A stretch of 64,000 nt of DNA from Bacteroidota bacterium (GTDB lineage Bacteria > Bacteroidota > Bacteroidia > Chitinophagales > Saprospiraceae), in contig JAIUPL010000003.1 in assembly GCA_020160935.1 (NCBI GenBank), forward strand, positions 124,001 through 188,000, written 5' to 3'. A program made the position numbers and the translations under genes. Of the stretch, positions 1 through 64,000 are shown piece by piece; position 1 is the first letter of the stretch; each line of letters begins with the position of its first letter. Under the pieces are notes generated by a model, which did no database searches, was not told the DNA's origin, and saw only the letters and a list, made by a program, of their open reading frames with translations.

Positions 1-1
1 T

Positions 2-754
2 TTGGTATCGAACGGAAATTCAAATGGTGTGTTTGCCAAAGACCTGTTGCTGGTGTATCTGGATGAAAATGGCAATTTTGCCTGGCCGGAACAGACACGA
101 CAAGTGAGCACCAATCCTGACGGGGTCAAGTCGCGCATTCAAATCAACAGACCTTACGAGGGCAGGGTAGTGGCTGCATGGGCTGAAGACCGCCCGGATT
201 CTTCCATCATCCGGCCCTATGCACAACGAGTCGACGTTGACATTGCTTGCGTGCCGCCTGTGGTGAATGCGTTTGGTTATACCATTGATTCTCTTACGGT
301 TACGTTTACAAATGTCGCCTCCAATGTAGATTCCATCGCTTGGGATTTTGGCGATGGCGTGCAAGGCTTTGGGGCCCAGCCAGTGCACACGTATGCATCC
401 GACGGGCAATATACCGTTTGCGAATACGTGCTCAACGAATGTGGAACGGATACTTTTTGCAGGAATTTGGTAATTTCCACCATCGCTGTTTCCGATCTGG
501 AAAAGCAGTATGATTTGAAAATTGCCCCCAACCCGTCCAAAGGGCCCGTAAACATGTTTCTGAACATGCCTACAACAGACGATTTGCAATACAAAGTGTA
601 CACTACAAACGGTCAATTGCTTGAAAATCAAACGCTTAACCTCACTCCTGGCAAACAACTCATCCCGCTGAAAGGATTGCCAGCGCAGTCAGGCACCTAC
701 CTGGTGGCAGTACAGATTGGCAAAAAACATGCAGTGATTCGTGTAATCAGGTAA
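2..754 (+). CDS. PKD-domain secreted protein with T9SS sorting domain, C-terminal fragment
   Basis: The reading frame is open from the window edge, so this is the 3' end of a larger gene whose true start lies upstream. After about 80 residues of extended sequence there is a PKD-like Ig fold at roughly residues 85-160, with the family signature WDFGDG and later HTY. The last 80 residues form a type A T9SS sorting domain: the IAPNPSKG motif, beta-rich spacing, a YLVAVQ strand and a basic end. It would be exported by Sec, moved across the outer membrane by T9SS, and attached or released at the surface. The fragment contains no catalytic domain, so the function is unknown. It converges with the endonuclease gene with one base between the stop codons. 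Confidence 0.75.
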   Translation: MVSNGNSNGVFAKDLLLVYLDENGNFAWPEQTRQVSTNPDGVKSRIQINRPYEGRVVAAWAEDRPDSSIIRPYAQRVDVDIACVPPVVNAFGYTIDSLTVTFTNVASNVDSIAWDFGDGVQGFGAQPVHTYASDGQYTVCEYVLNECGTDTFCRNLVISTIAVSDLEKQYDLKIAPNPSKGPVNMFLNMPTTDDLQYKVYTTNGQLLENQTLNLTPGKQLIPLKGLPAQSGTYLVAVQIGKKHAVIRVIR

Positions 755-755
755 T

Positions 756-1874
756 TCAAAAAACGTAGAAAGGAACCGTTTTAACCAGGACGCCACTTAT
801 GCCTTCCAGCCGTACTTCCAGAAAGCCCACCCATCCGCTGCTGAATTGTACGCCAGTCAGGTCGAGCGGAACATCGAGCGCGCCTTGCGGGGTGTTTTTC
901 AGATCAAAGGAGGCCACTTGCTGTCCGAGCGTATTGTAAACGGTTCCTTTCACATTGCCCGAAAAAGGCAGATTGAGTTGAATATTCGACTCGGAGCCTG
1001 CAGGGTTGGGCAGTATTCTTACACCGAGGTTGTTGATAGAGACGGGAGTAGTGGTGCCCAAAATGCAATTGGATGATACTTCCGGGCACCAGGTACGTTG
1101 TGCCAGTGTGCAATCCAGTATATATGGATTGGGTTTGCCTTCCTGATAAGCGGCAATACGCCAGGTTTTGGTCAGTTCTGCTACATCGGCCGGATCAAGG
1201 ATGTTCCATTGACACAGGGTAGCGCGTTGCAATTCAAAATAGTTAGGGTCAGCAAGGTCGGCCTGCGAGCGATACATTGTGTAAAAATAGAACACCGCCC
1301 GTGCAAGATCGCCTTTAACCGCTTCGCGGGGTTCGAACACACCCACTTTGGATTCAGAATATTGATCCCTGTTTTGTGCAGGTATGGATAAAAACGTCTG
1401 CGCCCCGCGAAACCATTTCTGGGTTTCATTGTCCGGAATGTCGAGGTATGGAACGTCTCCACGTGCTTCATTCACCGGGATACGTGCCGGGAACAAATGG
1501 TGCATGTCGCTGCGTGCATTGCCATCCGCGGCCCCCTTACTTTGCGGGTAAGCATGTTCTGTATTCATACCCAGGGTAGAACCATTCAGGTAAACATACT
1601 GCGTAGGATCCTGCGTAGGATCAAGGTACAATGCATGTCCAGAATAAATACAGCGCAGCGTGTCGTCATCCACCGCCAACACTTTTGCATACAGGGTGTC
1701 GCGTGCATTTGCATAATCCAGTACCGTGCTCGGCTTGTAATGCTGGTATAAACTGTCTAAAAGCGCATTGCCATTGCTGCCCGGAAAAAGTTGCTGGAAT
1801 CCTTGTCCAAAAACATTTACAGTGCAACAACACAAGCAAAAACAAATAAAAAGCAGGTAAAGGCGAGACGACAT
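756..1874 (-). CDS. Secreted endonuclease I family nuclease with T9SS sorting domain
   Basis: This 372-residue protein starts with a Cys-rich hydrophobic signal peptide (about residues 1-24). The endonuclease I (EndA/NucM) core is recognised by NTEHAYPQSKGA followed by SDMHHLFPA at about residues 104-132, which contain the His and metal-binding residues of the beta-beta-alpha-Me fold, and by later segments such as ARAVFYFYTMY. From about residue 280 a T9SS domain follows (RILPNPAGSES, then ending KTVPFYVF). The likely role is extracellular degradation of DNA or RNA for nutrition or biofilm turnover. The start lies 27 bases downstream of a TACCTTTG promoter element in the adjoining palindrome. 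Family assignment is firm; the in vivo substrate is inferred. Confidence 0.9.
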   Translation of the reverse strand: MSSRLYLLFICFCLCCCTVNVFGQGFQQLFPGSNGNALLDSLYQHYKPSTVLDYANARDTLYAKVLAVDDDTLRCIYSGHALYLDPTQDPTQYVYLNGSTLGMNTEHAYPQSKGAADGNARSDMHHLFPARIPVNEARGDVPYLDIPDNETQKWFRGAQTFLSIPAQNRDQYSESKVGVFEPREAVKGDLARAVFYFYTMYRSQADLADPNYFELQRATLCQWNILDPADVAELTKTWRIAAYQEGKPNPYILDCTLAQRTWCPEVSSNCILGTTTPVSINNLGVRILPNPAGSESNIQLNLPFSGNVKGTVYNTLGQQVASFDLKNTPQGALDVPLDLTGVQFSSGWVGFLEVRLEGISGVLVKTVPFYVF

Positions 1875-1901
1875 AAATCAGGTCAAAATAAAAAGTTGCG
1901 G

Positions 1902-1909
1902 CAAAGGTA
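1902..1909 (-). promoter_or_regulatory. Bacteroidota -7 promoter element TACCTTTG for the endonuclease gene
   Basis: On the minus strand this octamer matches the Bacteroidota -7 consensus TAnnTTTG and ends 27 bases before the ATG at 1874. I see no TTG -33 element at the usual 17-23 nt. It is the mirror image of the element at 2058-2065. Confidence 0.55.
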
Positions 1910-2057
1910 ATGACTAGAGTCCTAAGTCCTGAGTCGTAAGTCCTAAGTCCGTAGAGTTGACCATGTACTTTGGGCTTTTATTACTTTGAAGGCCAAGAGC
2001 ACATGGTCAACTCTACGGACTTAGGACTTACGACTCAGGACTTAGGACTCTAGTTAT

Positions 2058-2065
2058 TACCTTTG
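2058..2065 (+). promoter_or_regulatory. Bacteroidota -7 promoter element TACCTTTG for tex
   Basis: A TAnnTTTG match ends 30 bases before the preferred tex start at 2096. It is the mirror copy of the element on the minus strand at 1902-1909, each sitting near the outer end of a palindrome arm. No clear -33 TTG is seen. Confidence 0.55.
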
Positions 2066-2095
2066 CCGCCCATTTCAAAAAATACCACCGAAAAA

Positions 2096-4216
2096 ATGTC
2101 ATACGCACCCCGTATTGCGCCCCTTTTGCAGATTTCAGCCCGACGTGTAGAAGCAGTTATTGAATTGCTGGAAAGCGGCGCAACCATTCCATTTATTGCC
2201 CGATACAGAAAAGAAGCCACCGGCGAACTCGATGAAGTGCAGATCGCTGATATTCAGGATGCCTGGAAAAAAATGCAGGAACTCGACAAGCGCCGTGAGG
2301 TAATTCTGGCCAGCATTGAAGAGCAGGGCAAACTGACGCCTGAATTGAAAGCCGCCATCGAACAGGCTGCTACGATGACTGAATTGGAAGACCTGTACCT
2401 GCCATACCGCCCCAAAAGAAAAACGCGTGCCACCATGGCCATTGAAAAAGGCCTGGAACCCTTGGCCAAACGCCTGTTTGCCCAAAAAGACAAATCCGGC
2501 GTAGAGACCATCGCCGCTGCCTATATCAATGATCAGGTGCCGAGCGTAGACGATGCCTTACAGGGCGCGCGCGACATCATGGCTGAATGGATCAGCGAAG
2601 ACAAACAAGCCAGGGATAAAATCCGTCGCCATTTTGATAAAGGTGGTGTGATAGCCTCGCGGGTGGTGAAAGGCAAGGAAGAAGAAGGCAAAAAATACAA
2701 AGACTATTTTGAATGGAGCGAACCTCTGGCCAAATGCCCTTCGCACCGCTTGCTGGCCATGCGCAGGGGTGAAGAAGAGGGTTTCCTGCGCGTTGCCATT
2801 GCGCCGGATGAAGAACGTGCCATTCATGACCTCGACAATATGTACATCATAAGCAATGGCGAAGCGGCTTCCGAGGTGCGTCATGCCTTAAAAGACAGTT
2901 ACAAGCGCCTGTTGTCGCCTTCCATTGAAACGGAATTCCGGAACAACAGCAAAGAGAAAGCGGACATCGAGGCTATTCGTGTTTTTGCGGAAAACCTGCG
3001 CCAGTTGCTGCTCTCCTCTCCACTGGGCGAAAAACGTATTATGGGCATCGACCCCGGGTTTCGTACTGGATGCAAAGTAGTTTGCCTGGATGCCAGCGGC
3101 AATCTTTTATACAACACCGCCATTTACCCGCACGAACCACAGCGGCAGGTATTCGAAAGCCAGTCGGAAATTGAACACCTTGTGGAAAAGTACGGAATTG
3201 AAGCCATTTCCGTAGGAAATGGAACGGCTGGCCGCGAAACCATGGATTTTCTGCGCAACATCAAATTCGGGCATCCGGTTGAAATTTTTCAGGTCAATGA
3301 AGCCGGCGCCTCTATTTACTCTGCATCGGAAGTGGCACGGGAAGAATTTCCAAATTTCGACATTACCGTACGTGGAGCAGTCAGTATCGGCCGCCGACTG
3401 ATGGACCCGCTGGCTGAACTGGTCAAAATCGACCCGAAAAGTATTGGCGTAGGGCAATATCAGCACGATGTGAACCAAACATTGCTGAAAGACGGACTGG
3501 ATAGAACCGTTGAAAGTTGTGTAAATGCGGTTGGTATCAATCTGAATACTGCAAGCAAACACCTGCTTACCTACGTGTCGGGACTTGGTCCGGTGCTGGC
3601 ACAGAATATCGTCAACCACCGCGCAGAAAACGGCCCCTTCAAAAAACGCAACGACCTGAAAAAGGTAGCCCGACTAGGCGATAAGGCTTTTGAGCAATGC
3701 GCAGGTTTCTTGCGTATTCGGGATGCCGCCCATCCACTCGACAATACGGGTGTTCACCCGGAACGGTATGCGGTGGTGGAAGAAATGGCCGCCGATTTGG
3801 GCTGCAAAATTGCCGATCTGATAAAAGATAAAAGCCTGCGCAGCCGAATTGATTTAAAAAAATACGTTCGCGGCGATGTGGGCTTGCCAACCCTCCAGGA
3901 CATCATGAAGGAACTGGAAAAACCGGGCCTCGACCCGCGTGGCGCAGCCAAATCCTTCGAATTTGCCAATGTACACACGTTGGAAGACCTGTATCCGGGC
4001 ATGATATTACCAGGCATCGTCACCAATATTACCAATTTCGGTGCTTTTGTAGATATTGGTGTAAAAGACAGCGGGTTGGTGCACGTATCTCAACTGGCAG
4101 ATAAATTTGTGCGCGATCCTATGGAAGTCGTTTCACTAGGCCAACAGGTGACAGTACGGGTAGTAGAAGTTGATTTTGCCAGAAAAAGAGTGGCCCTGAG
4201 TATGAAAAACCTTTGA
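2096..4216 (+). CDS. tex: Tex family RNA-binding transcription accessory protein
   Basis: This 706-residue protein has the full Tex layout: a helical Tex N-domain (about residues 1-200), a YqgF/RNase H-like fold starting at RIMGIDPGFRTGCK (about 312-440), tandem helix-hairpin-helix segments (VSGLGPVLAQNIV, about 490-560), and a C-terminal S1 domain (about 630-706, with GIVTNITNFGAFVDIGV and GLVHVSQ). Tex binds nucleic acids and associates with transcription complexes; its exact role is unsettled. An in-frame TTG start at 2063 would place the start inside the -7 element and palindrome arm, so the ATG at 2096 is preferred. A hairpin terminator follows. Confidence 0.95.
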   Translation: MSYAPRIAPLLQISARRVEAVIELLESGATIPFIARYRKEATGELDEVQIADIQDAWKKMQELDKRREVILASIEEQGKLTPELKAAIEQAATMTELEDLYLPYRPKRKTRATMAIEKGLEPLAKRLFAQKDKSGVETIAAAYINDQVPSVDDALQGARDIMAEWISEDKQARDKIRRHFDKGGVIASRVVKGKEEEGKKYKDYFEWSEPLAKCPSHRLLAMRRGEEEGFLRVAIAPDEERAIHDLDNMYIISNGEAASEVRHALKDSYKRLLSPSIETEFRNNSKEKADIEAIRVFAENLRQLLLSSPLGEKRIMGIDPGFRTGCKVVCLDASGNLLYNTAIYPHEPQRQVFESQSEIEHLVEKYGIEAISVGNGTAGRETMDFLRNIKFGHPVEIFQVNEAGASIYSASEVAREEFPNFDITVRGAVSIGRRLMDPLAELVKIDPKSIGVGQYQHDVNQTLLKDGLDRTVESCVNAVGINLNTASKHLLTYVSGLGPVLAQNIVNHRAENGPFKKRNDLKKVARLGDKAFEQCAGFLRIRDAAHPLDNTGVHPERYAVVEEMAADLGCKIADLIKDKSLRSRIDLKKYVRGDVGLPTLQDIMKELEKPGLDPRGAAKSFEFANVHTLEDLYPGMILPGIVTNITNFGAFVDIGVKDSGLVHVSQLADKFVRDPMEVVSLGQQVTVRVVEVDFARKRVALSMKNL

Positions 4217-4224
4217 TAAAAAAA

Positions 4225-4254
4225 GGCAATGCCGGCCTTTCGACCGACATTGCC
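4225..4254. terminator. Bidirectional hairpin terminator between tex and the metalloprotease gene
   Basis: GGCAATG pairs with CATTGCC around a partly paired centre (CGG/CCG). It is preceded by an A-run (4218-4224) that serves as the T-tract for the minus strand. It sits between the two converging stop codons. Confidence 0.65.
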
Positions 4255-4278
4255 TACATCGTCAAAGTCAAATTAATA

Positions 4279-6705
4279 CTACATCTTTACAAAACGTTCT
4301 ACCGTTACCCGACGCTCATTGTTCACAATGGTAGCAAAATAAACGCCTGCCTGAAAATCAGCCACGTCTATTGGAGTTTGTTCCTGTAAAAGCGACATTC
4401 TACGGATGATACGTCCCGATGGGTCGGAAATGACTACTTCCGACGAAGGTGTGATTTCGCCATGGAACGTCAACATCAGTTGTGCGGCTGTTGGATTGGG
4501 CGCCAGGCTCAGGCTGTTGTCATCGAATGAGAGCGTAATGCTTGCGTTGTTCTGCGCCGTTTCTCCATCTATCAGGAATGCGGGTGTAACCAGGGTTAGT
4601 GGCGTAGAATATCCGGAGCAATTGGCTTTCACCTGCCACTGGTATGTTGTGGAAGCGCTCAAACCGCTGATGGTTACGGAAGTTACAGGCACTGTGCCAA
4701 TGGTGAAAAAGTTGCCGCTACCGATCTTGATTTGCAGGGTGTAGTTGGTAGCGCCCGATACTGCCGACCAGGTTATTCGGGCAGAGTAAGCGGTAATATT
4801 GCTGTTGCTCAAATTAACCGGCGCAGCGCAGGTGCCACCTCCTGTTCCGCCACCACTGCTGGCAGTGGTAAAAGTGGCAGTGGCGGAGTAAGCCGTGGCA
4901 CAGTTGGATTGTACACGCCAATTGTAAACTGTGCCGGGATTGAGTCCGCTCAGGCCGTAAGAATTGCTGGTAGTAGTGCCTGCGCTGGTCCAGGTGCTCG
5001 ACGAACTGAGTTTGTACTGCACGGTGTAACTCGTAGCGCCTGATACCGCTGTCCACTGAACCGTGACAGAACTGCTTGTAAGATTGGTATTTGTAAGGCC
5101 AACAGGTGCAGTGCAGGGCGTACTGCCCCCTCCGGAGCCCGTTCCTGTCGTAAAATTGGAACTTGCGGAGAAATTGGAACAATCAGTTTTCACCTGCCAG
5201 TTGTAAGTGGTGTTGGCTGCCAGACCCGTCAGGTTGTAGGAAGTGGTAGTAACGGCGTTCATCGTGTTCCATGTCGTAGAGGAGTTGTTTTTATATTGAA
5301 CGATATAACTGGTGGATCCCGTAACAGCCCCCCAGGAAAGCGTGGCGGAATTGCCGGTGACTGCACTGACTGTAAGTGCAGCGGGCACGTTTCCCGTTTG
5401 CGACAGACAGGTAGCCCCGCCCACTTGTGTACGGATTCTTGCACCTGGAAGCGGCCCAAAACCCTTGGTAAAATTGATCCCTACGCTGCTCAAATGGCAG
5501 TAACTCATGATGGTGCCTCCTCCCACAGGAGTAGGGCCAGGGGAGCAGGAACCTTCCGGAGAATAACAGTTGTCGATAGCCCCGCCTGTCCAGTTGCAGG
5601 AGTGTGTATGCCAGGCGCCCAGGTTGTGGCCCAGTTCGTGGGTAACTACCTCAACCGACCAGGAATAGGTAGGAATATTCTGAAACGACGTTCCAATGGC
5701 GCTTACCCCGTGCGCATAGTTTTTGAAACAAATGACATCGAGGTAGGCAATGCCTCCGCCCAGGGCACGGGATGACAGAAAATGCGCTATATTTCCGTTG
5801 TGGTTGGTGCCACGCTGGCTTCTGAATGCATTCAAAACTGTGCTGGTGCTATTGTAACTGGCATAAGGATCGGTCGATGTCCAGACATAAATTTGTGAAA
5901 TGGCAATGCCAACATTTTCGTTTGCATACAAGGCCGCCACCTGATTGAAGAGGCTGGTGACGTAATTGGTCACATTCGTGGTGCTGGAACCTTTGTCTGT
6001 GTATAGTTTGTAGTCGCATTCAAAATACACATTGACGGTTTTGCAGCCCACGCCTCTTTCATCCGTTGAAATTTCCTGGTCGGGCAAAACAGCATCGTCA
6101 TCGGCTCCGCATTCAAAGCCAATATTTGCTTTTAAATCGTTGGTTCTGAACAAAATATGGCTGCCTGAACCGTCTTCCATTTTACCCAGTTCCCATTTGT
6201 CATCGCCGTCGGCCATAAAACCTGCGATACCGGTACTGGTAAAACTAATGGCTGCCAGCGAATTGGGATGGTCTTTGATAATGCCACGATAATGTGCAGC
6301 AGGGTGGTAGGGAACGTTGTCGGCGGCGTTTTCGCCCAATGTCCCCACACTGAATTCCGGAGCGAGGATGTTTACTTTTACCAACTCCAGTTCCAGGGGC
6401 AGGTTTTCCTTGTTGGGCAATTGTAAGCGAAGGGTAGCGGGGGCCACATGCAGCAGTTCGTCGAGCGCCTGATCGTTGAGATTCAGCAACGATGCATTGT
6501 GCACGGCATTTTCCAGATCGCTGGAACGCTCCATGTTGAGATTAAAAATATCCACCGGGGCAAAATCGCCGGACAAGCGGTAACTTTCCAGCCATTCGGC
6601 TACAGGTGAAATGGATGTTTGATTTTGGGAAAAAGCCGGGAGCACCATGCTCAAAACCAGCAGAAGGGATGTGAAGGCTCGATTGATTAAAGGATTTGTG
6701 TGCAT
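4279..6705 (-). CDS. Secreted zinc metalloprotease with three FnIII domains and T9SS sorting domain
   Basis: This 808-residue protein has a signal peptide (1-26, ending in AFSQ), an N-terminal propeptide-like region (about 27-210), and a metzincin catalytic domain with HELGHNLGAWH at residues 356-366. That motif is the HExxHxxGxxH zinc site of reprolysin/M12B-type enzymes, and the downstream Met-turn candidate is TIMSYCH. Three fibronectin type III repeats follow (about 438-515, 525-610, 620-700), joined by Gly/Ser/Thr linkers such as GTGSGGGST. The last 80 residues are a T9SS sorting domain (LAPNPTAAQ to VERFVKM). It is a probable surface or secreted protease. Its start faces the aminotransferase gene across a 57-bp-arm palindrome. 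Exact peptidase subfamily is uncertain. Confidence 0.92.
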   Translation of the reverse strand: MHTNPLINRAFTSLLLVLSMVLPAFSQNQTSISPVAEWLESYRLSGDFAPVDIFNLNMERSSDLENAVHNASLLNLNDQALDELLHVAPATLRLQLPNKENLPLELELVKVNILAPEFSVGTLGENAADNVPYHPAAHYRGIIKDHPNSLAAISFTSTGIAGFMADGDDKWELGKMEDGSGSHILFRTNDLKANIGFECGADDDAVLPDQEISTDERGVGCKTVNVYFECDYKLYTDKGSSTTNVTNYVTSLFNQVAALYANENVGIAISQIYVWTSTDPYASYNSTSTVLNAFRSQRGTNHNGNIAHFLSSRALGGGIAYLDVICFKNYAHGVSAIGTSFQNIPTYSWSVEVVTHELGHNLGAWHTHSCNWTGGAIDNCYSPEGSCSPGPTPVGGGTIMSYCHLSSVGINFTKGFGPLPGARIRTQVGGATCLSQTGNVPAALTVSAVTGNSATLSWGAVTGSTSYIVQYKNNSSTTWNTMNAVTTTSYNLTGLAANTTYNWQVKTDCSNFSASSNFTTGTGSGGGSTPCTAPVGLTNTNLTSSSVTVQWTAVSGATSYTVQYKLSSSSTWTSAGTTTSNSYGLSGLNPGTVYNWRVQSNCATAYSATATFTTASSGGGTGGGTCAAPVNLSNSNITAYSARITWSAVSGATNYTLQIKIGSGNFFTIGTVPVTSVTISGLSASTTYQWQVKANCSGYSTPLTLVTPAFLIDGETAQNNASITLSFDDNSLSLAPNPTAAQLMLTFHGEITPSSEVVISDPSGRIIRRMSLLQEQTPIDVADFQAGVYFATIVNNERRVTVERFVKM

Positions 6706-6756
6706 AAGATGATGATGAAAAAATTAAAAGTGAAAAAATCGGTTAGAGTACTCGTA

Positions 6757-6905
6757 TCAGTTATTGGTTATCAGTTATTGGTTATTAGGGGTTGGTAAGG
6801 GTTTATTTTCACAATCTATTGGCATCACTTTTCGAGTAGCCAAAAATGTGTGAAAATAAACCCTTACCAACCCCTAATAACCAATAACTAATAACCAATA
6901 ACTGA
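6757..6905. repeat. 57-bp-arm inverted repeat between divergent genes, 7-bp words
   Basis: Arms 6757-6813 and 6849-6905 are reverse complements with one mismatch (C in TTATCAG against T in TTATTAG) and a 35-nt loop. The outer part is heptameric: TTATTGG, TTATCAG, TTATTGG, TTATTAG from 6761. The inner part is a unique block of about 28 bases around GGTAAGGGTTTATTTTCACA. It ends 9 bases before the aminotransferase start. I see no TAnnTTTG element in these arms, unlike the locus at 1898-2069. Confidence 0.95.
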
Positions 6906-6914
6906 CCAACCCGC

Positions 6915-7766
6915 ATGTCAATGAACAATATCAATTTTAACACCCAAGTGCTTGCTGAATGGCCGCCGGAATTGCTTTCCGCACAGCGCGGATTGTACTA
7001 TGGCGACGCATTATTTGAGAGTATCCGGGTTTTTGGGGGCCGGATACCGCTCATGGAAGCGCATTGGGAGCGGCTTTCTGGAGGTTTGTTGGCAATGGGA
7101 TATCAATTGCCGGCCATTTGGTCGGCTGCGTTTTTTGAAAAAGAAATCCTGCGCGTGGCGTCGCATGACGCACGTGTGCGGTTGACAGTATGGCGGTCGC
7201 CGGGCGGCTTGTATTTACCGCAAGACGACACACCCCAGTTTTTGGTGTCCGCTACAGAACTGTCTTCAAGTACGTTTGATGGATATTCAGAGGGGCTATC
7301 AATTGGTTTTTGCCAGGGCGTACGGCTTTCAGTGGATTCATTGTCGGGTTGGAAAACCCCAAATGGAGCGCGTTATGTGGCAGCGGCAAAAGAAGCGTGC
7401 GCCAGAGGCTGGGATGATGCTATTCTGTTGAATAGCCGGGAACAGGTTTGTGAGGCGACGAGCAGCAACGTGTTCTGGGTTGCCGGCCGTCAGGTATTTA
7501 CCGTTCCGTTGTCTGACGGCCCTGTAACAGGCGTAATGAGAAATTTATTGTTGCACCTTCTTCCGCGTACAGGGCACTCCGTGAGCGAAAAATCGATCGA
7601 GTACGGGGAACTCATGGATGCCGATGAAGTGTTTCTGACCAATGCCGTAAGAGGCATTCGATGGGTGTCGCGATGCGAGGGAAAGGTTTTTAAACAGAAT
7701 CTTTCTGCGCACTTTAACTATCTACTGGCTGACTGGCTGAAAGACATTTTAAGTGCCTCTATTTGA
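6915..7766 (+). CDS. Class IV PLP-dependent aminotransferase (IlvE/PabC-like)
   Basis: This 283-residue protein has the fold-type IV hallmarks: GLYYGDALFESIRV near residue 27, a lysine in GWKTPNGARYVAAAKEA near residue 150 at the position of the PLP Schiff-base lysine, DAILLNSREQVCEATSSNVF, and GPVTGVMRNLLL. This family includes branched-chain aminotransferase, D-amino acid aminotransferase and aminodeoxychorismate lyase; sequence reading alone does not separate them. The length and the ATSSNVF phosphate-cup motif suit either PabC or a small IlvE paralogue. A second in-frame ATG two codons later is equally possible. It is the first gene after the palindrome. Confidence 0.85.
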   Translation: MSMNNINFNTQVLAEWPPELLSAQRGLYYGDALFESIRVFGGRIPLMEAHWERLSGGLLAMGYQLPAIWSAAFFEKEILRVASHDARVRLTVWRSPGGLYLPQDDTPQFLVSATELSSSTFDGYSEGLSIGFCQGVRLSVDSLSGWKTPNGARYVAAAKEACARGWDDAILLNSREQVCEATSSNVFWVAGRQVFTVPLSDGPVTGVMRNLLLHLLPRTGHSVSEKSIEYGELMDADEVFLTNAVRGIRWVSRCEGKVFKQNLSAHFNYLLADWLKDILSASI

Positions 7767-7887
7767 ATAAAAATGCGCGTTCTTTGCATGTCCGAACACC
7801 CGGAAAAAAGCAGGAAAAAAAATATTTTCCCATCTTCAATTTTAACATTTCCAGGGTAAACCTTTCTTGCTAATCACCATTCTCAAT

Positions 7888-9120
7888 ATGTTAAAAAACC
7901 GTCAGGCCGCTGTTGGCTTTATCTTCGTCACCTTACTCATCGACGTGATCGGATTCGGGATCATTATTCCTGTGATTCCCAAACTTATTACCCATCTCAC
8001 TGGCGATTCATTGAGCAATGCTTCCAAGGTTGGAGGCTGGCTGATGTTTTCGTATGCGCTTATGCAATTCATATTCGCCCCTATTTTGGGCGGTTTGAGC
8101 GACCGGTACGGTAGACGCCCCATTTTGCTGATGTCATTGTTTGGTTTTGGAGTCGATTACATTTTTCAGGCATATGCCCCCAGTATCGGCTGGCTTTTTG
8201 TCGGCCGTACGCTGGCAGGTATTTTGGGCAGCAGTTTTACAACCGCATCTGCCTATATTGCAGATGTGAGTACGCCGGATAAACGTGCACAAAACTTTGG
8301 CTTGGTCGGTGCTGCATTCGGCATGGGCTTTATCATCGGGCCTGCCATCGGGGGCGTGCTGGGCCAATACGGCCCGCGAGCGCCTTTTCTTGCTGCTGCT
8401 GCGCTGGCCTTGATCAACTGGTTGTACGGGTTTCTGATTTTACCCGAATCACTGGATGTTAAAAACCGGCGGGCCTTCGACTGGAAACGCGCCAATCCGA
8501 TTGGTACATTGCTGCAATTGCGCAATTATCCGGTTATCATGGGTATGTTGGGCTCTCTGGTGCTGTTGTACATCGCCGGTCAGGCAGTACAGGGCGCGTG
8601 GTCGTATTATACCATGGAAAAATTTCACTGGAACGAACAATGGGTTGGATATTCCCTGAGTTTTGTCGGACTGATGACCGCTATCGTTCAGGCAGGACTG
8701 ATAAGAATCATCATCCCGAAAATAGGACAGGAACGCGGCGTTTACGTAGGTTTGGGGCTGTATTCACTTGGTTTCCTATTGTTTGCTTTTGCCACTCAAA
8801 GTTGGATGATGTTTGCTTTCTGCATTCCATATTGCCTTGGAGGAATCGCAGGACCTTCTTTGCAGGGCCTTATTTCCAGTCAGGTGCCCCCCAATGTACA
8901 GGGCGAATTGCAAGGAGGACTGACGAGTCTGATGAGTGTCACCTCATTTGTCGGGCCCTTGCTGATGACCAATATTTTTTCCTATTTCACTTCCCCGGGC
9001 GCCCCGATTTATTTTCCCGGAGCAGCCATGCTGACAGGCGCTATATTAACGATAATCAGTACCTTGCTGGCTTATCGGAATTTGCACTTGAAAAAAAAGA
9101 ACATAGACACCGGTTCATAG
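7888..9120 (+). CDS. TCR/Tet-type MFS drug-efflux transporter
   Basis: This is a 410-residue 12-helix MFS protein. The first helix has [17 protein letters not shown]. The motif A loop [14 protein letters not shown] and the motif C region [16 protein letters not shown] are typical of the TetA/drug:H+ antiporter-1 group. It would export a small hydrophobic compound or drug by proton exchange; the substrate is unknown. A TTG at 7867 is in frame, but the ATG at 7888 fits family length. The biotin carboxylase ATG follows its stop after four bases, suggesting one transcript with accC and the helicase. No recognisable promoter element was found in 7767-7887. Confidence 0.88.
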
Positions 9121-9124
9121 CACC

Positions 9125-10597
9125 ATGAAAAAAATTCTTGTAGCCAACAGAGGAGAAATTGCGCTTCGAATCATGCGTACGGCCCGTCAAATGGGCATTC
9201 AAACTGTAGCCGTTTACTCGGAAGCAGACCGTAATGCACCGCATGTACGGTTTGCAGATGAAGCCATTTTGCTGGGGCCTCCACCATCAGCACAGAGTTA
9301 TCTGCTGGGCGACAAGATCATAGAAAAAGCGCTTGAACTGGGTGTGGATGGCATACACCCCGGCTATGGTTTCTTGAGCGAAAATGCTGAATTTGCAAGA
9401 AAAGTGACAGCAGCGGGCATCACATTTATTGGCCCTGATCCGCACAGCATCGAAATGATGGGAAGTAAACTGGCTGCCAAGGAAGCCGCCAAAAAATTCC
9501 ATGTGCCCATGGTGCCGGGTATCGAACAAGCCATTACGGATGTCGAGACGGCCAAGGAAATCGGCCGGAAAGTGGGGTATCCCATCCTTATCAAGGCCTC
9601 GGCCGGTGGCGGCGGTAAAGGGATGCGCATCGTGGAGCGCGAAGAAGATACCAAAGAGCAAATGGAGCGTGCCATTTCGGAAGCCGTTTCGGCTTTCGGC
9701 GATGGCTCCGTTTTTATTGAAAAATACGTCACCGGTCCACGCCACGTCGAAGTGCAGATCATGGGCGACCGGCATGGAAATGTGGTTTATCTGTTCGAAC
9801 GGGAATGCTCCATCCAGCGGCGCCACCAGAAAGTGGTCGAAGAAGCGCCCAGCGCCATTCTAAGCCCGGAAATGCGCAAAGCCATGGGTGAAGCCGCCGT
9901 CCGGGTAGCCAAAGCCTGCGATTATGTCGGCGCCGGCACCGTGGAATTTCTGGTAGATATCAACCGTGATTTTTACTTTCTGGAAATGAACACCCGCCTG
10001 CAAGTGGAACACCCGGTAACGGAAATGATCACCGGCCTCGATCTGGTGGAGTGGCAAATCAGGGTAGCGCGCGGCGAACAACTCGGTTTTACCCAGGACG
10101 ACCTGCGCATTCATGGCCATGCACTCGAACTGCGGGTGTATGCCGAAGACCCCTTGAACAATTTCCTGCCGAGTGTTGGCACACTTTCTACCTATCGTCT
10201 TCCCGAAGGGGATGGCATACGTGTCGACGGGGGTTACACCGAAGGGATGGAAGTGCCGATTTATTACGATCCCATGCTCGCCAAACTGGTAGTACACGCA
10301 CCGACACGCACTGAGGCCATTCAAAAAATGAAAGAAGCCATTGTTGCTTATGAAGTGGAAGGCGTAAGCACAACATTGCCTTTCGGGCGTTTTGTGATGG
10401 ATCATGAAGCATTTATTACCGCCGATTTCGACACCCATTTTGTGCAGCACTACTATACTCCTGAAAAGTTGATTGAGAGCCACAGCCCTGCCGCCGAAGT
10501 GGCAGCCCTGCTGGCACTTAACCTGTATTTGAAAGAAAAAGACCAGTTGAAAGTAGTGGAAAGAGAAGCGTCTCACTGGGGCCGCCGCGCGAAATAA
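9125..10597 (+). CDS. accC: Biotin carboxylase subunit of acetyl-CoA (or acyl-CoA) carboxylase
   Basis: This 490-residue protein begins KKILVANRGEIALRI and has all three biotin carboxylase parts: an N-domain, an ATP-grasp domain with the glycine loop KASAGGGGKGMRI (about 158-170) and the catalytic stretch EMNTRLQVEHPVTE (about 288-301), and the C-domain. It carboxylates biotin on a carrier protein using ATP and bicarbonate. It lacks a biotinyl domain and no carrier or carboxyltransferase gene lies nearby. It could therefore serve fatty acid synthesis or a propionyl/methylcrotonyl-type carboxylase. About 40 residues extend beyond the usual 450-residue end. It is tightly packed between the MFS gene and the helicase gene. 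Confidence 0.92.
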   Translation: MKKILVANRGEIALRIMRTARQMGIQTVAVYSEADRNAPHVRFADEAILLGPPPSAQSYLLGDKIIEKALELGVDGIHPGYGFLSENAEFARKVTAAGITFIGPDPHSIEMMGSKLAAKEAAKKFHVPMVPGIEQAITDVETAKEIGRKVGYPILIKASAGGGGKGMRIVEREEDTKEQMERAISEAVSAFGDGSVFIEKYVTGPRHVEVQIMGDRHGNVVYLFERECSIQRRHQKVVEEAPSAILSPEMRKAMGEAAVRVAKACDYVGAGTVEFLVDINRDFYFLEMNTRLQVEHPVTEMITGLDLVEWQIRVARGEQLGFTQDDLRIHGHALELRVYAEDPLNNFLPSVGTLSTYRLPEGDGIRVDGGYTEGMEVPIYYDPMLAKLVVHAPTRTEAIQKMKEAIVAYEVEGVSTTLPFGRFVMDHEAFITADFDTHFVQHYYTPEKLIESHSPAAEVAALLALNLYLKEKDQLKVVEREASHWGRRAK

Positions 10598-10605
10598 ACC
10601 AGCCC

Positions 10606-11922
10606 ATGCTCGATCAGACACCGCTCCAACTCAACGATGACTTCAATTACGCGCTCGACGCATTGGAGAAAACCGATCGAAGCATGTTTATCACCGGCAA
10701 GGCTGGAACCGGAAAAAGTACGCTACTTCAATTATTCAGAAATACTACCCGAAAAAAAGTGGCTGTTCTCGCGCCTACCGGCGTGGCTGCACTCAATGTA
10801 CAGGGCCAGACGCTGCACTCTTTTTTTGGTTTTCCTCCGCGTATTATCACGCCTTCGGAAGCATCCAGACGTGTCACCCGCAAAGATTTGCTGCGCTTGT
10901 ACCGCAATCTGGAAGTGCTGATTGTGGATGAAATTTCCATGGTAAGGGCCGATATGCTCGATGCCATGGATCGATTTCTGCGTATCAATCGGGAGAATTT
11001 TCAACCGTTTGGCGGGGTGCAGGTGGTCTTTTTCGGTGATTTGTTTCAATTACCGCCTGTGGTGACGCGCGACCCCGTTGAAGCCGCTTATTTCACGGAT
11101 TACTACGAGTCGCCTTACTTTTTTTCGTCCAAAATTTTTCAGGAAGCCGACTTCGATATGGACATGCTGGAACTCCGAAAGGTGTATCGGCAAGAATCCA
11201 GGCATTTTCTAAGGCTGCTGGAAGCCGTACGGGTAAACGAGATCGACTATGATGACCTGGAAGACCTGAATGAGCGTTATCAACCCAATTTCCATGAAAC
11301 GGAAGGCTACATTACGCTTTGTGCGCGCAATATGACGGCCGATCGCATCAATCAGCGCGAACTTTCATTACTCGAAAGTCCCGAATTCGAATACCTGGCA
11401 GAAGTAAAAGGACAATTCGATCCGGGGCTGTATCCCACCGATGCAGCACTTCGCCTGAAAAAAGGTGCGCAGGTGATGTTTGTACGCAATGACGTAGAGG
11501 AAAAACGCTTCGTAAATGGCACGATCGGAAAAGTAATTCAGATCGCTAGCAACAACATCGTAGTGGAAACCGAATCATTCGGAGGTAAAAAAAGCAGCAT
11601 CGAAGTACCTAAAATCGAATGGGAAATTATTCGGTACCAATCCACCGCAACCGGCGCCATCGAAACTGAAGTAATCGGCTCTTTTACACAATACCCGCTC
11701 AAACTTGCCTGGGCTATCACCATCCACAAAAGTCAGGGAAAAACCTTCGATCGGGTCTTAATCGACCTGGGGGGCGGCGCTTTTGAACATGGACAGTTAT
11801 ACGTAGCGCTCAGCCGTTGCCGTACGCTGGAAGGGATCGTGCTGCGGCATCAGATCAAACAGCAGGATGTGATCACCGATGAAAGAGTGGTTGCTTTTTA
11901 TGAAGAGCGGTTCAGAAGATAA
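10606..11922 (+). CDS. PIF1-like superfamily 1B DNA helicase
   Basis: In this 438-residue protein, Walker A is GKAGTGKST (about 29-37), followed by APTGVAALN, Walker B LIVDEISMV, FFGDLFQLPPV (motif III) and, near the C-terminus, AWAITIHKSQGKTFD and YVALSRCRTLEG (motifs V and VI). This is the order and spacing of PIF1/RecD2-type 5'-3' helicases. Bacterial PIF1 proteins help resolve G-quadruplexes and stalled forks. It starts eight bases after accC. Its stop lies three bases from the converging hemJ stop, leaving no room for a separate terminator. Confidence 0.9.
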   Translation: MLDQTPLQLNDDFNYALDALEKTDRSMFITGKAGTGKSTLLQLFRNTTRKKVAVLAPTGVAALNVQGQTLHSFFGFPPRIITPSEASRRVTRKDLLRLYRNLEVLIVDEISMVRADMLDAMDRFLRINRENFQPFGGVQVVFFGDLFQLPPVVTRDPVEAAYFTDYYESPYFFSSKIFQEADFDMDMLELRKVYRQESRHFLRLLEAVRVNEIDYDDLEDLNERYQPNFHETEGYITLCARNMTADRINQRELSLLESPEFEYLAEVKGQFDPGLYPTDAALRLKKGAQVMFVRNDVEEKRFVNGTIGKVIQIASNNIVVETESFGGKKSSIEVPKIEWEIIRYQSTATGAIETEVIGSFTQYPLKLAWAITIHKSQGKTFDRVLIDLGGGAFEHGQLYVALSRCRTLEGIVLRHQIKQQDVITDERVVAFYEERFRR

Positions 11923-11925
11923 TTT

Positions 11926-12462
11926 TTATTTGCGGTTGGCCTTATAAATCCCCCAGGCCATCAAACCGATAAAGGCAAGCAGCCCTCCACACAATATAAA
12001 ATAGTTGATACGCTCCTTGAAAACAGCCAGAAAAACAACGGCGACCAGAAAAACAGTAGGCACTTCGTTCAATGCCCGATAATGGATATGGGTAAAACTG
12101 CTAGGTCCTTTTTCCAGTTGTTTGATGTGGCCTTTCAGGTAATGCGTGTAGCCGGTCAGCATCAGCAAAAACAACAATTTCAGTTGCATCCAGCCCTGCT
12201 GCAACCAGAGTGGCTGTATAGAAAGCATCATTACTCCAAATGACCAGGTAATCACCACGGCAGGTACCAGGATGATTTTGTACGATTTCCACTCCATGAT
12301 CGTGTACTGGGCATTCAAAATACTGCGATCGGGCTCGGGCCGGTCGAATGCCATGGCGTGGTTCACCATGATGCGTACCAGATAAAACATACCGGCCATC
12401 CAGGACACCATTCCTATCAGGTGAAGTGCCTTTGCAACGCTGTACCAATTGGCTATTTCCAT
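11926..12462 (-). CDS. hemJ: HemJ-type protoporphyrinogen IX oxidase
   Basis: This is a 178-residue membrane protein with four to five hydrophobic helices. Family landmarks are WYSVAKALHLIGMVSWMAGMFYLVR at the N-terminus (the conserved His near residue 13), WMQLKLLFLLMLTGYTHYL, and the FRALNEVPT-like segment YRALNEVPTVFLV. HemJ oxidises protoporphyrinogen IX to protoporphyrin IX at the membrane and replaces HemG/HemY in many bacteria. The open frame extends upstream to 12546, but the ATG at 12462 begins exactly where the family does. The terminal enzyme of the pathway, hemH, is 7 kb away. Confidence 0.88.
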   Translation of the reverse strand: MEIANWYSVAKALHLIGMVSWMAGMFYLVRIMVNHAMAFDRPEPDRSILNAQYTIMEWKSYKIILVPAVVITWSFGVMMLSIQPLWLQQGWMQLKLLFLLMLTGYTHYLKGHIKQLEKGPSSFTHIHYRALNEVPTVFLVAVVFLAVFKERINYFILCGGLLAFIGLMAWGIYKANRK

Positions 12463-12579
12463 GATTCTTAATGCTTTTCCGTGCGGAGGGTGATTACCCG
12501 GCAATATTAAGGCGGAAAATAAATACCCTGTTTTTTTCGCTGGCACTTACTTTCACCGGGCAAAAGAAATGTTTCCAAG

Positions 12580-13602
12580 ATGAACTACAACGACTTCCCG
12601 CACAGAAGATATAACCCGCTGACAGAAAGTTGGGTGCTTGTTTCACCGCATCGATCCAAACGCCCCTGGCAAGGTCAGGTGGAGAAACTGCCTACAGACA
12701 AGCGGCCTACATACGATCCAGGGTGTTATCTCTGTGCCGGAAACCTGCGCGCAAACGGAGAGCGAAATCCGGATTACGCTTCCGTGTACGTTTTCGACAA
12801 CGATTTTGCTGCACTGTTGCCCGATGCTCCTTCGATGGAGGCGCCGCCTTCCAATCACACTTTTTTTACCTCAAAACCGGAACGGGGAATGGCACGCGTC
12901 ATCTGTTTTTCTCCGCGCCATGATCTGACGATTGCTGATATGACTACTCCTGAAATTCGCAAAGTGGTAGATGCCTGGGTGGCCGAATACCAGTCGTTGG
13001 GCGCCTTACCATTTGTCAATTATGTGCAGATTTTTGAAAACAAAGGCGCTATCATGGGCTGCTCCAACCCGCATCCGCACGGGCAAATATGGGCGCAGGA
13101 AAGTATTCCGGACGAACCGCTCAAAAAGCAAAACGCGCAACTCCGGTACTGGGAACAGCATCAGCGCACCTTGCTTTCCGATTATTTGCAGGCAGAACAA
13201 ACTGCCGGTGAACGCATCCTTTTTGAAAACGAACACATGGTGACCCTCGTACCATTTTGGGCAGTATGGCCTTTCGAGGCGATGATTATTCCACGAAGGG
13301 CCATGGCACGTATTACCGATATGACGGACGCTGAAAAAGAGGCACTAGCGGATGCATATCGGCAACTGGCTGCGACCTACGACCGTCTTTTTGATACTTC
13401 ATTCCCGTATTCAGCCGGTATTCACCAGGCGCCTACCGATGAAGCCCTACACCCGGAATGGCATTGGCACTTTGTATTTTATCCGCCATTGCTGCGTTCA
13501 GCCACCGTCAAAAAATTTATGGTGGGCTATGAAATGCTGGCCAATCCCCAGCGCGACATTACGCCGGAAATGGCAGCGGACATGCTGAGGAGCAGGGTTT
13601 GA
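12580..13602 (+). CDS. galT: Galactose-1-phosphate uridylyltransferase
   Basis: This 340-residue GalT starts with the family signature HRRYNPLTESWVLVSPHRSKRPW. It has the metal-binding CYLCAGN (about 48-54) and the active-site HPHGQ in the segment NPHPHGQIWA, whose second His takes the uridylyl group. It exchanges UMP between UDP-glucose and galactose-1-phosphate in the Leloir pathway. No galK or galE is nearby, so it stands alone. It is followed tail-to-tail by a 7-bp-word array that fills the whole gap to the oxidoreductase stop. Confidence 0.95.
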   Translation: MNYNDFPHRRYNPLTESWVLVSPHRSKRPWQGQVEKLPTDKRPTYDPGCYLCAGNLRANGERNPDYASVYVFDNDFAALLPDAPSMEAPPSNHTFFTSKPERGMARVICFSPRHDLTIADMTTPEIRKVVDAWVAEYQSLGALPFVNYVQIFENKGAIMGCSNPHPHGQIWAQESIPDEPLKKQNAQLRYWEQHQRTLLSDYLQAEQTAGERILFENEHMVTLVPFWAVWPFEAMIIPRRAMARITDMTDAEKEALADAYRQLAATYDRLFDTSFPYSAGIHQAPTDEALHPEWHWHFVFYPPLLRSATVKKFMVGYEMLANPQRDITPEMAADMLRSRV

Positions 13603-13689
13603 GAAGGGGCGAGGTGCAAAGGGCAAGGGGCAAAAATCAAGGGGCAAGGGGCAAAGGGCAAATGCAAAGGCCAAGGGGCAAAAAGGGAA
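13603..13689. repeat. Imperfect 7-bp tandem array (CAAGGGG/CAAAGGG) filling the galT-oxidoreductase gap
   Basis: The whole 87-base space between the converging stop codons is made of CAAGGGG and CAAAGGG heptamers with a few interruptions (clearest at 13617-13680). It is not arranged as a palindrome. The word is of the CCCCART type known from short tandemly repeated repetitive (STRR) sequences in filamentous cyanobacteria. No other function is visible. Confidence 0.85.
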
Positions 13690-15048
13690 TTATAGGGAAG
13701 GTAGTAGCCAGCCGTTCTGGTAATGCGCCTTGATCAATTTGTTGGCCTCCTCATCGTTTTTGAACATACCTGCGTTTGCATCCCAGTACACTTTTCGACC
13801 GGTTTTGTAGGCCACATTGCCCATGTGCGCACTGATAGCGGCAATGGCGCCCGTTTCGATGCCGCATTTTAACAGCGATGCATCGTTGGCTTGCATGGCC
13901 GCCACGAAATTTTTATGGTGATCGGCTAAGTAATTGGCATTGTTGCTTTTACGTTGCTCGGGCAGGTCTTCCGTTTCATATATCAGCAGCCCTTCGTCGT
14001 TGCGTTTTGTTTCGGGCATCACGTCCCAGCCGTCGCGATTGACGACCATGGTGCCATTATTGCCAATAAAGGCAATGCCTTCCGTTTTGCCATAAGGGCC
14101 ATTGTCGATGCCCACAGCGTGTTCCCAAAGCATATTGAAACCGTCAAATTCAAACACGGCCTGCAAGGTATCGGGCGTCTCGCAGGCATCATCGGGGTAC
14201 GCCAGTTTTCCGCCCGAAGCCATCACCGATTTGGGCGCAGTGACACCCATGAAAAACAGGGCGATGTCGATTTCATGAACGCCCCAGTCGGTCATCAATC
14301 CGCCGGCATAATCCCAAAACCAGCGAAAAGTAAAGTGAAAACGGTTGGGGTTGAAAGGCCGTTTGGGCGCCGGACCAAGCCACATGTCGTAATCGACGCC
14401 TTCGGGGGGCGCGCTGTCGGGTTTTACGGGCACGGAAGGCATCCAGCCCTGGTACGACCAGCATTTGACCAGGCGAATATCGCCGAGTTTGCCGCTTTTC
14501 AGGTAGTTGTGGGCCTGCTGATAATGTGCACCGCTGCGCTGCCATTGGCCGATCTGCACCATTTGTTTGTCATAACGCCGGGCCGCTTTGAGCATGACAT
14601 TGCATTCTTCTATGGAATTCGCGAGCGGTTTTTCACAATACACATGTTTCCCGGCCGACAGCGCATCGCAGAAAGTAAGGCAGTGCCAGTGGTCGGGCGT
14701 TCCAATGATCACAGCGTCCAGGTCCTTCATCTCGAGCAGTCGGCGATAATCCTTGAATAATTTCGGTTTTTTATCGCGCAATTCCGCCACGTTTCCGGCC
14801 CGCTCGTCAAGGATGCTCTGGTCTACATCGGCCAGTGCAATACAATTGGCTTCCGGAATATTGCTTAGCGCCGCTTTCATATTCGACCAGCCCATGCCTT
14901 TGCAGCCTATCACGCCGTAATTGATCTTGTCATTAGCCGAAACGCGACGGTTTCCGGCCATGGCTTGAAGCGGAAATGAGCCAGCCAGGCTGGCGCCGGC
15001 AATGACAGCGGAAGTTTGGCGGATGAAAGTGCGGCGGGAAGTGGCCAT
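13690..15048 (-). CDS. Tat-exported Gfo/Idh/MocA family oxidoreductase
   Basis: This 452-residue protein starts with a twin-arginine signal (SRRTFIRQ, then a hydrophobic stretch to about residue 30). It continues with a Rossmann fold beginning INYGVIGCKGMG (about 42-53), the TPDHWH motif, the CEKPLA signature of the family, and a C-terminal alpha/beta domain with GGLMTDWGVHEID. These proteins are usually periplasmic NAD(P)-dependent oxidoreductases acting on sugars or cyclitols, with cofactor bound before Tat export. The substrate is unknown. The array-filled gap lies at its 3' end and an unknown secreted protein lies upstream on the same strand. Confidence 0.88.
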   Translation of the reverse strand: MATSRRTFIRQTSAVIAGASLAGSFPLQAMAGNRRVSANDKINYGVIGCKGMGWSNMKAALSNIPEANCIALADVDQSILDERAGNVAELRDKKPKLFKDYRRLLEMKDLDAVIIGTPDHWHCLTFCDALSAGKHVYCEKPLANSIEECNVMLKAARRYDKQMVQIGQWQRSGAHYQQAHNYLKSGKLGDIRLVKCWSYQGWMPSVPVKPDSAPPEGVDYDMWLGPAPKRPFNPNRFHFTFRWFWDYAGGLMTDWGVHEIDIALFFMGVTAPKSVMASGGKLAYPDDACETPDTLQAVFEFDGFNMLWEHAVGIDNGPYGKTEGIAFIGNNGTMVVNRDGWDVMPETKRNDEGLLIYETEDLPEQRKSNNANYLADHHKNFVAAMQANDASLLKCGIETGAIAAISAHMGNVAYKTGRKVYWDANAGMFKNDEEANKLIKAHYQNGWLLPSL

Positions 15049-15110
15049 AATTGATCGAATTTATGGTGAAGAAAGAGTAGCGCTTCCAAAGGTATTTTTT
15101 GTTTCACAAC

Positions 15111-16199
15111 TCAGTACTGCTTTTTTTCACATTCACAACGGCCTGCCACTGCAACAGGGTCGATCAGGTACCAGTTCATGTCCTGTTTTTCCTTTTCAAA
15201 AGCAGCCTTTACGAACCCATACGGGAAGGAAGGATTTGAGATATACGGCACCGTTTGAATCGTTTTTTTATTCGGATCGGAACAGTCCGGAATATGGCAA
15301 TAACTGCCGCAGATGTATTGTTTTTGTGCTATGTGAAATGAATCGAGGCCAATAGCAATCCGATTGGTGTTGATCACCTGCATCACACTGTCGGTGTAGT
15401 AAATAAAGGGCCGGTAGATTTTTCCACCCGTTTGGGCCAGGAGTTCGTTTTGAAAATAGAACGTTTTTTTATCCAGGATCGAATTCTCGGAAGCGCAGTC
15501 ATAACAGTTGGCCAGCACGGAGGGCGGAATATTCCCTTTTTCAAATTCAATTTTCAGCATTTGCAATGTCTTCTGGGCAATTTCCCCTTTTTGTTTAATC
15601 ATATTGGAGAAAAGTGTCCCCAATGTGCCCCAAACATCATTGTTTCCCGTATCCAGGCTTCCGATTCGCTCTTCATTCGGGAAGCCGTATTTTTCAAACA
15701 AGTCAAAAAAACGCGTGTATATTTCTTGATGAGGCACAAGCCTCGATAGCAGGTTGTCCTGTTCTTCCTGCCAAAGCGAAAAAAACGCTTTTCGGTACAT
15801 CTCATTAAAGACAGGTGATTGGGTTTGGTATGTTCGAATTAGTTGCAGGTTGTTGCCATCAAACAAGCGCGGTGGCAGGTGTTGAAATAATCCCACGGTA
15901 TCAATGTGTTTGTCCCGCAAGGTTATTTTTAGCAATTCAGCATTTTTTTCATGATAACCCAGGCGGCTATTTACAATGATCGCATTTTTGAGGTCGCAAA
16001 AAAACGGGATCGGTTTGTGCCGAAATGCCTCCTGAAAAGAAGTAGACGCCGCTTCAAAGTTGCCTTTGTGTATTGCCCGCGCTGCCTGGTTGACGAAGGC
16101 AAAATAGGCGCTCAACTCCGACCCGGGAATGGGCTTTTGAGAAATAGACTGAACAGTAGTCGATACAAGAGCCCACAGAAGGAACAGTTGTTTTGTCAT
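15111..16199 (-). CDS. Secreted protein of unknown function
   Basis: I do not recognise this 362-residue protein. A signal peptide is likely (residues 1-20, hydrophobic, ending QSIS). Residues 28-65 (FVNQAARAIHKGNF and FQEAFRHK) resemble a single TPR-like helix pair, after which the sequence is mixed alpha/beta with several Cys. The C-terminus contains CGSYCHIPDC and ends in a CECEKK tail, suggesting disulphides or metal binding. It is divergent from the outer-membrane barrel gene across 81 bases. Its function cannot be called from sequence. Confidence 0.7.
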   Translation of the reverse strand: MTKQLFLLWALVSTTVQSISQKPIPGSELSAYFAFVNQAARAIHKGNFEAASTSFQEAFRHKPIPFFCDLKNAIIVNSRLGYHEKNAELLKITLRDKHIDTVGLFQHLPPRLFDGNNLQLIRTYQTQSPVFNEMYRKAFFSLWQEEQDNLLSRLVPHQEIYTRFFDLFEKYGFPNEERIGSLDTGNNDVWGTLGTLFSNMIKQKGEIAQKTLQMLKIEFEKGNIPPSVLANCYDCASENSILDKKTFYFQNELLAQTGGKIYRPFIYYTDSVMQVINTNRIAIGLDSFHIAQKQYICGSYCHIPDCSDPNKKTIQTVPYISNPSFPYGFVKAAFEKEKQDMNWYLIDPVAVAGRCECEKKQY

Positions 16200-16259
16200 G
16201 AAATCGTTTATATAAGGTTAACCACGCATCCGGCATCAACCAAACTGACGTACTGATTA

Positions 16260-16271
16260 TTGTACGTACAA
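16260..16271. promoter_or_regulatory. Perfect 12-bp palindrome TTGTACGTACAA upstream of the barrel gene
   Basis: This perfect dyad lies nine bases before the ATG at 16281, between divergent genes. Its position suits an operator or a 5' leader element. No cognate regulator is identified. Confidence 0.3.
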
Positions 16272-16280
16272 ATTGCAAAT

Positions 16281-19157
16281 ATGAAATACCTTCTTACCCT
16301 TACTGGATTATTACTGGCAAATATCATGTTTGCCCAAACCCATAACATCCGTGGAAAAGTAGTAGATGAAAAAGGGCAAGGTATGCCCGGCGCCACCCTG
16401 AAACTGGAACGCGACAGCAATACACTCGTAAAGGGCGCTGTGTCGAATGCAGAGGGCCGATTTCTGCTCAATGGCATTGAAAAAGGAAGTTATACCTTGA
16501 AAATCAGCATATTGGGATATGAAGAATTATCGCGACCCATTCAAGTGGATACGCAGGATATTCGGCTTGGCCCCGTTCAAATGACCCTGAATGCCCAATT
16601 ACTGGATCAGGTGGAAATCAAATCACAAATGGTGACAGCCGTCCAAAAAGGCGATACCAGTGAATTCAACGCAGGCGCATTCAAAGTGATGAAAGACGCC
16701 AATGCGGAAGACCTGATTCAAAAAATGCCAGGCGTAACAGTAGAAAACGGCCAGATGAAAGCGCATGGTGAAAACGTTCAGCAGGTGCTGGTGGATGGGA
16801 AACCGTTTTTTGGAAACGACCCAAACGCGGCCATGAAAAACCTGCCCGCAGAACTGATTGAAAAAGTACAGGTGTTCGATGCGCAAAGCGATCAGGCACA
16901 GTTTACCGGCTTTAGCGATGGCACTACTACCAAAACGATCAACATCGTTACCAAAAGCGGTATGCAAAACGGACAGTTCGGAAAACTGTATGCCGGTTAT
17001 GGTTATGAAGACAAATACCAGGTGGGCGGAAACCTCAGTTACTTCGATGGCGACCGGCGTGTCAGCCTGATCGGTATGACCAATAATATCAATGTGCAGA
17101 ACTTTGCAGCCGAAGATATTCTGGGCGCTATGGCTGGTGGCGGTAGCCGGGGCGGCGGTGGCGGTAGAGGCGGTGGCCGAGGCGGACAAGGTGGTGGCGG
17201 ACAAGCCGGCGATTTTTTGGTGGGCTCTTCCGGTGGTATCACAACTACATATGCCTTTGGTGTAAACTATTCGGATAAATGGGGCAAAAAAACGGACGTT
17301 TCGGGCAGTTATTTCTTTAACAAAGGCACTACCGAATCTGATAAAATTACCAATCGCCAATTCCTCAACGACCAAAATGTGGCAGATGAGGTGTATGATG
17401 AAACCAGCAACAGTTCTTCCGACAACATCAACCACCGGGCAAACCTGCGTGTGGAATTCAAAATCGACAGCATGAACTCCATTATGCTGCGACCGCGACT
17501 GACGTTTCAGCAGAACGGTGGAAACGCTTCAACTATAGGCCAGACGGCTGCTTCAAGTGCCCTTTTGAACGCCACTACCAATAATTACCTGTCCAATTTC
17601 GACGGCGTCAATTTTAGCAATTCGCTGCTCTGGCGCCATAAATTCCAGAAAAAAGGGCGCACAGTGTCGCTCGATTTTACCACAGGTTATGCACCCAAAA
17701 AAGGGGAAAGCACCCTTCAGTCGATCAACGAATTTTACAATACGCCACAGCCCAAAGTCGACTCCCTCGATCAGCGCACCCGTCTGAGCACCAACAACTG
17801 GAATGTGGCGGGAAACCTGGAATACACGGAACCGCTGGGTGAAAATGCACAATTGCTGATGAATTACCGGCACAGTTACCAGCAGGAAGAATCTGATCGT
17901 CGTTTGTACGACTGGGCAGAATCGACCGGCGGGTACGATATTCTCAACGAACCCCTGAGCAATGTTTTTTCCAATGACTATCAGACGGAACAGGGCGGCT
18001 TAGGATACAACTACACCAAAGGACGCGATTTTAACCTCTCCGCCAGGGTCAATACGCAATGGGCCAGCCTGATGAACGACCAGACCTTTCCACAAAAAAC
18101 GGAGGTAAATAATCGTTTTTTCAATGTGCTGCCATCGGCCAACCTGCGCTACAATTTTGATAAAAACAGGAATATCCGGTTTAACTATCGCGCCAGCACC
18201 CAATTGCCCAGCGTCGATCAGTTGCAAAATGTAGTGAACAACAGCAATCCCTTGCTGCTCACTGCCGGCAATCCGGAACTGAATCAGTCGGAACAGCACA
18301 ATATGTTTGTGCGTTATCAAGCCGCCAATCCTGCTAAATCGACTTCGTTTTTCCTGATGGGCGGCGGCAGTTTAGTGAGCGACTACATCGGGAAAAGCAC
18401 ATTCCTTGCCAGCAGCGACAATCCGATCTTTGGCGATCTGGATGTGCAGCCAGGGGCACAATTAACAATCCCGGTCAATTTGAACGGGTATCGCACGGCG
18501 CGCAGTTTCGGATCGTATGGAATGCCTATTAAATGGATCAAAAGCAACCTGAACTTCGATGTGTCTTATAATTACAGCCGAATGCCGGGCCTGATCAACG
18601 AAGCGCTGAATTACGCGTCCACGCACTCTTTTGGCGCGGGTATCACGTTGAGCAGCAATGTGAGCGAAAAACTGGATTTTTCTGTTTCCTCACGTCCCAT
18701 CTGGAACAAAAGCAACAATACGCTTCAAACCGCTGCCAATACGGAATACCTGACGCAAAATTCCAGGGTGAAACTGAACTGGCAAATCATAGAGGGCTTT
18801 GTGTTGCGGACGGATGTGACACATACGCTGTATTCGGGCCTTTCCGAAGGTTTCGACCAGAACTATGTGCTTTGGAACCTGGCAGTCGGCAAGAAAATTT
18901 TCAAAAACCAGCGTGGAGAGATTGCCTTGGCGATCAATGACCTGCTCAACCAGAACCGAAACGTAAACCGCACCATTACGGAATCCTATATCGAGGATAC
19001 GCGCACCAATGCACTTACACGTTTTGTGATGCTGTCCTTTACCTATAACCTGCGTAATTTCAATACCGGAAAAGCCGCTACCAATCCGTCGCCGGAGCGC
19101 AGAATGCCGCCGGATGGAGGTATGAGACGTCCGATGGAGGGTGGAAACGGGTTTTAG
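16281..19157 (+). CDS. TonB-receptor-like outer-membrane beta-barrel protein
   Basis: This 958-residue protein has a signal peptide (1-19, ending MFAQ), a CarboxypepD_reg-like Ig fold (about 21-100, IRGKVVDEKGQGMPGATL), a plug-like region (about 115-220, GVTVENGQ and VLVDGKPFFGNDP) and a long C-terminal 'outer membrane protein beta-barrel' region. A Gly/Arg loop of about 30 residues (near 275-305) consists of GGGRGG-type repeats, and the C-terminal tail is rich in Pro, Met and Arg (ERRMPPDGGMRRPMEGG). The substrate is unknown and no SusD partner is present. An in-frame TTG at 16260 is ignored because the ATG at 16281 begins the signal peptide. A long palindrome follows. Confidence 0.88.
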   Translation: MKYLLTLTGLLLANIMFAQTHNIRGKVVDEKGQGMPGATLKLERDSNTLVKGAVSNAEGRFLLNGIEKGSYTLKISILGYEELSRPIQVDTQDIRLGPVQMTLNAQLLDQVEIKSQMVTAVQKGDTSEFNAGAFKVMKDANAEDLIQKMPGVTVENGQMKAHGENVQQVLVDGKPFFGNDPNAAMKNLPAELIEKVQVFDAQSDQAQFTGFSDGTTTKTINIVTKSGMQNGQFGKLYAGYGYEDKYQVGGNLSYFDGDRRVSLIGMTNNINVQNFAAEDILGAMAGGGSRGGGGGRGGGRGGQGGGGQAGDFLVGSSGGITTTYAFGVNYSDKWGKKTDVSGSYFFNKGTTESDKITNRQFLNDQNVADEVYDETSNSSSDNINHRANLRVEFKIDSMNSIMLRPRLTFQQNGGNASTIGQTAASSALLNATTNNYLSNFDGVNFSNSLLWRHKFQKKGRTVSLDFTTGYAPKKGESTLQSINEFYNTPQPKVDSLDQRTRLSTNNWNVAGNLEYTEPLGENAQLLMNYRHSYQQEESDRRLYDWAESTGGYDILNEPLSNVFSNDYQTEQGGLGYNYTKGRDFNLSARVNTQWASLMNDQTFPQKTEVNNRFFNVLPSANLRYNFDKNRNIRFNYRASTQLPSVDQLQNVVNNSNPLLLTAGNPELNQSEQHNMFVRYQAANPAKSTSFFLMGGGSLVSDYIGKSTFLASSDNPIFGDLDVQPGAQLTIPVNLNGYRTARSFGSYGMPIKWIKSNLNFDVSYNYSRMPGLINEALNYASTHSFGAGITLSSNVSEKLDFSVSSRPIWNKSNNTLQTAANTEYLTQNSRVKLNWQIIEGFVLRTDVTHTLYSGLSEGFDQNYVLWNLAVGKKIFKNQRGEIALAINDLLNQNRNVNRTITESYIEDTRTNALTRFVMLSFTYNLRNFNTGKAATNPSPERRMPPDGGMRRPMEGGNGF

Positions 19158-19203
19158 AGCGAGTGTAGCAGACTTCACAGAACGTAGAGTAGTTTCCCGC
19201 AAA

Positions 19204-19387
19204 ACGCCCCGAGCGTAGAGTAGTTTCCCGCAGATTTGCGCAGATTTTCCCGCAGAACTCGCAGAACGTAGATTACACCGATATTTTCAAAGCGAAAAAA
19301 AGGAGTACTCTAAGTATACTCTACGTTCTGCGAGTTCTGCGGGAAAATCTGCGCAAATCTGCGGGAAACTACTCTACGCTCGGGCGT
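19204..19387. repeat. 68/69-bp-arm inverted repeat, CGTAGAGTAG...CGCAGA family, locus A
   Basis: Arm 1 (19204-19272) and arm 2 (19320-19387) are reverse complements apart from one extra C in arm 1, with a 47-nt loop. The arms contain imperfect repeats of CCCGCAGATT/CGCAGAA, bordered by CGTAGA(GTA). A partial extra copy precedes it at 19178-19200. It lies between the converging barrel and hemH genes and could act as a bidirectional terminator, although it is far longer than needed. The same family recurs at 28854-29054. Confidence 0.95.
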
Positions 19388-19399
19388 TCTATTACAGAA

Positions 19400-20413
19400 T
19401 CAGTTCTGGTTTTTCAACAATCCTGCCACAGCCTTTGCCCATTCCGGCGAATCATTCAGGCTGGGTACAAGATCCAGGTGCTCGCCGCCCCATTTTTCAA
19501 AATCCTCCTTGTATTCAGCGCCAATTTCAATGGTTGTTTCCAGGCAATCTGCCGTAAATGCCGGACAAAACACCAGTACTCGTTTGGCGCCTTTTTCCTT
19601 AGCAAGCGTTTCAATAGTTCGAACCGTGTACGGCTGCGTCCAGGGATCGCGGCCGAGCCGGCTTTGGAAACAGACGGTGTACTGCTCCGGCTGCAAATTC
19701 AGTTTTTCTGCAATGGCTCGGGTAGTGGCATAACACTGCGCCGAATAACAAAACTGATTGGTAGGCGTCAGCGTCTGGCAGCAATCGGCACTTTTCAGGC
19801 AATGGTTGAACGCATCGCCTTTTATCAGTTGGCGTTGCGGTAGTCCATGATAACTGAACAAAACATGATCGTAACTGCTGAGGTCGAATTGACCCGCATT
19901 TTGCACATAAATGTCAATCATGGATGACCAGGTCGGATACGAACTGATAAAATCGACCGCAGGAATAATCTGTTTTTTCGATAGCACCCGCATCACTTCT
20001 TCATGCACGGAACCCACCGTTGCGCTGGCGTATTGCGGAAACAGGGAAAAAACCTTGATACGCTCCACTTTTGCCTGCATCAAACGATCGATGGCCGACT
20101 CGATGGAAGGACTTTGATAACGCATGCCCAATTCCACCACATAATCCGACCCGAGCAATTGTTGCACTTGCTCTACCAGCCGCTCTCCGTAATATTTCAA
20201 TGGCGAACCATTTTCTGTCCACAATTCCTGATATGCCTGCGCCGATTTGCCCGATCGGAAAGGCGCAATAATGCCCCTTACCAACAGGTTTCTGGCAATT
20301 GGGTTAATATCGATCACCCGTGGATCGAGCAGAAACTGTTTCAGATAACGATACACGGCGGGCCGTGTGGGCGCGTCTGGTGTACCGAGGTTGACAATCA
20401 GGATGCCGGTCAT
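19400..20413 (-). CDS. hemH: Ferrochelatase
   Basis: This 337-residue protein begins GILIVNLGTPDAP. It carries FSYHGLPQRQ, whose His is the family's catalytic or metal-handling residue, and QSRLGRDPWTQPYT, both typical of ferrochelatase. It inserts ferrous iron into protoporphyrin IX, the last step of haem synthesis. Upstream in-frame codons to 20557 are mostly readings of a 7-bp array and of the ABC gene tail, so the ATG at 20413 is preferred. The gene starts 34 bases after the ABC stop and may be co-transcribed with it. Confidence 0.95.
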   Translation of the reverse strand: MTGILIVNLGTPDAPTRPAVYRYLKQFLLDPRVIDINPIARNLLVRGIIAPFRSGKSAQAYQELWTENGSPLKYYGERLVEQVQQLLGSDYVVELGMRYQSPSIESAIDRLMQAKVERIKVFSLFPQYASATVGSVHEEVMRVLSKKQIIPAVDFISSYPTWSSMIDIYVQNAGQFDLSSYDHVLFSYHGLPQRQLIKGDAFNHCLKSADCCQTLTPTNQFCYSAQCYATTRAIAEKLNLQPEQYTVCFQSRLGRDPWTQPYTVRTIETLAKEKGAKRVLVFCPAFTADCLETTIEIGAEYKEDFEKWGGEHLDLVPSLNDSPEWAKAVAGLLKNQN

Positions 20414-20447
20414 GCAAGAGGTGAGAAGTGAGAGGTGAGAAGTGAGA
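20414..20447. repeat. 7-bp tandem array (GTGAGAA/GTGAGAG) filling the ABC-hemH gap
   Basis: About four heptamers alternate GTGAGAA and GTGAGAG and fill the 34 bases between the ABC exporter stop and the hemH ATG. Read on the gene strand (CTTCTCACCTCTCAC) it has no stop codon in this frame, which lengthens the apparent hemH frame upstream. Confidence 0.85.
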
Positions 20448-22235
20448 TTAGGCCATTTCGAACTGTAACTTGGCGAGGCTGCTGTACACGCCGTCGTATT
20501 TAGCCGACAATTCTTCGTGTGTTCCTTTTTCCACGATATGTCCGCCTTCCAGCACATAAATACAGTCTACCTCGCGGATGGTCGCCAGGCGGTGTGCAAT
20601 GATGATGCTGGTTCTGTTTTTCATCAAATTGTTCAGAGCCTCCTGCACTACTTTTTCCGATTCAGCATCGAGAGAAGAAGTGGCTTCATCCAGCAATAAA
20701 ATACTCGGATTGCGCAAAATAGCCCGGGCAATGGCGATACGCTGCCGCTGGCCGCCCGAAAGTTTAATGCCTCGTTCTCCTACCACCGTTTCCAGCCCTT
20801 CCGGAAATGTGCTGATAAAATCCCAGGCATTGGCCTGTTTGGCAGCATCTATGATTTCTGCTTCGCTGGCGTCTGGCTTGCCGTACAAAATATTTTCCCG
20901 AATTGTTCCGCCAAACAGGATGACTTCCTGCGGTACTATGGCGAAATTGCTGCGATAGGAATGCAGGTCGTAGTCGTAAATATTAGTGCCATCGATACTG
21001 ATTTTGCCACCATCGAGGTGGTGAAATTGCAGCAGCAACTGCATGATGGTAGATTTTCCGGCGCCACTTTGCCCCACTACAGCCACTTTCTGGCCAGATT
21101 GGATAGAAATGTTTACTTTTTTCAACACCGGCACATCCGGACGGGTGGGGTAGGAGAACTGCACATCTTCGAACTCGATATTTCCATCCAGGCGCCCTGC
21201 CTGGGCGGTGGCTTTCGGGCGTTCATCCGTTTCAGATGGAGAAGTCAGTATTTCACGAATGCGTTCTGTAGCACCCACTGCGCCCACCAGTTCGGAATAG
21301 AAATTGCCCAGACCGGCAATGGCGCCGCCGATGACTGCCGTGAAAGTGACGAAAGAAATCAATTGTCCGGCTGTCACCTCGCCGCTCTGAACCATCCGCA
21401 TACCCGTCCAGATTACAAAAAAGAGGGCTCCAAACAAAACAGTGATGATGAAAACGGCAAATAAAGCGCGTCCGGAGGCAAATTTCAGCGAAACCTGAAT
21501 GACTGCGTCGTTGGCGTTTTTGTAGCGCTTATTTTCAAACAGTTCATTGGTAAATGCCTTGACAGCATGAATACTCTGCAAGGTTTCGTCGAGAATGGTG
21601 TTGGATTCCGCAAGGATCGTCTGGCGTTGTTTGGATAATTTTCGGATGTGTCTTCCAAAAATCATGGCGCCGATCACAATGACTGGAAATGTGAGCAACA
21701 TAACACCGGCCAGTTTTGGTGTTTGCCAGGCCAGAAAAATGACGCCACCAATCAGCAGGATCACCTGCCGGAAAAACTCGGCCAGAACGAAGTAAAAAGT
21801 GTTGTACAATTTTTCCACATCGTTGGTCAGGCGGCTGACCAGATCGCCGACCCTGCTTTTTTCAAAAAATACAATCGGCAGGGAAATGATGCGCTGATAC
21901 AAGGCATTGCGGATGTCGGCAGTGCCTCGTTCACTGATCTGTGCGAACAACAATACCCGGGAATAGGAAACAACCCCCTGGAAGACCAGGACAATCAGCA
22001 GGCCGATTCCGATTTTGGACAAGTTGAGGCCCATGGCGTTCTCCTTGCCCTGGGCTACGTCCAGCATCAGGCCGACACTGTAAGGGAAGATCATGAAGAC
22101 CGTACTGCTGAGAAACAGCAATATCAGTCCAACAATAAAATGCCAGCGGTAAGGCCTTAAAAATTCAAAGATTTTCAAGGCTTCACGAAGGTTTTGAAGG
22201 CTGACACGCGGGCGGGATTCTTCTTTCTGCTGCAT
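20448..22235 (-). CDS. MsbA-like ABC exporter (fused permease and ATPase)
   Basis: In this 595-residue half-transporter, residues 1-330 contain six membrane helices with the EKSRVGDLVSRLTNDVE coupling region. The nucleotide-binding domain follows, with Walker A GQSGAGKST, the Q-loop, signature KLSGGQRQR, Walker B ILLLDEATSSLD and the switch His in IIAHRLAT. It acts as a homodimer to export lipids, peptides or drugs; the substrate cannot be read from sequence. It is divergent from maf, with a near-consensus promoter upstream. Confidence 0.9.
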   Translation of the reverse strand: MQQKEESRPRVSLQNLREALKIFEFLRPYRWHFIVGLILLFLSSTVFMIFPYSVGLMLDVAQGKENAMGLNLSKIGIGLLIVLVFQGVVSYSRVLLFAQISERGTADIRNALYQRIISLPIVFFEKSRVGDLVSRLTNDVEKLYNTFYFVLAEFFRQVILLIGGVIFLAWQTPKLAGVMLLTFPVIVIGAMIFGRHIRKLSKQRQTILAESNTILDETLQSIHAVKAFTNELFENKRYKNANDAVIQVSLKFASGRALFAVFIITVLFGALFFVIWTGMRMVQSGEVTAGQLISFVTFTAVIGGAIAGLGNFYSELVGAVGATERIREILTSPSETDERPKATAQAGRLDGNIEFEDVQFSYPTRPDVPVLKKVNISIQSGQKVAVVGQSGAGKSTIMQLLLQFHHLDGGKISIDGTNIYDYDLHSYRSNFAIVPQEVILFGGTIRENILYGKPDASEAEIIDAAKQANAWDFISTFPEGLETVVGERGIKLSGGQRQRIAIARAILRNPSILLLDEATSSLDAESEKVVQEALNNLMKNRTSIIIAHRLATIREVDCIYVLEGGHIVEKGTHEELSAKYDGVYSSLAKLQFEMA

Positions 22236-22242
22236 AAGGACG

Positions 22243-22276
22243 CAAAGTTGCTGCTGAAAACTGAATTTTCGCTCAA
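22243..22276 (-). promoter_or_regulatory. Putative promoter of the ABC exporter gene
   Basis: On the minus strand CAACTTTG (22250-22243) differs from TAnnTTTG by one base, with TTG at 22276-22274 after a 23-nt spacer. It lies seven bases before the ATG at 22235. Confidence 0.35.
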
Positions 22277-22372
22277 AAGTTGAAATCTTGTATCATTGTT
22301 TTCGATCAATCGTTGCAGATTTGACCCGCGAATGACGAAGCCCCGGCCATTGCACCCAACACTACAGCGATA

Positions 22373-22945
22373 ATGCATCAAAAACGCCCTCTTATTCTGG
22401 CTTCCCAAAGCCCTCGCCGAAGCCAGTTGCTACGTGAAGCAGGTTTTGAATTTACGGTAAATGCAGTCGACATCGACGAAAGTTTCCCTGCCGATATGCC
22501 TGTCGAGGAAGTAGCGCCCTGGCTGGCTATGCGAAAAGCACAGGCTGCTAAACATTTCATTCACGACACAGAAATCATTCTTGCAGCCGACTCGGTGGTT
22601 ATCCACGACCACATCATTTACAACAAGCCGGCCGACTACGACGAAGCATTTCAAATGATCCGTACATTGTCGGGACAACAACATACTGTCATCACCGGCG
22701 TATGTTTGTTATCGGCCGATCAGGAAAAAATCATGTCGGGGGTGTCGCAGGTTTGGTTTGCCGAATTGAGCGATGCGGAAATTGACTATTACATCCGGCA
22801 ATACAAACCCTTCGACAAGGCAGGCGCCTATGGGGTACAGGAATGGATTGGACTATGCAAAATCTCCAAAATTGAAGGCACCTATGCCAATGTAATGGGT
22901 TTGCCGGTGGATTTGGTGTATCATGCGCTGTCAGAATTTGAATAA
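22373..22945 (+). CDS. maf: Maf-like nucleoside triphosphate pyrophosphatase
   Basis: This 190-residue protein has the Maf signature LILASQSPRRSQLL at residues 7-20, then ADSVV and the KPADYDEA segment, then YDKAGAYGVQ-type FDKAGAYGVQEW and a C-terminal IEGTYANVMGLPV. Family members hydrolyse dTTP/UTP or modified nucleotides to monophosphates and pyrophosphate, as a house-cleaning function linked to septum formation. It is divergent from the ABC exporter gene. Confidence 0.93.
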   Translation: MHQKRPLILASQSPRRSQLLREAGFEFTVNAVDIDESFPADMPVEEVAPWLAMRKAQAAKHFIHDTEIILAADSVVIHDHIIYNKPADYDEAFQMIRTLSGQQHTVITGVCLLSADQEKIMSGVSQVWFAELSDAEIDYYIRQYKPFDKAGAYGVQEWIGLCKISKIEGTYANVMGLPVDLVYHALSEFE

Positions 22946-23082
22946 TTTAATAATTACATTACATGAAATTGATGGGCCAGGAGTTGATTTTTGTCTCTCT
23001 TTGGGCCGACTGGAAAAGCAGGATTCATGAAAAAGTAACATTAACTTAATATTGGAGCAGAAGCAGTATGATGGGTGCTGTC

Positions 23083-23129
23083 TACTTTTGCCGCCGATTC
23101 CTAACTTTTCCAGCAAAAAATATTGCTGG
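23083..23129 (+). promoter_or_regulatory. Promoter element TACTTTTG and leader hairpin of the phosphate transporter gene
   Basis: TACTTTTG at 23083-23090 matches TAnnTTTG; no TTG lies at consensus spacing. A hairpin CCAGCAA/TTGCTGG (23110-23129) follows in the 5' leader, 24 bases before the ATG. It may influence leader structure or regulation. The rest of the 22946-23153 gap shows nothing I can name. Confidence 0.45.
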
Positions 23130-23153
23130 TTTGACTACTAAAACTCTACTCAC

Positions 23154-24545
23154 ATGACGCTTGGCTTTATTGCAGGCCTGTCTACCGAAGCATCGGTGAT
23201 GCTGCTGGTGTGCATGCTCGCTGTTTGTTTCTTTGAGGCTATCAATGGCTTTCACGATACAGCGAATGCCGTTGCCACTGTTATCTACACTAAAACACTT
23301 CCCCCTGTATTCGCCGTAATCTGGTCGGGCTCCTGGAATTTCCTGGGCGCAATTTTCGGTGGCGTTGCCGTCGCAATGGGTATCGTAAAACTCATGCCCA
23401 TCAACGACTTGATGACCGTTTCGGTGGGGGAAAACATTGCGCTTGTGCTATCCATACTGGTCGCGGCCATTATCTGGAACCTCGGCACCTGGTACCTGGG
23501 TATTCCCAGTTCGAGTTCGCATACGCTGATCGGTTCCTTGCTGGGCGGCGGATTTGCCTTCTGGACGGTGCACAAAGGCGCAGGCCCCAACTGGGCAAAA
23601 GCCACTGATATTGGCTTGTCGCTCTTGATTTCCCCTTTATTTGGCTTTAGCCTGGCCATCCTCTTGATGTATATATTGAAAACAACCGTAAAAAAACGGA
23701 AGCGTATTTTCAGTTCACCGGAGGATACCAAGAAAGCGCCCCCGATGTGGATTCGTGCCATATTGGTTACCACTTGCACCCTGGTAAGTTATTTTCATGG
23801 CAACAACGACGGTCAAAAAGGCGTAGGACTTGCACTGGTAGTATTGATGGCATTCATGCCCATTCATTTTGCCTTGAATCCTGCCATGACGAATGAGAAC
23901 CTTACGCAGTCGATTCGAAAAATCGAAGCAGTCCTTTTGCAGCCTACCGGCGCACCCGAAACGGATGCCAGCCATTTGACGCTCGCCAAAGCAGCCACCA
24001 CTGTGGCGGCCATGATCGATACCACCGATCGTACCAACAAGGAAGGTACTTTTATGATTCGCAAAGAGGTGCAAGGACTGTATAAGAAAATGGATGTTGC
24101 CCTGAAAGGCGGCGTTGTAACAGGCGAACAGGCAAAAATTATCAAGTCTGAACTGAAATCGCTGAATCAATCCTATGAATTTTCGCCCACCTGGGTAGTT
24201 GCCATGATCGCTATTTGCCTTGGCATCGGAACCATGATTGGCTGGAAACGAATTGTGGTGACCATTGGTGAAAAAATCGGCAAATCGCACCTGAACTATG
24301 CCCAAGGCGCCAGCGCCGAACTTTGTGCTGCTGCTGTCATTGGCGTAAGTAGCGCATCGGGCCTGCCAGTGAGTACCACTCACGTATTGTCGTCGGGTAT
24401 TGCAGGAACCATGGTCGCTCAAGGGGGTATTTCCAACCTGCAGAAGAAAACAGTCAAAAACATAGCATTGGCATGGATTTTAACCCTGCCTGTGACAATG
24501 GTACTTTCCGCTTTGTTATTCCTGCTGTTCCGTTTATTCGCATAA
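23154..24545 (+). CDS. pit: PiT family inorganic phosphate transporter
   Basis: This 463-residue membrane protein has both PiT repeats. The N-terminal repeat carries FEAINGFHDTANAVAT (related to the GANDVANA signature) and the C-terminal repeat has GVSSASGLPVSTTHVLSSGI. A hydrophilic central loop (about 265-345) separates the halves. PiT proteins import phosphate or metal-phosphate with H+ or Na+. The next gene is a phosphate-selective-type porin, which suggests a two-membrane phosphate uptake route, although a hairpin terminator separates them. Confidence 0.93.
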   Translation: MTLGFIAGLSTEASVMLLVCMLAVCFFEAINGFHDTANAVATVIYTKTLPPVFAVIWSGSWNFLGAIFGGVAVAMGIVKLMPINDLMTVSVGENIALVLSILVAAIIWNLGTWYLGIPSSSSHTLIGSLLGGGFAFWTVHKGAGPNWAKATDIGLSLLISPLFGFSLAILLMYILKTTVKKRKRIFSSPEDTKKAPPMWIRAILVTTCTLVSYFHGNNDGQKGVGLALVVLMAFMPIHFALNPAMTNENLTQSIRKIEAVLLQPTGAPETDASHLTLAKAATTVAAMIDTTDRTNKEGTFMIRKEVQGLYKKMDVALKGGVVTGEQAKIIKSELKSLNQSYEFSPTWVVAMIAICLGIGTMIGWKRIVVTIGEKIGKSHLNYAQGASAELCAAAVIGVSSASGLPVSTTHVLSSGIAGTMVAQGGISNLQKKTVKNIALAWILTLPVTMVLSALLFLLFRLFA

Positions 24546-24553
24546 ACTCTTTT

Positions 24554-24593
24554 CAGGTGTGGTAATCTGGTATTACCACACCTGAATGTTTTT
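24554..24593 (+). terminator. Hairpin terminator after the phosphate transporter gene
   Basis: A 13-bp perfect stem CAGGTGTGGTAAT/ATTACCACACCTG (24554-24566 and 24572-24584) has a 5-nt loop and is followed by TTTTT at 24589-24593. It is a classic intrinsic terminator starting eight bases after the stop. Confidence 0.85.
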
Positions 24594-24661
24594 AAGTCGG
24601 CTCAGACAGCCGCATTTTTCTGTATCCACATTTTTTCACAAGTCTGTTCCTAACCTGACTT

Positions 24662-25897
24662 ATGATCGCGCAACGTTCTGCGGCGATACTGGTTTTCGTA
24701 TGCTTGTACGCCAGTGTATTCGCCCAGGTGTCAGTTCCTGACACCGCTCGTATTCCTACTCCAAAACCCGCTGCAAGTCATTCTGCTTCAAAATGGTATG
24801 ACAAAATTTCGCTTCGCGGCTATTCCCAGTTTCGTTATAACCGGCTGCTGGAAACCAATCCTGACCTGAAGTGCGAACAATGCGATAAAAGCATTGGCAA
24901 AGGTCAGACATTTTATTTCCGGAGAGCGCGTCTGGTGTTCAGCGGCGACATTCATCCCCGGGTTTTTCTGTATATTCAGTTCGATTATTCGGCAGACGCC
25001 AGCAGCACCAACAAGCACTTTTTGCAGGTAAGAGATGCGTATGTCGATTATGCTTTTGATCCGAAAAAGTCGCTTCGGGTGCGGGTAGGTCAAAGCAAAG
25101 TGCCGTACGGTTTTGAGAACATGCAATCGAGTTCGATGCGATTGCCATTTGACCGTGCGGACGCGCTGAACAGCGCAGTACCCAATGAACGCGATATGGG
25201 TGTGTTCTTCTACTACGCACCTGCCGAAAAAAGAGCCTTGTTCAAAATGCTCACGGAAGAAGGTTTGAAGGGCTCCGGCGACTACGGCGTGGCAGCATTG
25301 GGCGTGTACAGCGGACAAAGTGCCAACAAGCCCGAATTGAATGACTATTTGCACAAGGTGGCACGTTTTTCCTGGCCTTTTCAGGCTGGAAATCAGATCA
25401 TTGAACCGGGCATTCAGGCCTATTCAGGCAAATTTACCCTTTCCTCCGATTTGGTAACAGCCAATATCAAAAAGAACAAAGACCTGACGTACACGGAGCA
25501 ACGGGTGGCTGGTTCTTTCATTTTGTATCCCAAACCGCTGGGTATTGCCCTGGAATATAATGTCGGCGAAGGACCTGGCTTTGATCCAGAGATCGATTCT
25601 ATTCGTGTGCGTACGCTGAAAGGTGGATATGCCATGCTCTCCTATAAAACCCACTGGAAAAAATCTTCTATTATCCCGTACATCAGGTATCAACAATTTG
25701 ATGGTGGGAAAAAACACGAACTGGATGCCCGTTATTACGAAGTAAAAGAAACCGAAATAGGCGTGGAATGGCAACCATTTCGCAACCTGGAATTAACGGC
25801 TGCCTATATGATCAGCAAGCGCAAGTATTGGGATGGTAAAATAGATGCCGACGAACGAGGGAATTTGCTGAGGTTGCAGTTGCAGGTAAACTACTAG
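24662..25897 (+). CDS. OprO/OprP-type phosphate-selective porin
   Basis: This 411-residue protein has a signal peptide (about 1-21, ending VFAQ). The beta-barrel then shows the family pattern LRGYSQFRYN, FYFRRARLVFSGDIHPRVFL and LRVRVGQSKVPYGFEN, and a C-terminal aromatic-ended strand (LRLQLQVNY). OprO/P porins form trimers admitting phosphate or pyrophosphate; in Bacteroidota the family name is often applied without proof of selectivity. Its position after the PiT gene supports a phosphate role. The 3' end faces a 28-bp-arm palindrome. Confidence 0.85.
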   Translation: MIAQRSAAILVFVCLYASVFAQVSVPDTARIPTPKPAASHSASKWYDKISLRGYSQFRYNRLLETNPDLKCEQCDKSIGKGQTFYFRRARLVFSGDIHPRVFLYIQFDYSADASSTNKHFLQVRDAYVDYAFDPKKSLRVRVGQSKVPYGFENMQSSSMRLPFDRADALNSAVPNERDMGVFFYYAPAEKRALFKMLTEEGLKGSGDYGVAALGVYSGQSANKPELNDYLHKVARFSWPFQAGNQIIEPGIQAYSGKFTLSSDLVTANIKKNKDLTYTEQRVAGSFILYPKPLGIALEYNVGEGPGFDPEIDSIRVRTLKGGYAMLSYKTHWKKSSIIPYIRYQQFDGGKKHELDARYYEVKETEIGVEWQPFRNLELTAAYMISKRKYWDGKIDADERGNLLRLQLQVNY

Positions 25898-25926
25898 ATT
25901 CTGCCTCGGCGTTTGTCAACTCTTTG

Positions 25927-25990
25927 CTTTGTGTCCATCGTGTTCTTCGTGGTTTGTTTTTTAACCAAGAAGAACACGATGGACACAAAG
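25927..25990. repeat. 28-bp-arm inverted repeat (CTTTGTGTCC... family) between converging genes
   Basis: Arms 25927-25954 and 25963-25990 are reverse complements with one mismatch and an 8-nt, T-rich loop. The motif CTTTGTGTCC...TTCGTGG belongs to the same word family as the longer palindrome at 39208-39322. The location suits a bidirectional terminator for the porin and the DUF5723-type gene. Confidence 0.9.
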
Positions 25991-25999
25991 TGTGAGGTT

Positions 26000-27484
26000 T
26001 CAAAACTGATAACATTTGATTTTCTTCAAATTCTGTTTGCTGCTGCCGCCCCGTTCCTTGTGCAGCCGATCGCGACCTTCCCCTTTGCGAATGCTGAATC
26101 CATTGATTTTCAATCCGATATAGGCATCAGCACCGCTAAGTTTGTTTTTGGTAAAAAAACTGCCCACATTATCGCTTCCCAGGTATAACCAACCCAGGCG
26201 TACGGCCAGCCCTACGCGCAGGGATTGCCAGTCGTTGAGTACCACAGGCAAGGAAAAAGAAAACCAGCGTTTTTCATAGCGCGGCACCAGGGCAAGGGTG
26301 GAGGTACGCCGAAGGGAATGTTTCAGCAAAGGAAGCCTTTGAACACCCACCGCGCTGCAATAGAAATCGGGTGCAACCTGAACGTCGAATTGCGCGGAAA
26401 GCCCTGTGGGCAGCCCCATCACAAAGGTGTTTCCTTGTAGTGAAGCGAGAGAATCTCCTAAGAGCAATTGGCTCAATACCCGGGTGTATCCGCGCGCATC
26501 ATCGGCCCGAATGGCATTTCCATCCACGCTCAGGATCGAATCCAGACGCAGAATGTGTTGTTCAGATCCCGGCTTGAAACGTACAAATCCCAGATCGAGC
26601 AAAGACACACCCGCCCGCCAGCGATAGCCCTCTCCATCATCTGAAGGAGACGCCCAACTCATCCCCAGGTCGATACCAGCGCCTGTACCAGTTACATCGA
26701 AAGCCTGGTTTTGCGGGTTGTCCGAATCCAGCAGGTTGCGTGACAGGCCGAATTCCCAGGTAGGATTGTTGAATATCGCTGTGTCATTGACACCAGGAGT
26801 ATATTGAAAAACAAGGTTGGATTTTGCATAGGCGCCTGCATGACCCAGCAGCAATTTCGGACTAATACCCCAGGCGATTTCTACATCTCCATCTGTGTTC
26901 AAATGACTGTAATGCAGGCCTATTTCACTCCAGGTCATGGCTTGCAGTTGCAGCGGACGAATGTCGATGGTTTGTCCTGTTTCGATCTGGCTGAACTGCG
27001 GATAGTAAAACACGGAAGGCACGCGATAAGCCGAAAAGTCGCCCCTTACACCGGTCGTCAGCCCCAGTACATGGTTTTCACCCAGGCGGAAACTGAATCC
27101 AGGACCTCCGACAAGTGCCTGCGAAACCGCCCGAATGCGCCGGTTGTTGTTGTAATAATGGAGAATAATCGCATCGGGAGGCGCCGGCCGCTCGGGCGAC
27201 AAGTCTGAAATGGCTACGATGTTGTCGGTATTGCGCAAGGCGTGCTGCAGGCTCGTATTTTCCAGATAGGCATAATTGTTTTCAAAAAAATACCCGGCAT
27301 TGAAAAGACTTACCTCCCAGTTGTGCGGCATAAATGCTGTGTTGGCAGGGTTCAGCCCCGCAGCATATATTCCAGAATAGCGTTCGAGGCGCATTCCCAG
27401 TTGTTCCTGGGCAAAAGAGGGAAAGGCAGATAGCAGGATGCCGGAAAGGAGGATCGGCAGACGGGAAACTCGTATGATATGCAT
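26000..27484 (-). CDS. DUF5723-type outer-membrane protein
   Basis: This 494-residue protein has a signal peptide (1-25, ending SFAQ), then GIYAAGLNPANTA, a motif common at the N-terminus of Bacteroidota PorV/FadL-like and DUF5723 barrels. Alternating amphipathic strands continue to about residue 470, for example LRVGLAVRLGWLYLGSDNVG. A short basic tail (GEGRDRLHKERGGSSKQNLKK) follows and may lie in the periplasm or be disordered. The function is unknown; family members are often next to T9SS or surface components. The last codons run to within nine bases of the palindrome. Confidence 0.7.
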   Translation of the reverse strand: MHIIRVSRLPILLSGILLSAFPSFAQEQLGMRLERYSGIYAAGLNPANTAFMPHNWEVSLFNAGYFFENNYAYLENTSLQHALRNTDNIVAISDLSPERPAPPDAIILHYYNNNRRIRAVSQALVGGPGFSFRLGENHVLGLTTGVRGDFSAYRVPSVFYYPQFSQIETGQTIDIRPLQLQAMTWSEIGLHYSHLNTDGDVEIAWGISPKLLLGHAGAYAKSNLVFQYTPGVNDTAIFNNPTWEFGLSRNLLDSDNPQNQAFDVTGTGAGIDLGMSWASPSDDGEGYRWRAGVSLLDLGFVRFKPGSEQHILRLDSILSVDGNAIRADDARGYTRVLSQLLLGDSLASLQGNTFVMGLPTGLSAQFDVQVAPDFYCSAVGVQRLPLLKHSLRRTSTLALVPRYEKRWFSFSLPVVLNDWQSLRVGLAVRLGWLYLGSDNVGSFFTKNKLSGADAYIGLKINGFSIRKGEGRDRLHKERGGSSKQNLKKIKCYQF

Positions 27485-27619
27485 GGCAAAGTGAGATTAC
27501 AGGAGAAATGAAACACTAACGCCTTTCGGGTTGTTAGATTGAATAGCAGTGCATGTTTTTTGTCTAAAACCGGAAATCAGGTTGCTAAACTCGTCTTTTC
27601 GGGGCTTCAACAGGCACAA

Positions 27620-27652
27620 TTGTTAAAAGTATAAACTGTCATATTATCTTTG
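27620..27652 (+). promoter_or_regulatory. Promoter of the aldolase gene (TTG-N22-TATCTTTG)
   Basis: TATCTTTG (27645-27652) matches the Bacteroidota -7 consensus and TTG (27620-27622) lies 22 nt upstream, within the known 17-23 nt range. It is one of the best promoter matches in the window. Confidence 0.7.
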
Positions 27653-27659
27653 GCCGTTC

Positions 27660-27675
27660 AAGTGGTTAACCACTT
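27660..27675. promoter_or_regulatory. Perfect 16-bp palindrome at the expected transcription start of fba
   Basis: AAGTGGTTAACCACTT is a perfect dyad beginning eight bases after the -7 element and 30 bases before the ATG. This is where an operator or a 5' mRNA hairpin would act. The regulator is unknown. Confidence 0.45.
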
Positions 27676-27705
27676 CTGTTTTTTCACAAAACTTTGATGT
27701 AATAA

Positions 27706-28773
27706 ATGAAATTCCGACCCGGAGTCCTGCATGGACAGGAAGTAACAGACCTCCTAAATTATGCCAATGAACAGAATTTTGCCCTTCCTGCCGTAAACGT
27801 AATCGGTACCAATTCGGTTAATGCCGTACTGGAAACCGCGGCAGCCGTAAAAAGCCCGGTCATTGTGCAGTTCTCCAACGGAGGCGCTGCTTTTTTTGCT
27901 GGAAAGAGCCTTTCCAATGATGCCCAAAAAGCCGCAATTCTTGGCGGGATTTCCGGCGCACAGCATGTGCATGCCGTTGCAGAATCGTATGGTGTGCCAG
28001 TCATTTTGCACACCGACCACTGCGCCCTCAATATCATTCAATGGGTAGACGGACTGCTGGATGCAGGCGAAAAGTTCTACGAGAAACACGGTTTCCCGCT
28101 GTACAGCAGCCATATGCTCGACCTTTCCGAAGAGCCACTGCATGAAAACATCGAAATTTCGGCGAAATATTTCGCCCGCATGGCCAAAATGGGCATGACG
28201 CTGGAAATCGAACTGGGCGTAACCGGCGGTGAAGAAGACGGCGTGGATAATTCCGATGTCGACTCTGCCCGTTTGTATACACAACCGCACGAAGTGGCTT
28301 ATTCGTATGAAGAATTGAGCAAAATCAGCCCGAATTTCACCATTGCAGCGGCATTTGGTAATGTTCACGGCGTGTACAAACCCGGTAACGTGAAACTCCA
28401 GCCGGTCATTCTCAAAAATTCGCAGGAGTACATTCGCGAAAAGTTTGGCATCAGCGGCAAAACGCCTGTCAACTTCGTTTTCCACGGCGGTTCCGGTTCA
28501 GCACAAAGCGAAATCCGCGAAGCCATTGAATACGGGGCTGTAAAAATGAACATCGACACCGATATGCAATGGGCATTCTGGGATGGCATTCGTGGCTACT
28601 ACGAATCGAAAAAAGGCTACCTGCAAGGCCAGATCGGCAACCCGGAAGGGGATGACAAGCCGAATAAAAAATTCTACGACCCACGTGTTTGGCTGCGCGA
28701 AGGCGAAAAATCGTTTGTTGTGCGCCTTAGACAGGCTTTCGAAGACCTGAATTGTATTGGCCGCAATAGTTGA
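27706..28773 (+). CDS. fba: Class II fructose-bisphosphate aldolase
   Basis: This 355-residue zinc aldolase is of the FbaA subtype. Diagnostic stretches are VILHTDHCA (zinc and catalytic Asp/His), ELGVTGGEEDGVDN, FGNVHGVYKPG, VFHGGSGSA and VKMNIDTDMQ. It interconverts fructose-1,6-bisphosphate with glyceraldehyde-3-phosphate and DHAP in glycolysis and gluconeogenesis. A strong promoter and a palindromic operator-like site precede it, and a hairpin terminator follows. It is therefore probably monocistronic. Confidence 0.96.
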   Translation: MKFRPGVLHGQEVTDLLNYANEQNFALPAVNVIGTNSVNAVLETAAAVKSPVIVQFSNGGAAFFAGKSLSNDAQKAAILGGISGAQHVHAVAESYGVPVILHTDHCALNIIQWVDGLLDAGEKFYEKHGFPLYSSHMLDLSEEPLHENIEISAKYFARMAKMGMTLEIELGVTGGEEDGVDNSDVDSARLYTQPHEVAYSYEELSKISPNFTIAAAFGNVHGVYKPGNVKLQPVILKNSQEYIREKFGISGKTPVNFVFHGGSGSAQSEIREAIEYGAVKMNIDTDMQWAFWDGIRGYYESKKGYLQGQIGNPEGDDKPNKKFYDPRVWLREGEKSFVVRLRQAFEDLNCIGRNS

Positions 28774-28806
28774 GATTTTTTAAAAGAAAATTTGAAACAT
28801 GAATAT

Positions 28807-28843
28807 TCCCGAATTTAGGTGGAAGCCTGAATTCGGGATTTTT
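28807..28843 (+). terminator. Intrinsic terminator after fba
   Basis: Stem TCCCGAATT/AATTCGGGA (28807-28815, 28830-28838), with additional AGG/CCT pairing in the loop, is followed by TTTTTG. It starts 34 bases after the stop. Confidence 0.8.
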
Positions 28844-28853
28844 GTTTTCTGCA

Positions 28854-29054
28854 GCGTTATTTTCCGTAGAGTAATTTCCCGCAGATTGCGCAGATTTTCC
28901 CGCAGATCTCGCAGAATGTAGAGTACACAATTAGAGTACACAATTAAAGTAAACAATGTTATCGATTTGAAGAAAACAGGTGTACGCTACATTCTGCGAG
29001 ATCTGCGGGAAAATCTGCGCAATCTGCGGGAAACTACTCTACGGAAAATAGCGC
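28854..29054. repeat. 75-bp-arm inverted repeat, CGTAGAGTA...CGCAGA family, locus B
   Basis: Arms 28854-28928 and 28980-29054 are reverse complements with three mismatches and a 51-nt loop; the loop contains direct repeats of AGAGTACACAATT. The family is the same as at 19204-19387. It differs from that locus by a one-base deletion and two substitutions (GAACTC to GATCTC, GAACG to GAATG), each mirrored in both of its own arms. Decayed words continue to about 29105. Together with the fba terminator and the MFS promoter it accounts for most of the 462-base gap 28774-29235. Confidence 0.95.
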
Positions 29055-29130
29055 TTTATGTGCTATCTGCAGGAAACCACTCTACGGGAAATACTCCTGC
29101 GAGAAATAATTACCCATCTAACATTTTTCT

Positions 29131-29158
29131 TTGGCTTTCCCATTTTTTTACATCTTTG
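29131..29158 (+). promoter_or_regulatory. Putative promoter of the maltodextrin-type transporter (TTG-N17-CATCTTTG)
   Basis: CATCTTTG differs from TAnnTTTG by one base and TTG lies 17 nt upstream. The leader to the ATG at 29236 is about 70 nt. Confidence 0.45.
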
Positions 29159-29235
29159 CTGCCGACATCCGGGAATAAAATTTTAGATCACTCAACAAAC
29201 CCGGACAAATCTTCTAAATTTATTCGCAGCACTAG

Positions 29236-30609
29236 ATGGCTTCTAATTCTACTATTTCGACCGGACAGGACAATAAACCCAGACTTGCCACGCGCGACAT
29301 CTGGAATATGAGTGTAGGCTTTTTGGGCATACAGGCGGGTTTCGCACTTCAGAACGGGAATGCCAGCAGTATTTTACAACGTTATGGCGCTGATGTACAC
29401 GAATTACCCAATTTCTGGCTGGTAGCGCCCATTATCGGAATGATTGTGCAACCGATCATCGGACACTATTCTGACCGTACCTGGACGCGTTTTGGCCGCC
29501 GCAAACCATTTTTTATGGCTGGCGCCATTGCAGCCTGCCTGGGCATGATGCTGATGCCCAATGCGGGCGCTCTGGCCACCATGCTCCCGCTCGTACTCAT
29601 GGGCGCTGGCATGCTGATGATTATGGATGCCTCGTTTAATGTGGCGATGGAACCATTCCGGGCATTGGTAGCAGATAAACTTCCTTCCTCGCAGCGCACA
29701 GAAGGGTTTTCAGCACAAACAGCCCTGATCGGCATCGGCGCCGTGATCGGATCCTGGCTGCCCTGGTTTTTGGCAAATGTGGGCGGCATTTCGGATACAG
29801 CCGCTGCAGGGCTGGTGCCTGATAATGTGAAATGGTCGTTTTACATCGGCGGATTTCTATTGTTGGCCGCTGTATTCTGGACTATTTTTACTACCAAAGA
29901 ATATTCGCCTGCCGAACAGAATGCCTATGCCGGACTGGAAGAAGAAGTGGAAAAAGGCGGGCTTGGACTGATCTTCAAAGACCTGGCAAACATGCCCAAA
30001 ACCATGCGTCAACTTGGCTGGGTGCAGTTTTTTTCCTGGTTTGGATTGTTTTCCATGTGGGTGTTTACCACCCCGGCGATTGCCCACCATGTATATGGCT
30101 GTGCCATTGACGATACTACCTCGCAGGCATACAGTGATGCGGGGAACTGGACAGGGATCATTTTTGGTGTCTACAACCTGGTTTCTGCTATTTTTGCTTT
30201 GTTACTGCCTACTATTGCGGCAAAAGTGGGCCGAAAACGCACCCACGCCATTTCACTGATCTGTGGCGGACTGGGCCTTATTTCTATTTATTTTGCTACT
30301 TCTCCTACGTTTCTGATCTTTTCCATGATCGGCGTTGGTATTGCGTGGGCCAGTATCCTGGCTATGCCGTACGCTATGCTGGCTGGCTCGCTCCCGGTCA
30401 ATAAAATGGGCGTTTACATGGGCATTTTTAATTTCTTTATTACTATTCCGCAAATCGTTAGCGGGGTCATCAACCGCCCGATTGTGCACAATGTTTTTGG
30501 CAACAACGCTATTTATGCCATCGTCATGGCGGGCGTATTTTTCTTGCTGGCTGCTGCTGCTGTCACACTGGTGGAAGACAAAGACGATGTGGTGACGAGG
30601 GGCGCCTGA
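29236..30609 (+). CDS. SLC45/GPH-like MFS sugar transporter
   Basis: This 457-residue protein has 12 predicted helices. The first region ([19 protein letters not shown]) and [21 protein letters not shown] with FGRRKPF match the sucrose/maltose (SLC45, GPH-like) branch of MFS. Two genes downstream lies a GH13 maltodextrin hydrolase, so maltose or maltodextrin is the likely cargo (inference). The second half has ISLICGGLG and [19 protein letters not shown] typical of the branch. Confidence 0.85.
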
Positions 30610-30652
30610 ACATTTGGATCATCTCATTTTCTCATCTAAAAACAAACGAAAC

Positions 30653-30904
30653 ATGGATCCACTGATTTACACACTCATCATCGGCGCGCTGGCTGGCTGG
30701 CTGGCTGGTTTTATTCGTCAGGGTTACGGCTTTGGGCTGCTTGGCAATATTGTCATCGGCATCCTGGGCGCTTTTGTCGGCAGTTGGTTGTTTCGCCAAC
30801 TTGGCATTTCAATTGGTTCCGGAGTCGTCAACAGCATCATTACGGCTGTTATCGGCGCATTGGTATTACTTTTTCTGATCGGTCTTGTTCGATCGTCTAA
30901 GTAA
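30653..30904 (+). CDS. GlsB/YeaQ/YmgE family small membrane protein
   Basis: This 83-residue protein has three hydrophobic helices and Gly-rich motifs: [40 protein letters not shown] is the transglycosylase-associated (GlsB/YeaQ) pattern. The family is stress-associated; its biochemical role is unclear. The open frame extends back to a TTG at 30614, but the ATG at 30653 fits the family. It lies 43 bases after the transporter and ahead of a strong terminator, so it probably shares the transporter transcript. Confidence 0.9.
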
Positions 30905-30927
30905 ATTCTCAGCCGATTGTATTTTTG

Positions 30928-30977
30928 GGGTTTCTTCTTCGCGCCTTCGAACAGCGCGAGGAAGAAACCCTTTTTTT
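30928..30977. terminator. Strong intrinsic terminator after the GlsB-like gene
   Basis: A 17-bp stem (30928-30944 with 30954-30970, one G-U-type mismatch) has a 9-nt loop and seven T residues downstream. An upstream T-run makes it weakly bidirectional. The amylase gene starts 36 bases later, so it needs its own promoter or read-through. Confidence 0.88.
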
Positions 30978-31012
30978 ATGCTTTTCTAAATCGCCTGTAG
31001 AGGCTTCCAGTT

Positions 31013-32908
31013 ATGCGCAACTGCCTTTTACTTTTCAGCCTGCTGCTTGTTTTTTCCTGCAAAAATTATTGGGGCAACCCCTATAAAACGGCGCTTGCGC
31101 CTCGTGTAGTGCCGGTTTCTAACAGCGCCCTTCGGCTGGAGCCTGCTTTCTGGTGGGCAGGGATGCAGCATCGCCAGGTTGAAATCATGGCGCACAGAGA
31201 CAGTATTGCCGATTATGAAGTGCGCCTGGGCGCTTCTCAAGGTGTAAAACTCCTGAAAGTAGAAAAAGCCGACAGCCCCAATTATTTGTTTATCACCCTT
31301 GAAATTTCGGAAAAAGCGCCAGCGCCACAGCGTGTTCCCATCGTATTTTCAAAAAGCGGACAGGTATTTACCGCTGAATTCCCTATCCTGAACAGAAATG
31401 CCGCTCCCAAGGCACAAGGCATCGACAGCCGCGATGTGGTGTACATGCTCATGCCCGATCGGTTTGCCAATGGAAATACCGCCAATGACACGGTGGCTGG
31501 AATGCTGGAGGGACTGAATCGGAACAACCCAGACGGGCGCCACGGCGGCGACTTGCAAGGCATTCAGGAGCACCTCAATTACTTACAAGACCTGGGAATC
31601 ACCGCTTTGTGGCTGAATCCTGAACTTGAAAACGACCAAAAAAGCGCTTCCTATCACGGATATGCCGTTACCAATCATTATCGAGTCGACAAAAGGTTTG
31701 GTACCAATGAAATGTATCGCGATTTTGTACAGGACTGTCACAGACGTGGCCTGAAAGTTATTCGCGATGTGGTGCTGAACCACATTGGCAGCAACCACTA
31801 CTGGATGCATGATTTGCCTACAAAAGACTGGATCAACCAATGGCCTGTCTACACGAATACTTCGTTCAGAGCGCCGACCGTCCTCGATCCCTATGCTTCG
31901 GAATACGATAAAAAGCATTTCAACGATGGCTGGTTTGATGTCGAAATGCCCGACCTCAATCAACGCAACGCACACCTGGCTACCTATCTTATTCAACAGG
32001 CGATTTGGTGGATCGAGTATGCCGGGATAGATGGTTTTCGAATCGATACCTACACCTATTCCGATCAGGAATTTATGAGCAAATGGTGCGCAGAAGTGCG
32101 AAAGGAATATCCGAATATCGGCATGTTTGGAGAAATCTGGGAGCAGGGTGTGGTGGTGCAGGGTTTTTTTGCCGACAACCAGCCCATGGGTCGCGCCCGT
32201 TTTGATTCAAATTTGCCCGGGGTGATTGACTTTCAGATGTGTTTTGCTATTCAGGAAGCCGTTAATAAAGGGCCGGGTTGGCAAGACGGCGTTGCAAAAA
32301 TCTATTACACCCTGGCACAGGATTACTTTTATCAGGATCCGTACAAAAACCTGGTTTTCCTGGACAACCACGACATGTCCCGTTTTTTTACCGTCGTAAA
32401 AGAAGACCTGAACAAATACAAAAGCGGCATGGCGCTCTTGCTCACCACACGTGGCATTCCGCAAGTGTATTATGGCACCGAACTGTTGTTTACCGGCGAT
32501 GGAAGACCCAGTTGGGGCACTTTTCGCAAGGATTTTCCGGGCGGCTGGCCTGGTGACAGTGCCAACAAGTTTACTGAATCGGGCCGTACGGCCGACGAAC
32601 AAGAGGCGTTTCAATTTGCCCGTACGCTGATACGCTACCGAAATGCGACACCAGCCCTGCAAACGGGCAAATTAATGCAATTCACACCCATGGACGGTGT
32701 TTACACCTTTTTCAGATACGATGATACCAAAACGATCATGGTCGTTATCAATACGTCCAGTCATGATAAAATCATCGATACCGGGCGTTATGAAGAGCGA
32801 ATGAAAGGTTTCAACCACGCAAAAAACGTTGTCACAGGTGAAACCTTATCCAGCCTTACCACGCTCAGCGTTGGAAAAAACACCCCGCTGATACTGGAAC
32901 TTCAGTAA
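31013..32908 (+). CDS. GH13 cyclomaltodextrinase/neopullulanase-like lipoprotein
   Basis: This 631-residue protein has a lipoprotein signal (LLVFSC, Cys at residue 16) and a Cyc-maltodextrinase N-domain (about 40-125, RLEPAFWWAGM). The GH13 barrel has MLMPDRFANG, DVVLNHIGSNH, GFRIDTY with nucleophile D345, FGEIWE with acid/base E374, and FLDNHD with D454. A C-terminal beta domain follows. It should hydrolyse maltodextrins, pullulan or cyclodextrins at the periplasmic or outer-membrane surface, resembling SusA. Its position behind the SLC45-like transporter fits a maltodextrin use pathway. It converges with the TIR-SDR gene with nine bases between stops. Confidence 0.93.
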   Translation: MRNCLLLFSLLLVFSCKNYWGNPYKTALAPRVVPVSNSALRLEPAFWWAGMQHRQVEIMAHRDSIADYEVRLGASQGVKLLKVEKADSPNYLFITLEISEKAPAPQRVPIVFSKSGQVFTAEFPILNRNAAPKAQGIDSRDVVYMLMPDRFANGNTANDTVAGMLEGLNRNNPDGRHGGDLQGIQEHLNYLQDLGITALWLNPELENDQKSASYHGYAVTNHYRVDKRFGTNEMYRDFVQDCHRRGLKVIRDVVLNHIGSNHYWMHDLPTKDWINQWPVYTNTSFRAPTVLDPYASEYDKKHFNDGWFDVEMPDLNQRNAHLATYLIQQAIWWIEYAGIDGFRIDTYTYSDQEFMSKWCAEVRKEYPNIGMFGEIWEQGVVVQGFFADNQPMGRARFDSNLPGVIDFQMCFAIQEAVNKGPGWQDGVAKIYYTLAQDYFYQDPYKNLVFLDNHDMSRFFTVVKEDLNKYKSGMALLLTTRGIPQVYYGTELLFTGDGRPSWGTFRKDFPGGWPGDSANKFTESGRTADEQEAFQFARTLIRYRNATPALQTGKLMQFTPMDGVYTFFRYDDTKTIMVVINTSSHDKIIDTGRYEERMKGFNHAKNVVTGETLSSLTTLSVGKNTPLILELQ

Positions 32909-32917
32909 TCAACTCGC

Positions 32918-35170
32918 TCACTCTCTGCCACTTCTGTTCACGGCAGTTGCGCTGGCCTGTTGAGTAGCAAACATGTACATGTCCTGGATATTCACATGGG
33001 CTGGTCGGGTCGCCATGTAGTAAATCGCGTCGGCAACGTCGCGGGCAGTAAGTGGCTGAAAATCATTGTAGATTTTCGCGCGTTCGGCATCGCCATCGAA
33101 GCGGTTGATGGCAAACTCGGTTTCTTCTACGTGCCCAGGACTCACTTGGCTTACCCGGATATTGTAGGTAAACAGGTCGTACCGCATGGCCCGGGTGAGC
33201 GCATCTACAGCGGCTTTGCTGGCGCAGTACACATTTCCGTTCGGGTAAATTTCCTTCCCGGCGATGCTGCCTACATTGATAATATGTCCGCTACGCCGCT
33301 GCACCATGCCCTGCGCTACAATGCGCGAAACGTACACCAGTCCTTTCACATTGGTATCGATCATCGTATCCCAATGCGAAAGGCTGCCTTCATGAATAGG
33401 GGAAAACCCTTTGGCCAGCCCTGCGTTATTGACCAGAATGTCGATTTGCTGAAACGCTTCCGGTAGGCTGGTCAGTGCGGCCTCCACGGCGCCGGCGTCG
33501 CGTACGTCGAATGGGAGCAAAAGAACATCGCTTCCAAACTCACTTTCCAGGCTGTTTTTTAATGCAATCAATCTTTCCACACGCCTTCCGGTGATGATAA
33601 GTCTGTAACCATTGCGGGCAAACAATTCGGCAGTCGCTTTTCCAATGCCCGAGGTGGCGCCTGTAATCATAACGAGCGGGCCGACCGGTTTTTCTTCTGC
33701 TGGTTGTTGTGGTGCCGGAACTTCCGTGATAGTCGGTGTTTGCACAGGCTCCTGGACGCTTATCGGAACTTCTTCTGGTTGTTGTATAGGCAAAAACTGG
33801 CGATCATTGTCAGCATTCCGGAGTGTTTCGTCCACAGAAGTGGCACGTTCGTACCATGTTTTGGCTTCAGCAGTATCGCCATTTTGCAAACTGTGCTGTG
33901 CCAGCGCCAACATTACAGGAGCATCCAACGGATTGGTTTCCAGTGCTTTATTGAGGTAGTGAACAGCCGTTTCGCGATAATCCTGCAAGTGCTCGGAAGT
34001 CATCAAACCCAATTTGCGGTAGATGCCCGGAAAATTCTGATCGAGTTCAACCACGCGATCCCAGCAATACTTGGCAAACAGATAATCACCTTTTCCGGCA
34101 GCCATATCGCCCATCAGGTCATATGATTTGGCTTCATTGGAATTATCTGTCGCAGGCTCGGAATGCTTGTCGACCGGTGCTTCCTCCATTGGCTGTTCTG
34201 TAGCCTGGAAGCGAGCACGCACGGCTTTGTTTTCTGCGGCAAGTCGCTCGTTGTCAGGATATTGTTCGGCAGCCAGTTGCAGCAGTTCGAGGCCGCGGTC
34301 TACATAGCCCTTGTCAAGCCAGAAATGCGCATCCCGAATTGCCTGTTCTACCTCGGCAGCCTGGTCTGACACTGGTGTGTCCTCCACTGTCAACTGTCCG
34401 TTCGGTTCCGTAAAATCTGCGAGGGGCTCGGGCTCGGGTATTGGTGTAGGTTCCGGTTCCGCCACAGGTTCTGGCACAGGCGTCAGTTCCGGTGTTTCCA
34501 GCGGCTCAGGCGCCAGCAGACCGCTGGCCAAAGGCATTTCCGGCAAGTGCGGAGGTTCTACAATCTCTTGACTTTCAACTGACTGTGCTACAAGTCGACG
34601 ATATTGGCCATGCCAGTCCGACAAACCGAAGCGGACAAAGAAAATAACATAGTCGTCCGATTCCAGTTGTTCACTGGTAACATAACCCCGTTCGCGTACA
34701 AGGCTGATAAAATCGCCTACCTGATTGGCAATGGTGCGAACAGCATCCAGTTCGGCTTCAAATACCTGTTTTTCAATACCCTCTGCCTGCTGGTATTGGG
34801 TGCTGATATCGAGCCAGGCATTTTGCCAGAAATTCATGTATTGCAGGGCATTGACCATGCGGTCTATGTGTGTTTCCACTTTTTGCCCTTGTTCATTTAC
34901 ACCGTCAGCAACGACAAAAAGCAGTGGTTGCTGCTGTGGTATGGCCTGTACGGCAGCCAGCATGCCTGTCATACAGGCGCGGTCTTTCAGGAAATTATCG
35001 GTAATCAGGATGAGGGCAGGTTCACCCGAGCCTGCAATGTGACTGGCAAGTTCGCCAGGCAGTCGTTCGCTGGTGTGTTCAAAAGGAATTCCGATGCGGC
35101 TCAGTTGCTGGTCAATATGACGGGCCAAATCGGCATTGTGGTGGGAGTAGGCAAGGATGATTCGATTCAT
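32918..35170 (-). CDS. TIR-TPR-SDR fusion protein
   Basis: This 750-residue protein has three parts. Residues 1 to about 160 look like a TIR domain: RIILAYSHHNADLARHI, the BB-loop-like ERLPGEL (35-41) and ALILITDNFLKDRACMTGML (52-71). The Glu expected in the NADase motif WCxxEL is replaced by Gly69, so NAD cleavage may be lost. Residues 200-270 are a Pro/Glu linker, and 285-460 contain TPR-like repeats (GDYLFAKYCWDRVVELDQ, AVHYLNKALETNPLDA). Residues 505-750 are a complete classical SDR domain with TGATSGIGKA, NNAG and catalytic S635, Y648 and K652. It starts six bases after the TlpA-type lipoprotein stop, so the two are probably co-transcribed. The domain combination suggests protein-protein scaffolding coupled to NAD(P)-dependent reduction; the pathway is unknown. 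Confidence 0.85.
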   Translation of the reverse strand: MNRIILAYSHHNADLARHIDQQLSRIGIPFEHTSERLPGELASHIAGSGEPALILITDNFLKDRACMTGMLAAVQAIPQQQPLLFVVADGVNEQGQKVETHIDRMVNALQYMNFWQNAWLDISTQYQQAEGIEKQVFEAELDAVRTIANQVGDFISLVRERGYVTSEQLESDDYVIFFVRFGLSDWHGQYRRLVAQSVESQEIVEPPHLPEMPLASGLLAPEPLETPELTPVPEPVAEPEPTPIPEPEPLADFTEPNGQLTVEDTPVSDQAAEVEQAIRDAHFWLDKGYVDRGLELLQLAAEQYPDNERLAAENKAVRARFQATEQPMEEAPVDKHSEPATDNSNEAKSYDLMGDMAAGKGDYLFAKYCWDRVVELDQNFPGIYRKLGLMTSEHLQDYRETAVHYLNKALETNPLDAPVMLALAQHSLQNGDTAEAKTWYERATSVDETLRNADNDRQFLPIQQPEEVPISVQEPVQTPTITEVPAPQQPAEEKPVGPLVMITGATSGIGKATAELFARNGYRLIITGRRVERLIALKNSLESEFGSDVLLLPFDVRDAGAVEAALTSLPEAFQQIDILVNNAGLAKGFSPIHEGSLSHWDTMIDTNVKGLVYVSRIVAQGMVQRRSGHIINVGSIAGKEIYPNGNVYCASKAAVDALTRAMRYDLFTYNIRVSQVSPGHVEETEFAINRFDGDAERAKIYNDFQPLTARDVADAIYYMATRPAHVNIQDMYMFATQQASATAVNRSGRE

Positions 35171-35176
35171 TTGTTC

Positions 35177-36493
35177 TTAGCGCAAGGCCTGGATGAGTCT
35201 GGTAAATTCTTGTTTAAAATCAGCGTACCTGGAAGTGGCCGGACCGTCGAACCCTGTATGAACCAGTTTTACCTGGCCTTTTTTATCAATCACCATCAGG
35301 GTCGGGAATGCAAGCAACTGCTCGAGCGCAGGAAAGAAACTGGCTGCAGATGCTTTGTCCGATTTTCCGGCATATGCTATTTCAAATGGTATGCCCAATT
35401 TCTTTTTGTAGTTTAAAAGATGCTGATTTATCTGTGTACTGTCTTTATTTCTTTCAAAAGCAAATGCCACAATCGACATGTCGGCAGCCAAATCTGGGTG
35501 TTCCTTGACAAATTCACGAAGAAAAACCTGTTCATCGTGGCAATTTGGACACCAGGTACCCATGACGGTGAAAACCTTTATTTTATTGTCGAAAGCAGCA
35601 GAAGGATATTCGAGTTTTTTGCCTTCAGGCGTGGAAACCGAAAACTGTATGTTGGCACCTTTCTTCATTTGCACAAGAGAATCGGCATTGGAAAGTTGGA
35701 AATTTGGATCTTTCCAGGCCGTCCACAGGCTTTGGTAGCGATGCCCGGAGCGGAATTCTCCCAAAAGTGTATCATTTCTAATGCTTCCATTAAAAAGATA
35801 GGCATGCGCACCGTCGAAGCAGGATAAATAAAACTTGCGCCCCTGGACAGTGCCTTCCAGAAAGCGGTAGTCGCCCGTTTCGGTTCTAAATGTGCCTTCC
35901 AGGTGATTGCCATTTTGTTTGAATTCGCCAATGGCTTTCTCCTGATCTTCGGGGTTTCCATCTACTCCAAATATGGCCGCCCAGTTGCCAGTTATATCCT
36001 TCAGCGGTTTTTCCTGTAGTGAAGTAAACCGGTAACCTCTACCTGCGTGCGCATAAAAAGGAATCCTGTAATCTTCTTTGGTGGTAACGACCCATTCGCC
36101 CTGCATCACCCCGCCACGTATTTCAGCATGAATATAGGATTGGTACTCTGGAAACCACACATTCATAGTATCACGAGCCTGTGTTCGGTCGCGGCCGTAT
36201 TGAATGCTGTCAAGTCGAATCCGTTCCTGACCGTTGATGATTTCAATGTAAAATCGTTCGTTGTCCAGGTATGTCACTTCAAAATTGAAAGGCAGTTCTC
36301 CCGGCTTGAACTGATCGTAGAGGATAATAACTGTGTCCTTGTCATTGACCGGAATTCTGTATTTTTCAAGTTCGAGTACACCACGCCAGGTGCCGGGCGC
36401 TACCCTTGTGAAAGCCGTATCGGTGGTGACACAAGCGCTGACAAGCAATATGGAAAAGAGAAGTAAAAAACTGTTAATCAGTATTTTGTACAT
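35177..36493 (-). CDS. TlpA-like thioredoxin-fold lipoprotein
   Basis: This 438-residue lipoprotein has the lipobox LVSAC (Cys at residue 21). The N-terminal 270 residues are beta-rich and resemble the DUF4369-like domain that precedes Bacteroidota TlpA proteins. The C-terminal 140 residues are a thioredoxin fold with WCPNC in the redox-active position and FPTLMVIDKKG. It should act in the periplasm in disulphide reduction or cytochrome maturation. The frame is open to 36595 but the ATG at 36493 starts the signal peptide. The stop is six bases before the TIR-TPR-SDR gene. Confidence 0.88.
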   Translation of the reverse strand: MYKILINSFLLLFSILLVSACVTTDTAFTRVAPGTWRGVLELEKYRIPVNDKDTVIILYDQFKPGELPFNFEVTYLDNERFYIEIINGQERIRLDSIQYGRDRTQARDTMNVWFPEYQSYIHAEIRGGVMQGEWVVTTKEDYRIPFYAHAGRGYRFTSLQEKPLKDITGNWAAIFGVDGNPEDQEKAIGEFKQNGNHLEGTFRTETGDYRFLEGTVQGRKFYLSCFDGAHAYLFNGSIRNDTLLGEFRSGHRYQSLWTAWKDPNFQLSNADSLVQMKKGANIQFSVSTPEGKKLEYPSAAFDNKIKVFTVMGTWCPNCHDEQVFLREFVKEHPDLAADMSIVAFAFERNKDSTQINQHLLNYKKKLGIPFEIAYAGKSDKASAASFFPALEQLLAFPTLMVIDKKGQVKLVHTGFDGPATSRYADFKQEFTRLIQALR

Positions 36494-36596
36494 GATAATC
36501 ACGAATGAGGGATGCCCCGCTTTGAAGAAGTTGCAAAAGTAACGCTTATTGGAACCGCGAAAACCACAAATGCATGGGAAAGGTTGCAAATTCAAA

Positions 36597-36635
36597 TGAA
36601 AAGCCCGGAAAGCGTTTCAACACAACTTGCCGGGC
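36597..36635 (-). terminator. Hairpin terminator on the minus strand
   Basis: GCCCGG/CCGGGC (36603-36608, 36630-36635), with further AAG/CTT pairing around one mismatch, is followed on the minus strand by TTTTCAT. It lies 35 bases after the stop of the 28-codon gene and would end that transcript before the lipoprotein gene. Confidence 0.6.
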
Positions 36636-36669
36636 ATACCGTTAATTTAGTTTCATTGTCGGTGGGACA

Positions 36670-36756
36670 TCAGGAGCGCCGTGTCAGCGCATTGGACAAG
36701 GTGATAAGGCCACTTCCCAGCAGGAAAAGCCCCATCATGACACCAAGGATTAGCAT
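36670..36756 (-). CDS. 28-residue single-helix membrane peptide
   Basis: A short open frame encodes MLILGVMMGLFLLGSGLI then TLSNALTRRS. This gives one hydrophobic helix rich in Gly and Leu with a basic cytoplasmic end, ATG to TGA. A hairpin terminator follows it on the same strand, which is the main support for a real gene. No Shine-Dalgarno or TAnnTTTG element is evident, and it is not similar to a family I recognise. It could be a small regulator of a membrane complex or chance. Confidence 0.4.
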   Translation of the reverse strand: MLILGVMMGLFLLGSGLITLSNALTRRS

Positions 36757-36875
36757 AGATTAAACCAGATGTGTGAGGGTGAAAAAATAGTTCTACCTCC
36801 TATTTTCAAGAATAATGCCAAGTCAGCATTTTGAAAGAATTGAGAATCCTTCCACACCACTGAACAAAAATGCCG

Positions 36876-36883
36876 TATTTTTG
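36876..36883 (+). promoter_or_regulatory. -7 element TATTTTTG for the PspC-like gene
   Basis: This TAnnTTTG match ends 26 bases before the ATG at 36910. No TTG is found at 17-23 nt upstream. The rest of 36757-36909 shows nothing further. Confidence 0.45.
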
Positions 36884-36909
36884 TCTGGTCTTTTTTAAAC
36901 GAAACACTT

Positions 36910-37131
36910 ATGCTACAAAACTGGCTGAAAGACCTGGTAGAACGTCATGCTTTTGGCGCTTGTCAGTATCTTGGTGAAAAGATGGACCTGGCGCCGGCAG
37001 TGGTACGCAAGTATTTTATTTACACCTCTTTTATCGGGATGGGTTCTCCGCTCATCGTGTATCTCTTTGTAGCCTTCTGGGTCAATATTCGTCGTTATAT
37101 CCGTCGGGGGAAAAATGTTATCTGGAATTAA
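36910..37131 (+). CDS. PspC-domain small membrane protein
   Basis: This 73-residue protein shows the PspC pattern: GACQYLGEKMDLAPAVVRKYFIYTSFIGMGSPLIVYLFVAF (cf. GVCAGIAEYFGIDPTLVR in PspC), with one long hydrophobic segment and a basic C-terminus (RRYIRRGK). PspC proteins take part in envelope stress responses. It stands alone between minus-strand genes and its stop is eight bases from the converging pyrF stop. Confidence 0.8.
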   Translation: MLQNWLKDLVERHAFGACQYLGEKMDLAPAVVRKYFIYTSFIGMGSPLIVYLFVAFWVNIRRYIRRGKNVIWN

Positions 37132-37139
37132 TTATTCCC

Positions 37140-37967
37140 TTACAATTCTCCGTAGCGTTCCTTCATAATTTGTTTCATCTCTGCCTGAATAAGCAGCGCT
37201 TCGTCATGTGCGCGTTCGGCAAAATCTTCGCCATCCGAAGCATACAGGATACTGCGGGAAGCATTTACCAGCAATCCGCAATCGTCATTGAGCCCGTGCC
37301 TGCAAATAGCATGAAGGTCGCCCCCTTGTGCGCCCACACCCGGCACGAGCAGGAAGTGATCGGGCACAATTTCTCTGATTCGTTCGAATGCAGCAGGGTG
37401 TGTAGCGCCGGTCACGAACATGAGATTATCAGTTGTACCCCATGTTTGTACGGTTCGAAGCACTTTTTCCCACAAGGCTTCGCCTGAAGATGCCTGAACG
37501 TCGAGTTGAAAATCGGCACTTCCATGATTGGATGTGAGGGCAAGTACAATGGCCCATTTTTCCCGGAAATCCAGAAACGGCGCTACGCTGTCCTTGCCCA
37601 TGTAGGGTGCGATCGTCACGGCATCACAATTCAGGATTCGGAAAAAGGCTTCGGCGTATTTTCTACTGGTATTTCCAATATCGCCTCGTTTGGCATCTGC
37701 AATGATAAAATGCTCTGTACCAATGTATTCTACTGTTCGGGCAAACGTGTGCCAGCCTTCCGGTCCCAGGGCTTCGTAGAATGCGAGGTTGGGTTTGTAG
37801 GCTACGCACAAGTGCCGGGTAGCGTCGATGATTTGGCGGTTGAACTCAAAAACAGGGTCGGCTTCTTCTTGTAAATGGGCGGGAACTTTTGACAATTCGG
37901 TGTCGAGGCCGATGCAGAGAAATGATTTTTTGCGGAAAATTTCGGCAATGAGAGCGGCGCGGTTCAT
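37140..37967 (-). CDS. pyrF: Orotidine 5'-phosphate decarboxylase (type 2 subfamily)
   Basis: This 275-residue protein has FLCIGLDTELSKVP at the N-terminus, catalytic DAKRGDIGNTS (Lys/Asp tetrad), SNHGSADFQLD and PGVGAQGGD (phosphate loop). The length and the motif SRKYAEAFF indicate the longer type 2 subfamily. It makes UMP from OMP, the last step of pyrimidine synthesis. The open frame extends to 38036 inside anmK, but the ATG at 37967 fits the family start. A -7 promoter element ends four bases upstream, implying a leaderless or nearly leaderless transcript. Confidence 0.95.
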   Translation of the reverse strand: MNRAALIAEIFRKKSFLCIGLDTELSKVPAHLQEEADPVFEFNRQIIDATRHLCVAYKPNLAFYEALGPEGWHTFARTVEYIGTEHFIIADAKRGDIGNTSRKYAEAFFRILNCDAVTIAPYMGKDSVAPFLDFREKWAIVLALTSNHGSADFQLDVQASSGEALWEKVLRTVQTWGTTDNLMFVTGATHPAAFERIREIVPDHFLLVPGVGAQGGDLHAICRHGLNDDCGLLVNASRSILYASDGEDFAERAHDEALLIQAEMKQIMKERYGEL

Positions 37968-37971
37968 GCCG

Positions 37972-37979
37972 CAAAAATA
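37972..37979 (-). promoter_or_regulatory. -7 element TATTTTTG next to the pyrF start
   Basis: On the minus strand TAnnTTTG ends four bases before the pyrF ATG, so the start site would fall at or just before the start codon. No TTG is seen at a fitting distance, and transcription could also arrive from anmK. Confidence 0.35.
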
Positions 37980-37989
37980 GCACAAGGCT

Positions 37990-39186
37990 TCATTCTGGAA
38001 AAGAAATTTTGCCCATTCCTGCCAGCGGAACACCACCCAGTCGCAAACCCGGCTCGTTGTATCCTGCTACCGTTTCATTGGCGAGGGCTGCAAATAAAAC
38101 GGCTTCTTTGGCATCGCCATGCACCCCCAACACATCCATGGAATGCAGTTGCCAGTCGGGAAGAAGTTCTTTTAAATAATTTACTATCAAGGGGTTATGC
38201 GCGCCGCCACCGCTCAGGTACAAATGGCGTAGTGTGCCTTGGGTAACTACTATTAGCACGCTTTCAGCAATCGTTTCGGCACTCAATCGTGTCAAGGTGG
38301 CCACCAGATCATACGGATTGATATTTCCTTTTGGTAATCGTCTGAGGGCGGTGCGTACCCATTCCACCGAAAAAAGTTCGGGCCCGATTGTTTTCGGAAA
38401 AGGTTTTTCAAAAAATGCTTCCGATTTGAGCAGGTCGAGTAAGAGTGGATCGACGCGGCCATTGGAGGCAATTCGTGCATTTTCATCGTATGCTACCCCA
38501 AATAATTCGCGGGCAAAAGCATCGATCAACGTGTTTCCCGGCCCCGTATCGGTGGCAAATGCCCGATCAGGACTTCCATCGGCAGGCAAGTAAGTAAAAT
38601 TGGCTATGCCACCAATATTGAGCAGGAATCGTTCTTCGCCAGCCCTGGAAAACAACAGGTAGTCGCCATACAATGCCAGGGGAGCGCCCTCGCCGCCTGC
38701 CGCTACGTGTTTTTGCCTGAAATCTGAAATGGTGATTATTCCTGTGCGCATCGACAAGTGGTCGCCATCCCCGATTTGAAGGGTGGCATTGGGATATTCC
38801 GGCATTCCGTGAAAAATACGCGGGGCGTGAAACACCGTTTGGCCGTGACTTGCTAATAAATCTATTTCCTCAGCCGAAATTTTCTCATCAATTAAAAACT
38901 GATTGACTATCTGCGCATGTCGTTCTGCGATTAACACATTGAGCAATGTAAAGTGTTGAAAATCAATTTCTTTTTTTGCAAAAACGCGCCGGATTTCCGA
39001 TTTGAAATGTTCGTCGTAGGGTAGGGTAGCGAAGGCTTCCACTTCTACCCGGGTTTGTTTGCCGGCGCCAGTAAAACGGCATAGGGCTACGTCCAGTCCA
39101 TCCAGCGAAGTGCCCGACATCAGGCCGATGATGCGACGATATGGCCGGTGGCTGATGGCAGCGAGGCGCTCGATGTGTTGTTTCAT
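37990..39186 (-). CDS. anmK: Anhydro-N-acetylmuramic acid kinase
   Basis: This 398-residue protein has the AnmK signature GLMSGTSLDGLDVALC (residues 21-36), ASHGQTVFH, NIGGIANFTYLP, DTGPGNTLIDAF and YLSGGGAHNP. It phosphorylates and opens 1,6-anhydroMurNAc to MurNAc-6-phosphate in cell wall recycling. It is separated from the upstream dnaG by a palindromic repeat. PyrF starts 22 bases after its stop. Confidence 0.95.
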   Translation of the reverse strand: MKQHIERLAAISHRPYRRIIGLMSGTSLDGLDVALCRFTGAGKQTRVEVEAFATLPYDEHFKSEIRRVFAKKEIDFQHFTLLNVLIAERHAQIVNQFLIDEKISAEEIDLLASHGQTVFHAPRIFHGMPEYPNATLQIGDGDHLSMRTGIITISDFRQKHVAAGGEGAPLALYGDYLLFSRAGEERFLLNIGGIANFTYLPADGSPDRAFATDTGPGNTLIDAFARELFGVAYDENARIASNGRVDPLLLDLLKSEAFFEKPFPKTIGPELFSVEWVRTALRRLPKGNINPYDLVATLTRLSAETIAESVLIVVTQGTLRHLYLSGGGAHNPLIVNYLKELLPDWQLHSMDVLGVHGDAKEAVLFAALANETVAGYNEPGLRLGGVPLAGMGKISFPE

Positions 39187-39207
39187 CGAAAATGGATTTT
39201 TTAATAT

Positions 39208-39322
39208 ATGTACACTCTACACCTTGTGTCCTTTGTGAAACCTTCGTGTCCTTTGTGGTAAAAATATTTAAACACAAAGTGCACGAAGGTTTCACAAAGG
39301 ACACAAGGCGTAGAGTGTACAT
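39208..39322. repeat. 50-bp-arm inverted repeat (CCTTTGTGT words) between dnaG and anmK
   Basis: Arms 39208-39257 and 39273-39322 are reverse complements with three mismatches around an AT-rich 15-nt loop. Arms consist of CCTTGTGT, CCTTTGTGA, CCTTCGTGT and CCTTTGTGG words, bordered by ATGTACACTCTAC. The AACCACGAAGGACACAAAG-type word is also found in intergenic DNA of unrelated bacteria and archaea (established). The locus is between co-directional genes, so any terminator role would be for dnaG. Confidence 0.93.
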
Positions 39323-39340
39323 GTAAATACTGTTTTTGAA

Positions 39341-41362
39341 TCACGGCAAAACAATCGTACCCGTTTTTTTCGCCAGTTCATTCCGTGTGCTTTTCAGTTT
39401 TTCCTGAATGCGCATGAGGCGCATCACTTCCTCCATGTTCTCGGATTCTGAGGCGGCTTTGATACGTGCCGGATTCAGTACGTTGCAGAGTTTGTTGAGT
39501 TTCCGCAATTTAAAACGGTCGAGCGCCTGGCGCATATCTGCGTCAAAATTCAGGTCAGGAATGGGCTGGTTTTGCAACGGGTAACCCCAACGGGCCTCCC
39601 AGTTGTGCGACATGTCGAAAGGAGAGGTAAGCAGGTCGATAGCCAGGTCGCTGATTTCTTTTTCAGGGTGGTGAATAAAGAAATTCTGGTCAGGCGTTTT
39701 TTGTTCCAGCAGCAGATCGTAGCACAAGCCCGCCATTTTCCCATACAAGGCATTATCAAAATCCGAAAGCGATTCACTGATGTCGGCCAAAATGAATTCG
39801 GCAATGCTAATGCCTTCTTTATCAAGTGTTTGGCTGCCAAATTGCACCAGCAGCCGAACGATGTCCCGCTCCTGAAACTCATCCGTCATTAATGCGCTTC
39901 TTCTATCCTGACCAAGTGAGTTTGGTTCAGTATTTGAAGATGGAGTATGAGGATCAATGGTTTGATGATAATCTGGATATGAACCTTGCGTATCACTTAT
40001 TGGCCCAGGTTGTCGAGAGTTTTTTTCTGCGAGTTTATTGATATTTTTTGTATCTTCCTTTATTATTTCGCTTCTAATACCTTCCTCTGCTTCTCTCCTC
40101 CCATAAGCATTAGAACTTGCCAATAAATTTAAACAACCTTGTATGTATTCCTCTCTTTTTGACCTGTCTTTAATTTTTATGATACTCGACACGATGTCTT
40201 TCACCAGACCGGCCTTGCGCATGGGGTCGCCTTTCGTTTCTTCCAATAGAATGGAAGTTTTAAAAAGGATAAAATCCTTTGCGTTTTTAGTAGTAAAAGT
40301 TCTAAATGCCTCACCGCCAAAGGTTTGTACATATGAATCCGGGTCGTGCCCGTCGGGCAGCAGGCAAATTCGAACATTCAGATCCTGTTCGAGCGCGAGG
40401 TCGAGGCCGCGCAGGGCAGCCTTGATGCCCGCCGGGTCGCCGTCGTACAAAATTTTGAGGTTGTTCGTGTTGCGTTTGATCAGTTGCAACTGACCCTCCG
40501 TGAGCGAGGTGCCCGACGAAGCCACTACATTTTCAATTCCGGCCTGATACAGAGAAATGACATCCATGTAGCCTTCCACCAGAAGGCATTCATCCTGCTG
40601 GCGAATGGCTTTTTTTGCCTGAAAAGCGCCATAGAGGGTTTTATTCTTGATGTAAATCTCCGTTTCCGGGCTGTTGATGTATTTGGGGATGGTTTTGTCG
40701 GACGACATGGTACGCCCGGCAAAAGCCGCTACTTTTCCCGAAATATTGTGGATGGCAAACATGACCCGACCCCGAAAAAAATCGCGGCCGCCATCCTGGC
40801 TGCACAATCCTACTTTTTTTACCAGATCGATGTTGTGACCAGTAGCCCGGGCACGCCGAATGAGCAGGTCGCGTTGTTCGGGTGCATAACCCAGGCCAAA
40901 GGCCCGAATGGTGTCTTCCCGAAGTCCACGTTGTTTGAAATAGGCCAGGGCTACCGACTTTCCTTCGTCCGTATCAAAAAGTTGTTCCTGAAAATGTTTG
41001 AGGGCAAAATCATTTACAATATACAGGGAATCAGTCAGTTGCATTTCTGCTACCTGTTCAGGTGTACGCTCTGTTTCCTGTATTTCAATATTGTATTTTC
41101 GGGCTAGCCATTTCAGGGCATCGATGTAAGAGAGGTTTTCGTGTTCCCGCAGGAACGTGATGGCATCGCCACCTTTCCCGCAACCAAAGCACTTGAAGAT
41201 ATTGCGGGCGGGATTTACATTAAAAGACGGCGTTTTTTCACCATGAAAAGGGCAAAGGCCGATCAGGTTCACGCCGCGTCGGCGCAAAGTCACGAATTCT
41301 TCGATCACTTCTTCGATGCGGGTGGCATCGAGAATGTCCTGGATTTGTTTGGGTGGTATCAT
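39341..41362 (-). CDS. dnaG: DNA primase
   Basis: In this 673-residue protein the CHC2 zinc finger is CPFHGEKTPSF ... CFGCGKGGD (about 37-65). The primase core follows, with the TOPRIM part LVEGYMDVISLYQAGIENVVASSGTSL and the metal site YDGDPAG. The C-terminal helicase-binding region (about 430-673) includes a Pro/Ser/Asn-rich linker near 450-490. It synthesises replication primers and binds DnaB. A TATCTTTG element lies ten bases before the ATG. Confidence 0.97.
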   Translation of the reverse strand: MIPPKQIQDILDATRIEEVIEEFVTLRRRGVNLIGLCPFHGEKTPSFNVNPARNIFKCFGCGKGGDAITFLREHENLSYIDALKWLARKYNIEIQETERTPEQVAEMQLTDSLYIVNDFALKHFQEQLFDTDEGKSVALAYFKQRGLREDTIRAFGLGYAPEQRDLLIRRARATGHNIDLVKKVGLCSQDGGRDFFRGRVMFAIHNISGKVAAFAGRTMSSDKTIPKYINSPETEIYIKNKTLYGAFQAKKAIRQQDECLLVEGYMDVISLYQAGIENVVASSGTSLTEGQLQLIKRNTNNLKILYDGDPAGIKAALRGLDLALEQDLNVRICLLPDGHDPDSYVQTFGGEAFRTFTTKNAKDFILFKTSILLEETKGDPMRKAGLVKDIVSSIIKIKDRSKREEYIQGCLNLLASSNAYGRREAEEGIRSEIIKEDTKNINKLAEKNSRQPGPISDTQGSYPDYHQTIDPHTPSSNTEPNSLGQDRRSALMTDEFQERDIVRLLVQFGSQTLDKEGISIAEFILADISESLSDFDNALYGKMAGLCYDLLLEQKTPDQNFFIHHPEKEISDLAIDLLTSPFDMSHNWEARWGYPLQNQPIPDLNFDADMRQALDRFKLRKLNKLCNVLNPARIKAASESENMEEVMRLMRIQEKLKSTRNELAKKTGTIVLP

Positions 41363-41372
41363 GTTGTTTCAA

Positions 41373-41380
41373 CAAAGATA
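41373..41380 (-). promoter_or_regulatory. -7 element TATCTTTG before dnaG
   Basis: A full TAnnTTTG match on the minus strand ends ten bases before the dnaG ATG; the bases between form a small GTTG-AAA-CAAC dyad. The leader would be only a few bases. No TTG -33 was found. Confidence 0.45.
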
Positions 41381-41391
41381 CGGCGTATCCC

Positions 41392-41829
41392 TTACTCGCC
41401 GATGTCCTCGTTCCACAATTCCGGGCGATCGTGGATGAATGCCTTCATCAGATTTTTGCATTCCTCATTGTCGGCCAGCACTACCTCCACGCCTCGGGAA
41501 CGCAAATGTTCTTCTTCGCCCATAAAGGTCTCATTTTCGCCAATAATGACTTTTGGAATGCCATACAACAATATGGCGCCACTGCACATAGAACACGGCG
41601 AAAGGGTGGTGTACAAGGTACATTCGCGGTACACACTTGCCGGTTGCCGCCCGGCATTCTCAAAGGCATCCATTTCGCCATGCAGCACGACACTGCCGTT
41701 TTGTACCCGGCGGTTGTGCCCGCGCCCGAGTATTTCTCCTTTGTAAACAATGACGGAACCAATGGGGATGCCGCCTTCGGCCAATCCTTTGCGCGCTTCT
41801 TCGATAGCGGCTTGCATGAAAATGTCCAT
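41392..41829 (-). CDS. Yeast-type cytosine deaminase (CDA superfamily)
   Basis: This 145-residue zinc deaminase has ligands and proton shuttle H50, E52 (LHGE), C79 and C82 (SPCSMC). It matches the fungal Fcy1 pattern along its length: EGGIPIG, GRGHN, LHGEMDAFENAGR, YTTLSPCSMCSGAI, YGIP, GENETF and a C-terminus RPELWNEDIGE, where the yeast enzyme has a similar FIDERP..W.EDIGE closing the active site. Bacterial CodA is an unrelated amidohydrolase. The product, uracil, is the substrate of the genes just upstream on the same strand, so the deaminase completes a cytosine-to-uracil entry. Alternatives within the family are guanine deaminase or tRNA adenosine deaminase, which have different C-termini. 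Confidence 0.82.
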   Translation of the reverse strand: MDIFMQAAIEEARKGLAEGGIPIGSVIVYKGEILGRGHNRRVQNGSVVLHGEMDAFENAGRQPASVYRECTLYTTLSPCSMCSGAILLYGIPKVIIGENETFMGEEEHLRSRGVEVVLADNEECKNLMKAFIHDRPELWNEDIGE

Positions 41830-41831
41830 GA

Positions 41832-42046
41832 GTGAGTGGTGAGAGGTGAGTAGTCAGTAGTGAGTGGTGAGTAGTGAGTGGTGAGTAGTGAGTGGTGAGT
41901 AGTGAGTGGTGAGTAGTGAGTAGTGAGTAGGGTTTCACCACTCCCGAACTCACTACTCACTATTGACTACTCACTATTGACTACTCACTATTGACTACTC
42001 ACTATTGACTACTCACTACTCACTACTCACTACTGACTACTCACCT
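41832..42046. repeat. 7-bp tandem array arranged as a palindrome between preA and the cytosine deaminase gene
   Basis: The left half (41832-41930) is about 14 GTGAGTA/GTGAGTG words. After a spacer of about 20 bases the right half (41950-42046) is about 14 inverted words (CTCACTA, with TTGACTA alternating). The outer 22 bases of the two halves (from 41844 and ending 42046) are exact reverse complements, while interior words differ between halves. The right end includes the preA stop codon and the left end reaches within three bases of the deaminase ATG. On the minus strand the right half has stop codons in all frames; the left half is open. Confidence 0.93.
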
Positions 42047-43378
42047 CCCGCCTTTTTTTAAAGCGCTTCCCGGTTCAGGTACATGGTGTCCGTTGCCGCC
42101 AGCGCGCGGGTCATTAAATGTTGTTGGTATATTGCCAGCTTCGGTCAGTTGTTCCCAGGTGACAGGCGCTACTTTCATCGGTTGTTTTTCCATGGTGATA
42201 CAGGCCTCGACCGGGCAAACCAGCGAACACAGATTACAACCGACACAGTTTTCTTCGATGATCGAAGGAATTCTGTTGGCTGGGTCGGCAGAAACGGAAA
42301 TAGCCTGGTGCGCACCATCTTCGCAGGCGATGTAGCACAACTGGCAACCGATGCATTTGGCCGGATTGATAGAGGCGACCACCTTGTAACTCATGTTGAG
42401 TTCTTTCCACTCCACAATATTCGGCAGCGCCTTACCTGCAAAATCATAGATCGTTTGGAATCCACGTTCATCCATGAACCGGCGCAAACCACGATCCATT
42501 TCTCGCACAATGCCGAAGCCGTAGTGCATAGCCGCCGTACATACCTGCACGGAGGTGGCACCCAGCAGGATATATTCCACTACATCGCGCCAGGTTTCGA
42601 TACCGCCTATGGCGCTGATGGGGGTGCCTGATATGTCGGGATGTTGAGCCAGTTGGCGCACCATATTCATGGCAATCGGCTTAACTGCCGGTCCGCAATA
42701 ACCGCCATTGGTACCTTTGCCGTCTACCGTGGGGTAGGGTGCGAAAGTATCCAGGTCGATGCCCATAATGCTTTTAATGGTATTGATAAGCGAAATGGCA
42801 TCGGTGCCACCTTTCACGGCTGCCAGGCCCGGGTCCTCGATATTGGAAATATTGGGCGTAAGTTTGGTGATGACCGGCACTTTTGCAGCAGCCATTACCC
42901 AGCCAACAATGGTTTCGAGCACTTCCGGCTCCTGACCGACTGCGGAGCCCATGCCGCGCTCACACATACCATGCGGACAGCCGAAATTGAGTTCGATGCC
43001 ATCGGCGCCCGCATTTTCCACGTCTCGGATGATTTGTTCCCATTCTTTCCTGGATTCCACCATGAGCGAAGCAATCACCGCATGGTTCGGGAAGTATTTT
43101 TTCACTTCCTCTATCTCCTTCAGGTTGTCCGCCAGGGTGCGGTCGGAAATGAGTTCGATGTTGTTGAAACCCGACATGCGGGTGTCTCGGTAGTTCAGAC
43201 CTCCGTACCGACTCGAAACATTGATAATCGGCACACCCATGGTTTTCCATACGGCGCCGCCCCAACCGGCATCAAATGCTTTCATGATCTGATAGCCGGA
43301 ATTAGTAGGCGGTGCCGATGCCAGCCAGAAGGGATTGGGGGCTTTGATACCGGCAAAATTGATAGAAAGATCAGCCAT
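42041..43378 (-). CDS. preA: Dihydropyrimidine dehydrogenase subunit PreA
   Basis: In this 445-residue protein the N-terminal 330 residues form a dihydroorotate-dehydrogenase-like FMN barrel (INFAGIKAPNPFWLASAPPTN, ELNFGCPHGM, ITKLTPN, GPAVKPIA, SAIGGIETW). The C-terminal part has two 4Fe-4S clusters: CIGCQLCYIAC and CVGCNLCSLVC. With PreT it reduces uracil or thymine with NADH to the dihydropyrimidine. The ATG overlaps the preT stop by eight bases (ATGGCTGA), supporting translational coupling. Its stop codon is supplied by the adjoining GTGAGTA-type array. Confidence 0.95.
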   Translation of the reverse strand: MADLSINFAGIKAPNPFWLASAPPTNSGYQIMKAFDAGWGGAVWKTMGVPIINVSSRYGGLNYRDTRMSGFNNIELISDRTLADNLKEIEEVKKYFPNHAVIASLMVESRKEWEQIIRDVENAGADGIELNFGCPHGMCERGMGSAVGQEPEVLETIVGWVMAAAKVPVITKLTPNISNIEDPGLAAVKGGTDAISLINTIKSIMGIDLDTFAPYPTVDGKGTNGGYCGPAVKPIAMNMVRQLAQHPDISGTPISAIGGIETWRDVVEYILLGATSVQVCTAAMHYGFGIVREMDRGLRRFMDERGFQTIYDFAGKALPNIVEWKELNMSYKVVASINPAKCIGCQLCYIACEDGAHQAISVSADPANRIPSIIEENCVGCNLCSLVCPVEACITMEKQPMKVAPVTWEQLTEAGNIPTTFNDPRAGGNGHHVPEPGSALKKGGR

Positions 43379-44729
43379 GATGAGAGGTGAGAGGTGAGAG
43401 GTGAGAGGTGAAAAACTGGTGGATACCTTGAGCGGCCATTTTTCCTTCATAAGCGCCATTGACTACTTCAGCACCACCATTGACAGCGTCGCCACCTGCG
43501 AAATAACGCGGATTGCCGGTCTGATACGTTTGCGCGTTCACTACGATGCGCCGCGAAGCATCGAGGGTGAGCCCGGGAATCAATTCCAGAAAGCCCGCCA
43601 TTTTGGCCTGCCCGGTTGCTTTGATGACCAGGTCGCACTCGATCACAAATTCAGAGTCAGGCACTTCGGTAAGGCGTCCGTTTTGTGAAACCGTTTTGAC
43701 AAATTCCACACCTGCCACATATCCATCTTGCTCGAGGATTTCACGCGGACTGGCGTTAAAAATGCCTTGTACACCTGCGCTCAATGCCAAATCGTATTCA
43801 AAAGAATAGCCTCCCATTTCCTCTTTGGAGCGGCGGTAGGCCAGGTACACCTGCTCAGCGCCCATACGTGCCGATTCGGAAGCAGCATCCATGGCAGTAT
43901 TACCACCGCCCAATACGACAACCCGATTGGGTACCTGCATGCCGTGTTTTTTAAAGCGTAGTTCGCGGATAAACTCTACAGCGCCGGTTACACCTTTTAC
44001 ATCCTCACCTTTTACATTCAGGGAAGCAGTTGGCCCGATACCTACACCGATAAATACTGCATCATATTGACTTTCAATATTTTGCAATTGTTCGCGTGTG
44101 GTAATGGCGCTGTTGTATTTTACCTGAAAGTCCAGTTGCTGCTGTAAATATTCAATTTCAGAGAGCGCTTCCTCATTGGTGATTTTATACGGCGCAGTGC
44201 CATACACTGTCAGTCCGGAGGGGCGCTCATGGGCTTCAAAAATGGTCACCTCATAGCCCAGCACCGACAATTCACAGGCACAGGAAATTCCAGCGGGACC
44301 AGCACCGATGATTGCTACTTTTTTGCCGTTCGGAGCGCCTTTTTGAAACAGTTTTTTCTCCTGATCGATGACCTGCCGGGTAGCGTAGTTTTGAAGACGC
44401 CCAATTTCGATGGGTTTCACATGCGCGTGGTTGTGCACACATGCGCCTTCGCACAGCACCTGTGTAGGGCACACCTTGCCGCAAGCGTTGCCCATCCAGT
44501 TGCTGTCGTAAATGGTCTCCGCTGCCCCGGTTGTGTTTCCTGTGTGTATCTGCTTGATAAACAATGGAATATCAATATGCGTTGGGCAGGCTTTTACGCA
44601 GGGCGCATCGTAGCAGAACAGGCAGCGCGAACTTTCCACAAAAGCCTCTGTCTGATTCATCAGCGGCTTTTTTTGCTTGAAGTTCTGCTGAAACTCCTCT
44701 TCCGATTGTGGTCGTTTGTATTCAGCCAT
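43371..44729 (-). CDS. preT: Dihydropyrimidine dehydrogenase subunit PreT
   Basis: In this 452-residue protein the N-terminal 4Fe-4S region has CLFCYDAPCVKACP and CGKVCP...CEGAC. FAD and NAD sites follow: GAGPAGISCACELSVLGYEV and VVVLGGGNTAMDAA. It passes electrons from NAD(P)H to PreA. The last residues (SHLSPLTSHHG) are a translation of the 43379-43411 heptamer array, not family sequence. The frame extends upstream to 44756, but the ATG at 44729 gives the family start and sits four bases after the beta-ureidopropionase stop. Confidence 0.95.
   Translation of the reverse strand: MAEYKRPQSEEEFQQNFKQKKPLMNQTEAFVESSRCLFCYDAPCVKACPTHIDIPLFIKQIHTGNTTGAAETIYDSNWMGNACGKVCPTQVLCEGACVHNHAHVKPIEIGRLQNYATRQVIDQEKKLFQKGAPNGKKVAIIGAGPAGISCACELSVLGYEVTIFEAHERPSGLTVYGTAPYKITNEEALSEIEYLQQQLDFQVKYNSAITTREQLQNIESQYDAVFIGVGIGPTASLNVKGEDVKGVTGAVEFIRELRFKKHGMQVPNRVVVLGGGNTAMDAASESARMGAEQVYLAYRRSKEEMGGYSFEYDLALSAGVQGIFNASPREILEQDGYVAGVEFVKTVSQNGRLTEVPDSEFVIECDLVIKATGQAKMAGFLELIPGLTLDASRRIVVNAQTYQTGNPRYFAGGDAVNGGAEVVNGAYEGKMAAQGIHQFFTSHLSPLTSHHG
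43379..43411. repeat. GTGAGAG heptamer array inside the preT 3' end
   Basis: Between four and five GTGAGAG words lie at 43379-43411. They are translated as the last ten residues of PreT. It is the same word as in the gap at 20414-20447 and closely related to the words of the 41832-42046 array. Confidence 0.85.
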
Positions 44730-44733
44730 GAGA

Positions 44734-45600
44734 TCAGAGTTCAGTGATTTTACCATAGGATTCCGGCCGGCGGTCGCGGAAGAACTGCCACGTCGCGCGC
44801 ACCTGATCGATCATATCGAGATCAAATTCCGCAACCAGCAGTTCGTCGTTGTCTTCAGAGGCTTGCGCAAAAATTTGTCCGCGCGGGTCAACAAAATACG
44901 AACTGCCGTAGAATTTGCCCAGGTTCCAGGGCTTCTCCGTGCCAACCCGGTTGATGCAACCCATGAAATAGCCATTGGCAGCAGCATGCGCAGGTTGTTC
45001 CAGTTTCCAGAGGTATTGCGACAAGCCGGCGACCGTTGCAGAAGGGTTGTACACAATTTCAGCGCCATTCAGGCCGAGGCAGCGCGCGCCCTCCGGGAAA
45101 TGGCGGTCGTAACAGATGTACACACCCACTTTTGCATAGCGGGTTTCAAAAACAGGGTAACCGAGGTTGCCGGGTTTGAAAAAGTATTTTTCCCAAAAAC
45201 CGGAGGTATGTGGAATGTGATTTTTACGGTATTTACCCAGATAGGTTCCATCCGCATCGATCACGGCCGCTGTGTTGTACAAAACGCCAGCCTGCTCCTT
45301 TTCATAAATCGGAACGATGATCACCATCTGGTATTTGCGGGCATATTCCTGCATCATTTCCACGGTGGGTCCGGGCACTGATTCGGCAGTTACGTACCAT
45401 TTCGGATCCTGGCTTGGGCAGAAATAAGGCGTGTTGAATATTTCTTGCAAGCAAAGAATTTGCACCCCTTTTTTCCCTGCTTCTTCGATATAAGGAATGT
45501 GCTTTTGCACCATGGCCTGGCAAATTTCCTGAATACTTCCTTCTCCTTCCGTCATGGGGAGGCTCATCTGGATCAGACCTGATTTTATGATTCTTGGCAT
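44734..45600 (-). CDS. pydC: Beta-ureidopropionase (nitrilase superfamily)
   Basis: This 288-residue C-N hydrolase has catalytic E53 (LQEIFNT), K126 (YRKNHIP) and C163 (YICYDRHFPEG). These motifs, with NPSATVAG and INRVGTEK, are those of beta-ureidopropionase and N-carbamoylputrescine amidase. Flanking genes for dihydropyrimidinase and PreT favour hydrolysis of N-carbamoyl-beta-alanine to beta-alanine, CO2 and ammonia. The 103 bases to the dihydropyrimidinase stop show no recognisable signal. Confidence 0.93.
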   Translation of the reverse strand: MPRIIKSGLIQMSLPMTEGEGSIQEICQAMVQKHIPYIEEAGKKGVQILCLQEIFNTPYFCPSQDPKWYVTAESVPGPTVEMMQEYARKYQMVIIVPIYEKEQAGVLYNTAAVIDADGTYLGKYRKNHIPHTSGFWEKYFFKPGNLGYPVFETRYAKVGVYICYDRHFPEGARCLGLNGAEIVYNPSATVAGLSQYLWKLEQPAHAAANGYFMGCINRVGTEKPWNLGKFYGSSYFVDPRGQIFAQASEDNDELLVAEFDLDMIDQVRATWQFFRDRRPESYGKITEL

Positions 45601-45703
45601 TGTTGTGTTAGGTTATGAATGATGTGGTGGATGGATGGTGAAGGCCTGTTTGGCTACTGAATAGTGTTCATCAACTTTTCAAACAAAAAACGAATGAATT
45701 CAG

Positions 45704-47074
45704 TTATTGAGGTTTTCGTGCAACAAACTGCCCAAAACCCGCATTCAGGTGGCATTTTTCATTTTCAATAGCCACATGCCCTCTCAGCATTACGGTTTCT
45801 ACCTTGCCTGTAACCTCGAAGCCTTCATAAGCCGAATAGTCGGTGCGCATGTGGTGTGTTTTTGCCGAAAGCGTGTGTTTTTTATTTGGATCTAGGATGC
45901 AGATATCAGCATCGGCGCCGATGGCGATGGTTCCTTTTTTGGGATACATGCCGAATTTTTTGGCGGCATTGGTAGCGCTCAATTCGACAAACTTGGGCAA
46001 TGAAATTCTGCCTTTATTTACCCCTTCCGAAAACAACAGTTCCATTCGATGCTCGATGGCCGGGTGCCCGTTCGGGATTTTGGAAAAGTCCTGTTTACCC
46101 ATTTGTTTTTGTTCCCAGGTGAAAGGGCAATGGTCGGTGGCCACTACATTTACCAGCCCTTGTTCGATGCCGGCCCAGAGGGCTTCCTGGTCTTTTTTCT
46201 CACGGAGCGGCGGACTCATGACCCATTTGGCGCCGTCAAAATCCTGTTCATACAGCGAAGCATCCAGCACGAGGTATTGAATACAGGTTTCCACATTTAC
46301 CTGCTGGTTGCGCAAAGTGGCCTCGCGCACTGCATTGAGCGCTCCTTCGCAAGTGAGGTGTACGATGTACCCCCGGCAACCCGTATAATGCAGCATATCT
46401 GTAAAACGGGCAGAAGCCTCGGCTTCCGTTATTTCCGGTTGCGACAGGTAGTGGTAAATGGGCGCCCGATTGCCGGCAGCACGATTCTGCGCAATCAGCG
46501 AATCGATCATATCGCCATTGGTGGCATGTACGGTTACCATGCCGCCGTGCTTTTTCACAATTTGCATGAGTTGCACCATCTGTCCGTCGTCGATCATCAA
46601 GGCTCCTTTGTAGGCCATGAAGGTCTTGAAAGATGTAATGCCTTCTCTTTCAATCATTTGCACTACTTCAGCGGCCGTTTGCTCGTTAAAATCTGTCACG
46701 GCCATATGGTAACTGTAATCGGCGATGGCTTTGCCCACCGATTTTTGTTGCCACACGCGCAGGGCATTGTACAGGGAATCGCCTTGCGTTTGCAGGATGA
46801 AATCGATCACCATGGTCGTGCCGCCAAAAAGGGCTGCGCGCGTGCCGGTTTCGTAGTCGTCGCTGGAGAATGTTCCCATAAACGGCATATCTAGGTGCAC
46901 ATGCGGGTCGATGCCGCCAGGCACGACGACTTTGCCTGTTGCGTCGATCACTTTTTCTGCCTTGTAAGGCAAATTGGCGCCGATGGCTACAATGTGTTCG
47001 CCTTCTATAAAAATGTCGGCCTGAAATTCTTCAGATGCGTTGGCCACACGGCCGTTTTTGATAAGTATGGACAT
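45704..47074 (-). CDS. hydA: Dihydropyrimidinase (hydantoinase family)
   Basis: This 456-residue cyclic amidohydrolase has metal ligands HVHLD (GGIDPHVHLDMPF, about residue 58), a carboxylated Lys in FMAYKGALM (about 149), His in VTVHATNGD and YIVHLTCEGA, and Asp in VATDHCPF. It opens dihydrouracil to N-carbamoyl-beta-alanine. It starts six bases after the permease stop, indicating co-transcription. Confidence 0.95.
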   Translation of the reverse strand: MSILIKNGRVANASEEFQADIFIEGEHIVAIGANLPYKAEKVIDATGKVVVPGGIDPHVHLDMPFMGTFSSDDYETGTRAALFGGTTMVIDFILQTQGDSLYNALRVWQQKSVGKAIADYSYHMAVTDFNEQTAAEVVQMIEREGITSFKTFMAYKGALMIDDGQMVQLMQIVKKHGGMVTVHATNGDMIDSLIAQNRAAGNRAPIYHYLSQPEITEAEASARFTDMLHYTGCRGYIVHLTCEGALNAVREATLRNQQVNVETCIQYLVLDASLYEQDFDGAKWVMSPPLREKKDQEALWAGIEQGLVNVVATDHCPFTWEQKQMGKQDFSKIPNGHPAIEHRMELLFSEGVNKGRISLPKFVELSATNAAKKFGMYPKKGTIAIGADADICILDPNKKHTLSAKTHHMRTDYSAYEGFEVTGKVETVMLRGHVAIENEKCHLNAGFGQFVARKPQ

Positions 47075-47080
47075 AAGGAA

Positions 47081-48568
47081 TCACGCTCTTTTTTCATTTT
47101 TCATTAAAACAAGGTATACGGCAAAAGAAACGCCGAAACCTACGAACCAGGCATAGTGGTACAAACCCGAAATAAACGAAGGAAATGCTTCCTGGCTCAG
47201 TACATGTATCGTTACCAAAAAGCCCGGAATATTAGGCACAATGCCTGCAAGCAAGGCCCAAAGTGCTTTCATATTGTATCCATTCTGATAGGAATAAATG
47301 CCCGATGATGAATACAAGTCGTTGGTAATCAATTGCTTGTTTCGAACAAAATAGTAATCAGCAATCATAATACCGCCAATTGGCCCCAACAAACTTGAAT
47401 AAGCAATCAGCCAGGTAAAAATATAGCCGCTCGGGTCGGCTACCAGTTTCCAGGGAAAAATAAGCACCCCGAAAATGCCTGTTATGTAACCGCCCATTCG
47501 GAAATTGATACGGGTAGGGGAGAGGTTGGAAAAGTCGTTGGCAGGGCCTACAATATTGGCAGCAATATTGGTGGCCAACGTCGAAATCGCCACACAAATC
47601 ATGGCTACACTCACCAGCATTTTGCTTTCAAATTTTCCCGCCAGCACCAGCGGGTCCCAAATCATTTCCCCGTAAATGATGACTGTCGCAGACGTGACAA
47701 CCACACCAATAAATGAAAACAGCGTCATCGACGGCGGCAATCCTATGACTTGCCCAGTCACCTGTGCCTGCTGACTGGTCGCATATCTTGTAAAATCCGG
47801 AATATTCAGGGAAAGCGTGGCCCAGAAGCCGACCATGCCTGTCAGTGCCGGAAAAAAGAAATCCCAGAAGGCTGCATTGGTTTCAAATTTGGATGGTTGC
47901 GACAAAATAGGCCCCAATCCATTGCCCGCATCGATGGCCCAGAACAACAGGGCCAGGGCAGCCAAAGGAAGAAATATTGCCTTGAAAACCAATAGTTTAC
48001 GAATGGTTTCCACGCCCAGCCAAATGATAAACATGTTCAGAAGCCAGAACAAAAAAAAGGTGAGTGCAGGCCCCGTTTCCAGTCCAAAAGACGCAGGGAA
48101 AATACGCGGCCATTGCTCGATTCCTGGCGACCAAACTTTCCACATCTGGTACAGCGCGAAACCTCCAATCCAGGTTTGAATGCCAAACCAGCCACAGGCT
48201 ACAATGGCGCGTAGGACAGCCGGCAAATTAGCGAGCCGCACGCCAAAACTCGCGCGCGCCAGCACAGGAAACGGGATGCCATATTTAGCGCCGGCATGGC
48301 CATTCAGCACCATAGGCGCCAAAACGATGGTATTGCCCAGGAAAATCGTGCCGATGGCCTGCCACCAGTTCATGCCTCCTTCAATCAGCGAACTGGCCAG
48401 CATATATGTGGGAATACACAGGCTCATGCTCACCCACAACGCGGCGTAATTCCAGGTAGTCCAGGTGCGTGCGGCCGGCGGAATGGGCGCCAGGTCGTGG
48501 CTGTATAAGGAAGATTCGGGCTGCGTGTTTTCAGATGATACAATTTCAGTCATAGGCAAGAGCGACAT
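47081..48568 (-). CDS. NCS1 family nucleobase permease
   Basis: This 495-residue protein has 12 hydrophobic helices and the NCS1 pattern: [28 protein letters not shown], then [24 protein letters not shown]-like [27 protein letters not shown], and later [10 protein letters not shown]. NCS1 carriers take up uracil, cytosine, hydantoin or allantoin with Na+ or H+. Its location inside the pyrimidine catabolic cluster predicts uracil or cytosine. An ATG at 48553 (MTEIV) is an alternative start. Confidence 0.93.
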   Translation of the reverse strand: [495 protein letters not shown]

Positions 48569-48639
48569 GCCAGCCCGAAGGCCGGATGAATGGAACAGGA
48601 TGAAACCGGAGATTCAGGGTCGATGCAACTTATTGATAA

Positions 48640-49989
48640 TCAATAGCAATATTCATCAGCGATAGAAATAACCTTGCTGAGTATTTCCACACCCTCATCT
48701 ATTTCGTCTTTGGTGACACACAGCGGCGGCGCGGTAAAAATCCAGTTCCAGCGCACAAAAGTAAACATGCCGTGGGCACGCACAGCCGCAGCGATGCGGT
48801 TGCTGGCTTCCATGTCTTTGGGCGCTGCATTCCAGGGGGAAATGGGTTCTTTGGTATCGCGGTTTTTCACCAGTTCGATACAACCCAGCAGGCCGGTGTT
48901 GCGAAAATCGCCGATGGACGGGTGTTTTTCCCGGAGTTCGTCTATGCGTTGTTCGAGGTAACTGCCCATTCTGGCAGCATTGTCCACCATGCCTTCCTCT
49001 TCCATCACCTGGAGGTTTTCAATGGCTGCTGCGCAGGCAACAGCATGGGCCGAGTAGGTAAGCCCGATGGCCATAAAACGTTCGTCGAAATGATGGGCAA
49101 TTGGGTCGGACACCAGCACTCCACCCAGCGGGATATAACCCGAAGTAATGCCTTTTGCCATACAAATCATGTCCGGCACCACGTCGTGGTGTTCGCAGGC
49201 AAACCATTTCCCTGTGCGTCCAAAGCCGCTCATTACCTCGTCGTCGATCAGCAGGATACCGTATTTTTCTGCCAGTGTTTTTACTTTTTTGAGGTAAAAA
49301 GGCGGGTATTTCAGGCAGCCCGACGAGCCGGATTCTCCTTCAAACAGGATGGCGGCGATGCTGTCGGGATTTTCATACATAATAACATGCTCGAGGTTGC
49401 GCAAGGCCATCTCGCCGCATGCTTCCGGCGAGTCGGAATTCCATGGGCAGCGGTAGAAATACGGGTTTTCCACTCGGATGATATTGGGAATCTGCTGCGC
49501 ATCCATGGGGAAACGCCGCGGGTCGCCACTTACCGTGAGGGCGCCGTAGGTGCCACCATGGTAAGAGCGATAATGCGTAATAATCTTATGGCGTCCGGTG
49601 TAGAAACGCGCCAGTTTGATCGCATTTTCAATGGCCTCCGAGCCGCCCAAAGTGAAGAAGGTTTTGTTGAGATTGCCGGGCGCCAGTTCTGCCAGTTTTT
49701 TTCCCAGCAGTCCGCGGGCTTCGGTCACCATACCCGGGTGCACAAAACTTACCTGTTCCATCTGGCGGCGTACGGCTTCGGTAATCCGCTGATTGCCGTG
49801 GCCGATGTTCACATTCATCAATTGAGAAGAAAAATCGATATACCGGCGTCCGTCAGCATCGTGCAGGTAAACGCCTTCTGCACGTTCGATGGCCAGCGGA
49901 TTAAGGCCCGATTGTTTCGACCAGGAGAACAGGGTATGGTCTAGGCTGGTTTGTACCATGGTTTGCCGATCCATTAATAATGTGCTCAT
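48640..49989 (-). CDS. Class III aminotransferase, probably beta-alanine:2-oxo acid
   Basis: This 449-residue fold-type I transaminase has GGSEAIENAIKLAR, YHGGTYGA, LLIDDEVMSGFGRTGKWFA (PLP-binding Asp) and the Schiff-base Lys in MAKGITSGYIPLGG. The class includes omega-amino acid:pyruvate, taurine and beta-alanine transaminases. Its place beside the dehydrogenase that consumes malonate semialdehyde, within the uracil cluster, makes beta-alanine the likely donor (inference). The gap to the upstream dehydrogenase is 34 bases. Confidence 0.9.
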   Translation of the reverse strand: MSTLLMDRQTMVQTSLDHTLFSWSKQSGLNPLAIERAEGVYLHDADGRRYIDFSSQLMNVNIGHGNQRITEAVRRQMEQVSFVHPGMVTEARGLLGKKLAELAPGNLNKTFFTLGGSEAIENAIKLARFYTGRHKIITHYRSYHGGTYGALTVSGDPRRFPMDAQQIPNIIRVENPYFYRCPWNSDSPEACGEMALRNLEHVIMYENPDSIAAILFEGESGSSGCLKYPPFYLKKVKTLAEKYGILLIDDEVMSGFGRTGKWFACEHHDVVPDMICMAKGITSGYIPLGGVLVSDPIAHHFDERFMAIGLTYSAHAVACAAAIENLQVMEEEGMVDNAARMGSYLEQRIDELREKHPSIGDFRNTGLLGCIELVKNRDTKEPISPWNAAPKDMEASNRIAAAVRAHGMFTFVRWNWIFTAPPLCVTKDEIDEGVEILSKVISIADEYCY

Positions 49990-50023
49990 ATCCAGGTAGT
50001 TAGTAGTTTGAAAAAAGAGAAAA

Positions 50024-51493
50024 TCAACTCATCCAGTTGGTACGCGCTTCCGGGTTCCATTTCACAGAAGTCTTTTTATTCTGTGTCCAGAATTCGATGG
50101 AACTCTTTCCGGTAATGTCGCAAACACCAAATTTGGAGTCATTCCAGCCTCCAAAAGAAAAAGGCTCCCGAGGCACAGGCACACCAATATTCACACCGAT
50201 CATGCCAGCGCTGGCGCGTTCCATTACTTCTTTTGCAAATCCGCCGTTTTCTGTAAAAATAGCGGCCGCATTGCCATAAGGAGATGCATTTTCAATCGCG
50301 ATGGCTTCATCGAGGTTTTTGGCCCGCACAATGGCAATGACTGGCCCGAACACTTCTTCGTGTGCAATGCGCATATCGGCCGTAACGTAATCTACAATGG
50401 TTGGACCTACGTAAAAACCGCCTTCTTTATTGGGTACTACGGTATTGCGACCATCCACGAGCACTTTTGCCCCCGCTTTTTCTGCTTCGTCGATAAAGGC
50501 TGTGATACGCGCCCTGGATTCGGCGCTGATCACAGCGCCCAGGTTATCGCCCGGTTTCAGTTTTCGTGCTTCTTCGCACATTTTATCAATGATAGGCTGC
50601 ACTCGGTCTACGCCGATCATCACGGCGGCGGCCATACAGCGCTGGCCTGCACAACCCGACATAGATGCCACCACATTGGAGGCCGTCATGTCGAGGTTGG
50701 CATCGGGCATCACGATCAGGTGGTTTTTGGCACCACCGAGTGCCACACAGCGTTTGAGGTTGGAGGTGGCGCGTTTGTACACGATTTTGGCCACTTTGGT
50801 AGAACCCACAAACGATACCGCCTGAATATCCGGGTGGTCGCAAATGCCTTCCACGATTTCCCGGCCGCCGTTCACCACACTGAAAACGCCATCAGGAATG
50901 CCTGCTTCCTTGAGCAATTCGGCGATGCGGAGCGCACTCAACGGTACTATTTCAGAAGGTTTGAGAATCATGCAGTTACCCAGCACCAGCGCATTGGGAA
51001 TGGTCCAGTTGGGCACCATATTGGGAAAATTAAAAGGCGCAATGGAGGCCACCACGCCGATGGGCTTGCGCTCCACCCGGCATTCGACGCCTTTGCTCAC
51101 CTCCTGTACCTCGCTGGCTACAATTTGGGGCATGGAGCAGGCAAATTCGCACAATTCGATGCTTTTATCCACTTCTGCGCGGGCCTCATCCATGGTTTTT
51201 CCATTTTCCACATGCACCAGTTCAGCCAGCGCTTCGCGGTCGCGGAGCAGCAGGTTTCGATACCTGAAAATGTACTGTACTCTTTCTTTCAGGGTAAGTG
51301 ACGACCATGCAGGCCAGGCCTTGCGGGCTGCCTGCACGGCTGTATCGAGTTCTTCATACGCCGACAGCGGGACGGCAGAAATGACTTTGCCATCTATGGG
51401 ACTCACCACATCCAGTTTGCCGGATGCAGACACTTTAAAATCGCCGTTGATAAAATTCAATACCTCTCCGGGTATATGCATGGATACAGACAT
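50024..51493 (-). CDS. mmsA: CoA-acylating (methyl)malonate-semialdehyde dehydrogenase
   Basis: This 489-residue aldehyde dehydrogenase of the MmsA branch has NFPNMVPNWTIPNALVLGN, GGAKNHLIVMPDA and catalytic Cys in GCAGQRCMA. It converts malonate semialdehyde with NAD and CoA to acetyl-CoA and CO2. In this cluster it would finish beta-alanine breakdown; it also serves valine or inositol catabolism elsewhere. The frame is open to 51601, but the ATG at 51493 fits the family. It is the first gene of the run of minus-strand genes; no clear promoter is seen upstream. Confidence 0.95.
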   Translation of the reverse strand: MSVSMHIPGEVLNFINGDFKVSASGKLDVVSPIDGKVISAVPLSAYEELDTAVQAARKAWPAWSSLTLKERVQYIFRYRNLLLRDREALAELVHVENGKTMDEARAEVDKSIELCEFACSMPQIVASEVQEVSKGVECRVERKPIGVVASIAPFNFPNMVPNWTIPNALVLGNCMILKPSEIVPLSALRIAELLKEAGIPDGVFSVVNGGREIVEGICDHPDIQAVSFVGSTKVAKIVYKRATSNLKRCVALGGAKNHLIVMPDANLDMTASNVVASMSGCAGQRCMAAAVMIGVDRVQPIIDKMCEEARKLKPGDNLGAVISAESRARITAFIDEAEKAGAKVLVDGRNTVVPNKEGGFYVGPTIVDYVTADMRIAHEEVFGPVIAIVRAKNLDEAIAIENASPYGNAAAIFTENGGFAKEVMERASAGMIGVNIGVPVPREPFSFGGWNDSKFGVCDITGKSSIEFWTQNKKTSVKWNPEARTNWMS

Positions 51494-51715
51494 ACTCGAT
51501 CTTTTTTGGTAGGGAAAAAACAAACCTGAAAGCATCGTGAAAAGGCGGTTGTGTTGCTCAGGTTGAGTTTGTTGGGGTGGTGAAAGTAATGGGTTTATCA
51601 TTCCAGCGCAAGGTATGCTCTAAAATTTCAGGAGGATTTTTTCAAAAGGTTTATGCATTTGCTGGCAGGCCTGCATCATTTCCCCGTACATGAACCACCT
51701 CAATCTTTCTTGTTT

Positions 51716-53380
51716 ATGAAAAAAATTCTTTTGTTTTTGCTGCTTGCCTGCCAGATCGGAATGGCTCAAACTTCCAAACCGATCAAATCGAATGTAGACC
51801 GTGTTATCGTTTTTAACCGGGGCGCCCAATTGTTTTCCACTGAAAAAATTTCCTTGCCGGCCGGCACACACCAACTCGTTTTCGAAAATATTTCCCCGTA
51901 TGCGCAGGAAGCATCCCTGCAAGCGGGTGCGGGGAATGGCGCAGTGGTGATGGACGTTCGATACAACCTGTACTATACTGTGGCTGAGAAAAAACCATCC
52001 GACCCTTCGCTGAAAAAACTGGAAAAGGACCTTAAGGCAGTGCTGGATTCGCTCACAGATGTGGGCTTTACCATGAAAGGACTACAAAACAGGATCAATA
52101 ACCTGTCCACAGAACGGACGATCCTGTTGGGTAACAGGATGATGAAGGGAGAATTTCAACGCGATTCATTGATCGTATTTCAGCAAAGCATTGAATACCT
52201 GCGTATTAGACTGGAAAATATCAACGCGGAAATGCTCAAACTTGAACGCGAGCAGAATAAATGGGGTGATCTCCGCTCGGCCCTCGAACAGCGACAAACT
52301 ACCTTGCAGACCCTGATTTCAGGCAATTACGAACCTGCAGGTGAAAATCCGCAGCCCGTTCCGCAGGTCATTATCACGTTGTTATGCGAACGCGCGGTTA
52401 ATACGGAAGTCAATTTCAATTATTTCGTAGAAAATGCCGGCTGGACGCCCGCTTATGATTTGCGCGCTGATAACAACTCTACAGACATGGAACTCAACCA
52501 CCGCGCAGGGGTATATCAAAGTTCGGGGATTGAGTGGAAAGATGTGTGGCTTACACTCTCGACGGGCAACCCAAATGAATCCGGTATTAAACCCGTTTTG
52601 AGTCCCTATTTGTTGAGTTATGAGCAATACAGGGCCGCTCCCAGAAAAAAAATGCAGGAGCAAGCCCTGGCCAAACCCGCAGCGTCGAATGTTACCGACG
52701 ATCTAAAAGAGAGGGCTGAAGAAGATGAGAAAGACATCGATGGCGTATTTGATTACACCGTTGTTACTCAAAATGCCTTGCGAACGGAGTATGAAATCAG
52801 CCTGAAATACACCATCGCTTCTGACGGACAAGCCCACCATGTCGTTATCCAGAACAAAAGAATTCCTGCGCAGTACAATTATGCCGTGGTGCCAAAACTC
52901 GACCCGGATGTGTTTCTCATGGCCCGCGTGACAGACTGGGAAGACCTCAACCTGGTGCCCGGGACTGCCAGGGTGTATTTTGAAGGCACTTATGTTGGGC
53001 AAACGGTTATCAACCCTGGTACCACCAACGATACCTTGCAGATCAATCTCGGCCGCGACAAAAGTATTGTGGTCAAGCGCACAAAACTGAAAGACAAGTC
53101 GCGCGAGAAAATTCTTGCCGAAAACAAGGAGGTCATCAAAACCTTTGAAATCAGTGTGCGCAACACCAAAAATATCCCCATCCGACTGATTGTGGAGGAT
53201 CAAATGCCCATTTCCTCCGACCCATCCATCAAAATTTCCTATGATGAGTACGGTAAAGCATCGTTTAATCCGGATACCGGTAAATTGATCTGGGATTTGA
53301 AACTAGACCCCAAGGAAAATAAAAAGGTGAGTTTTAGTTTTGGGGTGAAGTATCCGAAGGAGAGACAACTGCAAATTTAG
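51716..53380 (+). CDS. DUF4139/MuiA-family secreted protein
   Basis: This 554-residue protein has a signal peptide (1-18, ending GMAQ), an N-terminal DUF4140 part (VDRVIVFNRGAQLF, about residues 26-120), a coiled-coil-like centre (about 150-210) and a C-terminal DUF4139 beta domain with YDLRADNNS, EIDGVFDYTV-like DIDGVFDYTV and INLGRDKSIVVKRTKLKD. The family name derives from a mucoidy inhibitor; molecular function is unknown. The frame reaches back to 51653, but the ATG at 51716 starts the signal peptide. A palindrome begins at its stop codon. Confidence 0.85.
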   Translation: MKKILLFLLLACQIGMAQTSKPIKSNVDRVIVFNRGAQLFSTEKISLPAGTHQLVFENISPYAQEASLQAGAGNGAVVMDVRYNLYYTVAEKKPSDPSLKKLEKDLKAVLDSLTDVGFTMKGLQNRINNLSTERTILLGNRMMKGEFQRDSLIVFQQSIEYLRIRLENINAEMLKLEREQNKWGDLRSALEQRQTTLQTLISGNYEPAGENPQPVPQVIITLLCERAVNTEVNFNYFVENAGWTPAYDLRADNNSTDMELNHRAGVYQSSGIEWKDVWLTLSTGNPNESGIKPVLSPYLLSYEQYRAAPRKKMQEQALAKPAASNVTDDLKERAEEDEKDIDGVFDYTVVTQNALRTEYEISLKYTIASDGQAHHVVIQNKRIPAQYNYAVVPKLDPDVFLMARVTDWEDLNLVPGTARVYFEGTYVGQTVINPGTTNDTLQINLGRDKSIVVKRTKLKDKSREKILAENKEVIKTFEISVRNTKNIPIRLIVEDQMPISSDPSIKISYDEYGKASFNPDTGKLIWDLKLDPKENKKVSFSFGVKYPKERQLQI

Positions 53381-53483
53381 TTATGAGTTATGAGTTATGA
53401 GTTATTCTCACGTTGCTATCGGCTTCTTCATTAGGGTAGCCGATAGCAACGTGAAAATAACTCATAACTCATAACTCATAACT
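53379..53483. repeat. 46-bp-arm inverted repeat with TTATGAG heptamers between converging genes
   Basis: Arms 53379-53424 and 53438-53483 are reverse complements with one mismatch and a 13-nt loop. The outer part is three TTATGAG words; the inner part is a unique block around CACGTTGCTATCGGCT. Arm 1 overlaps the last bases of the stop codon of the DUF4139 gene and extra words run to 53489, near the anti-sigma stop. A bidirectional terminator function is plausible. Confidence 0.95.
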
Positions 53484-53492
53484 CATAACTCC

Positions 53493-54098
53493 CTACGCCG
53501 CTATTTTCTTCCACTGAATAATCGCTTTGGCAGGTTTGGAAGAGGTGATTTGCAGATCGTGGTGTTCGCCAATCTGCATAGTATAAAAGTCGCCTTCTGC
53601 GAGGCGGATGGTGCGTTGTTGGCCATCCATGCCAGTAATATAACAGGTGCAGGAACCTTCCAGAATCAAAAAACTTTCGAGTACATCGGTGTGTACTTCT
53701 TCCGGGATAAACTCCTTTACCCAGGCAACAAACAATTCACGCTCCTCATTTTCTTCGAGCGTATGCATGTATATGTCTTCGAAGTCTTCCGGAGGCTGGA
53801 TATTACTGGTAAGTTCTTGCCAATCCAGCAGGTTGGCAGACTCATCCAAAAAAGGGAGGTTATTTAGATTCAAGGGTTGGCGCTGGCTCTTTTGCTGATT
53901 GAGCAAACGAATTTTGTCCAGCACTTTGTTGCGCAGGTCGGGAGGTGGCGCCAGGGCATAATCATTGGCCAGATGGATTAAATCCTCCTCTGCCTGCACG
54001 ACAGCCTCCTGGCTTATCGGGGAGTCGGGGTGTTCGTTCAGAATTTCCCGAATTTCATCGCGTGTGATGTCATAATTCTTTTCCAAAGCAAAATTCAA
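53493..54098 (-). CDS. Cupin-type anti-sigma factor
   Basis: In this 201-residue protein the first 75 residues contain IHLANDYALAPPPDLRNKVL, a motif shared by anti-sigma-K/ChrR-type regulators. The C-terminal 80 residues form a cupin barrel (ESFLILEGSCTCYI, EGDFYTMQIGEHHDL). Unlike ChrR of Rhodobacter I see no N-terminal HxxxCxxC zinc motif, so any redox or ligand sensing would have to use the cupin. It is 12 bases after the ECF sigma gene and would inhibit that sigma factor. Confidence 0.8.
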   Translation of the reverse strand: MNFALEKNYDITRDEIREILNEHPDSPISQEAVVQAEEDLIHLANDYALAPPPDLRNKVLDKIRLLNQQKSQRQPLNLNNLPFLDESANLLDWQELTSNIQPPEDFEDIYMHTLEENEERELFVAWVKEFIPEEVHTDVLESFLILEGSCTCYITGMDGQQRTIRLAEGDFYTMQIGEHHDLQITSSKPAKAIIQWKKIAA

Positions 54099-54110
54099 TC
54101 GTTGTGTGGG

Positions 54111-54668
54111 TCAGGTAAAATACTGTCTGAGTTCTTTCATGGCAGTACGGGCGCGTAGTTTTACCGTACCCAGCGGGATATTAAAATGATCGGCAATTTC
54201 CTGTTGTGTATATCCTTCGAAATACATCCATTCAATCACCTGACGGCATGCGGGGGAAAGTTTGTCTACCAGTTGGCGAAGGCCCATGGTATCCGTTGAA
54301 ACCTGATAGGCAGACGAACCGCCACCCGTATCTACGAAGTGATCGAGCGTTTGGTTTTTATTTTTTTGAGAAAAATATTTGGATCGGGTAAAATCAATGG
54401 CCGTATTGCGGGCAATGTTGATCAGCCAGGTTACCAGTTTCCCTTTTTCTGCGTTGTATCGGGCTGCATTTTGCCAGATTTTAACAAAACAATCCTGCAA
54501 AAGGTTTTCCGCCTCTTTTCTATCAATTACAATACGAACGATTACACCAAACAGCAAGTTGGCATAATTGTCATATAACCGTGCATATGCTTCTTCATCC
54601 CCTTCAACTAGCAGGGAAATCAAATGCGCATCAGCGTTGGTTTGATTTGTTGCAAGTTCTACTGGCAC
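54111..54668 (-). CDS. ECF sigma factor (SigK/RpoE-like)
   Basis: This 185-residue protein has region 2 (AYARLYDNYANLLFGVIVRIV, AENLLQDCFVKIWQ, WLINIARNTAIDFTRS) and region 4 (LSPACRQVIEWMYFEGYTQQEIADHF, GTVKLRARTAMKELRQYF). It directs RNA polymerase to a small stress regulon, likely including the facing SnoaL and cytochrome genes. A full Bacteroidota promoter precedes it. Confidence 0.93.
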   Translation of the reverse strand: MPVELATNQTNADAHLISLLVEGDEEAYARLYDNYANLLFGVIVRIVIDRKEAENLLQDCFVKIWQNAARYNAEKGKLVTWLINIARNTAIDFTRSKYFSQKNKNQTLDHFVDTGGGSSAYQVSTDTMGLRQLVDKLSPACRQVIEWMYFEGYTQQEIADHFNIPLGTVKLRARTAMKELRQYFT

Positions 54669-54701
54669 TTTTTTAACAAGAGGTTTTCACTGGATGATGG
54701 A

Positions 54702-54733
54702 CAAAGGTAAAAATTTGAAAGAACCTGATCCAA
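54702..54733 (-). promoter_or_regulatory. Promoter of the ECF sigma operon (TTG-N21-TACCTTTG)
   Basis: On the minus strand TACCTTTG (54709-54702) with TTG at 54733-54731, spacing 21 nt, matches the consensus exactly. It lies 33 bases before the ATG. The promoter suggests housekeeping transcription rather than ECF autoregulation. Confidence 0.7.
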
Positions 54734-54790
54734 GATTTTGATTTCCTCGTACATGGGGAGAACAAAATTTCATCACAAAAATTTTTACCA

Positions 54791-55276
54791 ATGAAAATCC
54801 TTATTTTTTCCCTGGCCTGTATGGCTTTCCTCTCTGCCAATGCTCAAACACTGGCACAAAACAAGGCTGTTACGGATGCCTTTTATGTAGCCTTCAATGG
54901 CGATGCTGCCAAATTCGATGCATCTGCGTTGGTAGCGCCTGATTTTATCGATCATGCAATTCCCTCGGATGTATGGATGCAAATGGGCGCCAATGGCATC
55001 GAACGTTTTCAGAACAGCATTGTCGCTTTCAAACAGGCATTTCCAGATGTGCACGTACGCACGCTCAAAACCGTGGCAGAAGGCAATACGGTAATGGTGT
55101 ACCTGGAAATGACCGGCACCTTCACAAATGATTTTATGGGTCTGAAAGCCACCGGCAAATCTTTCAAATTGAATGATGTGGATATTGTTGAATTCAACAA
55201 CTCCGGAAAGGCCATTGCCCACTGGGCGGTGCAGGATGCTGCCGTTATGTGGATGCAACTAGGCGTGAAAATGTAG
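54791..55276 (+). CDS. Secreted SnoaL-like (NTF2 fold) protein
   Basis: This 161-residue protein has a signal peptide (1-19, ending ANAQ) and one NTF2/SnoaL fold with GIERFQNSIVAFKQAFPDVHV and ATGKSFKLNDVDIVEFNNSGKAIAHW. SnoaL-like 'ester cyclase' proteins often lack known substrates. It is divergent from the ECF sigma operon and paralogous to the double-domain protein at 56459. It is the first gene of a run with the cytochrome. Confidence 0.85.
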   Translation: MKILIFSLACMAFLSANAQTLAQNKAVTDAFYVAFNGDAAKFDASALVAPDFIDHAIPSDVWMQMGANGIERFQNSIVAFKQAFPDVHVRTLKTVAEGNTVMVYLEMTGTFTNDFMGLKATGKSFKLNDVDIVEFNNSGKAIAHWAVQDAAVMWMQLGVKM

Positions 55277-55356
55277 GAATTGTTTGATCACACCCTTTGA
55301 AAAGACTAATTGTTCCAAAATCTGGCAGGTATTACTGCTGAAAACGACAACCCAAC

Positions 55357-56328
55357 ATGAGACGTGTATTTAAATTTTTGCTGTACAGCATCGGCATTCT
55401 GGTATTGTTTGTGGCTGCTGCCGCCGCTTTTTTCTACTTTAAAGGTGTCCCGTCCTATGCTTTTGCACCGACGGCTGAAATAGCCGGACTGAAAGTAACA
55501 AAGGATAGCGTACACATTGCTCGCGGGGCAAAGATTGCAGCCCTGATGTGCAACGAATGCCATTTGGGTGAAAAAATGAAAATGACCGGCAAAATCATGC
55601 CCGATCTTCCAAAAGAATTTGGCGCCGTGGCTTCCTACAACATCACACAGGATGCAGACCATGGTATTGCAAAATGGAGCGACGGCGAACTGTATTATTT
55701 CCTGCGAACAGGTATTCGCAAGGACGGCTCCTGGGCGCCTCCTTTTATGCCTAAATTCCCCTTGATGGCCGATGAAGACCTGTATTCCGTCATTGCCTGG
55801 CTACGTTCCGACGACCCGCGGCTGCAGGCAACTCCAGACGAATACCCGCCCAATCAGTATAATTTGCTGGTTAAATTTCTGAGCAATGTCGCTTTTTCTG
55901 CACCGCCTTTGCCCGATCAGGTCATTGAGGTGCCCGACACTACGGACATGGTAGCACTCGGCAAATACGTGGCCAACGGGATGTCGGTTTGTTTCCCTTG
56001 CCACTCAGCCGATTTTAAAAAATTTGATCTGCTGGTACCTGAAAATACGCCTGGATTTTACGGTGGCGGCAACCCCATGCTCAATATGGAGGGAGAAATA
56101 GTGCATTCTGCCAATATCACCATGGACAAGGAAACCGGGCTTGGAAAATTCTCCCGACAGCAATTTCTGGAAGCCGTGAAATATGGCAAAAATCCCAGAG
56201 GTGGCTCCCTGGTGTATCCGATGTTTCCTCATACGACGCTGACGGATCAGGAGGTAAATGCCGTGTATGCCTATTTGCAGACCGTGCCTGTTATCCATAA
56301 TCCGGTAGATCGCTACGTCCGACATTAG
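55357..56328 (+). CDS. Membrane-anchored dihaem cytochrome c
   Basis: This 323-residue protein has an N-terminal anchor helix (about 7-28) and two haem-c sites, CNECH (65-69) and CFPCH (212-216). Each is followed by a helical cytochrome fold; possible Met ligands occur in MPKFP and YPMFP segments. It likely transfers electrons in the periplasm. It lies between two SnoaL-type genes of the same putative regulon. Confidence 0.9.
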   Translation: MRRVFKFLLYSIGILVLFVAAAAAFFYFKGVPSYAFAPTAEIAGLKVTKDSVHIARGAKIAALMCNECHLGEKMKMTGKIMPDLPKEFGAVASYNITQDADHGIAKWSDGELYYFLRTGIRKDGSWAPPFMPKFPLMADEDLYSVIAWLRSDDPRLQATPDEYPPNQYNLLVKFLSNVAFSAPPLPDQVIEVPDTTDMVALGKYVANGMSVCFPCHSADFKKFDLLVPENTPGFYGGGNPMLNMEGEIVHSANITMDKETGLGKFSRQQFLEAVKYGKNPRGGSLVYPMFPHTTLTDQEVNAVYAYLQTVPVIHNPVDRYVRH

Positions 56329-56398
56329 AAAACGGTGAATCCATTCTAATTCCCGCTTTCGGTTTATTTCAAACACAACTTTTTCAAAATTTCCATTT

Positions 56399-56430
56399 GT
56401 CCTGCAAAGGACCAGGCATGTCCATGCCTG
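56399..56430. promoter_or_regulatory. Two adjoining short dyads in the leader of the double SnoaL gene
   Basis: GTCCT-GCAA-AGGAC (56399-56412) is directly followed by CAGGCATG-TC-CATGCCTG (56413-56430), ending 28 bases before the ATG. They could be operator half-sites or mRNA hairpins. Confidence 0.3.
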
Positions 56431-56458
56431 CATCAATACTCACTTTTCTTAACTTTCC

Positions 56459-57328
56459 ATGTCAACCATGAAAAACACTTCTTTTTTCACCATGATGCTG
56501 GCAGTTTTCTGCTTGCAAACCGCTTTCGCTCAAGATGTTACCTCCAAAAACATGGCCTCCATCCGAAAAGCATATGATGCACTGAACCGCCGTGACTGGG
56601 CGACTTTTGCGGATCAGTGCGCTCCTGAATACACGGATGTAAATGTGGGCCCGGCTCCCGCAGTTGGCATCGAAGCGGCACTGGAGTTGTACAAACAGTT
56701 CGCGATGGGTTTTCCTGATTTTAAAATTCAAATCAACGAAATCGCTGCAATAAATCCTACTCGTTACCTGCTCCGGGTGACTGTAACCGGCACCAATACG
56801 GGCGCTTTCGGAATGTTGCCCGCTACCGGAAAATCCATTCATTTCGACGATTCGGATGTTGTGGAGTTCAACAACAACGGAAAATGCATCAGCCATTCCA
56901 TTACAAATGCCGGCGAGCCGCTTCGACAGATCGGGTATGGTTCCATGCTGAATCCTAATACCGGAGCAGTGATAGCCCTTTATGAAAAATTCGGCAAGGG
57001 CGACGTGCCGGGTATTCTGGCCATGTGCAGCGACGATGTCGTGTTCAATATCGAAGATCGTGTGTTCGACGATCATTCCCGCATGTTCAAGGGCAAGGCC
57101 CAGGTTGGGCAGTTTTTTCAGGAACTGGGTAGCAAATTCCAGTATTCCAAATTCCAGCCTGTGCGGTTTATTGCCGATGGCGATGATGTAGTGATCCTGG
57201 TAGATGTGGAATACAAACATATTCCTTCCGGTAAAATCTATACCTCTTCTTACACCCACCGTTTCAAACTCAAAAACGGGCAAGTGGTGTTGTTCAGAGG
57301 CATTGATGATTTTCAGATGATGAAGTGA
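56459..57328 (+). CDS. Secreted protein with two SnoaL-like domains
   Basis: This 289-residue protein has a signal peptide (ending FAQD, about residue 24) and two NTF2-fold domains (about 30-155 and 165-289). The first is paralogous to the 161-residue neighbour (ATGKSIHFDDSDVVEFNNNGKCISHS) and the second resembles SnoaL_2-type (VIALYEKFGKGDVPGILAMCSDDVVFN). The function is unknown. A second ATG three codons in is equally good. A short palindrome follows. Confidence 0.85.
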   Translation: MSTMKNTSFFTMMLAVFCLQTAFAQDVTSKNMASIRKAYDALNRRDWATFADQCAPEYTDVNVGPAPAVGIEAALELYKQFAMGFPDFKIQINEIAAINPTRYLLRVTVTGTNTGAFGMLPATGKSIHFDDSDVVEFNNNGKCISHSITNAGEPLRQIGYGSMLNPNTGAVIALYEKFGKGDVPGILAMCSDDVVFNIEDRVFDDHSRMFKGKAQVGQFFQELGSKFQYSKFQPVRFIADGDDVVILVDVEYKHIPSGKIYTSSYTHRFKLKNGQVVLFRGIDDFQMMK

Positions 57329-57340
57329 TTTGAGAGGGGC

Positions 57341-57381
57341 TGTTCGGTTTCGCCTTACATTATGTTAGGCGAAGCCGAACA
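57341..57381. repeat. 20-bp-arm palindrome after the double SnoaL gene
   Basis: Arms 57341-57360 and 57362-57381 are reverse complements with two mismatches and a single-base loop, in a 12-base-offset gap between co-directional genes. It lacks a T-tract, so a terminator call is weak. It is the shortest of the long palindromes in this window. Confidence 0.8.
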
Positions 57382-57409
57382 CCTATCTTGCCCCACAAAT
57401 CACCATTCC

Positions 57410-58420
57410 ATGGATTCACTGACGCATATCGCTGTAGGCGCCTGTATGGGCGAAGGCTTTGTGGGTAAAAAAGTAGGCCGTAAAGCCATGCTTTGGGGGG
57501 CACTGGCCCAAAGTATTCCGGATATTGATTTTCTGGCAGCACTGTGGATGGACACGCCACGCAGCCTGTTGGCACATCGGGGGTTCACACATTCTATTCT
57601 CTTTGGTGTGCTGATTTCAGTATTTTTTGCCTTGTTGGCAGAGCGTTGGCACCGACCACACAATATTTCATTCAAAAAATGGCTCTATTTCTTTACGGGC
57701 GTGGTGCTGGTGCATTTGCTACTCGATGCGTTCAATAACTATGGGGTAGGGTGGTTCGAGCCGTTCAGCACATATCGTATTTCCTTCAATGCTATTTACG
57801 TCGTTGATCCGTTATTTTCTATTGGGCCGGGCATCGCATGTCTGGCATTGTTGCTGTTAAAAAAACTGCATCTAAAGCGTGCCTTCTGGTGGAAATTCGG
57901 GCTGTATTCATGCGGATTGTATTTATTGTACTGTATTTATAATAAAACACTGATTAACAAGGACATAAAAGAAGTATTGATGCGGCAACAAATTCCGCAC
58001 GAACAATATTTTACTACGCCTGCACCTTTGCAAACCTGGCTCTGGTATGTTGTATCGGGCAATGAAAAAGGCTTTTATGTTGGCTATCGCTCTATATTTG
58101 ACCAAAAACGGGACATGGATTTCCATTTTTTCCCCAGGAATGAAAATTTACTTGCTTCCGTCGAAGATCAGGAAAGCCTGCTGCGTTTGAAGCGATTCTC
58201 ACAGGGTTTTTATACGGCGGAAAACTGGAATGATACCATCGTATTTAATGACCTGCGCTTTGGACAAGTGATCGGCTGGAAAGACCCGAAGGAGAAGTTT
58301 GCCTTTCATTTTTTCCTGAATAACTCAACTGACAACAGGATGGTGGTGCAGCGCGGCCGATTTGCAAAATGGGACAGATCTGTAGTAGTCAGGCTTTGGG
58401 AACGTATTAAAGGAGAATAG
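57410..58420 (+). CDS. YdjM-like membrane-bound metal-dependent hydrolase
   Basis: This 336-residue protein begins DSLTHIAVGACMGEG and has ALAQSIPDIDFL and HRGFTHSILF, the metal-binding His/Asp pattern of the LexA-regulated YdjM/DUF457 family. Several hydrophobic helices follow (about 70-190), then a soluble C-terminal part. The substrate is unknown. The frame extends to 57362 inside the palindrome; the ATG at 57410 fits the family. The next gene, a PLD protein, starts 38 bases later. Confidence 0.88.
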   Translation: MDSLTHIAVGACMGEGFVGKKVGRKAMLWGALAQSIPDIDFLAALWMDTPRSLLAHRGFTHSILFGVLISVFFALLAERWHRPHNISFKKWLYFFTGVVLVHLLLDAFNNYGVGWFEPFSTYRISFNAIYVVDPLFSIGPGIACLALLLLKKLHLKRAFWWKFGLYSCGLYLLYCIYNKTLINKDIKEVLMRQQIPHEQYFTTPAPLQTWLWYVVSGNEKGFYVGYRSIFDQKRDMDFHFFPRNENLLASVEDQESLLRLKRFSQGFYTAENWNDTIVFNDLRFGQVIGWKDPKEKFAFHFFLNNSTDNRMVVQRGRFAKWDRSVVVRLWERIKGE

Positions 58421-58458
58421 AACGTTCACGTTACTCTTTGCGAAACGAACTGCCATAT

Positions 58459-59640
58459 ATGCCCAACACTGTTTTTTCGCCCGAACAATACCTGCCCGGT
58501 AATGAAATTGAAATCATTCGGAGTGGCGAACCGTTTTTCAGCAACCTGATCGATCTGATCGACAAGGCTGAAAAGTTGTTGTATTTTCAGGTGTATATTT
58601 TTGAAGAGGACAATACGGGAAACGAAGTGGCGGGCGCTTTGAAACGCGCGGGAGCACGCGGTGTGGAAATTTACATGGCAGTGGATTCGTACGGCTCCAA
58701 AAACCTGTCGCCGGCTTTTATCGCCTCACTCCGAAAAAGCGGTGTCAGATTTCGTTATTTTTCGCCCCTTCCCAAACACTTTTATGCTTTCCGGCTTGGC
58801 CGCAGGTTGCACAGTAAAGTGATGGTAGCCGATGGTCGTGATGCTTTGGTCGGAGGTATCAATATTGCCGACAAATACAGAGGAACGGAAACAGAACCTG
58901 CCTGGCTCGATTTTGCTGTGCGCGTAAAAGGTCCGGTTTGTGCGGAGTTATCAGAAAATTGCAGATTGATTCATGGTAGAAGGAGAAGCCGTTCAAAAAT
59001 AAAAATAACGGATGCAAATCCTGAAGAATCACTTGCTCCGGCTTTGGCAAAAATGGCGCTCAACGACTGGTGGCGCCGAAAAAATCAGATCAGCGCAGGT
59101 TATCGTTCCGCATTCCGGAATGCAGAGTCCAGCATTTTTATCGTAGCCAGTTATTTCCTGCCCAGCAGAGGTGTTCGTTCTGCGCTGAAAAAGGCTTCCC
59201 GACGCGGGGTAAAAATAACGGTGCTGCTTCCGGGCAAACTCGATCTGCCTATGGCCAAACGCGCCACACGTTTTTTGTACAACTGGCTGTGGCGGAACAA
59301 GGTTGATATTTACGAATGGGATGAGAGCGTATTGCACGGAAAAATCGCGGTGGTCGACAACAAATGGTCTACCGTAGGTTCCTACAATATCAACCACCTG
59401 AGTGAGTACAGCAGCATAGAAGTAAATGTAGAAGTGCTCGATCCGGCGTTCGCGGCTTCTATCCATCAAATGCTGTCGGGACTGGTGCAGTTTTGCCGTT
59501 TGGTGCCAGAAGAACGCGCCCGGGATCGTAGCCTGATCGATCGATTTCTCAACTGGGCGTCTTATCTGCTGGGTAGATGGATGATGCTGTTTCTGTTCTT
59601 TTTAATTGCACGGGAACACCGGTATAAAACGATGCAGTAA
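58459..59640 (+). CDS. Phospholipase D-like (cardiolipin synthase family) protein
   Basis: This 393-residue protein has two HKD motifs: HSKVMVADGRDALVGGINIAD (about residue 122) and HGKIAVVDNKWSTVGSYN (about 300). This is typical of cardiolipin synthases, phosphatidyl transferases and some nucleases. It lacks the N-terminal helices of ClsA; a short hydrophobic segment near the C-terminus (YLLGRWMMLFLFFLIA) could anchor it. The stop directly abuts the LytTR regulator stop. Confidence 0.88.
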   Translation: MPNTVFSPEQYLPGNEIEIIRSGEPFFSNLIDLIDKAEKLLYFQVYIFEEDNTGNEVAGALKRAGARGVEIYMAVDSYGSKNLSPAFIASLRKSGVRFRYFSPLPKHFYAFRLGRRLHSKVMVADGRDALVGGINIADKYRGTETEPAWLDFAVRVKGPVCAELSENCRLIHGRRRSRSKIKITDANPEESLAPALAKMALNDWWRRKNQISAGYRSAFRNAESSIFIVASYFLPSRGVRSALKKASRRGVKITVLLPGKLDLPMAKRATRFLYNWLWRNKVDIYEWDESVLHGKIAVVDNKWSTVGSYNINHLSEYSSIEVNVEVLDPAFAASIHQMLSGLVQFCRLVPEERARDRSLIDRFLNWASYLLGRWMMLFLFFLIAREHRYKTMQ

Positions 59641-60384
59641 TCAGTATTCCAGCCAGGCTTTCACCTCCGACATTTTTCGTCGGGACACTTCCACCATGGT
59701 TCCATCCGACATTTGAAGATGCCCTGAGCGCAAAAATACCTGAGTGTGCGATCTGTTGACAATGAATGACTTATGCACTCTGTAGAATTGCCTGGAATCC
59801 AGCAGGCTTTCAAATTCGCCCAATGGACGCGAGGCAACAATGCGTTTTTTGTCTGCAAGGTGAAAACACGTATAGTTGCCATCGGCTTCGCACCAGATGA
59901 TGTCTTGCAGCGCCAGAAAGATCGTACCATCGAGATTGCGAATACTCAGGGTGAATTGTGAAGAATCGTTTGTCCGCATGTTTTGCATCAGGTGGTCGTA
60001 GCGGCTTGCAGTATCTGTCGAGCGCTTCCCGTGTTGCAGGTACCGGCTGACTGCATGTTTTAATTCTGTGGTATCGACCGGCTTCAACAGATAGTCGAAT
60101 GCGCTGAACCGAATCGCCTGAATGGCGTATTGGCTATACGCCGTCACAAAAATTACATCAAACCCTGGATCCGGGAAATGACGCAGCAGTTCGAAACCAT
60201 CCATATCGGGCATTTCAATGTCCAGAAAAACCAGGTCCGGCTGAAAACTGCGGATGCGTTCCATTCCTTCTTTCCCGCCCAAAGCCGTTGCCAGTTCGCT
60301 TATTTCCGGAACGAACTTTTCAATCAGAATCCGCAATACCTGTATCGTACTGCTTTCATCGTCGATAATGACTGCCTTTATCAC
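59641..60384 (-). CDS. LytTR-family response regulator
   Basis: This 247-residue protein has a receiver domain with acidic D8/D9, phosphoacceptor D55 in LVFLDIEMPDMDG, and conserved Lys in YLLKPVDT. A LytTR DNA-binding domain follows (about 150-247, FYRVHKSFIVNRSHTQVF). It lies 49 bases downstream of the sensor kinase gene on the same strand and should be phosphorylated by it. Confidence 0.95.
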   Translation of the reverse strand: MIKAVIIDDESSTIQVLRILIEKFVPEISELATALGGKEGMERIRSFQPDLVFLDIEMPDMDGFELLRHFPDPGFDVIFVTAYSQYAIQAIRFSAFDYLLKPVDTTELKHAVSRYLQHGKRSTDTASRYDHLMQNMRTNDSSQFTLSIRNLDGTIFLALQDIIWCEADGNYTCFHLADKKRIVASRPLGEFESLLDSRQFYRVHKSFIVNRSHTQVFLRSGHLQMSDGTMVEVSRRKMSEVKAWLEY

Positions 60385-60433
60385 AAGGCCAAGATAGGCG
60401 GTATTTCCTATACAGTTGTGTTGTGAATTTTCT

Positions 60434-63400
60434 TCAGGGGCATGGTATCCGTATTACAACGCGGGTTCCTGTTGCATTCCCAGCAGTATCATACAGGTCT
60501 TCAAAAACGATCATGGCGTCCTGTTGCAACAGCCGCAATCTTTCGTTGATCAGGCCGACTCCTTTCGACTGTTTTTGTTCGTTTTTATAGAGGTGTGTTT
60601 TTGTTGCAGAAGCCCGACCGATCCCGTTATCGATGATGTCAATTTCCAATGTGTTTTCGCTTGTAAATGTGATATGAATCAGCAGTTGTTTGTAGCCCGA
60701 CTTCGGCATTAATCCGTGCCATATGGCGTTTTCTGCAAATGGCTGAATAATAAATGCAGGCACATTGATGGATTTTTCCGCCACCTCATTTGATATATTG
60801 ATTTGATAGTCAATCTGTTGTTGGAGTCGTGTGTTTTCAAGATCAAGATACATGCGCAACATGGCAATTTCTTCCTCCAGCGGAACAAAAGGTTTGTCGG
60901 CTTTTTCCAGAATTTGGCGCAACAGACGGGCAAACCTGGTCAGGTAGTCATTGGCATCCATAAAACGTTCCTGAAGCACCTGCTCCTGAATGCCGGCCAG
61001 GCAATTAAAAATAAAATGTGGATTGATTTGTGCGCGCAGGGCTTGTATGCGTAGTTCTGCCATTTGAGCCTGAATAGCGGTTTTTTCAGCCTCTTTTTCT
61101 CTGATTTTCCGAATTTTCAAATAAACAAACATGATGATACCGCCTGCAAGTATGCTGAATACAAGCAGGTAGAACCATGTTTTTTGCCAAAATGGAGCAC
61201 AAATTTCAAATGAAAACATGGCAGGTTGCGCGGCCCATGTACCGTCATTGTTGGCCGCTTCCACCATGAACGTGTAATTGCCAGGAAGCAATTTGGGATA
61301 AACGGCTTCCAGATTGCCCTGCAGCGGTACCCGCCAATCCTCATCAAAACCCTTCAACATATAGCGGAACCGGTTATTGTCCGGATTAGTCAGACTCAGT
61401 CCATCGAATTCAAATTTCAGGTGATTCAAAGCATAGGGGAGTGCCAACGCTTCAGGTAGTCCGCTTGCCGCATCTATCCCCTGGCAATAGGGACGATAAT
61501 CCACTGTTCCATCAAAAATTTGCACCCTGGTAATATGCACCTGGGGTGTCGTAGTGTTTTTCTGGAATCGATCGGGCTGTAAATAACAAACGCCTACGGG
61601 GCTGCTTATCCAGAGTGTACCGTTGGGAGATTCGAATATTTTCATACGCCTGCAACCTTCATCCATCAACCCGTCGCGGTGATTGAAGTAACGAATATGA
61701 GGCTGCCGTTTATCAGAAAACTCGAGCATTCCCAGTCCGTAGCCATATCCAATCCAGACACGACCCTGCGAATCGGCCAGGACTGCCAGCAGGTTGTTGT
61801 TGTGTAGTCCGTTGGATTCATTAAAACGTTGTAGGACTTGCCAGGTATGGTCCTGCCATTGGCAGCATATCAGCCCTGCGCCGAGGGTGGCCACCCAGAG
61901 ATTATTCTGTGCATCTATGTCCATACCCGTGATGGAAAAATGTGGTGGAAGGATGTTGGTTTCGCCCAGTCCATGCCCCTTAAGTTGAAACAAACCCCTG
62001 TTGCCGCCAAACCACATGCCGCCATCCGGGTCTTCAATGCCGCATTGAAGTGTTACCAATCCTTCCTGGCTTTGAATAAATCTAAACGCCTGTATTTCAG
62101 GTGTTTTGTTTGCGCCATTTACCCGAATCCGGGAAACTCCGGCATCGCCGACAGCCCAGAAGTTGCCCCTGGAATCTGGTATCAGCGCAAAAAGGCCTTC
62201 ATCGTGCAGGCCATCTTTTTTCCCGAAAATCTTTCGTTTGCCACGGGTTTCCATGATGAGGCCCTCATACTCGCTGGCCATCCAGTTATTGCCGTATTGA
62301 TCGGAATGAAAATCGTTGATATTGGCATTGGCGCACACCTGCCTGACGGCTGGCTTGTATGCGTGCAAGCGTTTGTCCGATAACATATAAACCCGCCCAT
62401 GATTGGCGCCCAGGAGCAGGTCACCACCTTGTTCAGTTCCAATTCCATATATTTCCTGTAATTCAGGCTGTATCAATGGTGTGAAATGACGTGGACTGAT
62501 TTTTACAAGTCCATCCCAGGTGCCTATCCACAAATTTTGCTCCCGGTCAATCAGTACATCACTGATACCAACGCGGATAGGGTGCGGCCAGATGCGTACA
62601 AGTTTGCCTGCTTCGATCCGGTAGAAATCGGCTGCAGAAAAAAAGAATACTTGTTTGTTATGCCTGAAAAGGTCGGTCACATAAAACGTACTATCTGGAA
62701 ATACCATCACCTGACCATTGAAACAGGCCATTAATCTGCCAGAGTTGCCGCCGAAATACACAGAATCCGTCCCCGTTTCCTGGATACATGTGACTTCATT
62801 GGTTGTGCCGGAATGCCACAATTGCCGGCATTTACCCTGCTCACAATTGTACAAACTGTTGGAAGTACCTATCCATAATTGATCGTGTCTGCTTTGAGCA
62901 AGCGAGAATGCACGTGGATCATCAGCCTGCATTGGCAACCAACCGGGGCAGACGCGTGGATGAATATCCATATTCCCCGAGTGTGCCAACACCAGATCGA
63001 TTTCTGCTTTTGATAAGTAAAAAGGGCCCAATGCACTGGCATACCAAAGTCTTCGCCCTTCTTCATCCCATAAAAACTGGCGTACCTGGCGGAATCCTTG
63101 GGCAAAACTGAACTGCAAAGCCCGTATTACACCGTTTTTTTCTACAAAAATCCCGGTTTCCGTTCCAATCCAGAGCGTTCCGTCCGGTGTTTCCAATAAG
63201 GCCCGAATGTGCCCCAGTGGCCTTCCATCTGCTTCCGGAAAATGTTCGAACCGGTATCCATTGTAACGACATAAACCTGCCTCGGTTCCGATCCACAGGT
63301 ATCCTTTCCGATCCTGACAAAGTGCCTGAATAGAATTGTGTGGCAGTCCTTCCCGCGCGCCGAATACCGTCAATTGGTATGGCTCCAGAGGCTGCGCCAA

Positions 63401-63469
63401 CACATTTGTTTGGCCCATTAAGCAGGCCAGTATCCAGACCAATGCGTGAGGGAGGGAGATTCGATTCAT
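60434..63469 (-). CDS. Propeller-sensor LytS-type histidine kinase
   Basis: This 1011-residue sensor has a signal peptide (1-25), a two-component-regulator propeller (LPHNSIQALCQDRKGYLWIGT onward, about 30-650, with repeated WIGT/LWIGTW blades), a Y_Y_Y domain (about 660-750), one membrane helix (about 760-785) and a LytS-type kinase (RAQINPHFIFNCL, His near residue 818, then the HATPase). The type is common in Bacteroidota for sensing polysaccharides or surface signals; the ligand here is unknown. It pairs with the LytTR regulator. The frame extends to 63556; the ATG at 63469 starts the signal peptide. Confidence 0.93.
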   Translation of the reverse strand: MNRISLPHALVWILACLMGQTNVLAQPLEPYQLTVFGAREGLPHNSIQALCQDRKGYLWIGTEAGLCRYNGYRFEHFPEADGRPLGHIRALLETPDGTLWIGTETGIFVEKNGVIRALQFSFAQGFRQVRQFLWDEEGRRLWYASALGPFYLSKAEIDLVLAHSGNMDIHPRVCPGWLPMQADDPRAFSLAQSRHDQLWIGTSNSLYNCEQGKCRQLWHSGTTNEVTCIQETGTDSVYFGGNSGRLMACFNGQVMVFPDSTFYVTDLFRHNKQVFFFSAADFYRIEAGKLVRIWPHPIRVGISDVLIDREQNLWIGTWDGLVKISPRHFTPLIQPELQEIYGIGTEQGGDLLLGANHGRVYMLSDKRLHAYKPAVRQVCANANINDFHSDQYGNNWMASEYEGLIMETRGKRKIFGKKDGLHDEGLFALIPDSRGNFWAVGDAGVSRIRVNGANKTPEIQAFRFIQSQEGLVTLQCGIEDPDGGMWFGGNRGLFQLKGHGLGETNILPPHFSITGMDIDAQNNLWVATLGAGLICCQWQDHTWQVLQRFNESNGLHNNNLLAVLADSQGRVWIGYGYGLGMLEFSDKRQPHIRYFNHRDGLMDEGCRRMKIFESPNGTLWISSPVGVCYLQPDRFQKNTTTPQVHITRVQIFDGTVDYRPYCQGIDAASGLPEALALPYALNHLKFEFDGLSLTNPDNNRFRYMLKGFDEDWRVPLQGNLEAVYPKLLPGNYTFMVEAANNDGTWAAQPAMFSFEICAPFWQKTWFYLLVFSILAGGIIMFVYLKIRKIREKEAEKTAIQAQMAELRIQALRAQINPHFIFNCLAGIQEQVLQERFMDANDYLTRFARLLRQILEKADKPFVPLEEEIAMLRMYLDLENTRLQQQIDYQINISNEVAEKSINVPAFIIQPFAENAIWHGLMPKSGYKQLLIHITFTSENTLEIDIIDNGIGRASATKTHLYKNEQKQSKGVGLINERLRLLQQDAMIVFEDLYDTAGNATGTRVVIRIPCP

Positions 63470-63474
63470 ACCGA

Positions 63475-63482
63475 CAAAGGTG
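63475..63482 (-). promoter_or_regulatory. Near-consensus -7 element CACCTTTG at the sensor kinase start
   Basis: One base off TAnnTTTG and only five bases before the ATG at 63469. If used, the transcript would be leaderless or nearly so. No -33 TTG is apparent. Confidence 0.25.
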
Positions 63483-63596
63483 GCAAGAAAATCGGGCACA
63501 TCGCGACCGTTCAAACAATGAAAACGACCGCTTGTACATCGGATTTGTGAACGCATACGAGACGTTTGATTTTTGAAACACTAAAGTCAATTCGCT

Positions 63597-64000
63597 ATGC
63601 TCAAATTCATTGTCAGGCTGTTGTTAGCAGGAGTGGCTGCATTTATTTTTTTCACATTTGGAACCTCCCTGTTCAATACGGTTCGGTACCGCTTATCAGG
63701 TACGGTGGTAGAAGGTCGTGTCACAGGATTTTTGGCAGGCAGGAATACGCCCTCTGTTCAAACCGAATCGACGGGCGTTCGCAAGGGCAAACGAAGGGCA
63801 CGCCGCCCCGTTTACCGCTATCCTGTTTCGGAAGCGAGCGCCGACTCCCTTACTGGCAGAAGCAATCTTGCCACTCTGTTTTCTTTTACCCAGTTTGATT
63901 TGAATGAACGGGTGACCATTGTGTTTTCGCCGGCCAAACCGGAGGATAGTTACATTTTCAGCGGACAGTTATTGTTTACCAACCTCCTGGTTCTCTTGTT
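63597..64000 (+). CDS. Membrane protein, DUF3592-like, truncated by the window edge
   Basis: The ATG at 63597 opens a frame that runs off the window. It encodes one N-terminal helix (LLLAGVAAFIFFTFG), a beta-like segment VVEGRVTGFLAGRNT, a basic stretch with ARRPVYRYPV and FTQFDLNERVTIVFSP, and the beginning of a second helix (LLFTNLLVLL). This arrangement resembles DUF3592 membrane proteins, but only about 134 residues are seen. It is divergent from the sensor kinase gene. Confidence 0.6.
   Translation, partial: MLKFIVRLLLAGVAAFIFFTFGTSLFNTVRYRLSGTVVEGRVTGFLAGRNTPSVQTESTGVRKGKRRARRPVYRYPVSEASADSLTGRSNLATLFSFTQFDLNERVTIVFSPAKPEDSYIFSGQLLFTNLLVLL

Follow-up and report, generated by a model that had tools for sequence, protein, structure and literature searches.

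Intergenic palindromes of a Saprospiraceae genome form dispersed word families, many of which seem to own an S23 or GxxExxY gene

The palindromes located between the genes of the Saprospiraceae genome studied here belong to dispersed families of short tandem words. As far as sequence comparison can tell, many such families seem to own a small protein gene between two inverted copies of the family word. The genes in question encode S23, a four-helix bundle (PF05635/TIGR02436), and GxxExxY, a nuclease-like protein of the PD-(D/E)XK type (PF13366/TIGR04256). This gene link is the new point of the analysis. The palindrome observation of the initial annotation was confirmed, and its interpretation was partly supported overall.

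The window, i.e. the whole analysed stretch of 64,000 nucleotides (assembly GCA_020160935.1, contig JAIUPL010000003.1, positions 124,001 to 188,000), had been annotated with nine inverted-repeat loci. With a palindrome finder, palindromes of score ≥20 with arms of 28-82 nt were recovered at eight of the nine loci. The ninth (57341..57381) is a short imperfect hairpin seen by eye, to which no family was assigned; it was not returned by the finder even at low threshold, and nothing similar to it turned up in the rest of the genome sample. The palindromes are real, since 30 first-order Markov shuffles of the window contained none at score ≥16. Neither an Rfam match nor a tRNA was found in the window. 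The genome sample comprised 829,862 bases and 158 palindromes, and the median aligned arm length was 53.5 nt. Although 86% of the sample consisted of open reading frames (ORFs) of ≥100 aa, only 12 palindromes were located more than half inside such an ORF, as the intergenic siting claimed for them implies. Convergent spacers were favoured, with palindromes in 51/81 of them compared to 74/285 tandem and 16/99 divergent spacers. The density was one palindrome per 5.1 kb in the window plus stretches L003-L022 and one per 6.7 kb in later stretches, which were not chosen for a known match; the latter value agrees with the estimate of about one per 7 kb made from the window. Moreover, palindromes were found at many of the same positions in orthologous spacers of four other assemblies.

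Clustering assigned 141 of the 158 palindromes to 13 clusters built on tandem words of mostly 7-10 nt, and the idea that the palindromes are unrelated one-offs was rejected on this ground. Of the roughly fifteen dispersed families, about seven are represented in the window. The best self-match lag was 7 in families A, B, E, I, N and K, 14 and 7 in F, 8 in L, M and H, 9 in D, J and P, and 10 in G, and no clear lag was obtained for family C. Not only the words but also inner stems and loops recur at many loci. A universal tip was likewise considered and rejected, as GGC-15/16 nt-GCC is present in only 17/158 palindromes and is confined to families A, B and E and three unlabelled elements. The claim that most loci share no sequence holds inside the window only; each of the eight window palindromes has similar sequences at other places in the genome.

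The eight palindromes, which have no strand assigned, were compared with orthologous sites, above all in the sister genome G008 (about 85% nucleotide identity; 424 kb compared). The family A palindrome at 1898..2069, located in the divergent spacer between endonuclease I-like and Tex-like genes, consists of AGTCCTG/AGTCCTA heptamers followed by the inner stem CGTAGAGTTGACC, and a family A word is also present at this site in G008. Another divergent spacer contains the family B palindrome at 6757..6905, with GTTATTG/GTTATCAG heptamers and the tip TTGGC-15 nt-GCCAA; palindromes of the same word were found there in G008, G030 and G024, and G017 has a weaker one. Family C is represented at 19208..19384 (CGTAGAGT..TTTCCCGCAGA), in the convergent spacer before the ferrochelatase gene, and at 28858..29050, in a tandem spacer that follows an FBP-aldolase gene, where G030, G024 and G017 carry other words. 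The two family D palindromes are located at 25927..25990 (CTTTGTGTCC / CACAAAG words; convergent spacer) and at 39208..39322 (tandem spacer with a dnaG-like gene on one side and an anmK-like gene on the other), the latter being missing from G008, with a spacer of 2 nt there vs 160 nt here. At 41832..42046, a tandem spacer holds a family F palindrome (AGTGAGTGGTGAGT), and the same site holds a family M palindrome in G008 and other words in G030 and G024. The family E palindrome of AGTTATG heptamers at 53379..53483 (convergent spacer) has near-full-length copies of 88-93% identity on distant contigs of its own genome, and its site in G008 is occupied by a family F palindrome. Additionally, three single-armed arrays were found on the + strand, namely of the family I word AAGGGGC (13604..13682), of the family M-like word AGAGGTGAGAAGTG (20417..20447) and of TGAGAGG at the overlap of two gene calls (43381..43411).

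Whole palindromes are present in one sister species and absent from the other at otherwise aligned spacers, where insertion and deletion are not separable with one sister genome. The spacer of the palindrome at L006:6968 measures 165 nt here vs 3 nt in G008, and palindromes present only in G008 were found at C64:43469 (273 vs 0 nt), C64:7644 (188 vs 3 nt) and C136:10832 (178 vs 5 nt). Of the target-site duplication that marks a classical MITE (DDE transposase), no case of ≥4 nt was evident at the empty sites displayed, as far as junctions can be placed with a single sister of about 85% identity. Word use differs as well: in the 424 kb of G008, 11 family E words were found vs 28.6 expected at the rate of this genome, 9 vs 38.3 for G and 11 vs 1.0 for X, and, counting one exact form each, 0 vs 32.2 for M and 0 vs 23.0 for L. 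A first reading of 118 kb of G008 as absolute word turnover was weakened to a matter of degree by the 424 kb. The impression that G sites turn into X in G008 was weakened too, as it is true of 3/6 sites, with one X-like remnant in addition. The arms of a locus match each other while their sequence changes. At 16 of 19 orthologous sites with the same word, both arm matches within species were better than both matches between species, and in 99/134 loci the partner arm was nearer than any other sampled arm of the same cluster, a figure that is biased upward by the discovery of the loci through symmetry. The proposal of a process that makes or maintains local inverted copies is thus borne out as regards the matched arms; its non-mobile part is unsupported. 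The statement that one mobile repeat family does not behave in this way finds no support in the dispersed families, the presence/absence of whole palindromes and the different word use of the sisters.

In the own genome, inverted matching flanks of score ≥14 were found at 8/10 S23 genes, and the words of these eight (L, G, A, F, I, B, E and M) are all different; the same top word was present on both sides in 7/10. The misfits are L113, which is one-sided, and L115, which is below the Pfam cut-off. Outside the own genome, 32 of 57 usable loci were flanked (20/29, 6/18 and, for cyanobacterial plasmid genes, 6/10). Across Saprospiraceae and cyanobacterial plasmids, inverted flanks were found at 39/67 S23 genes vs 11/970 other ORFs. 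The remaining 28/67 loci had no inverted flanks at the threshold (12/18 in the second, less selected sample). Flank sequence was common to 10/15 pairs of S23 proteins with >60% identity, at least one of the ten reflecting coding similarity on inspection, vs 1-8% in the lower identity bins. On two Nostoc plasmids the S23 word was present in 50 kb each only at the S23 gene, and ten annotated plasmid S23 loci are flanked by protein genes. S23 was present in 102/120 Saprospiraceae genomes searched and had no match in the phage collection searched. The 424 kb of G008 yielded neither an S23 nor a GxxExxY gene.

For GxxExxY, 3/5 genes of the own genome have an inverted matching word on both sides, with words other than those of S23, and L117 and L118 have a word on one side only. 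Such flanks were also found at 3/5 plasmid genes (Bacteroides, Gemmatirosa, Sphingomonas) and on 5/5 IMG/VR contigs, of which two are almost the same, giving 11/15 in total. Among control ORFs, 231/591 adjoined a palindrome and 344/588 had a word on one side or both. Because one-sided adjacency is this common by chance, the finding that all five GxxExxY genes adjoin some family word is little above chance, and the gene link rests on both-sided matches, which were found for 10/15 S23 and GxxExxY genes vs 7/588 controls (same top word on both sides; Fisher 3e-14). The P of 1e-4 for 13 genes drawing 13 different words is soft because two one-sided GxxExxY genes were counted in. A Y1 (RAYT-like) gene, taken as positive control, likewise stood out in the unbiased ORF scan. 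No gene was found for families H and N, comparison of GxxExxY with solved structures returned nothing credible, and no report linking S23 or GxxExxY to hairpin word families was found in the literature searched.

We lean towards reading the palindromes as miniature hairpin elements, i.e. word families with cognate S23 or GxxExxY genes that spread them. In each element a short word is repeated in tandem and followed by an inner stem and a loop, and the second arm mirrors the first. Many families seem to have one master locus with a single small gene between inverted copies of their own word, the gene being S23 for mostly heptamer words and GxxExxY for mostly nonamer-like words. The protein may recognise the hairpin of its own word, in the form of DNA or RNA, and may move or copy it; ORF-less copies would spread into spacers without target-site duplication, and copying through the hairpin would re-match the arms. 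Against this reading, S23 is not known to have transposase-like chemistry. The unflanked S23 loci, the misfit S23 and GxxExxY genes, the families H and N for which no gene was found, the restriction of the word to the S23 gene on the Nostoc plasmids and the negative result in the G008 sequence count against it as well.

The re-matching of arms at 16/19 sites and the single-armed arrays would also be consistent with a local process only, in line with the initial annotation. In this reading tandem slippage would build the arrays and template switching at the replication fork (quasipalindrome correction) would add the mirrored arm in place, without any movement and with the genes as bystanders. 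We regard this as unlikely, as it does not account for the many loci that have inner stem and loop in common, for copies of 88-93% identity on distant contigs, for clean presence/absence or for the same word on both sides of S23 and GxxExxY genes. Mobilisation in trans by another enzyme (Y1/RAYT or DDE transposase), with S23 and GxxExxY as cargo or bystanders, is improbable to a similar degree: the genome has two Y1_Tnp genes, one with inverted flanks, but the hairpins near them are outside the word families, the word changes from one S23 gene to another, and S23 proteins of different genomes tend to have words in common when they are similar.

Hairpins selected as transcription terminators or mRNA stabilisers and drifting by compensatory change would fit the preference for convergent spacers and the retention of palindromes with other words in the same spacers. 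Nevertheless, divergent spacers also hold palindromes, including two window loci, while many other spacers are devoid of them. Stepwise compensation does not explain the replacement of whole words, and the gene link speaks against this reading as well; it is accordingly still less likely. Palindromes are well known to trouble genome assembly and were judged here from assemblies, yet their occurrence at orthologous spacers in other assemblies and the like structure of S23 loci on complete plasmids make assembly foldbacks highly implausible.

Among known systems, the hairpin-gene pairs resemble REPIN-RAYT, but with unrelated proteins. In REPIN-RAYT systems, extragenic palindromes are described as scattered over the genome in several families, each with one distinctive gene beside it (PMC3116915); extragenic palindrome families and genes flanked by their own repeat are common to both. 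Here, however, the genes are of PF05635 or PF13366 rather than Y1 HUH transposases, two Y1 genes being located elsewhere, and the arms are long word arrays instead of REP pairs. In 23S rRNA intervening sequences (IVS), too, an S23 ORF lies between stem-forming terminal inverted repeats, and mobility was suggested earlier (PMC4990558), whereas the loci found here appear to lie between protein genes, as the ten annotated plasmid loci do, have word arrays as arms and are accompanied by many ORF-less copies. Tandem 7-nt words, as in families A, B, E, I, N, K and F, are known from intergenic arrays of GGGAATC in Xanthomonas, with 70 and 75 inverted pairs in two genomes, and GGGGA(C/T)T in Nostoc, described as generally not tied to mobile elements (PMC4692102), and of TAACTGA in Beggiatoaceae, cyanobacteria and five Bacteroidetes (PMC4679880); in contrast to the present families, no cognate gene is proposed for them in the cited parts of these reports. 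The BrickBuilt MITE of Porphyromonas is likewise an intergenic element of tandem units within inverted ends in Bacteroidota, but its unit is 23 nt, it forms one family, and the cited part of the report mentions no cognate gene (PMC4596501). Tentatively, and with more doubt than for the elements of this genome, S23 and GxxExxY might be devoted to a class of hairpin elements that has so far gone unrecognised, with one gene per word and the word as the address. Hairpins would spread, and one arm would be rewritten after the model of the other, with no known transposase involved; IVS and the Xanthomonas and cyanobacterial heptamer repeats would be members.

The gene link hints at a role for S23 and GxxExxY, two widespread proteins without an assigned function in the literature consulted. 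If true, the rule of one gene and one word would make this role testable and would join rRNA intervening sequences with intergenic heptamer repeats, which have so far been described separately. It would also explain the upkeep of hundreds of matched inverted repeats in one genome.

Eight of the nine loci that the initial annotation had listed in the window as intergenic inverted repeats were recovered as palindromes with scores of at least 20 and arms of 28-82 nt, and thirty Markov shuffles of the window yielded no palindrome with a score of at least 16, so the observation as a whole was confirmed. The ninth locus (57341-57381) is a short imperfect hairpin missed by the palindrome finder. The genome comprises 5.84 Mb in 51 contigs; among its near relatives, those with names are MAGs assigned to Saprospiraceae or Bacteroidota. 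In 829,862 sampled bases of it, window included, 158 palindromes were identified, against none in three shuffles of the same sample. Their density was one per 5.1 kb in the window plus stretches L003-L022 and one per 6.7 kb in the later stretches, the latter figure leaving out seven stretches picked because of a known hit. Only 12 of the 158 lay mostly inside ORFs, and convergent spacers were preferred (51/81, versus 74/285 tandem and 16/99 divergent spacers).

Clustering placed 141 of the 158 palindromes in 13 clusters and left 17 single; the biggest cluster (52 palindromes) lumps several words. About 15 families were told apart by their word, a short tandem unit mostly of 7, 8, 9 or 10 nt, and 19 palindromes carry no family label. 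Of the eight palindromes of the window, two are in family C, two in D and one each in A, B, E and F; sequences similar to every one of them occur elsewhere in the same genome. A tip of the form GGC-15 or 16 nt-GCC is common to 17 of the 158 palindromes, including that at 6757-6905 (about 0.1 expected from shuffled centres); its carriers are members of families A, B and E and three unlabelled elements.

Comparison with the sister species genome G008 was possible at 45 alignable palindrome sites. The same top word was found in G008 at 22 sites (three without an above-threshold palindrome), a palindrome with a different word at 11 (two in one compound spacer) and neither at 12. Within the window, the palindrome at 53379 belongs to family E here and F in G008, that at 41832 to F here and M in G008, and that at 39208 is absent from G008; in more distant relatives the same spacers bear further words. 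Word use of the two species differs by degree: in 424 kb of G008, words E, G, L and M in their exact forms were either less frequent than here or not seen at all, and word X was enriched. At empty sites whole units were present or absent, in both directions, and no target duplication of at least 4 nt was evident there. Three further sites were recorded: a near-perfect 51-bp palindrome of unique sequence (L086:4087-4137), where G008 has only TA; an insert of 159 bp whose inverted ends are 32 nt long and which belongs to no word family (L014:7389-7545), cleanly missing from G008; and a double palindrome of family C, with one arm reaching 143 nt (L006:14270-14647), where G008 has just a single-armed ATGATGA array.

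The arms of one locus were closely matched (median identity 94% over 158 loci), and at 99 of 134 loci the partner arm was closer than any arm of the other sampled loci in the cluster. Since the loci had been found by their symmetry, orthology provides the cleaner test: both within-species arm matches exceeded both between-species matches at 16 of 19 same-word orthologous sites, limited to those palindromic in both species. The idea of the initial annotation, a process that makes or maintains local inverted copies, was partly supported, as regards matching of arms within species; the matching reflects either in-place re-copying of arms or replacement of elements as units, and the latter fits equally well.

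The first clue to a gene link was a family A locus with an ORF between two palindromes, which encodes an S23 protein (PF05635, NCBIfam TIGR02436). S23, the 23S rRNA intervening sequence protein, is a four-helix bundle not known to have a catalytic site. PF05635 matches ten genes of this genome, nine of them above the Pfam cut-off. Inverted matching flanks were found at eight of the ten genes, and the eight words were all different (L, G, A, F, I, B, E and M); of the gene in L113 just one flank carries a heptamer palindrome, and the flanks of the gene in L115, which is under the cut-off, have none. When the inverted similarity of the two flanks was scored with a threshold of 14, 39 of 67 usable S23 loci (70 fetched) from all sources reached it: 7/10 in this genome, 20/29 in a first sample of other Saprospiraceae consisting of the top-scoring match per genome, 6/18 in a second, and 6/10 on cyanobacterial plasmids (10 fetched of 20 records with a match). 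Non-S23 ORFs of this genome and its relatives reached it in 11 of 970 cases (Fisher p ~1e-42). The length of flank that was scored varied a little from one of these counts to another.

Among 2,211 S23 pairs, flank sequence was common to 10 of the 15 with more than 60% protein identity and, in the bins of lower identity, to between 1.1 and 8.3% of pairs. Nine of the ten shared-flank alignments were inspected: seven were clear words or word-like repeats, one was a mix of coding sequence and word, and the L130-L142 pair had coding similarity only.

Five genes of a second type, GxxExxY (PF13366, NCBIfam TIGR04256), were found in the genome. Three have words on both sides (D, P and J) and two on one side only (C and K). 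The signature is nuclease-type, and the PD-(D/E)XK site residues D, E and K are conserved, a judgement made by eye for two of the genes. Inverted flanks were present at 3/5 loci here, 3/5 on plasmids (five fetched of eight matches) and 5/5 in IMG/VR, two of these near identical. At the IMG/VR loci L187-L190, the inverted repeats around the GxxExxY genes are AT-rich and do not resemble this genome's words. At L172, L173, L174 and L184, S23 genes of cyanobacterial plasmids, between cas or ribonucleotide reductase genes, and a Sphingomonas GxxExxY gene, between fabD and fabG, look as if dropped into conserved neighbourhoods.

In this genome, 8 of 617 ORFs reached the flank threshold, including two S23 genes and one gene of a type already known to accompany repeats, encoding a Y1 (RAYT-like) transposase. 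The same word stood on both sides of 10 of the 15 S23 and GxxExxY genes, versus 7 of 588 control ORFs. One-sided adjacency to words (344/588) or palindromes (231/591) was common by chance in controls and was therefore excluded as evidence. Two Y1_Tnp (RAYT-like) genes were seen, in L001 (contig C42) and L002/L068 (contig C29); the hairpins near both differ in sequence from the word families.

No paper connecting intergenic word palindromes with S23 or GxxExxY was found in a literature search that mostly covered papers outside subscription. S23 is related to XCC0516 (PDB 2GSC), described as a pentamer of four-helix bundles, and to the DGR protein Avd (PMC10053308, PMC4990558). Nucleic-acid binding by S23 is plausible because of this kinship. 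An S23 or GxxExxY protein would recognise the hairpin of its own word, and such recognition may drive both the spread of the elements and the copying of their arms. The palindromes are best read as hairpin repeat families with word-specific genes; they are not members of REPIN-RAYT, since their gene partner is S23 or GxxExxY instead of a Y1 transposase, but would work in a similar way.
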